A stretch of DNA of 36,628 nt from positions 1 through 36,628 of the forward strand of contig JAIBJM010000020.1 in the NCBI GenBank assembly GCA_020029535.1. Reading direction: 5' to 3'. How positions within the stretch are numbered: the first letter of the stretch is position 1; each line of letters starts with the position of its first letter. The notes below the pieces were generated by a model. That model saw only the letters and a program-made list of their open reading frames with translations. It was not told where the DNA came from and did no database searches. The DNA is from Gammaproteobacteria bacterium (GTDB taxonomy: Bacteria; Pseudomonadota; Gammaproteobacteria; Steroidobacterales; Steroidobacteraceae). The translations under genes were made by a program, and so were the position numbers. Positions 1-36,628 of the stretch are shown here, in pieces.

Positions 1-76
1 CTGCGCTTCCCCTTCCCATTGCCCGCCGGGCTTTCAGGCCAATCAACCATGCGGGCGTGCATGGATGGAGCGTTTC

Positions 77-1906
77 ATGTCCAGTCGTTCAACGGCGTTT
101 ATCGCCGTGGTTTCCCTGTTCCCGTTTGCTGCAGCCACCGCGGCCACCCCGCCGGCGGATGAGCTCGGCGAAATCATCATCACCGCCACGCGCAACGAAA
201 CCCCCTTGCAGCGGCTGACCATGCCGGTGCTGGTCATCGATCGCGCCGAGATCGAGCAATCCCAGGCGCAGGATGTGGCCGACCTGCTCGATCACCGCGC
301 CGGCATCGAGATCGCGCGCACCGGCGGTCCTGGCCAGCCGGCCTCGATCTTCATGCGCGGCACCGAAAGCAATCACACTGCGGTGCTGATCGACGGCGTG
401 CGCATCAATCCGGGCACGATTGGCGGCGCAGCGCTGCAGAACGTGCTGCCCGAATCCATCGAGCGCATCGAAGTGGTCAAGGGCGCGCGCTCGGCGCTGT
501 ACGGCACCGATGCGATCGGCGGCGTCATCAACCTGATTACCCGCGCCGGTAGCGCGCGCGGCCTGACCGCCAGCGCATCGGCCGGCCGTTACGACACGCA
601 GCAGTACGCGCTGGATGGCGGCGTGCCACTCGGCGAAACAGCAGGGCTGGGCGGCAATATTGCGTTCCGGCGCACCGACGGCTTCGCTCCGCAAACGGGT
701 TTCGGAGAGCCTCGCGGCTACGACAATCTCAGCGCCAACCTGCAGGCGCGCTGGCAGCCCAGCGACGAACTGGGACTGCGGGCCGTGGCCTGGCGCACCA
801 CCGGCAACTCCGAATACCTGGGCTATGACCCTTTCTTCAATTTCGGCCCCATCGACCAGGACTACCGCAATGCCGTGTATGTCGCGGGCGTCGACTACAA
901 GCCCGGCGACCTGCGCCTGCGGCTGGATCTGAGTCAGGCCGAGGATTTCATCGACCAGAACCAGAGCGGCGATTTCGCGCACACACGCCGCCGTACCGCG
1001 GATGGCCAGTTCGGCTGGCGGCTGACCGAAGGGCAACAGCTGAGCCTGGGCATCGTGGCCTCGCAGGAGCACACCGAAGCCGATTCCTTCGGCACCAGCT
1101 TCGACGTGGATACCGATGTGGTGATGGCCTATGCGCAGGACCAGTTGCAGCTGGGCGCCAATGAACTGCTGCTGGCCGTCAGCCGCGTCGACCACGAGAC
1201 CTTCGGCACGCACGACAGCTGGAATGCCGAATATGGCCGCGCGCTGGGCCACAGCTGGCATGTCACCGCCGCCGCCGGTACGGCCTTCCACGCGCCGGAC
1301 AGCACCGACCGTTTCGGCTACGGCGGCAATCCCGAGCTGCAGCCCGAGCGCTCGCGCCAGTACGAGCTGGGCCTGCGCTGGAACGGCCGCGACCAGCAGT
1401 TGCAGCTGCAGGCCTTCGAGAACCGCATCGACAATCTGATCCTGTTCGCGCTGGTGGACCCGGTGAACTTCATTTATCGCAGCGAGAATGGCGAACGCGC
1501 GCGCATCCGCGGACTGGAGGCCAGCTATCAGTGGCAACGCGGTCCCTGGCAGCTCGCCGGCAACGCCACCCTGCAGGAGCCGCTCAATCGCAGCACCGGC
1601 GAACCGCTGCTGCGTCGTGCGCGTCGCCACTACGATCTGCGCCTGCAACACAGCGCGGGCGCGCTGGCGCTGGCCGGCGAACTGTCCTACAGCGGCGCGC
1701 GTTATGACAGCAGCTTCCCGTCGACGATACGGCTGCCCGGCTACGCATTGCTGAATGCATCGGCCAGCTGGCAGATCTCGCGGCGGTGGAAGCTGCAGCT
1801 GAAGATCGACAATGCACTGGACCGCGAATACACACTGGTGAACGGATACAACACGCCGCGCCGAAGTGTCACAATCGCAACGCGCTACCAGTTGCAGGAG
1901 TTCTGA
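77..1906 (+). CDS. btuB: BtuB-type TonB-dependent outer-membrane cobalamin receptor
   Basis: This is an outer-membrane receptor that imports vitamin B12 or a related corrinoid using TonB energy. The 609-residue product has an N-terminal signal peptide ending near ATAATPP. A TonB-box-like stretch (EIIITATRNE) follows. The plug domain carries the BtuB-type run VLIDGVRINPG and the IERIEVVKGARSALYGTDAIGG region. The rest is a beta-barrel ending in a terminal Phe. Length matches BtuB (about 600). I chose ATG 77 because GGAG at 67-70 sits six bases upstream; an in-frame ATG at 65 is the alternative. The stop overlaps the start of a cobalamin adenosyltransferase gene by one base, which supports a B12 role. 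Only 76 bases of leader are in the window, so a cobalamin riboswitch, common upstream of btuB, cannot be judged. Confidence 0.9.
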   Translation: MSSRSTAFIAVVSLFPFAAATAATPPADELGEIIITATRNETPLQRLTMPVLVIDRAEIEQSQAQDVADLLDHRAGIEIARTGGPGQPASIFMRGTESNHTAVLIDGVRINPGTIGGAALQNVLPESIERIEVVKGARSALYGTDAIGGVINLITRAGSARGLTASASAGRYDTQQYALDGGVPLGETAGLGGNIAFRRTDGFAPQTGFGEPRGYDNLSANLQARWQPSDELGLRAVAWRTTGNSEYLGYDPFFNFGPIDQDYRNAVYVAGVDYKPGDLRLRLDLSQAEDFIDQNQSGDFAHTRRRTADGQFGWRLTEGQQLSLGIVASQEHTEADSFGTSFDVDTDVVMAYAQDQLQLGANELLLAVSRVDHETFGTHDSWNAEYGRALGHSWHVTAAAGTAFHAPDSTDRFGYGGNPELQPERSRQYELGLRWNGRDQQLQLQAFENRIDNLILFALVDPVNFIYRSENGERARIRGLEASYQWQRGPWQLAGNATLQEPLNRSTGEPLLRRARRHYDLRLQHSAGALALAGELSYSGARYDSSFPSTIRLPGYALLNASASWQISRRWKLQLKIDNALDREYTLVNGYNTPRRSVTIATRYQLQEF

Positions 1907-2451
1907 TGGGACATCGATTGTCGAGGATCGTGACGCGCACCGGCGATGACGGCACCACCGGACTCGGCGACGGCCAGCGCGTGCGCAAGGACACCGCGCG
2001 CATCGAAGCCTGCGGCTCGGTGGATGAACTGAACTGCGCACTCGGCGTGCTGATGGCCAGCGAAACCTTGCCCGCGCCCATCGAGAACGGCCTGATCGAG
2101 GCGCAACACGATCTGTTCGACCTCGGTGGAGAGCTGGCGGTGCCCGGCACCACAGCCATCACCAGCGCGCATATACAGCGACTCGAAGCGTTGATCGAAG
2201 AACTGAACCAGCCGCTGCCGCCGCTCAAGGAGTTCATTCTCCCGGGCGGCGGCAGCGCCGCTGCCTCCTGCCATCTGGCGCGCGCCATCTGCCGCCGCAC
2301 CGAGCGACGCTGCTGGACGCTCAGCAGCGTCGAGCAGGTGGGGCCCGACGCCCTGCGCTACCTGAACCGGCTGTCGGATCTGCTGTTCGTCATGGCGCGC
2401 GTGCTGGCGCGACAGCACGGCGGCGAAGTGCTGTGGCGGCGCAATCGCTGA
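1906..2451 (+). CDS. pduO: PduO-type cob(I)alamin adenosyltransferase
   Basis: This cytoplasmic enzyme transfers the adenosyl group of ATP to cob(I)alamin, giving adenosylcobalamin. The 181-residue protein has the family N-terminal ATP motif TRTGDDGTTGL near residue 10, the helix SVDELN near 45, the RTERR motif near residue 133 and the C-terminal NRLSDLLFVMAR. All are hallmarks of the PduO/MMAB family rather than CobA/BtuR. The start ATG overlaps the btuB stop in TGATG, with AGGAG at 1896-1900 as ribosome site, so the two genes are translationally coupled. Uptake followed by adenosylation is a coherent pair. Its 3' end overlaps the next gene by 19 bases. The symbol is by family; cobO or mmaB would also be used. 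Confidence 0.92.
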   Translation: MGHRLSRIVTRTGDDGTTGLGDGQRVRKDTARIEACGSVDELNCALGVLMASETLPAPIENGLIEAQHDLFDLGGELAVPGTTAITSAHIQRLEALIEELNQPLPPLKEFILPGGGSAAASCHLARAICRRTERRCWTLSSVEQVGPDALRYLNRLSDLLFVMARVLARQHGGEVLWRRNR

Positions 2452-3602
2452 CGCGAGGCACTGCTCCGATCATCCTCGCGCTGGCCGCCCTGCTCGCTGG
2501 CTGCCAGCACGCGCGCAGCATCAGCCCGAAAGATGCGCCGGCCTTCGAAGTGTCGCTGGCTTCAGGCCGCCATGCCGCATTGGCCTGGCATGGCGGCTCG
2601 CTGGCGCACGATGCCATTTATCTGCAGGTGCTCGATCAGAAAGGCCGCCTCGCTGGCGAGCCGCGACAACTCACCGATGACCGTCAATCCGCCTATGAAC
2701 CGGCACTGGAAAGCTTCGACGATGGCTGGCTGCTGAGCTGGTATGAAAAGCAGCCGGCCGATAGTTCCTCCACCGCCTGGCTGGAACGGCTGGACGGCAC
2801 CGGCAAGCCGCGCTGGCGTCAAACGCTGTCGGCAGCCGGCACGAATGGACGCAACGCCGTGGTCCGCGCCGCGGGGCAGCGCATCCATGTGGCATGGATC
2901 CAGACCGCTGCGGGGGACAGCCCCGCCATCTGGGTGGCGGAGTACGACCCGGCCGGCGCGCTGATCTCGGCGCCGCGGGCCGCGGCGCCAGCGTCCGCCG
3001 ACACCTGGAATCTCAACGCGGCCATCGATGCCGACGGTAATTTCCATGTGGTCTACGACGCTGCACTGGGCACGCAGGCCAGGGAACTGCAGTGGCTGCG
3101 TGTGACAGGCAACACCATCAACCACCGGCGACTCAGCGCCGACGACGGCCGGGATTCGTTGTATCCGGATATCGTCGCGATGAATGACCGTGTGGCGTTG
3201 GCCTGGTTTGACGTCCGCGATGGCAATGAGGAGATCTACCTGTTTGCCGGCCCGGTCACCGCGCTGTCTGAATCTGCTGGCCTGATCGGCGCGCGCATCA
3301 CGCAGACGCCAGGCGCATCGATCGGCGCTTATCTGGCCTGGAATGGCGCGCAGCTGGGAGTGGCCTGGTGCGACCCCGTCGACGGCCAGAACGAAATTTT
3401 CTTCGCCAGCTTCGATGCCAGCGGCAGACCCCTCGGCACCACGCGACGGCTGACCCGCACCGCCACGCAGTCATCGATTCCCTCGGTCCGCCCGTGGGGT
3501 CAGGGCTTTGCCATCGCCTGGAATGAGTACCGGCTGGCCGAGGCCGGCGCGGGCCACGATGGCATCGCTTCCTCCGTCGCCATGCTGCAGATAATCGAGT
3601 AA
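2433..3602 (+). CDS. Predicted lipoprotein with beta-propeller-like repeats, unknown function
   Basis: The 389-residue product starts at GTG 2433, inside the adenosyltransferase gene. It has a short hydrophobic signal ending in the lipobox LLAGC, so it should be lipid-anchored in the envelope. The mature part contains at least five spaced units with a core like xLAWxDxxDGxxEIYxxxxxxxG. Examples are LAWHGG near residue 50, VAWIQT near 153, LAWFDVRDGNEEIY near 256 and VAWCDPVDGQNEIF near 312. This pattern suggests beta-propeller blades. I do not recognise a named family or active site. Overlap with the cobalamin genes implies co-transcription, but a B12-related function such as a surface corrinoid-binding protein is only a guess. 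Confidence 0.75.
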   Translation: MAAQSLTRGTAPIILALAALLAGCQHARSISPKDAPAFEVSLASGRHAALAWHGGSLAHDAIYLQVLDQKGRLAGEPRQLTDDRQSAYEPALESFDDGWLLSWYEKQPADSSSTAWLERLDGTGKPRWRQTLSAAGTNGRNAVVRAAGQRIHVAWIQTAAGDSPAIWVAEYDPAGALISAPRAAAPASADTWNLNAAIDADGNFHVVYDAALGTQARELQWLRVTGNTINHRRLSADDGRDSLYPDIVAMNDRVALAWFDVRDGNEEIYLFAGPVTALSESAGLIGARITQTPGASIGAYLAWNGAQLGVAWCDPVDGQNEIFFASFDASGRPLGTTRRLTRTATQSSIPSVRPWGQGFAIAWNEYRLAEAGAGHDGIASSVAMLQIIE

Positions 3603-3605
3603 GCG

Positions 3606-4178
3606 TCAGGCCAGCAGTGAACGGAACTTGACCCAGTCGAACGACGCGCCGGGATCGGTCTTGCGTCCCGGGGCAATGTCGCTGTGGCCCACCACTCGCT
3701 CGACCGACAGCGAGGGATAGGCCCGGCACAGCTCGCGGACCAGCACGGCCAGCTGGCTGTACTGCGGCGGCTCGTACGGCAGCTCGTCGGTGCCCTCCAG
3801 CTCGATGCCAATCGAAAAGTCATTGCAACCATCGCGGCCGCACCAGTTCGACCTGCCGGCATGCCAGGCGCGGCACCCGAAGGGCACGAACTGGATCAGC
3901 CGGCCGTCGCGCCGCACCAGCACATGCGCCGACACGCGTGCGGCGACAATCTGCGCAAAGTAAGGGTGCGCAGCGGACCGCAGATCGCCGGCAAACAGCT
4001 GCTCGATCCACGGCCCACCGAATTCGCCGGGCGGCAGGCTGATGCCGTGCACGACAATCAGTTCGGGCAGCATGCCTGCGGGGCGCTCATCGAAGTGGGC
4101 GGTCAGCACCTGCCGGACCTTCAACAGGCGGCCGGTGGCAGTATCGATTTGCAAGCTGGGCTGCATGGCGGGGATCAT
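3606..4178 (-). CDS. ampD: AmpD, 1,6-anhydro-N-acetylmuramyl-L-alanine amidase
   Basis: This is a cytoplasmic zinc amidase of peptidoglycan recycling. It removes the stem peptide from anhydro-muropeptides and so controls AmpR-type inducer levels. The 190-residue protein has the Amidase_2 fold signature: first zinc His in LIVVHGISLPP near residue 44, the AmpD-typical AWHAGRSNWCGRDGCND stretch near 105-120, IGIELEGTD, and the C-terminal GHSDIAPGRKTDPG carrying the second zinc His and Asp. Length fits AmpD (about 185). An alternative start is Met at 4166. It is convergent with the lipoprotein gene (three-base gap) and divergent from bioA with start codons almost touching. Confidence 0.93.
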   Translation of the reverse strand: MIPAMQPSLQIDTATGRLLKVRQVLTAHFDERPAGMLPELIVVHGISLPPGEFGGPWIEQLFAGDLRSAAHPYFAQIVAARVSAHVLVRRDGRLIQFVPFGCRAWHAGRSNWCGRDGCNDFSIGIELEGTDELPYEPPQYSQLAVLVRELCRAYPSLSVERVVGHSDIAPGRKTDPGASFDWVKFRSLLA

Positions 4179-4187
4179 GATGCCAAA

Positions 4188-5573
4188 ATGCCGCCGGTGA
4201 GCGAAGAACCTGCCGAATACAGGGCCATCTACAACGACACGCTGGCGGCGCGCGATCTACGGCATGTGTGGCACCCGTGCACGCAGATGCACGACCACGA
4301 GACGCTGCCACCCATCCCGATCCGCCGCGCTCGCGGTGTCTGGCTGGAGGACTTCGACGGCCGCCGCTACCTCGACGCCATCAGTTCCTGGTGGACCAAC
4401 CTGTTCGGCCACACCGAACCGCGCATCAGCGCCGCGGTGGCCCGTCAGGCCGGCGAACTCGAACATGTGCTGCTGGCCGGCTTCACGCACGAGCCGGCGA
4501 TCAAGCTGGCCGAAACGCTGTGCCGGCTGGCGCCGCCGGGACTCACCCGTTGCTTCTATGCCGACAACGGCTCGGCTGCCATCGAAGTGGCGCTGAAGAT
4601 GGCCTTCCACTACTGGCAGAACGTCGGCAAGCCGGCCAAGCGTCGCTTCCTGACGCTGTCGAACAGCTATCACGGCGAAACGCTGGGCGCACTGGCCGTG
4701 GGCAATGTCGAACTGTACAAGCAGATCTACCAGCCACTGCTGCTGGATGTGATTACCGTGCCCTCACCCGACTGCTACCACCGCGCCGCGGGCGAGAGCT
4801 GGGCGGCGTATTCCACCCGCCTGTTCGAACCCATGGAGCAGGCACTGGCCGCGCATGCCGGCGAACTGGCGGCCGTCATCGTCGAACCGTTGGTGCAATG
4901 CGCCGGCAGCATGCGCATGTACGACGCCGCGTATCTGCGTCTGTTGCGTGAGGCCTGCGACCGGCATGGCGTGCTGCTGATCGCCGATGAAATTGCGGTG
5001 GGTTTCGGCCGCACCGGCACGCTGTTCGCCTGCGAGCAAGCCGGCATCACGCCGGATTTTCTCTGTCTCTCAAAAGGGCTGACTGGCGGCTACCTGCCGC
5101 TGTCGGCAGTGCTCACCGACGAGCGCATCTATGACGCCTTCTATGCCGAATACAGCACATTGCGGGCTTTTCTGCATTCACACAGCTACACCGGCAACGC
5201 ACTGGCCTGTGCCGCGGCGCTGGCCACGCTGGACATTTTCGCCACCGAACCGGTACTGGAACGCAACCGCACCCTCGCCGCCCACATGGCGCGCCGTGCC
5301 GCACCGCTGGCCGATCATCCGCATGTCGCCGAGGTGCGCCAGTGCGGCATGATCCTGGCCATCGAGATGGTGCGCGACAAACCCACGCGCACGCCCTACG
5401 ACTGGCGCGAGCGGCGCGGCCGCTTGCTGTATCGCCATGCGCTGGGCCACGGCGTGCTGCTGCGACCCATTGGCGAGGTGGTGTATTTCATGCCGCCTTA
5501 CGTGATCACGCCCGATGAGATCGATCTGATGGTGGATGTGGCGGCCACCGGCATCGATGTGGCCTGCGCATAA
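4188..5573 (+). CDS. bioA: BioA, adenosylmethionine-8-amino-7-oxononanoate aminotransferase
   Basis: This PLP enzyme of biotin synthesis uses S-adenosylmethionine as amino donor to convert KAPA to DAPA. The 461-residue protein shows the BioA N-terminal signature HVWHPCTQM, substrate-pocket SSWWTNLFGH, GSAAIEVALKMA, NSYHGETLGAL, the PLP-binding Asp in ADEIAVGFGRTG and the Schiff-base Lys in LCLSKGLTGGYLPL. The reading frame is open far upstream (to 3684) across the antisense ampD gene, but family homology begins near ATG 4188; GTG 4197 is an alternative. No clear ribosome site is visible. It is followed after six bases by rsmE, an order also found in Pseudomonas. Confidence 0.94.
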   Translation: MPPVSEEPAEYRAIYNDTLAARDLRHVWHPCTQMHDHETLPPIPIRRARGVWLEDFDGRRYLDAISSWWTNLFGHTEPRISAAVARQAGELEHVLLAGFTHEPAIKLAETLCRLAPPGLTRCFYADNGSAAIEVALKMAFHYWQNVGKPAKRRFLTLSNSYHGETLGALAVGNVELYKQIYQPLLLDVITVPSPDCYHRAAGESWAAYSTRLFEPMEQALAAHAGELAAVIVEPLVQCAGSMRMYDAAYLRLLREACDRHGVLLIADEIAVGFGRTGTLFACEQAGITPDFLCLSKGLTGGYLPLSAVLTDERIYDAFYAEYSTLRAFLHSHSYTGNALACAAALATLDIFATEPVLERNRTLAAHMARRAAPLADHPHVAEVRQCGMILAIEMVRDKPTRTPYDWRERRGRLLYRHALGHGVLLRPIGEVVYFMPPYVITPDEIDLMVDVAATGIDVACA

Positions 5574-5579
5574 CCCCCG

Positions 5580-6320
5580 ATGCGCATCACACGCATTCAT
5601 GTGGACGACGCACTGCGCGCCGGCGCCGAGCTGGTGCTGCCGGCCGCGGCCAGTGCGCATCTGCTGAAGGTGTTGCGGCTGCGCGCCGGCGCGCGATTGA
5701 CTGTGTTCAACGGTGAGGGTGGCGAATACCAGGCCGAACTGCTGGAAGGCGGCAGCAAGGCCCGCATCCGCATCGGCGACCACTCGGCCATCGAGCGCGA
5801 ATCTCCGTTGCAGCTGACGCTGCTGCAGGCCATCTCGCGCGGCGAACGCATGGACCTGATCGTGCAGAAGGCGGTCGAGCTGGGCGTCACGCGGATCGTA
5901 CCGGTGGCCGCCGAACGCAGCGTGGTGCGGCTGGACACCGCGCAGGCGGAGAAGCGCCGCGCGCACTGGCAATCCATCGTCATCAGCGCCTGCGAGCAAT
6001 GCGGCCGCAATCGCGTACCGGTGGTTGCTCCCATCGTGGACACCGCGGCAGCCTGCACGAACGCCGATGCCGGTGCCGGTGCCGCGAAGCTGCTGCTGTC
6101 ACCAGAGGCTGACCGCGCACTGACCGACGCCGTGCGCGGCATCACCGCCGCAGTGCTGCTGATCGGCCCCGAAGGCGGGCTCAGCGAACGCGAGGAAACC
6201 GTCGCCGCGCGCTACGGCTTCATCGGCTGCCGGCTGGGGCCACGGATACTGCGCACCGAGACCGCGCCGCTGGCGGCACTGGCGGTGCTGCAGGCCATCG
6301 CCGGCGATCTTGGCCTGTAA
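5580..6320 (+). CDS. rsmE: RsmE, 16S rRNA m3U1498 methyltransferase
   Basis: A SPOUT-class RNA methyltransferase that methylates N3 of U1498 in 16S rRNA in assembled 30S subunits. The 246-residue protein has the N-terminal PUA-like region (HLLKVLRLRAGARLTVFNG near 27-45). The knotted C-terminal domain follows, with QAISRGERMDLIVQKAVELGV near 83-103, the SAM loop LLIGPEGGLSEREE near 194-207 and LGPRILRTETAPLAAL near 218-233. Length is typical. It lies six bases after bioA in the same orientation, so they are probably co-transcribed. It is convergent with the hydrolase gene ending at 6469; the 148-base gap shows no convincing terminator. Confidence 0.95.
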   Translation: MRITRIHVDDALRAGAELVLPAAASAHLLKVLRLRAGARLTVFNGEGGEYQAELLEGGSKARIRIGDHSAIERESPLQLTLLQAISRGERMDLIVQKAVELGVTRIVPVAAERSVVRLDTAQAEKRRAHWQSIVISACEQCGRNRVPVVAPIVDTAAACTNADAGAGAAKLLLSPEADRALTDAVRGITAAVLLIGPEGGLSEREETVAARYGFIGCRLGPRILRTETAPLAALAVLQAIAGDLGL

Positions 6321-6468
6321 CCGAGAATGCACAGCAAGGCGCCTGGCAGGGTCGGGAATCACGCGAAATCATTTCGTATATACAAATTGTCGAGAAGCGC
6401 CCCAGACGCATTCCACTTCCCTTCATGGTTGGCGTGCATTGCCGTCCTGCCGTCATACACGTATTGAA

Positions 6469-7227
6469 TCAGCCGGGATTGTCCTGCACCCAGGCGGCGA
6501 GCGGTGCAAGACCAAGACCCTGCAGGACTCCTGAATGGGCGAAAGCCATCGTGCGAACCTCGAGACCGGATGCTTCCAGCCGGCGATACAACTGCCGCAA
6601 CGACTCCTCGTTCTGCCCAAGGTTGTTGCTGAAGAAACGATGCGCGCTTTGCATGCTCTGGTCGGTCCTGGCATCCGCCGAATCGCCCAGAAACAGCACG
6701 CCGTCGATCAGATAGGCGGCACTGCCGTCCGTGTGCCCCGGTATCGCATAGACCCCGACTGCAAGTGAGCCGATCTGCACGGTCTCGCCGTCGTGCAGTT
6801 TGCGATCCAGCTCGAGACCGGTCGGATTTGGGCCATTTCGTTCCGCGACAAGGTCGGCTTCCTCCGCCAACGCCATCAACTGGGCCTCGGGAAACGCGGC
6901 CGCCGCTCCGATATGGTCCGGGTGCCCGTGCGTAAGGAAAATGGCTTTTACCGCGTCGGCATTCAGGTGCATGGCAGCTAGCTCGGCAAGGATGGCCTCA
7001 CCCGTGGACTGCAGACCGGCATCCACCAGCACGACTTCGTTCGGTCCCGCTGGAATGATGGCAATGGTCGAGCGGACGAAGCTCCCGTCGGTGATCAGGT
7101 GCATGGAGCCGACCTGCTGTTTCAGGGGCGATTCCTGCAGCCCGCCGAACAGCAGGCCGAAGGCGACGCCTGCGGCCACCAGCAGCACGACCACCACGAT
7201 CGCAACGTATTTGGAAAAAGTCTTCAC
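6469..7227 (-). CDS. Membrane-anchored metallo-beta-lactamase-fold hydrolase
   Basis: The 252-residue product begins with GTG 7227, preceded by GGGAG about eight bases upstream. Residues 8-28 form one hydrophobic helix, a signal anchor or uncleaved signal, so the catalytic domain should face the periplasm. The fold signature is complete: zinc motif THGHPDHIG at about 99-107 (His100, His102, Asp104, His105), the third His in IPGHTDGSA, the bridging Asp in FLGDSAD and a C-terminal FAHSG His. The substrate cannot be told; glyoxalase-II-like, lactonase-like and phosphodiesterase members share these motifs. It lies 35 bases after the DUF5916 gene and may be the last gene of the chp transcription unit. 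Confidence 0.85.
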   Translation of the reverse strand: MKTFSKYVAIVVVVLLVAAGVAFGLLFGGLQESPLKQQVGSMHLITDGSFVRSTIAIIPAGPNEVVLVDAGLQSTGEAILAELAAMHLNADAVKAIFLTHGHPDHIGAAAAFPEAQLMALAEEADLVAERNGPNPTGLELDRKLHDGETVQIGSLAVGVYAIPGHTDGSAAYLIDGVLFLGDSADARTDQSMQSAHRFFSNNLGQNEESLRQLYRRLEASGLEVRTMAFAHSGVLQGLGLAPLAAWVQDNPG

Positions 7228-7262
7228 GGTCGAATCTCCCGAAACTGTTGGAACGGCAGGGT

Positions 7263-9509
7263 CTAGAACCTGAAGGTATAACCCACCTTCGCAATCAGCT
7301 CCTGCATCATCGAGCTGTACGAATTGTTCTTGTCGAAGTCTTCGAAGCTGCGGTTCAGCACCAGGAACATTTCCTGGCCGGCGCGCGGTATCCACTGCAG
7401 GCGGCTGTGGATACCGAGAATCTCCGATACATCGTCGTACTGCACGAGATTGATCCAGTTGAGCCGCGACGTGAAGGCGATTTCGGCCGTTACGCGCGTA
7501 AGTCGCGTGATGAACTCGCCCTGCGGCAGATCGATGTCGTTCCAGTCGTACGCGAACCGGAAACTGAAATGACGCGACGGCTTCCACAGGAACTCGCCAC
7601 CGAGATTCAGGCGCTCGCCGTCGTAGAAGTCGCCGGTGCGCACGTTGAATTTACCCGAGTAGCGCCGCTGCGCGCCGGTGGCCAGATCGAACCCGAAATC
7701 GTCGAAGTCATATCGTCCGGTCGGAATCACCACCGTCCGCGCCCCGCTGCCATAGATCGTGAACGGCTGCAGCAGGGTTTCGTCGTTGATGGTGTAAACG
7801 AACTTGAGTGTATCCCGCTGCCGCGACTCGAGTTCCAGCGGCCGCAAGGCGACGATCTGCGTGAGACGATTGCCAGCGTCGAGTGCACTCACGCGCTCGG
7901 CATCGACTCCGGTGTACATGGACTGCAGCCAGCTGGCTTGGAAGAACCGGGTGTACCCGACGTCCGTCACCAGGTCGCGGATGTCGGTGCGATTCACGAA
8001 ACCGAGCGCCGGGAAGAAATTCCGCTCGACCTCGCGTGCGGCGATGCCGCCACGGAGCCCGGCCGCACTCGGCAGGCGCAAGCCGAACCCGTACGCGCGA
8101 TCTTCACCTTCCAGACCTTCCGTATCCGACTGCTGCAGCCAGACTTCGCCTTCGAGCGTGCGGTTACCGGGTAATCGCGTATTCAGGTAGAGAAAATCCG
8201 CGCCGATGACGGAATTGTCGGCGTTGGACGTGGGGTTGCCGGAGGTGGCAATGACGCCGACGCTCGACTGCGCGAGCACGTCCATCGTCGCCCGCGCCAC
8301 GACCGCAGTCGTGGGATCGATCACTGACCCGGTCGGCGGCATGAATTCGTCCTGGCGCACGGCCAGTGTGCCGATCGTGAACCGGCCGACACGGCCGCTC
8401 AGCTTGCCGCCATATTCGAGATCGACGGGCGAACCGAGCGGACTCAGGCCGATGCGCCGCGAGAAGAACGGCCGGCCGTTTTCCTGCGCGCCGCGGGTCA
8501 CCGATCGCAGGTTCTGCGAGAAGCCGGCGAGACCCAGTCGTCCGAATTCGAACAGGTCCGCATCATTCAGAAAGAAATCGCGCTTCTCCGGAAAGAACAG
8601 GTTGAAGCGCGTGAGATTGACCTGACGATCGTCGACTTCCGTCGCGGAAAAATCCGTGTTGAAGGTGAGTGAACCGCTGAGCGCCGGGGTAATGCGGTAG
8701 TAAACATCGAGCGACGGATCTGTTTCGTTGTCCGTGCCTGCGTTCACATAGGACTTGCGGTTCGTGAGACTGAAACCGGGCACGATGTCGAGGCCCACGC
8801 CCTGATCGAGATTGCGCAGGCCCGTAGCCGTACCCACGATGCTCGGATTGAAGGTGCGGTTGCGCGACACCCACACTGCTTCTTCTCCGCGCCGGCGGAT
8901 CGCCCGCGAGACATTGAAACCCCAGTCCTGGATGGCCGGATTGAACGGGATCGACTTGAACGGAATCGCAAACTCCGCAATCCAGCTGCCTGCGCCGGTC
9001 GTTGCCGCGGCTTCCCAGATGACGGTCCATTCGGCCTGGATCTGATTGTTCTGATACAGCATGTCGTTGCGCACGCCGTTCGCATTCACCTCGAAGCGGT
9101 AACCATTGCGCCCGGTGTTGAACGGATCGATGACGATCGCGATGCGATCGTCTTCCGCCAGCGTCGAACCCTGCTTCATGATGTTGGCGGTGATCTGGTC
9201 AGGCGAACCGCGGTCCCACATCCGGGCGCCTACGTACAGAGCATCCTTGTCGTACAGGAGATAGACCTCGGTACGTTCGGAGGGATGAGCACCATCACCC
9301 GGCCTGATCTGGGTCAGGTCTTCAATCACGCCTGCTGTCATCCACGCCGCCTCGTCCAGACGGCCGTCGATGACCGGCGGCGAACTGACCGGCACCACCC
9401 CGACGACTTTGACGGAGGAGAGCCCGGACTGCGCCGCCGCCGTGGCGGCAAACGCCAACGCACTTGCGGCAAGCAGGAGTCCGCAGCCGCCAGGTGCAGC
9501 AGCGCTCAA
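7263..9509 (-). CDS. DUF5916 outer-membrane protein with N-terminal CBM9-like domain
   Basis: I place the start at TTG 9509, whose TTGA overlaps the chpC stop; the frame is open further upstream but only inside chpC. This gives 748 residues beginning with a clean signal peptide (GLLLAASALAFAATAAAQ). Residues about 35-230 resemble the CBM9-like domain that precedes DUF5916 (PPVIDGRLDEAAW, YVGARMWD, EDDRIAIVIDPF, WIAEFAIPFKSI). The rest is rich in alternating beta-strand segments and ends YTFRF, a typical outer-membrane barrel C-terminus. NLTRFNLFFPEKRDFFL near 400 is characteristic of DUF5916 proteins. Function is unknown; members are surface proteins of proteobacteria and Bacteroidetes. A TTG start directly coupled to a CheW-like gene is unusual. 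Confidence 0.83.
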   Translation of the reverse strand: MSAAAPGGCGLLLAASALAFAATAAAQSGLSSVKVVGVVPVSSPPVIDGRLDEAAWMTAGVIEDLTQIRPGDGAHPSERTEVYLLYDKDALYVGARMWDRGSPDQITANIMKQGSTLAEDDRIAIVIDPFNTGRNGYRFEVNANGVRNDMLYQNNQIQAEWTVIWEAAATTGAGSWIAEFAIPFKSIPFNPAIQDWGFNVSRAIRRRGEEAVWVSRNRTFNPSIVGTATGLRNLDQGVGLDIVPGFSLTNRKSYVNAGTDNETDPSLDVYYRITPALSGSLTFNTDFSATEVDDRQVNLTRFNLFFPEKRDFFLNDADLFEFGRLGLAGFSQNLRSVTRGAQENGRPFFSRRIGLSPLGSPVDLEYGGKLSGRVGRFTIGTLAVRQDEFMPPTGSVIDPTTAVVARATMDVLAQSSVGVIATSGNPTSNADNSVIGADFLYLNTRLPGNRTLEGEVWLQQSDTEGLEGEDRAYGFGLRLPSAAGLRGGIAAREVERNFFPALGFVNRTDIRDLVTDVGYTRFFQASWLQSMYTGVDAERVSALDAGNRLTQIVALRPLELESRQRDTLKFVYTINDETLLQPFTIYGSGARTVVIPTGRYDFDDFGFDLATGAQRRYSGKFNVRTGDFYDGERLNLGGEFLWKPSRHFSFRFAYDWNDIDLPQGEFITRLTRVTAEIAFTSRLNWINLVQYDDVSEILGIHSRLQWIPRAGQEMFLVLNRSFEDFDKNNSYSSMMQELIAKVGYTFRF

Positions 9510-9982
9510 CTTGAAGGCAGCACCCGCGTCTCGTCGGCAATCATCGACTCGATGCGCTCGAAGTCCGGGATCTGCGGCGTTTCGTTCAGCATGCGCACCC
9601 GGCACAGCAGCGGGTGATGTTCGTCCAACGCCGAATTGTCTGGCTTGACCATGTCGGAGCTGACGCGTACCAGCTGTGGAAAGCCCTGCGCCAGCACGGC
9701 GAAGCAACCTGCCTCCAGCCGCGAACCCAGCGCATGCAGTATCACGATGCGCGAGCGCGGCCCCGCCGGCGGCAGCGGCTGCCCGCACAGGCACTCGAAG
9801 GAAACCAGCGGTACCTGCTTGCCGCTCCAGCCCACCAGCCCCAGATACCAGGGCGGCGCGCCGGTCATCTGCGCCGGCAGCTGGTAGCTGATGACCTCGG
9901 CCACACAGGTGCGCGGCACCAGCAGACGGCCTTCGGCCAGCGGTACCAGCACACTGTAGACCTCGGCGACTCTTTCGCTCAT
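9506..9982 (-). CDS. chpC: ChpC-like CheW-domain protein
   Basis: A 158-residue CheW-fold adaptor, probably linking receptor to the ChpA kinase in the twitching-motility chemosensory system. The protein has the CheW layout: YSVLVPLAEGRLLVPRTCVAEVI near 9-31, PPWYLGLVGWSGKQVPLVSFE near 43-63, and a divergent C-terminal third. It starts nine bases after the chpA stop and is the second CheW-type protein of the cluster. The position after chpA matches chpC of Pseudomonas, where chpB would lie between; no chpB is present. Its stop is overlapped by the TTG start of the DUF5916 gene. Confidence 0.82.
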   Translation of the reverse strand: MSERVAEVYSVLVPLAEGRLLVPRTCVAEVISYQLPAQMTGAPPWYLGLVGWSGKQVPLVSFECLCGQPLPPAGPRSRIVILHALGSRLEAGCFAVLAQGFPQLVRVSSDMVKPDNSALDEHHPLLCRVRMLNETPQIPDFERIESMIADETRVLPSS

Positions 9983-9991
9983 CGCCGCAAA

Positions 9992-12900
9992 CTACTGCGA
10001 GACGGCGGCCGCTGTCGAGCGGCGACGCGCCACCAGTGGCGTGATGGCGTCGATCAGCTGGCTTTCCTGATACGGCTTGCCGAGATAGTCGTCGACCCCG
10101 AGCTCGATGGCGCGCGCGCGATGCTTCTCGCCCACGCGCGAGGTGATCATGATGATGGGCACCTGGGCCAGCGTCGGATCGCCGCGCACATGGGCGGCCA
10201 CCTCGTAGCCGTCCATGCGCGGCATCTCGATGTCCAGCAGGATGATGTCGGGCTTGTGCTCGGCCAGCAGCGCCACCGCATCCATGCCATCGCGCGCCGT
10301 CATCACGCGCATGCCATTGCGTTCCAGCAGGCGCTGCGTGACGCGCCGTACGGTAATCGAGTCGTCCACCACCAGCGCGAACACGCGGTTGTCGGCGCGC
10401 TCACGGGTGACGGTGGGCGCGGCGCGGCCGCGCCACTCGGCGCGCACCAGCGCGCCGATGTCGAGAATGATGACCACGCGGCCATCGCTGAGGATGGTGG
10501 CACCGGAAATGCCGCGGATGCCGGCAATCTGCGGTCCCACCGGCTTGACCACGATCTCGCGGCTGCCGATCAGTTCATCGGCGACCAGACCGGTGGAATG
10601 CTCGCCGGCCCGCACCAGCACCACCGGGATGGTGGCTTCTGACTCGGGCAGCGGCGCGGCTTCCATGCCCACATACAGCGACAGCGGCTGCAGGCGGTAC
10701 TTCTGGTTGCCATGCGTGAAGCTGGCCGAATCGCTGCGCAGATGCGCCACGACTTCCTCGCGCGGCACCCGCACCACCCCTTCAATGGTGGGCAATGGCA
10801 GCGCGTAGTACTCATCGCCGGTACGCACCACCAGCGCATGACTGATGGCCAGCGTGAACGGCAGGCGGATCGTGAAGCGGGTGCCCTGGCCGCGCGTGCT
10901 TTCCATGTGCAGTGCGCCGCCCAGCTTCTTGATCTCGGTGGCGACCACATCCATGCCTACGCCGCGGCCAGCCTGCTGCGTCAGCGCGCTGGCGGTCGAA
11001 AAGCCCGGCTCCAGCACCAGCTGCATCACGTCATCGTCGGACAGCACCTGATCGGCGCTGATCAGGCCCAGCGACAGGCCCTTGCTGCGGATGGCTGCCA
11101 GATCCATGCCGGTGCCATCGTCCTGCACATCGACGATCACCTCGGCACCTTCGCGGCGCAGATGCAGATGAATGCGTCCGGTCTCGGCCTTGCCGGCGGC
11201 CACGCGCTCGGCCGGCGTCTCGATGCCATGCACCACGGCATTGCGCAGCATGTGCTCGAACGGCGGCAGCATGCGCTCCAGCACCTGTCGATCCAGCTCG
11301 CCGGTGGCACCCTCCACCACCAGCTCGGCCTGCTTGCCGGAGTCGCTGGCGGCCTGGCGCACGATGCGCGCCAGACGCTGCACATGACGCTGGAACGACA
11401 CCATGCGCGTACGCATCAAGCCGTTCTGCAGTTCGGTGACGGTGCGCGACTGCTGTTGCAGCAGGTTCTGCGCTTCGCCCACCATGTCCTCGATCAGCTG
11501 CTGCACGCTGGCCACGTCGTTGGCGGATTCGGCCAGCGCGCGCGAGAACTGCTGGATCGATGAATAGCGGTCCAGCTCCAGCGGATCGAAGTCCTGGCGA
11601 TGGGCGCCGTCGCTTTCATGCCGGTGCAGGATCTGCGCCTCGGTTTCGATCTCCAGCTTGCGCAGCTGCGCCTTGAGACGGATCACGGTGCGCGACAGCT
11701 CGCCAAGGTTGAATTCGATGCCGCCCAGCTGCTGTTCCAGCCGGGCGCGGGAAATGCTGACTTCGCCGGCGTTGTTCAGCAGCTGGTCGAGCAGTTCGGC
11801 GCTGACGCGCGCCATCTCGCCGCGCTCGCTGATCGAGGCCGCGGGCTCGCGACCCGGCGGCACCAGCGCCAGCGGCGCGATGGTCGCGGCCGTCGCAGCG
11901 ACCGCGGCCGCCGCTGCGACGGGCGGGGAAACCGGTGGTGCCTCAACGACGGCAGGCGTTTCAATCGCCTCCATCGGCGGCGGAGCCGGAACCAACGCGG
12001 GCACTTCGACAAAGGAGTCGGGCGCGGCGGGAACCATCGGCTCACCACGCGCAACCGATTGAATACGTTCGATCAATGCCGTTGCCTGCGCCACGGCACG
12101 ATCGGCAGCCACTGCCTCTCGCATGTGCGCCAGCTCATCCAGCGCCTGCTGCGCCACCGCACGCGCCTGCTCGTCGCTGGCGGCATTGCCCAGACTGATC
12201 TGGATGATCAGGCTTTCCAGTTCGTGCGACAGATCGCCCATGGCCGTCAGGCCTGCCATGCGCGCACCGCCCTTCAGGGTGTGCAGCGGACGCTTCAGCG
12301 CGGCGACGCTGTCGGCGCTGCCGGGCGTGGCGTTCCAGCTCTGCATCGCGGCCTGTGAGGCTTCCAGCAGTTCAGTGGCCTCTTCGCAGAAGATAGCGGC
12401 CACTTCCGGATCGAAATCCATGGCCACCGGTGCCAACTCGACCGGCGGCATGAAATCGGGAACGCCCACACGCACGCCGGTGTGCTCGGTCAGCACCGTG
12501 GCCTCCGTGATGCGCCGGTCCAGGTCGACCTCGGCACGCGCAATGCGGGCGCGCAGCGTGTCGTGCACGATGAAGTAGCCGGTGTTCTCATCGAGACGCG
12601 CGGCGACGGTCTCCATCGCGCCCATGCAGTCGGCCAGCAGCGCCAGATCCGAATCGTCCAGACCCACACCGCTGTCGAAGCACTTGCGCAGCCATTGATT
12701 GAGCGGCTCGGCCAGCCGGATGCCATGACGGGCTTCGGCCATCTTCGAACTGCCGGACAAGGTATGGCAGGCGCGATACACCTCTTCGGTGAGCACGTGC
12801 GGAGCCTGACGCCCCTGCTCGCGCTGCAGCCAGCCGCGCACCGCGGCCACATGGCTGGCGGTCTCACGCGCATAGATCTCACGCAGCGCCGCATCGGGGC

Positions 12901-15337
12901 CCGGCGACCGCTCGCCCATCACCGCAGTGAGCGCCGAGGTCGGTGCTTCTTCGTACTGTTCCTGCGGGGGCTCGGCGGCGGCAGCCGCCGGTTCCTGGAC
13001 CGGCGGCGCTTCGATCAGCGGCGCCGCCTCAGCGATGGCGGTCTGTTCCAGCGTCGCGGCGGACGCCTTGTTGCGCACGGCTTCCAGCGCCGGATCGCGA
13101 CCGGCAGCCAGTGCATGCGCACGCGAAATCAGTGCCGACGTATCGGTGCGTCCGGGTATGCCCGCTTCCAGTTCCTGCACCAGCCCCGGCATGGTCTGCA
13201 CGGCCTCGCGCAAGGTTTCGACGATGGCCGGCGAACGCGTCAGCGTGCCATCGAGCAGACGGTTGACCAGGTTCTCGACCGCCCAGGCGAATTCGCCCAG
13301 ATCGCGGGCGCCCACCATGCGACCGCTCCCCTTCAGCGTGTGGAATGAGCGGCGCACCGTGGTCAGCGCATCGCTCTCCAGCGGATTCTGGTCCCAGACC
13401 GGGAAATGCTGCTGGATGCGCACCAGCTCTTCGCGCGCCTCTTCGATGAACAACCGCAACAGATCGGGATCGGCCATCGGCATGATCGCGGTGGACGCCG
13501 GAGTGGCCGCCAGCACCGGTGGCGACGTCAAGCGGCGGTCGGTGCTATCCAGTTCGACCTTGAATGAAGCGTCAGCCGGCGGCGCTATGCGCACCGTGCG
13601 CGCATGGCCCTCGGGCGGCAGCGGCGGCACCGTGGGCAATATGCGTTCAGGCTCGCGCGCCAGCACCGCCAGGCAGTTGGCGGCATTGTCCAGCATGTAC
13701 CACGGGTCGCTCCGTCCGGCCTGCAGCGTCTCGATGTAGTACTCGACGCTGACGATGGCATCCGCCAATCGGTCCAGGTACTCGCCCGACAGCATCGCGC
13801 CGCCGGGTCGCATCACCCGGCGCAGCTGCACGTTGATCTGTTCGAGGATCTCGACCGCGCGCGTCTTGCCCAGCATCAGCAGGCCCGCGGTGATGCCACG
13901 CATCAGCTCCGGCCAGTTGTCGAAGCCCGCGGCATCGAGGTTGCCGCTGACATTCTGCGCAATGCTTTCCTTGATGCGCGCCAGATTGATCACGCACTCG
14001 CGCAGCACCGCGGCCTGTACCTGACGGAAATCCTGGTCGGACTGCTCCTCGCCATCCCGTGCCATCTGGCGCGGCAGGATCAGGCCCACCAGCTGCTCAT
14101 CCAGATGATCTTCCACCTTGATCAGTATGGCGGCGATCTGCACCAGTCCGGGCTCATCAGCCGGGCTGTGGCCGCCCACCATGGCGGTCAGCTTTTCATT
14201 GGCCTCCTGCACGCGCGTGCGCAGGTCGCCCAGACCCAGCACGCCCAGCGTGTCGCCCAGCTTGCGCAGCAACTCCATCTGTGGCGCCAGTTCCTCGACA
14301 TGGCTGCCACCGCGGCGCACGAAAATATCCAGCACATCCTTGATGCGGGTCAGATCCTCGCGGATCGCCGCCGCCACGGTGTGCATCAGCTTGACCGACG
14401 GCGCCGACAGGTTGTCGCGCTCCTGCTCGATGTCCTCATCCACCGGCAACAGCTCGGACAGCCGGAACGAGGCGCGCACCGCGCCCACGCGCGGCCCGGA
14501 CGTCGTGGCGCGCGCTATGTAATACAGCAGGTTGTTCAGCAGCTCGACCGGCGGATTCTGTGCGTAGCGGCCCTCGCCCTGCTCATAGAGCCGCTTGATC
14601 TCGCGATCAGCCAGACCCAGCAGGCGTTTGATCGCCACGCTGCCTTCCACGCCATGTTCGCGCAACGCCTCGAGCAGCGCGCCCGTCACCCACCACAGCT
14701 GGAATACGCATTGCTGGGTGGCAACCTGTTCGAGCTTGGTGGCCACGCTGCCCAGGATGTCCAGGTTCTGTTCCTGCCGCTCACCACGGATCCAGCCCAC
14801 CAGGCCGGTCTGGAAGCGCGAGCGCAACCGGCGCGCCCACTGCGCCACGCTGAGCGGCGCCTCGCCGGCGGCCGGCGCCATCGGTTGCGCCTGCCGGTCG
14901 GATTTCAGGTTCAGCAGCAGCAGCGTACCTTCCGACAGCAGCGAACTGCCGCGCACAGCGCGCAGATCGTTGAGCAGCGGCAGCAGCACCAGCGCCATGT
15001 CGCGGCCGCCGGCCAGCACCCGTTCCAGGTAGCCGGGCAGCTGCACCATGGCGCGCATCAGCGCGTCCAGCACCTCGGACTGGCTCTTGCGTTCATCGAC
15101 CGTGCCGACCAGATAGCGGCTGACCTGCTCCATTTCCTCGGCCAGCAGCGCGGCACCGTAAATTTCCAGTACGCGCAGCGCCCCCTGCACCAGATGCAGC
15201 TCGGCCACGCAGCGTTCCAGCAGCGACAGATTGTCCGGCTGCTCGACGTGCGCCTCGAGCGCCGTACGCGCATCGTTCAGCGCCACGCCGATCTCGCGCG
15301 ATACCACCTGCAGTGTCTGTGTCGCCAGCTCTGTCAT
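9992..15337 (-). CDS. chpA: ChpA hybrid chemotaxis histidine kinase of the type IV pilus system
   Basis: A giant CheA-type kinase controlling pilus extension and retraction. The product is about 1781 residues from ATG 15337; GTG 15355 inside pilJ is an alternative. Domains in order: a long N-terminal region of degenerate Hpt-like helices; three recognisable Hpt motifs, SFHTLKGSGRM near 666, CHTLSGSSKM near 859 and LHTLKGGARM near 1019; Ala/Pro-rich linkers; a dimerisation segment near 1190-1330; the ATPase with N-box HMLRNAVVHGIE near 1364, DDGTGMD and GRGVGMDVV; a CheW-like domain; and a C-terminal receiver with VVDDSITVRR, phospho-acceptor Asp near 1703 in LLDIEMPRMDG, and the conserved Lys in YLGKPYQ. 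Pseudomonas ChpA is longer (about 2470) with more phosphotransfer domains. It follows pilJ almost without a gap. Confidence 0.94.
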   Translation of the reverse strand: MTELATQTLQVVSREIGVALNDARTALEAHVEQPDNLSLLERCVAELHLVQGALRVLEIYGAALLAEEMEQVSRYLVGTVDERKSQSEVLDALMRAMVQLPGYLERVLAGGRDMALVLLPLLNDLRAVRGSSLLSEGTLLLLNLKSDRQAQPMAPAAGEAPLSVAQWARRLRSRFQTGLVGWIRGERQEQNLDILGSVATKLEQVATQQCVFQLWWVTGALLEALREHGVEGSVAIKRLLGLADREIKRLYEQGEGRYAQNPPVELLNNLLYYIARATTSGPRVGAVRASFRLSELLPVDEDIEQERDNLSAPSVKLMHTVAAAIREDLTRIKDVLDIFVRRGGSHVEELAPQMELLRKLGDTLGVLGLGDLRTRVQEANEKLTAMVGGHSPADEPGLVQIAAILIKVEDHLDEQLVGLILPRQMARDGEEQSDQDFRQVQAAVLRECVINLARIKESIAQNVSGNLDAAGFDNWPELMRGITAGLLMLGKTRAVEILEQINVQLRRVMRPGGAMLSGEYLDRLADAIVSVEYYIETLQAGRSDPWYMLDNAANCLAVLAREPERILPTVPPLPPEGHARTVRIAPPADASFKVELDSTDRRLTSPPVLAATPASTAIMPMADPDLLRLFIEEAREELVRIQQHFPVWDQNPLESDALTTVRRSFHTLKGSGRMVGARDLGEFAWAVENLVNRLLDGTLTRSPAIVETLREAVQTMPGLVQELEAGIPGRTDTSALISRAHALAAGRDPALEAVRNKASAATLEQTAIAEAAPLIEAPPVQEPAAAAAEPPQEQYEEAPTSALTAVMGERSPGPDAALREIYARETASHVAAVRGWLQREQGRQAPHVLTEEVYRACHTLSGSSKMAEARHGIRLAEPLNQWLRKCFDSGVGLDDSDLALLADCMGAMETVAARLDENTGYFIVHDTLRARIARAEVDLDRRITEATVLTEHTGVRVGVPDFMPPVELAPVAMDFDPEVAAIFCEEATELLEASQAAMQSWNATPGSADSVAALKRPLHTLKGGARMAGLTAMGDLSHELESLIIQISLGNAASDEQARAVAQQALDELAHMREAVAADRAVAQATALIERIQSVARGEPMVPAAPDSFVEVPALVPAPPPMEAIETPAVVEAPPVSPPVAAAAAVAATAATIAPLALVPPGREPAASISERGEMARVSAELLDQLLNNAGEVSISRARLEQQLGGIEFNLGELSRTVIRLKAQLRKLEIETEAQILHRHESDGAHRQDFDPLELDRYSSIQQFSRALAESANDVASVQQLIEDMVGEAQNLLQQQSRTVTELQNGLMRTRMVSFQRHVQRLARIVRQAASDSGKQAELVVEGATGELDRQVLERMLPPFEHMLRNAVVHGIETPAERVAAGKAETGRIHLHLRREGAEVIVDVQDDGTGMDLAAIRSKGLSLGLISADQVLSDDDVMQLVLEPGFSTASALTQQAGRGVGMDVVATEIKKLGGALHMESTRGQGTRFTIRLPFTLAISHALVVRTGDEYYALPLPTIEGVVRVPREEVVAHLRSDSASFTHGNQKYRLQPLSLYVGMEAAPLPESEATIPVVLVRAGEHSTGLVADELIGSREIVVKPVGPQIAGIRGISGATILSDGRVVIILDIGALVRAEWRGRAAPTVTRERADNRVFALVVDDSITVRRVTQRLLERNGMRVMTARDGMDAVALLAEHKPDIILLDIEMPRMDGYEVAAHVRGDPTLAQVPIIMITSRVGEKHRARAIELGVDDYLGKPYQESQLIDAITPLVARRRSTAAAVSQ

Positions 15338-15338
15338 A

Positions 15339-16652
15339 TCAACTCTGACCGCCACCCGAAATCTTCAGCCGCGACTGGCTGCCAGTGGCACCCGGAACCT
15401 CCAGGGTACGGTGCAGGCCCGTGTTGCCGGGCGAACCGGCCGGCAGGCGGAAACCGGCTGCAGCCTTGCGCAACGCCGCCGACAGATCGGCCAGACGCAC
15501 GATGGACTGCGAGGTGGCGCTGGTGGCGTCGGCGGTCTGCGCGCTGATTTCGCGCAGCACCTGCATGTTGCGGGCAATGTTCTGCGCCGCCGCCGACTGG
15601 CTGCGCGAGCTCACCGAAATGTTCTGCACCAGGCTGGCGATCTGATTGGAGACCTGTTCGATTTCCTGCAGCGCCGCGCCGGCGTTCTCGGCCAGCAGCG
15701 CACCGCCGACCACGTCGGTGGTGCTGCGTTCCATCGACACCACCGCTTCGTTGGTATCGGTCTGGATGGTGCGCACCAGCACCTCGATCTGTTTGGTGGC
15801 GTTGGCCGCGCGTTCGGCCAGCCGCTGCACTTCATCGGCCACCACGGCGAAGCCACGGCCGGCCTCGCCAGCCATCGAGGCCTGGATCGAGGCATTCAGC
15901 GCCAGGATGTTGGTCTGTTCGGCGATATCGCTGATCAGCTCGACGATGTTGCCGATCTCCTGCGAGCTCTCGCCGAGCCGCTTGATGCGCTTGCTGGTCT
16001 CCTGGATGGTCTCGCGGATGGTGTTCATGCCGTCGATGGTGCGACGCACGGCATCGCCACCCTTGTGTGCCACATCCACCGAATGGCGGGCCACGTCCGA
16101 GGAGCGCTCGGCATTGCCCGACACTTCTTCAGTGGAAGCGGCCATCGCGGCGATGGACTCGGTCGCGGAGGCAATCTGCTTGGACTGCGCACCGCTGGCC
16201 TTGGTCAGGTGCGAGGCCAGCGCCTGGGTCTGGCGCGCCGTGCCATCCACCTGCATCGCCGAATGATTGATGGTAGCCACCAGCTTGCGCAGCGCCTCGA
16301 CGGCGTAATTGACCGAATCGGCAATGGCACCGGTGATGTCTTCGGTCACCGTGGTCTGCACCGTCAGGTCGCCATCGGCCAGGTTGGCCATCTCGTCCAG
16401 CAGCTTCAGGATGGCCTGCTGATTGCGGTCGGTCTCGCGCTGCTGGGCCTCGGCCGCCAGCCGCTGCTGTTCCAGCAGCGCATTGAGCCGCCCCAGCGAG
16501 GTCAGCATCCAAACCAGCGGAATTACAGCAAGAACAGCAACAATGGCGGCAGGCCATGCCGGAAATTGAACCATTGGCAATACAATGCAGGCTATCGCCG
16601 CCAGCACCAGCAGCGACATGGCGAACAGCGCGCCGTTGCGCAGCGCCTTCAT
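15339..16652 (-). CDS. pilJ: PilJ-like chemoreceptor lacking a periplasmic sensor domain
   Basis: The 437-residue methyl-accepting protein feeds the Pil-Chp kinase. Two hydrophobic helices lie at residues about 7-27 and 33-53, with only about five residues between them. After them come a HAMP-like/PilJ linker ([20 protein letters not shown] near 92-111) and the signalling hairpin, whose tip contains [20 protein letters not shown] followed by [20 protein letters not shown]. The tip wording is PilJ-type. Pseudomonas PilJ is about 680 residues because a long periplasmic region sits between the helices; here that region is absent. The start overlaps the pilI stop (ATGA). No methyltransferase (pilK) follows. 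The receptor may sense membrane or cytoplasmic state, or depend on a partner. Confidence 0.9.
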
Positions 16653-17218
16653 ACCGCACCATTGATAAAGGAGGGGTCTTCCAGCAGCGCGCGCAGCTCC
16701 AGCACCGGCCAGATCTCCCCCTCGTGCCGGAACGAACCGGCCAGATAACGGGCGCAGGGCACGATGGTGGTGGGACGTTCGGCGCCGAAGTCGCTGTCGG
16801 CAAAGCGGCGGAAGCCCAATACCTCATCCACCAGCAGACCCGCGGGCACGTCACGATGATTGGCCACCACGACGCGGGTATTACGCGAAGGGGGTGTGGG
16901 GCCGCCGCCCAGATGCTGGCGCAGATCGATGATGGGCAGCAGCTGGCCGCGCACGTTCGCCAGTCCCAGTATCCAGGCGCGCGCGCCCGGTACACGGGTC
17001 AGCGGCGTCGGCACGCCCATCACTTCGCGCACCTCTTCGCGGGCAATCAGGTAACTCTCCCCGGCCATGCGCATCGCCACACCCACCCACTCCTGCCCGG
17101 TCGCCGGCTGGTTCTCCGGGCTGGCTGTGACGGCGCGGCCGCGGCGTTCCAGCTCGGCCAGCAGTTCCAGCGGGCGGTCCCGCAGGTTCTTGAGCGCTGC
17201 GCCCTCGAGCATGTTCAA
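16649..17218 (-). CDS. pilI: PilI, CheW-like adaptor
   Basis: A 189-residue CheW-domain protein that couples PilJ to ChpA. The CheW core begins near residue 45 ([19 protein letters not shown]). It contains [20 protein letters not shown] near 79-98, then [20 protein letters not shown] near 116-135 and the final strand [18 protein letters not shown]. These are standard CheW/PilI landmarks. The gene overlaps pilH upstream and pilJ downstream by four bases each, so it is translated as part of one polycistronic unit. Confidence 0.92.
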
Positions 17219-17580
17219 GTGTTCAGAGCGGCATGGGCCTTCTCAACCAGCTTGTCGGTCGAGACGGGCTTGACCAGATAGTCGACCGCGCCCTGGCGCA
17301 GGCCCCAGATGCGATCGGTCTCCTGTCCTTTCGACGTCACCATCACAATGGGAATGGCACGGGTGTCGGGATCGTTGGCCAGCGTGCGGGTGGCCTGGTA
17401 ACCATTGACGCCCGGCATCACGATATCCATGAAAATCAGGTCCGGATGCATCTGGCGCGCCATGCGGATGCCCTCGGCGCCATCGCCGGCCACCGCAATA
17501 CGATAGCCGTGGCGTTCCAGCGCAGTCTGCATCACATGCACTTCGGTGGGCGAATCGTCGACGATCAGAATGAGCGGCAT
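17215..17580 (-). CDS. pilH: PilH, single-domain response regulator
   Basis: A 121-residue stand-alone receiver. In the Pil-Chp system PilH acts with PilG downstream of ChpA on pilus retraction and cAMP output. Acidic pocket residues are in ILIVDDSPTE (Asp8, Asp9), the phospho-acceptor is Asp52 in IFMDIVMPGVNG, the Thr/Ser switch is in VMVTSKG and the conserved Lys is in YLVKPVS. I chose the internal start ATG 17580 over the longer frame because GGGAG lies six bases upstream and the receiver fold begins there. Its end overlaps the pilI start by four bases. Confidence 0.92.
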   Translation of the reverse strand: MPLILIVDDSPTEVHVMQTALERHGYRIAVAGDGAEGIRMARQMHPDLIFMDIVMPGVNGYQATRTLANDPDTRAIPIVMVTSKGQETDRIWGLRQGAVDYLVKPVSTDKLVEKAHAALNT

Positions 17581-17602
17581 TGTCAGCTCCCGAGGCTCCC
17601 GA

Positions 17603-18028
17603 TCAGCGGCTGATGTGCGCTTCAATGGCGCCCAGCAGCTCGTCCTTGGTGAAGGGTTTGGTCAGATAGTGTTCCGAGCCGACAATGCGGCCGCGGGCAC
17701 GGTCGAACAGGCCATCCTTCGAGGACAGCATGATGACCGGGATGGAGCGGAACACCTTGTTGTGCTTGATCAGCGCGCAGGTCTGGTAGCCGTCCAGACG
17801 CGGCATCATGATGTCCACGAACACGATGTCGGGCTGATGATCGGCGATCTTGGCCAGCGCATCGAAGCCATCCACCGCGGTGTAGACCTCGCAGCCTTCC
17901 TTGCTCAGCAGCGTTTCAGCCGTGCGCCGGATGGTCTTGCTGTCGTCGATAACCAATACTTTGAGGCCCTTGAAGGCCGGGCCGGCGCCATTCATGTCGG
18001 GTTCGCTCCGTTGCGCATCAATTTCCAT
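17603..18028 (-). CDS. pilG: PilG, single-domain response regulator
   Basis: A 141-residue stand-alone receiver and the first gene of the pil-chp operon. After about 20 variable residues come KVLVIDDSKTIRR (Asp28, Asp29), phospho-acceptor Asp72 in VFVDIMMPRLDGYQ, VIMLSSKDG and YLTKPFTKDEL. The SKTIRRTAE wording and the N-terminal extension are typical of PilG. It is divergent from gshB across a 175-base spacer, the same arrangement as in Pseudomonas. The operon promoter must lie in that spacer, but I could not assign -35 and -10 boxes with confidence. Confidence 0.93.
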   Translation of the reverse strand: MEIDAQRSEPDMNGAGPAFKGLKVLVIDDSKTIRRTAETLLSKEGCEVYTAVDGFDALAKIADHQPDIVFVDIMMPRLDGYQTCALIKHNKVFRSIPVIMLSSKDGLFDRARGRIVGSEHYLTKPFTKDELLGAIEAHISR

Positions 18029-18123
18029 CGTGCATCACCTGGCAGGCATCATGCTGTGATCGAAGCAACGCCCAGAACACTCGTCCAGATACAGTCGGCG
18101 CGTTTTAACATATCGGCACATAC

Positions 18124-18136
18124 CCGGCTATGCCGG
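18124..18136. promoter_or_regulatory. Inverted repeat in the pilG-gshB divergent spacer
   Basis: A perfect 5-bp inverted repeat with a 3-base centre, CCGGC-TAT-GCCGG, lies midway between the divergent pilG and gshB starts. Its position suits a regulator site or a short hairpin in one leader. The arms are short and GC-rich, so chance is possible. Confidence 0.25.
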
Positions 18137-18203
18137 TTGCGTCACGGTTTTGCACCTTGCGCGACGGTGTGCGAAACATAATTGCCGGTTTTGAGGAGCA
18201 ACG

Positions 18204-19172
18204 ATGAATACAGCGGTACGGATGGTGGTGGTCATGGATCCGATCGACCACATCAAGTACGAAAAGGACACCACGCTGGCCATGTTGCTGGCCGCGCAGC
18301 GGCGCGGCTGGTCGCTGCATTACGCCGAACTGGCCGATCTGCGGCTGCGCGATGGCGTGGCCGAGGCACGCCTGACCGACCTCAAGGTGCATGCCGATCC
18401 GCAGCGCTGGTACGAGCTGGGCACGGCCACCGTTGCGCCGCTGGGTGGCTTCGACGTGATCCTGATGCGCAAGGATCCGCCCTTCGACACCGAATTCATC
18501 TACAGCACCTACATCCTCGAACGCGCCGAACTGGCCGGCGCGCTGGTGGTCAACCGGCCACGCGGCCTGCGCGACTTCAACGAGAAGGTCTACACAGCCT
18601 GGTTCCCGCAATGCTGCGCGCCGACGCTGATTACCCGCGACCAGGAAGCGCTGGCGGCCTTTGCCGCCGAACATGGCAAATCCGTGTGCAAACCGCTGCA
18701 CGGCATGGGCGGCCGCTCGATCTTCGCGCTGGAGCCGGGAGACAAGAACGCGCAGGTCATCTACGAGACGCTGACCGATTACGGCACGCGCTACGCCATG
18801 ATCCAGAAGTATCTGCCCGACATCGTCACCACCGGCGATTCACGCGTCATCCTGGTGGATGGCGAGCCGGTACCCTATGCGCTGGCGCGCATACCTTCAC
18901 CGCACGACAACCGCGGCAACCTGGCCGCCGGCGCCAAGGGCGTGGGCCGCCCCATCAACGACCGCGATCGCTGGCTGGCGGGACAGATCGGTCCGGTGCT
19001 GCGCGAGGCCGGCATGCTGTTCGTGGGACTGGATGTCATCGGCGGCCATGTCACTGAAATCAATGTCACCAGTCCCACCGGCGTGCGCGAACTGCAGCAG
19101 CAGTTCGGCATCGACATCGCCGACCTGCTGATGGACGCCATTGCACGACGCCTGCAGGCCCGCCACCGATGA
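18204..19172 (+). CDS. gshB: GshB, glutathione synthetase
   Basis: An ATP-grasp enzyme that joins gamma-glutamylcysteine and glycine to form glutathione. The 322-residue protein carries the family signatures: VVVMDPIDHIKYEKDTTLAM at the N-terminus, MRKDPPFDTEFIYSTYILE near 91-109, NRPRGLRDFNEKVY, CKPLHGMGGRSIF (ATP loop) near 166-178, GDSRVILVDG, NRGNLAAGAKG and C-terminal EINVTSPTGVRELQ. Length fits the Escherichia enzyme (316). GAGGAG ends about five bases before the ATG. Its stop overlaps the tonB start by four bases. Confidence 0.96.
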   Translation: MNTAVRMVVVMDPIDHIKYEKDTTLAMLLAAQRRGWSLHYAELADLRLRDGVAEARLTDLKVHADPQRWYELGTATVAPLGGFDVILMRKDPPFDTEFIYSTYILERAELAGALVVNRPRGLRDFNEKVYTAWFPQCCAPTLITRDQEALAAFAAEHGKSVCKPLHGMGGRSIFALEPGDKNAQVIYETLTDYGTRYAMIQKYLPDIVTTGDSRVILVDGEPVPYALARIPSPHDNRGNLAAGAKGVGRPINDRDRWLAGQIGPVLREAGMLFVGLDVIGGHVTEINVTSPTGVRELQQQFGIDIADLLMDAIARRLQARHR

Positions 19173-20059
19173 ATGCCGCCGTGTCCCGCACGGCGCGATC
19201 GCTGGCCAGCCGCGCGCCAGTGCGCGAACGGCTGATCACCATGTTGTTCCTGACGGCGCTGCTGCACGCCATCGTCATTCTCGGCCTCACCTTCGGCACC
19301 AGCGCCGATGGCGATACCACTCCCGGCATGGAAATACTGCTGGTCACCGAGGATCTGCCTGAATCAACCGACAATGCCGCCGCGGCGTACCTGGCGCAGC
19401 GTCGACAACAGGGGGCAGGCAATACGCGCACCCTGCCCACCAGCACCGTGGCAACAACCTCACCGCCGCAGGAACCGCAGGAATCGCAGCGCGGCAGCGC
19501 CGAGCAGCAGGCGACGCCCTTGCTGAGCACTACCGGTCGCTCGCCACTGATCCGTTATCTGGGCACCATCGAAGTGGCTGCTGCCCGCCCACCGCGACCG
19601 GCAGTCAGTAGCGAGCGCCCCAGCAGCGGACGCGGCGAAGGCACTGAGCTGGTGCTGCGCGGCGATGCGCGCACCGGCCGGTGGCTGGCACCGGATACGC
19701 AGGCCACAACACTGGCCCCCTATCTGGATTCCTGGCGTCGCAAGGTGGAGCGCCTGGGCACGCTCAACTACCCGAATGCAGCGCGGGCCACACGTCAGGC
19801 CAGCAGCCCTGTCATTGAAGTGGCAATCCGTTCAGACGGGCGGTTGCAGGAGGCGCGTTTGCAGCGCAGCAGTGGTCAGCCGGCGCTGGATCAGGCCGCA
19901 TTGAGCATTCTGAAGCTGGCCAGCCCCTTTGAGCCGTTTCCGCCGGAAATGGCGGCTGAATACCGCATTCTGCGTTTCGCCTACCAATGGGAATTCGTCG
20001 CCGGACGCACCAGCATCGGCAACGTGACCACCGGCACGGATGGCGCAGCCGGGCCTTGA
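19169..20059 (+). CDS. tonB: TonB-family energy transducer
   Basis: A 296-residue inner-membrane protein expected to couple proton-motive force to an outer-membrane receptor or, as for Pseudomonas TonB3 in the same gene neighbourhood, to assist type IV pilus function. Residues 1-22 are cytoplasmic, residues about 23-42 form one transmembrane helix (MLFLTALLHAIVILGL), and a Pro/Gln/Ser-rich periplasmic linker spans about 60-175. The C-terminal TonB domain covers about 190-275 (YLDSWRRKVERLGTLNYP, VIEVAIRSDGRL, SSGQPALDQAALSILKLASPF, ILRFAYQWEF). The start ATGA overlaps gshB. No exbB or exbD genes are in the window. Confidence 0.88.
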   Translation: MNAAVSRTARSLASRAPVRERLITMLFLTALLHAIVILGLTFGTSADGDTTPGMEILLVTEDLPESTDNAAAAYLAQRRQQGAGNTRTLPTSTVATTSPPQEPQESQRGSAEQQATPLLSTTGRSPLIRYLGTIEVAAARPPRPAVSSERPSSGRGEGTELVLRGDARTGRWLAPDTQATTLAPYLDSWRRKVERLGTLNYPNAARATRQASSPVIEVAIRSDGRLQEARLQRSSGQPALDQAALSILKLASPFEPFPPEMAAEYRILRFAYQWEFVAGRTSIGNVTTGTDGAAGP

Positions 20060-20090
20060 GAGCCCGCCGGGGCACCCCCATACTGCCAAC

Positions 20091-20654
20091 ATGGCCGAGG
20101 ACAACTACCTCTCCAATCAATTGCTGGTTGCGATGCCATCGTTGACCGATGGCAATTTCTCGCAGGCCGTCACGCTGATCTGCGAACACACCGACAAGGG
20201 CGCCCTCGGCATCGTGTTGAACAAACCGCTGGGCATGAAGCTCGGCGATGTGCTGTCGCAGATGAAGCTCGAACCCAACGACATCGTGGTTGGCGAGCAG
20301 CGCGTGCTGCGCGGCGGCCCGGTGCACGGCGACCGCGGCTTCGTACTGCATCGTCCGGGTGGCGAATGGGATTCCACGCATCGCGTTTCCGATGATGTGC
20401 AGGTCACCACATCGCGGGATGTACTGGCGGCCATCGCCCGTGGCGAAGGTCCGCAGGACGCCTTTATTGCGCTGGGCTATGCGGGTTGGGAAGCCGGACA
20501 GCTGGAGCGCGAAATCCTCGACAACGCCTGGCTGGCGATTCCGATGAACGACCGCATCGTGTTCGAACTGCCGTTCGAGCAGCGCTGGGCTGCGGCCTGG
20601 AAACTGCTGGGCGTCGACAGCTCACGACTCAGCTACGTCAGCGGCCACGCCTGA
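20091..20654 (+). CDS. yqgE: YqgE/AlgH family protein
   Basis: A 187-residue member of the UPF0301/YqgE (AlgH) family, of unresolved biochemical role. Family landmarks are NQLLVAMPSLTDGNFSQAVT near 9-28, GALGIVLNKPLGMKLGDVL near 37-55, GGPVHGDRGFVLHRP near 74-88 and ALGYAGWEAGQLEREILDNAW near 127-147. I use ATG 20091 because it gives the usual family length; the frame opens at 20040 inside tonB. In Pseudomonas the gene after yqgE is yqgF (ruvX), then pyrR and pyrB. None of these follows here, so this is the last gene of the conserved block. Confidence 0.93.
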   Translation: MAEDNYLSNQLLVAMPSLTDGNFSQAVTLICEHTDKGALGIVLNKPLGMKLGDVLSQMKLEPNDIVVGEQRVLRGGPVHGDRGFVLHRPGGEWDSTHRVSDDVQVTTSRDVLAAIARGEGPQDAFIALGYAGWEAGQLEREILDNAWLAIPMNDRIVFELPFEQRWAAAWKLLGVDSSRLSYVSGHA

Positions 20655-20660
20655 GGCGGC

Positions 20661-20699
20661 TTACCACTTCACCAGAAATGCCAGTACCGCGGTCTGCAG
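20661..20699 (-). pseudogene. Possible 3' tail of a truncated membrane-protein gene
   Basis: Read on the minus strand, the bases directly after yqgE give LQTAVLAFLVKW followed by TAA. The aromatic final residue and alternating hydrophobics look like the end of an outer-membrane barrel. Beyond about 20700 the frame carries no recognisable protein. If real, it is the last trace of a gene cut by the accessory region. Twelve residues are too few for a firm call. Confidence 0.2.
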
Positions 20700-20857
20700 C
20701 TAGTGGCCCGAAAATCCGAGGCCGGTCACTATCATTCGACTTCCAATATTCTTGAAGCCGGCTGAACTTACGTCGGAGAAGCCCTTATTGATTTCACTCA
20801 GGGGCGCAGCTCTCCCCAATTCCGTCGAGCGGGCAAAGCCGTGCAGTCACCACACCG

Positions 20858-21451
20858 GTGCGCGGCCGTCGCTGGCGCGCGATCGTTCTTCAGCCCACCT
20901 ATCTAGTCGCCCTGTTTGGGGCGGCGACGGGCTACGGCGTGATGATCCTGGCAATGACTGCCACGCCCCTTGCAATGATCCATCACCACCACGGGCTGGC
21001 GACAGCGGCAACCGTGATCCAGCTGCATACCCTTGGCATGTTCCTCCCGTCCTTCTTCACTGGCGACCTGATCGCCAGATTCGGTGTCGTGCGCGTCATG
21101 CTCGCGGGGGTCGCTCTGCTGCTCGGCCATGTGCTTACAGCCCTAAGCGGAACGCAGTTCCTGTCGTTCGCTGGAGCTCTGATATTGCTGGGGGTCGGCT
21201 GGAACTTCCTATATGTGGGAGGCACGACGCTGCTGACCAGGACCTACACCGCAAAGGAATCCGCTCGCGCCCAGGCCACGAACGACATGACGATCTTCGC
21301 GGTCGGCCTAGCGTGTTCGCTCGGCGCAGGCGCGCTGCTGGACACATTGGGATGGCAACGCCTGAACCTTTTGCTCATCCCGTGGCTCTTCGCAGCGGGG
21401 ACCGCGCTGCTCTGGTTCGCGGTCCGGGAACGGCGTGAAGCCGTCGACTAA
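20858..21451 (+). pseudogene. Truncated MFS transporter, C-terminal half only
   Basis: About 197 residues from GTG 20858 resemble the second half of a major facilitator superfamily permease. A loop (RGRRWRAIVLQPTYLVALFG) is followed by about six hydrophobic helices, including GYGVMILAMTATPLAMI, FLPSFFTGDLIARFGVVRVML and LGVGWNFLYVGGTTLLTRTY. Intact members have about 400 residues and 12 helices; the first six are missing. The frame stays open some way upstream but with no membrane segments, so the N-terminal half was lost at the junction after yqgE. A short product could be made but should not be a functional transporter. Confidence 0.7.
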
Positions 21452-21463
21452 CCTTGGAGAACA

Positions 21464-21479
21464 CCTGCGGTAGCGCAGG
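21464..21479. repeat. Perfect short hairpin after the MFS fragment
   Basis: A 6-bp inverted repeat with a 4-base loop, CCTGCG-GTAG-CGCAGG, lies 12 bases after the stop of the truncated transporter. It could be the stem of a terminator, but no T-run follows. Confidence 0.3.
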
Positions 21480-21767
21480 GTATCACCCACTGCATGGTCT
21501 GTCGGTTTGCGAAACCCCGATTTGAGTCACTATCAGTGAGCATTTCGGGCTTATCTCAAACCGCCTGCGCGGATAGCACATGGACCGATACGGAGCGATG
21601 ACGGTCGTCAGATGCCTGAAAACAGAATGTATATACAAAATGTTTTTCCGCGTCCGGCGAAACTCGGCAGCCCGGCGTTCAGTGTGGCGCGCCCGAGTGC
21701 ATCGCCATCAATATACGGGCTTCGCCACGACTCAGACCGCAACGTGTCACCAGCTGCGGATAGCAAG
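21480..21767. other. Non-coding junction before oriIS-like repeat A
   Basis: No convincing gene is seen. It contains a 15-mer, CTGCGCGGATAGCAC at 21565-21579, that recurs exactly at 34925-34939 beside the alkA fragment. Just before it, TCAAACCGCCT matches the terminal bases of repeats E and F. GCGGATAG at 21756-21763 and CAAG at 21764-21767 directly precede repeat A. An AT-rich patch lies near 21630-21650. Confidence 0.4.
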
Positions 21768-21931
21768 TTCAAACCCCCGTTGCTCAGCCTACTTCATCCG
21801 GTTTGTTTCGCAGAACGGGCCTGATTTCCGGCCGCAGGCTATCGTCGGTGAGCGGCGCCGATCAACTGAAGGTCGCGAACATTGCCTGCGGGCTATCGAA
21901 TCCTCCCAGCAGCAGCGTTTAATCCCGCATG
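21768..21931 (-). repeat. oriIS-like repeat, copy A
   Basis: First of six related copies, drawn on the minus strand because that is the transposase strand in reference copy F. It shares the run ATCAACTGAAGGTCGCGAA, the segment ATCGAATCCTCCCAGCAG and CGTTTAATCCCGCATG with F, D and C. The outer end starts TTCAAACC and carries the variant CGTTGCTCAGCCT block also found in D, not the block of E and F. It directly follows CAAG (21764-21767), matching the tetranucleotide targets known for IS91. Homology stops at 21931; no transposase sequence follows. Confidence 0.75.
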
Positions 21932-22113
21932 TCAGCCCGCCCGAGCGGCATGTCCGAACCGGCGGAACGTCGAACGATGGCGGCGCAAATCCGGACTCTT
22001 GCCGTAGACCGGGTCGCACTCGCGGAAAGAAGAATCACAGCCGATTCCCGTCGGGAGCTGAACATGCCCGGCCCGCAGTCGGCGCCCGGTATGCGCCCCA
22101 ACCAGGAGACATC

Positions 22114-23532
22114 ATGCAAAACTCACCCTATGCTCTGACCATCGACGGCCAGCGCGTCTTCTCCGACGAGACGATGCAGGCCATCAATCCGGCGACGGAA
22201 CTGCCCATCTGCTCTTTCCCTCTCGCTTCTCGGGTGCACCTCGAATCTGCCGTGTCGGCTGCCCAGCGGGCGTTCCGCGCTTGGTCGGCAACCGCGCTCG
22301 CGGAGCGCCAAGTCATGGTGGCGGCGCTGGGCGATCTGATCGAGCAGAACCAGGAAGCTTTCATCAATCTGCTGATCACGGAGCAGGGCAAGGGACGCGC
22401 GGCGGCCGAATGGGAAATCGGCGGCTCGATCTACTGGTGCCGGGAGATCGCCAAGCAGTCGCTTGAAGAAGAACTGATCTCGCGCAACGGCGACGACGAG
22501 ATCGTCACCCGCTACACGCCGATCGGCGTGGTGGGCGGCATCACGCCCTGGAACTTCCCGCTGCTGCTGGCGGTGTGGAAGATCGCGCCGGCGCTGGTGG
22601 CCGGGAACACGGTGGTGCTCAAGCCCTCTCCCTACACGCCGCTGTGCACGCTGTGGTTCGGCGAGCTCGCCCAGACGGTGCTGCCGCCCGGCGTGCTCAA
22701 CATCCTGTCGGGCGGCAACGAACTCGGCCAGTGGATGACCGAGCATCCGGCGATCGGCAAGATCTCGTTCACCGGATCCACCGCGACTGGCCGGCAGGTA
22801 ATGCGCAGCGCGGCGACGAACCTCAAGCGCCTGACGCTTGAGCTGGGCGGCAACGACCCGGCGATCGTGTTGCCCGACGTGGACGCGAAGGCGATTGCGA
22901 AGGACCTGTTCTGGGCCTCGTTCGCCAACAGCGCCCAGTTCTGCGTTGCCTGCAAGCGGCTGTACGTGCATGAGGACGTGTACGACGACGTGGCGCGCGA
23001 ACTCGTGGCGTATGCCAAGACCGTGAAGATGGGCAACGGCCTGGAAGCTGGTGTCGAACTCGGCCCGCTGCAGAACAAGATGCAGTACGACAAGGTCTCC
23101 GGGCTGCTGGCGGACAGCCGCGCCGCCGGCTTGAACTTCCTGCTCGGCGGCACGCCCATGGAGAAGCCGGGCTACTTCGTCCCCGTGACCCTCATCGACA
23201 ATCCGCCCGAGGACGCCCGCTGCGTGGTGGAGGAAGCCTTCGGCCCGGTGCTGCCGCTGCTGAAGTACCGCGACGTCGAGGACGTGGTCGCGCGCGCCAA
23301 CGACACGCACTACGGACTGGCCGCCTCGGTTTGGGGCAAGGATCTCGCCACCGCCGAACGCGTGGCGCGTCGGATCGAGGCCGGCACGGTGTGGATCAAC
23401 CAGGTTCACGTTTTCGCGCCCAACATCGCCTTCGGCGGACACAAGCAGTCGGGCGTGGGCATCGAGAACTCACTGCACGGCCTGTCCGAGTACACGAACA
23501 TGCAGACCGTGATGCGCAAGGCCCTGGCATGA
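22114..23532 (+). CDS. NAD(P)-dependent aldehyde dehydrogenase
   Basis: An ALDH-superfamily enzyme that oxidises an aldehyde to its carboxylic acid. The frame is open from 21580, but AGGAG at 22104-22108 precedes ATG 22114 and the family fold starts there, giving 472 residues. Visible landmarks are TPWNFPLLLAVWKIAPALVA (cofactor/substrate tunnel), FTGSTATGRQVM (Rossmann loop), general-base Glu243 in LELGGNDP and nucleophile Cys277 in QFCVAC, 34 residues apart as is usual. EEAFGPVLPLL and GGHKQSGVG lie towards the end. Overlap with the downstream CoA ligase (ATGA) implies the acid product is passed on. The substrate class is not readable; benzaldehyde-, betaine- and succinate-semialdehyde-type enzymes all fit. 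It lies just inside repeat A. Confidence 0.92.
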   Translation: MQNSPYALTIDGQRVFSDETMQAINPATELPICSFPLASRVHLESAVSAAQRAFRAWSATALAERQVMVAALGDLIEQNQEAFINLLITEQGKGRAAAEWEIGGSIYWCREIAKQSLEEELISRNGDDEIVTRYTPIGVVGGITPWNFPLLLAVWKIAPALVAGNTVVLKPSPYTPLCTLWFGELAQTVLPPGVLNILSGGNELGQWMTEHPAIGKISFTGSTATGRQVMRSAATNLKRLTLELGGNDPAIVLPDVDAKAIAKDLFWASFANSAQFCVACKRLYVHEDVYDDVARELVAYAKTVKMGNGLEAGVELGPLQNKMQYDKVSGLLADSRAAGLNFLLGGTPMEKPGYFVPVTLIDNPPEDARCVVEEAFGPVLPLLKYRDVEDVVARANDTHYGLAASVWGKDLATAERVARRIEAGTVWINQVHVFAPNIAFGGHKQSGVGIENSLHGLSEYTNMQTVMRKALA

Positions 23533-25082
23533 ACGGCAACGCCACCTCGTTCCAGGCCTCGGTCGGCGGCCTCGTGCGCGACGCCGCCCGCCGCTTCGGC
23601 AGCAAGACGGCGCTGGTCTTCGAGGACCAGCGCTGGAGCTTCGCGCAACTCGACGAGGCCTCGTCGAAAGTGGCTGCGGGGCTGCGGGCGCTCGGGCTGG
23701 GAGCCGGCGACACGGTCGCGCTGTACTCGCCAAACTGTCCCGAGTGGATGATCGGGTACTACGCGGTCTTGAAGCTGGGCGGCATCGTCAACCCGCTGAA
23801 CCTGATGCTCACGCCGGAGGAGGCCGCCTACGCGATGAACGATTGCGGCGCGGTGGCGGTGGTCGGTTCGAGCGACCGCATCGCCGCGCTGGCCCCCGTG
23901 CGCGGGCAGACCGGGCTGAAGCATTGCGTGACCTACGGCGGCCCGGCGCCCGAAGGCGCGCGCGACTTCCGCAGCCTGCTCGACGGCGGGGTCGGCGGGT
24001 CGGCGAGCTTCCCGGTCGAAGGCATCGAGCTCGACGCGCCCTGCACCGTCGCCTACACCTCAGGCACGACGGGCCACCCCAAGGGCGCGCTGCTCACCCA
24101 CCGCTCGATCCTGATGAACACGGCGATGACCGCGACGATGCATGTACGTACCGCCGCCGACACCGTGGTCTCCGCGCTGCCGTGCTCGCACGTCTACGGC
24201 AACGTCGTCATGAACGCGGCCATCGCCCACGGCATGACGCTGGTGCTGCACAAGGCATTCGACGTGGAGTGCGTGCTCGCGAGCATCCAGGCCGAGCGGG
24301 CGACCATGCTCGAAGGCGTGCCGACGATGTACATGTACATCCTCGACCATCCGAAGCTGGGCCAGTACGACCTGTCTTCGCTGAGCCGCTGTACGGTGGG
24401 CGGGCAGACCATGCCCGAGGCCAAGATGCGCCAGGTCGAGGCCGCGTTCGGTTGCCCGCTGATCGAGCTCTGGGGCATGACCGAACTCGGCGGCCTGGGC
24501 ACGACGCACAGCGCCTACGGCCCGCCGCGCCTGGGCTCGATCGGCGTGGCGCTGCCGCACCTGAGCGCGCGGATCGCGGCCACCGACGGCACCAACCGCG
24601 TGCTGCCCGTCGGCGAGGTCGGCGAACTGCAGATCCGCGGGCCGGTGACGATGCGCGAGTACCTCGGCCGCCCCGACGCCACCAAGGAAACTCTGGAGCC
24701 CGACGGCTGGCTGCACACCGGCGACCTGGCCCGACAGGACGAAGACGGCTACATCTACGTGGTCGACCGCCTGAAGGACATGGTCATCACGGGCGGTTTC
24801 AATATCTATCCTGCCGAGCTGGAGCGGGTGATCGCCGAGCACCCGGACGTCGCGATGGTGGCGGTGAGCAGTATTCCAGACGAAGCCAAGGGCGAGCTGG
24901 CCAAGGCCTACGTCGTGCCGCGCAAGGGCGTCGCGCTGGACTTCGAGGCGCTCGAACGGCACTGCCGTTCGCGCCTGGCCGCCTACAAGGTGCCGCGGGC
25001 CTGGCAGGCCGTGGACGACCTGCCCAAGACCAGCAGCGGCAAGATCCTGCGACGCAAGCTGCGCGAACTGGGCAACGGCTGA
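23529..25082 (+). CDS. Acyl-CoA synthetase (AMP-forming, ANL superfamily)
   Basis: Activates a carboxylic acid through an acyl-adenylate to its CoA thioester. The 517-residue protein has the core motifs in order: A3 YTSGTTGHPKG near 176-186; A4 region ALPCSHVYGN near 217; A5 ELWGMTELGG near 313; A7 GWLHTGDLARQDEDGY near 392, with hinge DRLKDMVITGGFNIYPAELE; and A10 SSGKILRRK near 503-511 with the catalytic Lys. Length suits medium/long-chain or aromatic acid CoA ligases. The start ATG overlaps the ALDH stop (ATGA), so the pair forms an aldehyde to acid to acyl-CoA module. Base composition is very GC-rich, unlike the receptor and Rieske genes that follow. Confidence 0.93.
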   Translation: MNGNATSFQASVGGLVRDAARRFGSKTALVFEDQRWSFAQLDEASSKVAAGLRALGLGAGDTVALYSPNCPEWMIGYYAVLKLGGIVNPLNLMLTPEEAAYAMNDCGAVAVVGSSDRIAALAPVRGQTGLKHCVTYGGPAPEGARDFRSLLDGGVGGSASFPVEGIELDAPCTVAYTSGTTGHPKGALLTHRSILMNTAMTATMHVRTAADTVVSALPCSHVYGNVVMNAAIAHGMTLVLHKAFDVECVLASIQAERATMLEGVPTMYMYILDHPKLGQYDLSSLSRCTVGGQTMPEAKMRQVEAAFGCPLIELWGMTELGGLGTTHSAYGPPRLGSIGVALPHLSARIAATDGTNRVLPVGEVGELQIRGPVTMREYLGRPDATKETLEPDGWLHTGDLARQDEDGYIYVVDRLKDMVITGGFNIYPAELERVIAEHPDVAMVAVSSIPDEAKGELAKAYVVPRKGVALDFEALERHCRSRLAAYKVPRAWQAVDDLPKTSSGKILRRKLRELGNG

Positions 25083-25095
25083 CGGCCCCCCCGGA

Positions 25096-25163
25096 AGGAG
25101 GTCGCCTGAGTGCGCTATTCGCGGCTTCCGGCTGAACAGGAAAAATCAGAAATTCGCGGATAG
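25096..25163 (+). pseudogene. Beheaded third gene of the ALDH-ligase operon
   Basis: Fourteen bases after the ligase stop there is a strong ribosome site (AGGAGG at 25096-25101), eight bases and then GTG 25110. Translation gives only MRYSRLPAEQEKSEIRG before TAG at 25161, and the last codons fall inside the 3' end of the convergent receptor gene. The simplest reading is that another operon gene began here and was replaced within about 20 codons by the receptor segment. A chance ribosome-site match is the alternative. Confidence 0.4.
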
Positions 25164-27530
25164 CCCCATACCATATGTGCGAGGAGAGCCTACTGTGAGG
25201 ATCGTGAATCCCCCGACGAACGGGCTTGCCTGGCCGCTGTTGTAGACCGGTTCGTTCGTGATGTTGCGGACGAATGCCCGGACTGACAGCTTCGAGTTTG
25301 GAGTGCGATAGGCCAGAACGGCGTCAAATGTTGTGTGCGCCTTGTCTCTCAAAGAAGGCAGGAAGTCGACGGAAAGCCACCTGGCAGATACGTAGTTCAT
25401 GCTTCCCTTCGCCTCGATGTCGCCGCCGTTGGGGAGTACGAAGCGGTGAACATAGCTGGCATTCGCGGTCCATTTCGCTGCTTTGTTCAGTTGCCTGCCG
25501 CTGCAATCGATGAGGGAGGTGTTCACCTTCCCCGCAACGGGAGTGACCGAGCATCCCGTCGTGAGGCCCTCTGTTGCCAGCGGATCTCCGGTGGCCGTGT
25601 TGAGGGTCGGCTGCTCGAACGTGAAGCTGTCATATATGGAATGGAGATATTCCACGCTGGCGGTCAGCGTATCGTTCGGCGCGAGCCTGGCGATCAGGTC
25701 CGTGCTCAGGCCATATTGGGTGGCCTTGCCGGCGTTGATGTATGTCTGCGCCACATTGCCCAGCGAATCGATCGTGACGCGGTTTTCCTGGTGATCGTCG
25801 TATTTCCACAGGAAAGCCTCGAGGTTGAGCTGCAGCCTGTTGTTGAAGAAACGATTGCGCGAACCCAGCTCATAGGCCAGCAGCGTTTCCGGCTTGTAGC
25901 TGTCGGCTTCTCCAACATCCGTTGGGCCTGTGACCGTCGCGGTCGGAGCGAGATTGGCTGAAAATCCACCCGCCTTGAAACCCGTGGCGGCTGTGGCATA
26001 GAGCATGTTCGACGGCGACAGGTCGAACTCCATGCCCGCCCGCCAGTTCGTCTCTCGGAAGGTCTTTTTGCCCGCGAAGGTTTCGGCTACGCATCGTGCA
26101 TCGATTGGCGTGCATTGCCCCGGGACGTAGGACAGGAAGTCCAGGCCCGGATTGTTGGCATAGGATGTGCCGCCAAGCTCGCGCCGATCGCTCGTATAGC
26201 GCAGGCCGGCGATCACCCGGAGCGGGTCGGAGATGGAATAGGTCGCCTGGCCGAATGCAGCGTAGCTGCGCGTTTCTATGCGCAGGTCGATCGAACTGTT
26301 CTGCAACGAACCGCTGAGAACATCGAATGCTGACGTCTGCGCTTCATTGTAGAAGAAACCGCCGATGACCCACTTCAGCGCGCCATCGCTTTGGCCCAGC
26401 CGTGCTTCGACCGACGTCTGCTTGGATGTCTCGTCCTTCACGTTGTATTCAAAGGTGGGGTAAAGCGTGTAATCGAGGCTTGCGGACCGGTAGGCAGGAA
26501 TGACGGTCAACGTCGCAAAATCCAGCTCATAATCGAGCTGGGCCCGCACCCCCCAGAAATGATTGTCCGTGCCGCGCTCGCCCGTGCCATCCGTCTTCGC
26601 CAGCTGCGTGAAGCCGGTAGGGCAGGCGCCCTGATAGGGATACAACGCGAACGACGGGAAGACCGCTGTGGGTACGCACTGTCCGGCGGCCGCGGATGCA
26701 CCGTTGAAGACAGCGATTCCGGCAGAATCGGTGTTCGATGTCCATGGACTCTTCCCATCGATCTTCACGGCGGCGCCGCCGCCGATGCCGCCGACGTGGG
26801 TATAGTCTCCGCCGAGCACGATCGACAGCTGATCGTCGGGCTGCCAGAGCAGCTGCAGACGGGCCGATTGCTGGCGCTGGTCGTCCCAGCCGTTGCTCAG
26901 AAAGCCGTCCCGCGTCGTCAGCTGGAATGCGCCGCGTATCGCCGTGGTGGCGGACAGCGGAAGGTTGACCGCGCCGTCGAGAGTGGCCTTCTGGTAGTTG
27001 CCGACTTCGAGGTTGCCATGTGCGGAGTGCTCTCCGAGGATCGGTTTGTTGGTGATGACGTTGACGGCGCCACCAGATGCGTTGCGGCCGTACAGTGTGC
27101 CCTGCGGTCCCTTGAGCACCTCCACGCGCTGGATATCATGGAAATGGCCTTCGATCGCGCTCGAACGGCCGATCGAGACGCCATCGACGCTGAATGCCAC
27201 GGCCGGATTCGTGATCGGCGTCGTTCCCGTATCACCGACACCGCGGATATAGATCTGGGTTGCCGCGCCCTGCTGGCCGACTTGCACCCCTGGAACGAGT
27301 CCGGCCAGATCCTTCACCTGCGTCGTACCAGCCGACCGCAACTGTTCGCTCGACAGCACCGATATCGGCACGGACGCTTTTTGCACTGATTCCTCGCGGC
27401 GTTGCGCCGTGATGGTGATCTCGTCGATCGTCGCGGTACCATCGGTGTCCTGCGCATCCTGCGCCCATGCCGGCATCGATTGAACCAGCGCCATCACGAT
27501 GCAGCACGACAGTCCATATATCTCTTTCAT
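25146..27530 (-). CDS. TonB-dependent outer-membrane receptor
   Basis: A 794-residue receptor for an unknown substrate, of the kind abundant in sphingomonads and related aromatic degraders. A signal peptide ends at AWAQ, and the TonB box IDEITITAQRREE near 35-47 follows. The plug contains RSAGTTQVKDLAGLVPGVQV, IYIRGVGDTG and VEVLKGPQGTLYGRNASGGA. The barrel includes YATAATGFKAGGFSANL and ends GLSANF with terminal Phe. GGGGAG stands about nine bases before the ATG. It lies 158 bases downstream of the Rieske gene on the same strand, so it probably imports that enzyme's substrate. The DNA is visibly less GC-rich than the core block and the ligase gene, which suggests separate ancestry. Confidence 0.9.
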   Translation of the reverse strand: MKEIYGLSCCIVMALVQSMPAWAQDAQDTDGTATIDEITITAQRREESVQKASVPISVLSSEQLRSAGTTQVKDLAGLVPGVQVGQQGAATQIYIRGVGDTGTTPITNPAVAFSVDGVSIGRSSAIEGHFHDIQRVEVLKGPQGTLYGRNASGGAVNVITNKPILGEHSAHGNLEVGNYQKATLDGAVNLPLSATTAIRGAFQLTTRDGFLSNGWDDQRQQSARLQLLWQPDDQLSIVLGGDYTHVGGIGGGAAVKIDGKSPWTSNTDSAGIAVFNGASAAAGQCVPTAVFPSFALYPYQGACPTGFTQLAKTDGTGERGTDNHFWGVRAQLDYELDFATLTVIPAYRSASLDYTLYPTFEYNVKDETSKQTSVEARLGQSDGALKWVIGGFFYNEAQTSAFDVLSGSLQNSSIDLRIETRSYAAFGQATYSISDPLRVIAGLRYTSDRRELGGTSYANNPGLDFLSYVPGQCTPIDARCVAETFAGKKTFRETNWRAGMEFDLSPSNMLYATAATGFKAGGFSANLAPTATVTGPTDVGEADSYKPETLLAYELGSRNRFFNNRLQLNLEAFLWKYDDHQENRVTIDSLGNVAQTYINAGKATQYGLSTDLIARLAPNDTLTASVEYLHSIYDSFTFEQPTLNTATGDPLATEGLTTGCSVTPVAGKVNTSLIDCSGRQLNKAAKWTANASYVHRFVLPNGGDIEAKGSMNYVSARWLSVDFLPSLRDKAHTTFDAVLAYRTPNSKLSVRAFVRNITNEPVYNSGQASPFVGGFTILTVGSPRTYGMGLSANF

Positions 27531-27688
27531 AGTCGGTCTCCCCAGAGATTTAGAGTTATTGCAGTGAGTTCATCGTCGAGAATCACGAGGCCATCGTCGG
27601 TGCTTGGTCTTCAGGAACAAACAGCTTATTTGAGCGCTCTTTTCCCCCTTCGCTCCTGATGAGGGCCGTTACCCTCTTGCACGGTCGC

Positions 27689-28669
27689 TCAGTCCAGCGG
27701 CGCCGCACGCGGCAGACGATCGAAATAGTCGAGCAGCATGGCTAGCCCGCGATCCGTCTTGACCAGCTTCGCCTCGCCACGCGGGCGGAAGCGGATTGTC
27801 TTGAGGATCCCGGCATCCTCCGCATTCAGTTGGTAACCGAAGCCGATAAAGGCGTCGATCGTCCGCTCCGCCTGCTGCAGGCCGGCCTCATCCCCATCCG
27901 CGGGCTTCATGACGGCGAAGACGGCAAACTGGTGGTGCCAGTAGGGGCGCGGCGAATTGGACGCCACCATCGTGAAATGCCCCGGTGCAAAGGGCTGCAT
28001 GTCGCGCATCGAGAAAGCGTTCTGATAGTAGACCTTGCCCCCGCCGGTCGGATGCAGCACATCGAAATCGAACCTGATCGATGTCGGCTCGACGACATAA
28101 TTGCGCCCCTCCGCATCGTGCGGGATATTGTGGACGAACTTCACATGCTCGAAGTCGAGCGCGTTGGTAATCGGGACCCAGCTTTCGACGTTGTGCAGCC
28201 CCATGTCGATCGCCCGGAAGACGACATCGTCCTCGGTAACGCCGATGAGCGAGGGCACTTCGCCGATCGGCTCGCGCCCGTTGAAGACCCAGATGAGCCC
28301 CCAGCGTTCGGCGACCGGATAATTCTGGATGCTTGCCGTCGAGAGGGCCTTGCCGAGTGACGGAACATGCGTGCAGGCACCGCCGGCGCTGTACCGCCAG
28401 TGGTGATAGGGGCAGCGGACTTCACCCTCCACCAATTCCCCCTGCGACAGGTCGGCGCCCAGATGTGCGCAATAGGCCGTCTGCACGACCGCCGCCCCAT
28501 CGGGACCGCGATAGGCGATGATCCGCGAATTCAGGAAGTCGATGCCCTTGACCTTGCCGGGCTCGAGATCGGTCGACAGGCAAACCGGATACCAGGATTG
28601 GAAATAGGCACCGTCCTGCCAATAGCGCAGGTTGATTCCCTCGGTCACCGTCTCCGCATTAGTGGCCAT
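27689..28669 (-). CDS. Rieske non-heme iron oxygenase, alpha subunit
   Basis: The 326-residue oxygenase component uses electrons from a reductase to hydroxylate or O-demethylate a ring compound. The Rieske cluster ligands are visible: Cys67 and His69 in AYCAHLGADLSQG, Cys86 and His89 in VRCPYHHWRY. The mononuclear iron site has Asp172, His175 and His180 in NALDFEHVKFVHN. The short length resembles vanillate O-demethylase/phenoxybenzoate- or sterol-type single-component oxygenases rather than the 450-residue alpha-beta dioxygenases. GGGGGAA lies six bases before the ATG. No ferredoxin, reductase or beta subunit is nearby, so electrons must come from elsewhere. A possible -35 TTGACT is at 28729-28734 with a weak -10. 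Confidence 0.92.
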   Translation of the reverse strand: MATNAETVTEGINLRYWQDGAYFQSWYPVCLSTDLEPGKVKGIDFLNSRIIAYRGPDGAAVVQTAYCAHLGADLSQGELVEGEVRCPYHHWRYSAGGACTHVPSLGKALSTASIQNYPVAERWGLIWVFNGREPIGEVPSLIGVTEDDVVFRAIDMGLHNVESWVPITNALDFEHVKFVHNIPHDAEGRNYVVEPTSIRFDFDVLHPTGGGKVYYQNAFSMRDMQPFAPGHFTMVASNSPRPYWHHQFAVFAVMKPADGDEAGLQQAERTIDAFIGFGYQLNAEDAGILKTIRFRPRGEAKLVKTDRGLAMLLDYFDRLPRAAPLD

Positions 28670-28738
28670 CGTTTATTCCCCCGTAATTTTTTTAGTTGGT
28701 CAGTAGAGTAGTGCCGCCTCATCAGCTCAGTCAAATCT

Positions 28739-28764
28739 TTCATATGTCGAGTTTTACACATGAA
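28739..28764. promoter_or_regulatory. Imperfect dyad upstream of the Rieske gene
   Basis: Arms TTCATATG (28739-28746) and CACATGAA (28757-28764) are inverted repeats matching at 7 of 8 positions, with a 10-base centre. They lie about 70-95 bases upstream of the Rieske start and just upstream of the candidate TTGACT -35 box. Arm size and spacing suit a dimeric regulator. No regulator gene is adjacent. Confidence 0.4.
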
Positions 28765-28823
28765 GTGAAACCAGCAGCAGCGATCCACCGAACCGGAGAG
28801 GCGGTTGTGTCTTCCACTGCACG

Positions 28824-29030
28824 GACTTGATGACCATAGCCCGCTGATTCACACCGCGGGCAGGACGGGGTTGCGCCCACGCGGGATTAAACACGGATGC
28901 TGGGAGGATTCGACAGGTCGCAGGCAATGTTGGCGACCTTCAGTTGATCGCCGTCACTCATCGACGCTACCCTGCGGCCGGACACAAGGTCCGATCTGCG
29001 AAAGACACTGGCGAGAAGGCGGTTTGAAAA
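28824..29030 (+). repeat. oriIS-like repeat, copy B (inverted relative to the others)
   Basis: The reverse complement of this stretch matches copies D, E and F almost throughout. It has the terminal TTTCAAACCGCC block, CGCCAGTGTCTTTCGCAGAT, the hairpin CGGAC-CTTGT-GTCCG, ATCAACTGAAGGTCGC and, at the inner side, AATCAGCGGGCTATGGTCAT. Homology ends at CATCAAG, just short of the transposase stop codon. It is the only copy whose outer end points right, and that end stops 28 bases before the NmrA-type gene. Confidence 0.78.
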
Positions 29031-29058
29031 TTATCCGCCCTTGGACCGAAGCTGCTCC

Positions 29059-30018
29059 ATGCCGACAGAACCGAACTACAACCGCAAACCCATTCCGCGC
29101 AGCATTCTGATTTTCGGCGCGGCGGCCCACATCGGCAGGCCCCTGGCCGAATTCCTGCGCAAAGAGGCACCGCAGATCCGGCTGCGCCTGGTCAGCACCA
29201 AGCGCGAGCGTTGCGATGCCTTGCGCCGCGACTTTCCGCAAGCCGAGGTGGTCGGCGCGAACTACTTCGACCTGGCCTCGCTCGAGCGTGCGGTCGAGGG
29301 CATGGAAGGGATTTTCGTCCTTACGCCGGGCGAAACCGACGAAAGGCCGGCCATGACGAACTTGGTGGCTGCGGTGAAGAAGGCTGGCTGCGCGGTTCAC
29401 ATCCTGCGCGGCGTCGGCATGCAGCCCGAAGCCAGCCTTCGGCGCATTCCGGAGACGTTGCGCCAGCCGCCGGCCCTGAGCCTGCCCATTCAGCACCCGA
29501 TCGCCAAGCAGATCCTCGACGAGAGCGGTCTGCCGGTGACCTACCTCAACTTCGGCGCCACTTTCATGGACAACTTCTTCCGCCGCATGGCGGCGGGGCT
29601 ACGGCGCGAGCGCAAGCTGATCTGGCACAACCGCTTGATTCCGTTCATTGATCCGCGCGACATCGCGGAAGTCGCTGGGCGGCTGTTCCTCTCGGACAAC
29701 CACCGGCACATCGGTCAGTTCCACACGCTGAACAACGGCCGCGACCTCATGCGCTTCAGCGACGTCGCAGAACTGATGACGGAAGTGTTCGGCGAGAAGA
29801 TCACGCACGATGGCAGCAAGGAAGCCTTCTTCGCGGAGTACCGCGAGCAGATGGGCGACATGCGCTCGAGGCTGTGGAACTTCTTCGAGTACGAGCGAGA
29901 CAACGAGGTCGTCTGGGCGCCCAACAACTTCGTCGAGCGAACCCTCGGGCGCAAGCCGACGACGCTGCGGCAGTGGCTCCAGGAGCACAAGGATCAGTTG
30001 CTCTCGCCTGCCGGGTAA
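29059..30018 (+). CDS. NmrA-family NAD(P)-binding protein
   Basis: A 319-residue atypical short-chain dehydrogenase of the NmrA/HSCARG type. Some members are redox-sensing regulators, others reductases. The N-terminal Rossmann strand is ILIFGAAAHIGRPLAEFL, where the usual GxTGxxG loop reads GAAAHIG. Further landmarks are GIFVLTPGETDERPAMTNLV near 91-110, LPIQHPIAKQILDESGLPVTYL near 148-169 and an IDPRDIAEVA segment near 203-212. It lacks the YxxxK active-site pair of classical SDRs. ATG 29059 is preferred over TTG 29041; neither has a good ribosome site. Repeat B ends 28 bases upstream, so the native promoter was probably replaced. A remnant repeat C follows 26 bases after the stop. Confidence 0.82.
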   Translation: MPTEPNYNRKPIPRSILIFGAAAHIGRPLAEFLRKEAPQIRLRLVSTKRERCDALRRDFPQAEVVGANYFDLASLERAVEGMEGIFVLTPGETDERPAMTNLVAAVKKAGCAVHILRGVGMQPEASLRRIPETLRQPPALSLPIQHPIAKQILDESGLPVTYLNFGATFMDNFFRRMAAGLRRERKLIWHNRLIPFIDPRDIAEVAGRLFLSDNHRHIGQFHTLNNGRDLMRFSDVAELMTEVFGEKITHDGSKEAFFAEYREQMGDMRSRLWNFFEYERDNEVVWAPNNFVERTLGRKPTTLRQWLQEHKDQLLSPAG

Positions 30019-30044
30019 GTGCAAAGTCGTTTGCCAATACATTA

Positions 30045-30105
30045 GCCTGCGGGCTATCGAATCCTCCCAGCAGCAGCGTTTAACCCCGCATGGACGCAGC
30101 CCGCC
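30045..30105 (-). repeat. oriIS-like repeat, copy C (internal fragment)
   Basis: Only about 60 bases remain: GCCTGCGGGCTATCGAATCC, CAGCAGCAGCGTTTAACCCC and GCATGGACGCAGCC, best matched by copies A and D. The outer end with the hairpin is missing, so it cannot act as an origin. It is fused directly to a short coding tail at 30108. Confidence 0.7.
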
Positions 30106-30107
30106 CC

Positions 30108-30194
30108 GGCAAGCGACAGGTGGCGGAGATGCTGGTCAACCACGCCGTGCTCAAGCACTCCTACGCCGACTATGCGGCCGAAGCGGCGCGGTAA
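30108..30194 (+). pseudogene. Orphan C-terminal coding tail after repeat C
   Basis: In phase from the end of repeat C, 28 codons read GKRQVAEMLVNHAVLK followed by HSYADYAAEAAR and TAA. The composition looks like a real helical protein terminus rather than random sequence, but I do not recognise the family. There is no start codon or upstream domain. I read it as a gene cut at its 5' side by the repeat. Confidence 0.35.
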
Positions 30195-30209
30195 GGCGCG
30201 CTCAGCGCG

Positions 30210-30581
30210 TTACGAGGCCTTCGCGGTGCTCTGCTTGATGAGGCTTTCAGCGGGAATGCCAAATCTTGTATGCAAGCCTTCAATCATGCGCAAAGTCAGC
30301 GGGCGTTTGCGACTGAGCACTTCGTAAACCCTGTTCTTGCGCCCGATGACCGGTTCCAGGTCCTTGACCGTCAAACCCGACTGCTCCATCCGGAACTTGA
30401 TCGCTTCAACGGCGTCCGGAAGATCCATTGGGAAGTGCCTGCGCTCATAGGCTTCGACAAGCGTCGTCAGCACGTCCAGCCGATCCCCCTCGGGTGTGTT
30501 GATTTTCGCAGTCATCAGGGATTCGATTTCCTTGAGGGCAGCGCGGTAGTCCGCCTTGGTTCTGATGGGCCTGATATGCAT
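30210..30581 (-). CDS. higA: HigA-type antitoxin (COG5499-like, HTH)
   Basis: A 123-residue antitoxin of a type II toxin-antitoxin pair. The N-terminal part (MHIRPIRTKADYRAAL, ERRHFPMDLPDAVEAIKFRM) is the HigA signature that contacts the toxin. The C-terminal half is an HTH (LTVKDLEPVIGRKNRVYEVL and then LTLRMIEGLHTRFGIPAESL) that binds the operator. I start at ATG 30581; the longer frame runs into the toxin gene. The toxin gene is upstream with a 10-base gap, the toxin-first order usual for higBA. The protein should neutralise HigB and repress the operon. Confidence 0.88.
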   Translation of the reverse strand: MHIRPIRTKADYRAALKEIESLMTAKINTPEGDRLDVLTTLVEAYERRHFPMDLPDAVEAIKFRMEQSGLTVKDLEPVIGRKNRVYEVLSRKRPLTLRMIEGLHTRFGIPAESLIKQSTAKAS

Positions 30582-30591
30582 GGCGTGTCCC

Positions 30592-30894
30592 TTAAATGGC
30601 CTGCGCGTCGATGGCATCGTACTGACGGTGTGTGCCGATGAACCGTATGTAGACGATCCTGTATGGATAGTTGATTCTCGTAACAATGCGGTACTTGTTC
30701 CCGCCGATGTTGAAAACAACGCGGCTGCCATGAAGGATGCTGGCGTTACCAAACTGCGCTTTTACGTCGCTTGGTTTCGACCAGTCCGACTTCATCACGT
30801 CCCTGTACCAGGCGAGTGTCGGTCCCTCCGCATCGCTGTACTGCGGGTGATCGTTCCAGAACGCCTTGAGCGTCGAGACAGCGATCACCCTCAT
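30592..30894 (-). CDS. higB: HigB-type toxin, ribosome-dependent mRNA interferase
   Basis: A 100-residue RelE-fold toxin of the HigB (COG4680) type, expected to cleave mRNA on the ribosome. Landmarks are the N-terminal MRVIAVSTLKAFWNDHPQ, TLAWYRDVMKSDWSKPSDVK near 26-45, VFNIGGNKYRIVTRINYP near 60-77 and IRFIGTHRQYDAIDA near the end, where HxxYD is typical. I prefer ATG 30894, with AGGA about eight bases upstream, over ATG 30903, which would touch the operator. It sits between fragments C and D of the IS91-type repeat, with its own operator intact, so the module looks functional. Confidence 0.88.
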   Translation of the reverse strand: MRVIAVSTLKAFWNDHPQYSDAEGPTLAWYRDVMKSDWSKPSDVKAQFGNASILHGSRVVFNIGGNKYRIVTRINYPYRIVYIRFIGTHRQYDAIDAQAI

Positions 30895-30905
30895 GGCTTG
30901 CATCC

Positions 30906-30924
30906 TAGTCCCAAATTGGGACTA
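30906..30924. promoter_or_regulatory. Perfect palindromic operator of higBA
   Basis: A 19-bp perfect inverted repeat, TAGTCCCAA-A-TTGGGACTA, lies 11 bases upstream of the higB start. HigA-type antitoxins bind such dyads to repress their own operon. The position covers the expected promoter and ribosome-site region. Confidence 0.75.
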
Positions 30925-31291
30925 AGACAATGACTGGAGGGCTTTGTGACCATATTCATACGGCGTAAAATTTGCTCACCATGAGGGCAGTCGTAGCTGC
31001 AGGGCAACCTGCAAAGGCGATGTCTTTGGCGAGATTCGTCGGATTGCTTGGGAGCGAGTGGCGCGCTCAGATCAGCGGCAGCCTGTCGATCTTCGCCGCG
31101 CAGATGAAATCGTTTTCCGACAGCCCCTGGATGGCGTGTGTGGAATAGCGCACGCGGACGAGATCGCTGAACGAGTGCTTGCGCATGCAACCCCGATCGA
31201 CGCGACCTGCGCGGTCATCAGGCGGAGGAATCACCTCTTGGCGTACGAAATTCTGCGCGGGATCGTGTATGAGGCCATACGAGGCGGCTAG
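30925..31291. other. Region without a confident gene between higBA and repeat D
   Basis: Two overlapping short frames are present: a plus-strand one from GTG 31058 to 31291 (77 codons, ending [15 protein letters not shown]) and a minus-strand one at 31067-31300. Neither matches a family I recognise, neither has a clear ribosome site, and the second runs into repeat D. The stretch may be a decayed gene. Confidence 0.35.
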
Positions 31292-31295
31292 TAAG

Positions 31296-31516
31296 TTCAA
31301 ACTCCCGTTGCTCAGCCTGCTTCATCCGGTTTGTTTCGCAGATCGGACCTTATGTCCGGCCGCAGGGTATCGTCGATGAGCGACAGCAATCAACTGAAGA
31401 GCTCGTGGGCTATCGAATCCTCCCAGCCGCCGCGTTTAACCCCGCATGGACGCAGCCCCGCCCCGCCCACTGCATGAATCAGCGGGCTATGGTCATCAAG
31501 TTCAAATCAGACTGAG
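31296..31516 (-). repeat. oriIS-like repeat, copy D, with the last transposase codons
   Basis: One of the two most complete copies. The outer end is TTCAAACTCCCGTTGCTCAG, like copy A, next to TAAG. It has the hairpin CGGAC-CTTAT-GTCCG and ATCAACTGAAG, then a deletion of about 13 bases relative to F. The inner part is AATCAGCGGGCTATGGTCAT. The innermost bases on the minus strand read LSLI-stop (31502-31516), identical to the end of the IS91 transposase beside copy F. So D is an origin end cut just inside the transposase gene and fused to a receptor fragment. Confidence 0.8.
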
Positions 31517-31528
31517 CCCCAGCATCGC

Positions 31529-31975
31529 ATTCCCACCGACGTGACGTGGACCAAGCTCACCTGGCGCGCAGCGCTGGACCACAAGTTCAGCGATGATGTG
31601 CTGGGTTACGTGTCGTACAACCGTGGTTTCAAAAGCGGCTCGTTCAATCCGTTTACCTGGACCAACCCACCCACCAATCCGGAGGTACTGGATGCTTACG
31701 AGCTCGGGCTCAAGACCGGATGTGGACTTCGCTGCCACGCCAACTGAACGTCTGAGCATTCAAGGCGGATTCGAGCTCCTGCATGCGCGGTATACGGACT
31801 TCCCCAGAGCACCTTGCACGGTGCCAGCCACAATCAATAGCACGGCAGTGCCGCGAGTGCTCGGCGGCTCAGTAACCCAAGGCGACATCCGCTCACTTCC
31901 GATTCCGAATATCCCGAAGCCGGCGAGCCCGCCGGAATCTGCAGCAGTTCAGTCTCCGCCCTGGCCGACATAGGG
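31529..31975 (+). pseudogene. TonB-dependent receptor fragment, frameshifted
   Basis: Two pieces of a receptor barrel lie in different frames. The first (31529-31735) reads VTWTKLTWRAALDHKFSDD then VLGYVSYNRGFKSGSFN and VLDAYELGLKT, classic of TonB-receptor barrels. The second, from about 31720, reads VDFAATPTERLSIQGGFELL and HARYTDFPRAPC, close to the C-terminal part, then drifts out of homology. Signal peptide, plug and most of the barrel are missing, and an internal deletion shifts the frame. It begins immediately after repeat D and overlaps the end of the MscS gene. It is unrelated in wording to the intact receptor at 25-27 kb. Confidence 0.8.
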
Positions 31976-32761
31976 CGCCTGCGCAAATCGGACATTCATT
32001 TCGCGCAGCGCCTGCTTGCCGCGAATGGTGAGATCTGTAACGAAGTTGAATTGCTCACGGCTCTCGCGCGCGTAGGCCTTCAGCTTGTAGTGCGTGCCCC
32101 AGAGCTGCTCCCGCACCACCACGCCGATCTTCGTCTCGGCGTTGCGGAATCCGCTCGTCTCCGCGACCAGGACGAGCCGGCGCCGCACCAGCTCCGCGTC
32201 GTGGTCCTGGTGAAGGTAGAAATGCGCCACGCAGAGTACGCTGCGGCCGCCGCTGGTCGCATTCGTAATGATCGAGGACCACAGTCGCGAGTTGGGGATG
32301 ATCACCTCATCGTCATCCGCGGTGACAATATGCGTGGCGCGCACTCCGATCAGCTTGACCTCACCGTAGACGCCGTCCACATTGATCCAGTCACCCGGCT
32401 GGTAAGGCCCCTCAATGATCGTCACCACGCCCGCGACCAGACTGCTGACGTAGTCCTTCAGGACAAAGGCCAGCGCCAGACTCACGCTGGCCAGGATGGC
32501 CACGACGTTCTGAAACGTCGGCTCGACCAGTATCCGCACGATCACCACCACAGCGGCGATACCGACCGCGAGTCGCAGCAGCGGAATCAGGCGCAGGATC
32601 GGCAATCGCAGACGCTGCGGTCCAAACTTCGCCACCCGGTGCAACACCGTGCGCACGGCCGCAGCGAGCAGCCAGGTCAGAAGGATCACGCCCGCAATCA
32701 GAATCACGTCGTTGAGTTCGAGGTTGCGCAGGATGCCGAGGTCAGTGGTGGGTTCGTTCAT
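31949..32761 (-). CDS. MscS-family small-conductance mechanosensitive channel
   Basis: A 270-residue inner-membrane channel that opens under membrane tension to relieve osmotic stress. Transmembrane segments lie at about 18-37 (VILIAGVILLTWLLAAAV), 55-80 and the pore-lining helix near 85-115 (VAILASVSLALAFVLKDYVS and SLVAGVVTII). The cytoplasmic beta domain follows (YQPGDWINVDGVYGEVKLIG, DDDEVIIPNSRLWSSIITN), with the NxxI-type signature PNSR. The C-terminal alpha-beta region is complete, and length matches compact MscS proteins (about 280). It looks intact although flanked by a pseudogene and repeat E. Confidence 0.9.
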   Translation of the reverse strand: MNEPTTDLGILRNLELNDVILIAGVILLTWLLAAAVRTVLHRVAKFGPQRLRLPILRLIPLLRLAVGIAAVVVIVRILVEPTFQNVVAILASVSLALAFVLKDYVSSLVAGVVTIIEGPYQPGDWINVDGVYGEVKLIGVRATHIVTADDDEVIIPNSRLWSSIITNATSGGRSVLCVAHFYLHQDHDAELVRRRLVLVAETSGFRNAETKIGVVVREQLWGTHYKLKAYARESREQFNFVTDLTIRGKQALREMNVRFAQAPYVGQGGD

Positions 32762-33025
32762 TTCAACTCCTCAAAACCTCGAGATTGAGTAAACCGAGTT
32801 TGATGATTGGAATGCGGCGCCGAGATGGATGATCACGAACACTGACCCAGGTTCAGACTCCTCCCGTGAAGGGTCATCTGCCGTTATTCGCCTATTTCCT
32901 TTGCACCACGGATTGTTTGATGGACGCGGCGATGTCGGCCCGACGTCACCCCTGCTTCAGTAGCACTGGGCATTAGAGTCTGTCCGGCATAGTAACGGCC
33001 TTGATGGCCAACTGCTTTGAGGATA
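32762..33025. other. Non-coding stretch before repeat E
   Basis: No gene, hairpin terminator or repeat beyond short matches was seen. The last bases before repeat E are GAGGATAG, resembling the GCGGATAG next to copy A. Confidence 0.35.
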
Positions 33026-33182
33026 GGACTTTCAAACCGCCTTCCTCGCCAGTGGCCTTCCTCGCCAGTGTCTTTCGCAGATCGGACCTTATGTCCGGCC
33101 GCAGGCTACCGCCGATGAGCGGCAGCGATCAACTGAAGGTCGCGAAACATTGCCCGCGGGCTGTCGAATCCTCCCAGCAGCT
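33026..33182 (-). repeat. oriIS-like repeat, copy E, with internal 16-bp duplication
   Basis: It starts GGACTTTCAAACCGCC, identical to F. A tandem duplication of a 16-bp unit (CTTCCTCGCCAGTGGC, then CTTCCTCGCCAGTGTC) follows. Then come the hairpin CGGAC-CTTAT-GTCCG, ATCAACTGAAGGTCGCGAAA, the palindrome GCCCGCGGGC and AATCCTCCCAGCAG. Homology stops at 33182. The outer neighbour is ATAG rather than CAAG. Confidence 0.75.
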
Positions 33183-33185
33183 GCC

Positions 33186-33222
33186 ATGGATCAGGATCAA
33201 CCTGGGTGGCTGCCCCAAGCGC
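33186..33222 (+). pseudogene. Possible inverted scrap of IS91 transposase 3' coding sequence
   Basis: The 16-mer GATCAGGATCAACCTG (33189-33204) equals, in opposite orientation, transposase codons at 36470-36485 (DQDQP). Flanking bases are also similar: CTGCC on the left and CTGCCCCAAGCGCG on the right, versus CTGCCTGAAGCACGAGCG. It lies inverted with respect to the adjacent repeat E, suggesting a second, oppositely oriented element or a local inversion. The match is short. Confidence 0.35.
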
Positions 33223-33225
33223 GGA

Positions 33226-34812
33226 CTATGCAATGCGATCCGGGATCCAGTTTCCGTGGAAATCCAGCGGCACATGATGGTCCAGCTTGACGCGCGCCGC
33301 CGGCTCACCATCGAACGCGCGCGCATCGAGGATGATCAATTCGCTGACGTTTCGTCGCGGGTCCTGCCAAAGCGCAAGCACCCAGCCGTGATCTTCACTT
33401 TCAGCCCGAGGGTGAGGAACGAAGACAGATTCGCCTGCGATCAAATCTTTCCGACCGGCGGGGTGTTGAAACCGAGTCTCGCCCGTCGCGTGGTCGTGCT
33501 TGGCCAGGCAATTGAAGCCTCTTGTCCCGGGAGCCGGCAAATGGGCTGCCGGCATGTAGGCATAACGATACTTCTGTCCCAGAAGCGTTTCGTTGGGGCG
33601 GGCGAATTCCCCGGAGAAGTCGCCAATCCGCCGGTACTTGATCGATCCTTTCTTGAGGTTGATCGTGAAACGCCAGATTTGCGATGGCCCGTATGCCGAG
33701 GCGCCATCGAGCTGCGGTACCAACGAAAAGGAAGGCCTGGGACTGGCAGGATCCGGCGCAACGAGGCCGGAATCTATGATCGTATCCTCACCGTCCTGGT
33801 ACGCGTTGAGGAAGTGGCCGAGCCTGTATTGCGAATCTTCCGGGCGCAACCAGGTCGCCTTGCCTGTACGACGGTCGACGAACAGGATGGTGTTATTGCG
33901 ACCTTCCTTGGGATTGACGAACCACGAGCTCTTGCCCTGGGGAATCCGATCATCGGCCCATGGGCGCCATTGGAGCGGAGTGAAGAAGAAAATGTAATGT
34001 TGCGGGGTAAAAATGAAATCGTGATTCCAGGGCGTTGAAGGCATGGCCACGCGATGCTTCGATTTGACTGCGCCGCTGCCCGGATCGGCGGCGAAGCATT
34101 CGAGAAACTTTTTCTCGTTGTTCAGAGCATAGAGCAGCCATTCGTTCCCCGCGAAGTCGAAATGCGGGTGCGCCGTCAGCATGCCGTCGACCTGGCCATC
34201 GAAGTTGAAGCGTCCCAAGGTCTCCAGCGTGGTCGGCTCCAACTCCCAGTAGTGAGGCCCAGCTTCGTGCAGCGCCAATACCCGCTTGCCCAGCCGGATC
34301 ACATTTACCCCTGCCACCACCTTGATCTTCGGCGCTCCCGCCGGCAGTGGCAGCTGCGGCTTGTCGCTCTGTCCGTAGATACCGTTGTAAAGCGCCTTTC
34401 CCGCCGCTCGCTCGACCGTCAGACCTTCGGTCTCGACCAATCGATTGCGGTAGGAGGCTTTACCATCCTTCAATCGGAACGCATGTACCATGCCGTCACC
34501 GTCGAACCAGTGAAACCGACTGGGATCGAGCGGCTCGAAGCGCTGGTTGGTTCCGGTCCGATACAGCGTCCCGCTCAGCTCCGGGGGAATTCGGCCCTCG
34601 ACGCGCAGATCGTCGATGACGATCTGCTCATTGGAAAGCGGCTCGTATGGACCCTGCAAAAACGGACTGCGTGCCGGATCAGACGCTCCCGCAGGTCGGG
34701 GCGCCGCGGGTACGACCGGTTCTGCGGCAGCAACCAACCCTGCATTGCCCACGGCTGCACCAATGACCGCGGCGCTGCCGAGAATTTCCCGTCGCGTCCA
34801 ATTATCGTTCAT
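33226..34812 (-). CDS. Tat-exported carotenoid oxygenase / lignostilbene dioxygenase family protein
   Basis: A 528-residue Fe(II) dioxygenase of the carotenoid cleavage family (RPE65/NOV/lignostilbene dioxygenase type), which splits a C=C bond into two carbonyls. Residues 7-11 (RREIL), followed by a hydrophobic AAVIGAAVGNAGLVAAAE segment, form a Tat signal, implying export after folding. The four iron His are visible: LTAHPHFDF near 214, WNHDFIFTPQ near 263, GHFLNAYQDG near 333 and LDFHGNW near 518. N-terminal ELSGTLYRTGTNQRFEP and WFDGDGMVHAFRL are family landmarks. The start is ATG 34812 with GGGGA upstream. Export is unusual and suggests an extracytoplasmic substrate, such as stilbenes, apocarotenoids or polyisoprene. 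It could feed aldehydes to the island's ALDH. Confidence 0.9.
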   Translation of the reverse strand: MNDNWTRREILGSAAVIGAAVGNAGLVAAAEPVVPAAPRPAGASDPARSPFLQGPYEPLSNEQIVIDDLRVEGRIPPELSGTLYRTGTNQRFEPLDPSRFHWFDGDGMVHAFRLKDGKASYRNRLVETEGLTVERAAGKALYNGIYGQSDKPQLPLPAGAPKIKVVAGVNVIRLGKRVLALHEAGPHYWELEPTTLETLGRFNFDGQVDGMLTAHPHFDFAGNEWLLYALNNEKKFLECFAADPGSGAVKSKHRVAMPSTPWNHDFIFTPQHYIFFFTPLQWRPWADDRIPQGKSSWFVNPKEGRNNTILFVDRRTGKATWLRPEDSQYRLGHFLNAYQDGEDTIIDSGLVAPDPASPRPSFSLVPQLDGASAYGPSQIWRFTINLKKGSIKYRRIGDFSGEFARPNETLLGQKYRYAYMPAAHLPAPGTRGFNCLAKHDHATGETRFQHPAGRKDLIAGESVFVPHPRAESEDHGWVLALWQDPRRNVSELIILDARAFDGEPAARVKLDHHVPLDFHGNWIPDRIA

Positions 34813-34940
34813 CACGAAATCCCCGGTTCGCCTTCAATTTGAACGAATGACTATAGCCAACGAGTTCGCCACCAGCAATGTAACAGCGGCGTGGCAGCAG
34901 CGCGCATTGCCGACCGTGAGTCCACTGCGCGGATAGCACC

Positions 34941-35024
34941 GTGCCCTCCCTCCGCAATGCCAGGAAGCTCAGCGATGAAGAGTTGGTCACCCGCCTGACT
35001 GAGGTCCGCGGGATCGGCGGATAG
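34941..35024 (+). pseudogene. alkA-like DNA-3-methyladenine glycosylase fragment
   Basis: In the plus frame 34941-35021 reads PSLRNARKLSDEELVTRLTE followed by VRGIGG. The LSDEELxxRLTxVRGIG stretch is the helix-hairpin-helix entrance of the AlkA/HhH-GPD glycosylases, normally continued by RWTAEM and the catalytic Asp region. The homology stops at VRGIG, four to seven bases before the IS110 transposase stop codon. The missing continuation is not found on the other side of the IS. The rest of the gene upstream is also absent. Confidence 0.65.
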
Positions 35025-36075
35025 ATTCTATGTCGAGACGCAAGCGATTTCGGGTGCCACCGGGACGAACCGGATATCTTTCCGCAACAGGGTGAAGCTG
35101 ACCTTGGCCAGTTTGCGGCTCAGCGCAACCAGCGCGGCGGTGCTACTCATTCCACGCTCCCGCAACCGCAGATAGTACGGCGCCCACTGAGCGCTGCGTC
35201 GCCCCTGCATCGCCGCGTTGTACAGCAGGCGACGCACTTCCCCGTCGCCCTTCTTGGTCAGCTTGCAGCGCCCCTGCCAGCGCCCGGACTGCTTGACCCG
35301 AACGTCCAGCCCCAGGAACGCCACGAACGCATCGACGCTGCGGAACTGACCTCGTTGCCAACTGGCCACCAGCGCCATCGCCGTCAGCGGACCGACGCCG
35401 GGGATCCCCTGGCAACGCTCGATCCATTCGGCCCAGCCCAGTTCCTGTGCCTGCTTGAGCAGGGCGCGATCAAGCTTGCGGATCATCTGCCCGCACTGCT
35501 GCACGAGTGACTCGGCATCCTCCTGCAGCAACCCCAGTCCGCTCAGGGACTGGTTCAACTGAACCTTGCAACGTACCAGCGCCGCACGGCGCTTCAGCAG
35601 CTGCCAGAACCGCTGTTGTCCGGGGATCATGGGCTCCCATGCCCGCAACTCACCGATCTCCCGCTCCAGGAACCGCGCCAGAAGTTGCGCATCCTGCGCG
35701 TCCGTCTTCGCCCGCCGACCCAAGCCAGCCCGGTAATGCGACAGACGGTACGGATCGATCAGGTACACCTCGTGTCCATGCGCAACGGCGGCCTCGGCAA
35801 GTCCCAGGTGATAGCGATTGGTCGGCTCCAGCGCCAATTTCAACTTGCCACTCAGGCCATCCAGCCACGTCTTGATCGCACTCGCATCGTTGCTGATCCA
35901 GTACGAGCGCTCGCTGTGGTACTCGAACAGATCCAGCCGGTCCTTGCACACATCAACGCCAACGATGACGTCCTCTACTTCCGGTGCCATGATTGCCTCC
36001 GTTGTGTCGAGCAACACGCCGGGGACTCACCTTGCGCAACCTTGCCAAACATCGGCCGCGCCAACGGCTAGATTC
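35019..36075 (-). mobile_element. IS110-family insertion sequence (ends tentative)
   Basis: It contains one transposase gene and no terminal inverted repeats, as expected for IS110. A near-identical direct repeat, GGATAGATTC (35019-35028) and GGCTAGATTC (36066-36075), brackets the gene. The right copy may mark one end, but the enclosed 1.06 kb is short for the family, and the true end may lie as far as 36205. IS110 elements encode a bridge RNA in a non-coding end. The minus-strand leader at 35991-36205 has a stem CCTCA...TGAGG and is the place to look. Confidence 0.5.
35028..35990 (-). CDS. IS110-family transposase (DEDD recombinase)
   Basis: A 320-residue transposase. The RuvC-like DEDD residues are visible: Asp13 in VGVDVCKDRLD, Glu55 in LALEPTN, and Asp97 and Asp100 in KTDAQDAQLLA. 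A coiled segment follows, then the Transposase_20 domain near 195-290 with IPGVGPLTAMALVA, FVAFLGLDVRVKQSG and RRLLYNAAMQ. I start at ATG 35990, with GGAGG five bases upstream, rather than at 36017. The frame is intact, so the element may be active. It sits directly against an alkA fragment on its 3' side. Confidence 0.93.
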   Translation of the reverse strand: MAPEVEDVIVGVDVCKDRLDLFEYHSERSYWISNDASAIKTWLDGLSGKLKLALEPTNRYHLGLAEAAVAHGHEVYLIDPYRLSHYRAGLGRRAKTDAQDAQLLARFLEREIGELRAWEPMIPGQQRFWQLLKRRAALVRCKVQLNQSLSGLGLLQEDAESLVQQCGQMIRKLDRALLKQAQELGWAEWIERCQGIPGVGPLTAMALVASWQRGQFRSVDAFVAFLGLDVRVKQSGRWQGRCKLTKKGDGEVRRLLYNAAMQGRRSAQWAPYYLRLRERGMSSTAALVALSRKLAKVSFTLLRKDIRFVPVAPEIACVST

Positions 36076-36209
36076 CTCATCGGCGCTTCGGTGAGGGGTG
36101 GGGACGATCTCTATCCGAGTCGGTGCCAGTTCGGCCCGATGAAATTCAATGTCCCTCCCACCCCGGCGCCCTCGATACTGACTATCTCGGGCGGGAAGAA
36201 CCATACAAG
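36076..36209. other. Stretch between IS110 and repeat F
   Basis: No recognised gene. On the minus strand it gives a possible leader for the IS110 transposase, with a CCTCA...TGAGG stem-loop spanning about 36075-36096. It ends with CAAG at 36206-36209, the tetranucleotide directly abutting the outer end of repeat F. Confidence 0.35.
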
Positions 36210-36419
36210 GACTTTCAAACCGCCTTCCTCGCCAGTGTCTTTCGCAGATCGGACCTTATGTCCGGCCGCAGGGTATCGTCGGTAAGTGGCAGCGATCAAC
36301 TGAAGGTCGCGAAACATTGCCCGCGGGCTGTCGAATCCTCCCCGCATGCGCGTTTAATCCCGCATGAGCACAACCCCGCCCCGCCCACTGCATGAATCAG
36401 CGGGCTATGCTCATCGAGT
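36210..36419 (-). repeat. oriIS end of an IS91-family element, reference copy F
   Basis: This is the non-coding end just downstream of an IS91-type transposase stop codon, and so identifies the other five copies. Reading inward from the outer end: GACTTTCAAACCGCC, CGCCAGTGTCTTTCGCAGAT, hairpin CGGAC-CTTAT-GTCCG (36250-36264), ATCAACTGAAGGTCGCGAAA, palindrome GCCCGCGGGC, then AATCAGCGGGCTATGCTCAT before the transposase stop. The outer base lies against CAAG, i.e. CTTG outward, as expected for IS91 insertion. In IS91 and ISCR elements the replication origin lies at this end. Confidence 0.78.
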
Positions 36420-36628
36420 TCAAATCAGGCTGAGCTGAAAAGGGGGCGCTCGTGCTTCAGGCAGCAGCTCAGGTTGATCCTGATCGGCAGCCGCACGCTC
36501 CAGATGCGACAGGATGCGCGCGATCAGTGCGGGCTCCTCGATGCTGGCCAGAATGCGCAGCTTGCCGCCACAGCGCATACAGCCCTGGATCTCGATGCCG
36601 AACACGCGCTTGAGTCGTCGCGCCCAGT
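36420..36628 (-). CDS. IS91-family transposase, C-terminal part (runs off the window)
   Basis: The last 68 codons of a Y2/rolling-circle-type transposase, 5' part outside the window. The wording WARRLKRVFGIEIQGCMRCG followed by GKLRILASIEEPALIARILSH is the conserved C-terminal block of IS91/ISCR transposases, with a CxxC pair. It ends RAPPFQLSLI. The catalytic HUH and Tyr motifs would lie beyond the right edge. The last four residues plus stop are also preserved in repeat D, tying the scattered repeats to this transposase. Confidence 0.82.
   Translation of the reverse strand, partial: WARRLKRVFGIEIQGCMRCGGKLRILASIEEPALIARILSHLERAAADQDQPELLPEARAPPFQLSLI

What the first reader, a model, noticed from the sequence alone, without database searches (positions are those of the whole stretch)
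21768..36433. Six scattered copies of an IS91-type origin end partition a 15-kb accessory region
Copies A (21768-21931), B (28824-29030, inverted), C (30045-30105), D (31296-31516), E (33026-33182) and F (36210-36419) share long identical runs. Only F is next to a transposase gene, and it sits exactly where IS91/ISCR elements have oriIS. Between successive copies lie different functional genes. This is what repeated rolling-circle, one-ended events, or recombination between their products, would leave. It suggests an ISCR-like engine building catabolic islands on a chromosome outside the well-known resistance setting.
Basis: partly seen in the sequence, partly recalled or inferred. Interest (0 to 1): 0.8.

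Follow-up and report, generated by a model that had tools for sequence, protein, structure and literature searches.

The report
Scattered solo ends of ISCR-like elements
A bacterial chromosome is sprinkled with short leftover origin ends of a jumping gene related to those that spread antibiotic resistance, nearly all pointing the same way relative to DNA replication, which hints at how such elements may choose where to land.

Summary
The six repeats are real. They are origin-side (oriIS) ends of an ISCR-like element of the IS91 superfamily: F runs into the 3' end of a Y2_Tnp-type transposase at the window edge (36423-36626, minus strand), and the outer terminus TTTGAA-n-CTATCC also closes related elements in other genomes. 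The complete transposase gene left of F is an unrelated IS110. The repeat is not confined to the island: 36 listed matches on 18 contigs, none in 39 relatives (DNA search with F). The outer end is mostly constant, the inner end varies. A relative carries an element plus two solo ends (224 and 255 bp, 99.6% identical), as shown experimentally for IS801 (PMC3189936, abstract and passages). The region is accessory: yqgE adjoins ruvX in 14 of 14 congeners. That the element built the island is not shown. New: in 33 of 36 copies the transposase-sense strand is the GC-skew leading strand of the contig, but relatives show no clear bias.

The parts
21758..21965 (+). Copy A: solo origin end, outer terminus intact (GGATAG on + strand), inner end truncated
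28812..29036 (-). Copy B: solo origin end, opposite orientation to the other five; outer terminus at 29036
30040..30122 (+). Copy C: internal fragment of the origin region, no outer end
31286..31517 (+). Copy D: solo origin end, outer terminus with one change (GGCTAG)
33021..33184 (+). Copy E: solo origin end, outer terminus intact
33180..33224 (-). Short inverted piece of the transposase 3' region directly behind copy E
36209..36422 (+). Copy F: origin region of the ISCR-like element; last bases of the outer terminus differ (no GGATAG)
36423..36628 (-). C-terminal part of the ISCR-like transposase, cut by the contig end; continues on contig C62 through an exact 93-bp overlap
20655..36628 (.). 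Accessory region inserted between yqgE (ends 20654) and ruvX (contig C62, from about 1208)

Best explanation
The repeats are solo (transposase-less) oriIS-side ends of a chromosomal family of ISCR-like rolling-circle elements of the IS91 superfamily. Shown: the repeat spans the stretch of some 215-230 bases between the transposase stop and a conserved outer terminus; many copies share that terminus but differ in inner end and flanks; a relative holds an element with two near-identical solo ends. Inferred: a HUH transposase nicks at oriIS, the displaced strand is released before the proper ter end, and the short origin-first fragment is joined to new DNA (one-ended or aborted transposition); later deletion, inversion and recombination made further fragments. 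Inferred, weaker: the strand bias means that the fragment is joined to DNA made single-stranded at replication forks. The island holds six copies because it is accessory DNA, with a decayed element at its ruvX edge; that the element assembled the island is not shown.
For: Four own copies (F, C91, C75, C95) run from the repeat into a Y2_Tnp transposase frame. The terminus motif TTTGAA-n(3-9)-CTATCC occurs at 25 distinct places among the loci held (6 own, 19 in related genomes); at 13 of those 19 it lies 214-285 bases behind a transposase match. Inner ends of 17 truncated own copies spread from consensus position 81 to 243. G086:C10 carries a transposase with an open frame of 518 codons, its origin end, and two solo ends of 224 and 255 bp at 99.6% identity with different flanks on both sides. 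Precedent: 229-, 360- and 679-nt right-end fragments of IS801 from one-ended transposition (PMC3189936, abstract and passages). Strand bias: 33 of 36 copies, contig sign-flip p 2e-4 one-sided.
Against: PMC3189936 itself ascribes most genomic IS801 fragments to reorganisation, and rearranged copies are seen here too (C82:43183-43486 internally deleted; E with an inverted piece). No IS91/IS801-type target tetranucleotide at the outer ends; only a GC preference (21 of 25). F and C75:14075 lack the last terminus bases. Clustering of inner ends is weak (p 0.012 and 0.044). No own transposase is complete in the assembly. The strand bias is not borne out in relatives: 37 of 72 loci; 37 of 56 by raw skew (p 0.02) but 24 of 44 by gene-balanced skew. 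In C95 the 10 kb that holds both copies has the opposite skew sign to the whole contig, so by local skew two more copies would be exceptions.
Confidence: 0.65

Rival explanations
1. The solo copies are remnants only: full ISCR-like elements inserted and were later cut down by deletion and recombination, the origin end surviving.
For: Internally deleted element at C82:43183-43486; inverted piece behind E; copies mostly 78-95% identical; IS801 fragments in genomes judged mostly reorganisations (PMC3189936, passages).
Against: Two solo ends at 99.6% identity to the full element beside it in G086 leave little time for decay; most truncated copies keep the outer rather than the inner part.
Confidence: 0.22
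2. Island-building: repeated one-ended events or recombination between origin ends brought in the catabolic genes of this region, as ISCR elements are thought to do with resistance genes.
For: The region is inserted between yqgE and ruvX, an ISCR-like element sits at its ruvX edge, and A and B face outward around aldehyde dehydrogenase to Rieske.
Against: Copies occur on 17 other contigs; no duplicated or captured gene was found, though only the Rieske gene was searched.
Confidence: 0.1
3. The repeat is a MITE, REP, attC or structured-RNA family unrelated to the transposase.
For: Genome-wide short repeats with one orientation within contigs; a weaker 60-nt core recurs without ends.
Against: Continuity with Y2_Tnp transposases; terminus shared with other ISCR-like elements; variable inner ends; folding of F no better than shuffles (DNA, z 0.84 and -0.14); no Rfam match in the window.
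Confidence: 0.03

Closest known systems
ISVsa3/ISCR2-type elements (NCBIfam ISCR_clade_Ia)
   Same: Transposase of the relative G086: best NCBIfam match, 586 bits, 61% identity to plasmid copies annotated IS91 family or ISVsa3. A fetched plasmid copy has TTCTTCCTATACG some 250 bases behind its transposase, like our TTnCTATCC. That ISVsa3 equals ISCR2 is recalled.
   Different: Score below the model's cut-off of 925; chromosomal, no resistance gene seen; dozens of solo ends in one genome.
IS801 (IS91 family) of Pseudomonas syringae and its right-end fragments
   Same: Short fragments with a constant right (origin) end and no transposase, 229, 360 and 679 nt (PMC3189936, abstract and passages).
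   Different: IS801 fragments end in defined tetranucleotides and few are genuine in genomes; here there are many, with a GC preference only, and a strand bias.
IS200/IS605 elements and Tn7
   Same: Orientation that follows host replication (PMC5371812 and PMC8944449, passages).
   Different: Different transposases and ends; the likeness is limited to the bias, seen here in one genome. PMC5371812 also says that several IS families show similar biases, without naming IS91 in the passages seen.

Membership tests
IS91 superfamily (Pfam level) | Y2_Tnp and Zn_Tnp_IS91 domains above curated cut-offs | tested here: met
   Relative G086: 120.4 and 70.9 bits; own C91 piece Y2_Tnp 50.4, own C62 piece both domains
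IS91 proper | Two catalytic tyrosines spaced as YxxxY (Y249, Y253; PMC5714925, passages) | tested here: not met
   No YxxxY in the 518-codon frame of G086; an HFH motif is present
IS91 proper / IS801 | Defined target tetranucleotide (GAAC, GGAC, CAAG, CGAC; PMC3189936, passages) next to the origin end | tested here: not met
   GC follows the terminus at 21 of 25 places, no tetranucleotide consensus by eye
IS91 proper | NCBIfam transpos_IS91 cut-off | tested here: not met
   99.4 bits against 125
ISCR clade Ia | NCBIfam ISCR_clade_Ia cut-off | tested here: not met
   586.1 bits against 925, best match of the library
ISCR/IS91 | oriIS end behind the 3' end of the transposase, terIS end before its 5' end | tested here: inconclusive
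   Origin end met; ter end seen only as conserved sequence before the transposase in some relatives, boundary not fixed
ISCR/IS91 | No target duplication; rolling-circle transposition with one-ended events | not testable with these tools
   No empty site of a single copy was compared; needs an assay
MITE or attC-like repeat | Fixed length or stable fold | tested here: not met
   Variable inner ends; fold of F not above shuffles

The most novel reading that the evidence does not exclude
ISCR/IS91-type transposition joins its origin-first fragments to single-stranded DNA at the host replication fork, so that they are laid down in one orientation per replichore. This chromosome would be a record of it: 33 of 36 fragments have the transposase-sense strand on the GC-skew leading strand, a property that the papers I saw report for IS200/IS605 and Tn7 but not for IS91/ISCR.
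Probability: 0.28. Interest if true: 0.75.

Novelty: new variant of a known kind. Interest (0 to 1): 0.5.

Why it matters
ISCR elements are linked to the spread of resistance genes, yet what DNA they target, and why truncated copies abound, is poorly known. An environmental chromosome with dozens of transposase-less origin ends, and a relative with fresh ones, is a natural record of their products. If the strand bias holds, the target substrate of IS91/ISCR transposition becomes directly testable, and the one-way alignment of copies would favour deletion or amplification of what lies between them.

Tried and rejected
I first took the transposase beside F to be the IS110 at 35028-36017 and suspected an IS110- or attC-type repeat; overturned this. 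Folding of F on both strands, Rfam on the window and a promoter/terminator scan of 36150-36628 (none found) gave nothing. DNA searches of the plasmid collection with the repeat core and with F found no match. The repeat as DNA (query F only) matched 1 of 40 genomes, the own one.

Generalising the strand bias to relatives was tried twice without success; 37 of 72 GTDB loci had positive flank skew on the transposase-sense strand (p 0.91); 8 of the 80 loci were dropped for flanks under 2,000 bases; subsets 18 of 29 (flanks of 5 kb or more) and 14 of 21 (closest); from 83 transposase matches in 33 genomes I chose stretches by eye, mostly one per contig; 60 stretches were fetched, L270, L281 and L295 (short contigs) and L308 (origin match only) were left out, 56 were scored: 37 of 56 by raw skew (p 0.02, one of several subsets looked at), 24 of 44 by gene-balanced skew (p 0.65; 12 lacked enough genes on both strands).

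Paper searches. No IS91/ISCR strand-bias report was seen in these listings or in the passages read, but most subscription papers are not held, and the 2002 survey of IS91 distribution by Garcillan-Barcia and de la Cruz, cited in PMC3189936, was not read. The 60-nt core that recurs without ends was not resolved.

Full report
OBSERVATION. The window (36,628 bases, GC 0.64) is a whole contig, C48, of a 2.87-Mb genome in 120 contigs. A, C, D, E and F lie on the plus strand, B on the minus strand. A sequence model of 12 copies lists 36 matches at E <= 0.01 on 18 contigs; only 150 of 1,860 first-look candidates were scored there, so weak copies may be missed. A DNA search with F found the repeat in none of 39 relatives, 14 of them of the same genus.

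WHAT IT IS. Four copies (F, C91:19479, C75:14075, C95:8261) continue beyond the repeat into a frame on the other strand that encodes part of a Y2_Tnp transposase. In F this is the last 206 bases of the window. The window end overlaps the start of contig C62 by exactly 93 bases. C62 carries more of the transposase, spread over two frames and with the middle of the domain missing, followed by ruvX and pyrB. The overlap is a strong but not absolute sign of adjacency, since assembly graphs also share such words at repeats. The IS110 gene left of F (35028-36017) has no second close copy in the genome (one further 32% match) and no visible part in the repeat.

THE OUTER TERMINUS. In the transposase direction the repeat ends in TTTGAA-n(3-9)-CTATCC. 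Among the loci held this occurs at 25 distinct places (6 own, 19 in related genomes; overlapping loci removed by hand). At 13 of the 19 it lies 214-285 bases behind a transposase match. GC follows at 21 of 25. The pattern was fixed beforehand, so variants (such as copy D) are not counted; F and C75:14075 lack the last bases. A plasmid ISCR2-type element has TTCTTCCTATACG at a like distance.

WHICH ELEMENT. The open frame of a relative (G086, contig VGUH01000010.1, 518 codons) matches NCBIfam ISCR_clade_Ia best, 586 bits against a cut-off of 925, and IS91 with 99 against 125. It is 61% identical to the best-listed plasmid transposases, annotated IS91 family or ISVsa3 (capped at 5,000 records). 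It has the IS91 zinc domain and Y2_Tnp and an HFH motif, but no YxxxY. I call it ISCR-like and do not file it as IS91 proper.

SOLO ENDS. Seventeen truncated own copies that I judged to retain outer sequence have inner ends from 81 to 243 of the consensus, weakly clustered (5 within 7 nt, p 0.012; 6 within 17 nt, p 0.044, against uniform placing, copies taken as independent). In G086 one contig carries the element (transposase match 90439-90927, origin end to 91189) and two solo ends of 224 and 255 bp at 99.6% identity, in the same orientation and with different flanks. So such ends arise recently. IS801 makes such right-end fragments by one-ended transposition (PMC3189936; abstract and passages), though that paper ascribes most genomic fragments to rearrangement. 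Rearrangement is seen here too: C82:43183-43486 is internally deleted, and E is followed by an inverted transposase piece.

THE ISLAND. In 14 of 14 congeners yqgE is followed by ruvX and pyrB (in L212 only the end of ruvX was recognised). Here yqgE ends at 20654 and ruvX stands on C62 behind the ISCR-like element, so about 17 kb are inserted. Near the left edge lies a half-length MFS-type frame (20858-21451). For the island's Rieske gene the best matches among 59 other genomes sampled from the family, only 3 of them congeners, are 33% (G050) and 37% (G048) identical; the own genome holds paralogues at 73% and 59%. The region is accessory and an ISCR-like element sits at one edge; nothing shows that the element brought the genes.

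STRAND BIAS. Within a contig the copies nearly always point the same way; in the relatives, 6 of 6 contigs with two or more matches to the G086 origin end agree, though contig L086 has an inverted pair of termini. Contig GC skew gives a rule: in 33 of 36 matches the transposase-sense strand has positive skew and is taken as leading. Exceptions are B and the weak matches on C67 and C118. Random flipping of contigs gives p 2e-4 one-sided; without C18, 28 of 31, p 4e-4; for matches of at least 60 bits, 23 of 24, p 5e-4. Third-position skew averaged over genes of both strands (by hand) has the sign of the raw skew in 17 of 18 contigs, C18 being near zero. The rule holds beside genes that run against the fork (19 of 23 neighbour comparisons) and with it (44 of 46); 311 of 513 ORFs lie on the leading strand.

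LIMITS OF THE BIAS. C95's two copies lie in a 10-kb part whose skew has the opposite sign to the whole contig; by local skew they would be exceptions. C40, C87 and C118 were read only over their first 20 kb. Contigs may adjoin and are not surely independent. In relatives the test is negative or weak: 37 of 72, 37 of 56 raw and 24 of 44 gene-balanced. Passages seen describe such a bias for IS200/IS605, Tn7 and, in general words, several IS families (PMC5371812, PMC8944449); none names IS91 or ISCR.

MECHANISM. Most likely transposition starts at oriIS, ends early, and the origin-first fragment is joined to new DNA. This rests on the anatomy and on IS801. That the target is the replication fork is inference from one genome.

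VERDICT. Observation confirmed. The reading as ISCR-type origin ends is right; island-building is unproven; the wide spread and the strand bias are new. The kind of element is known; massed solo ends with a strand bias are a new variant.

Noticed in passing
window 21758-29036: A and B are inverted with outer ends facing outward around aldehyde dehydrogenase, AMP-binding ligase, TonB receptor and Rieske genes, like a composite unit; B is also the one strong exception to the strand bias.
   Followed up: no
window 35028-36017: Open IS110-family (RNA-guided) transposase gene with no second close copy in the genome; its ends and bridge RNA were not sought.
   Followed up: no
window 30210-30903: HigB-type toxin gene with a partner frame of unknown family beside it, between copies C and D.
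   Followed up: no
L063 (contig C82 1500-8500) and L250 (G086:C10): An ISCR-like transposase lies near a guaA-like gene in both genomes (named from the reading frames, not by a family search): shared old insertion or a preferred site.
   Followed up: no
contigs C1, C7, C67, C87, C97: A core of about 60 nt of the repeat recurs, weakly, without the outer end or the transposase side; its origin is unexplained.
   Followed up: partly
L081 (G088:C137): A contig of 4,768 bases holds two copies of the element in tandem with a spacing of 2,707 bases, as a circle or a tandem array would give.
   Followed up: no
L086: Two termini in opposite orientation on one short contig of a relative, the only such pair seen among the relatives.
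   Followed up: no
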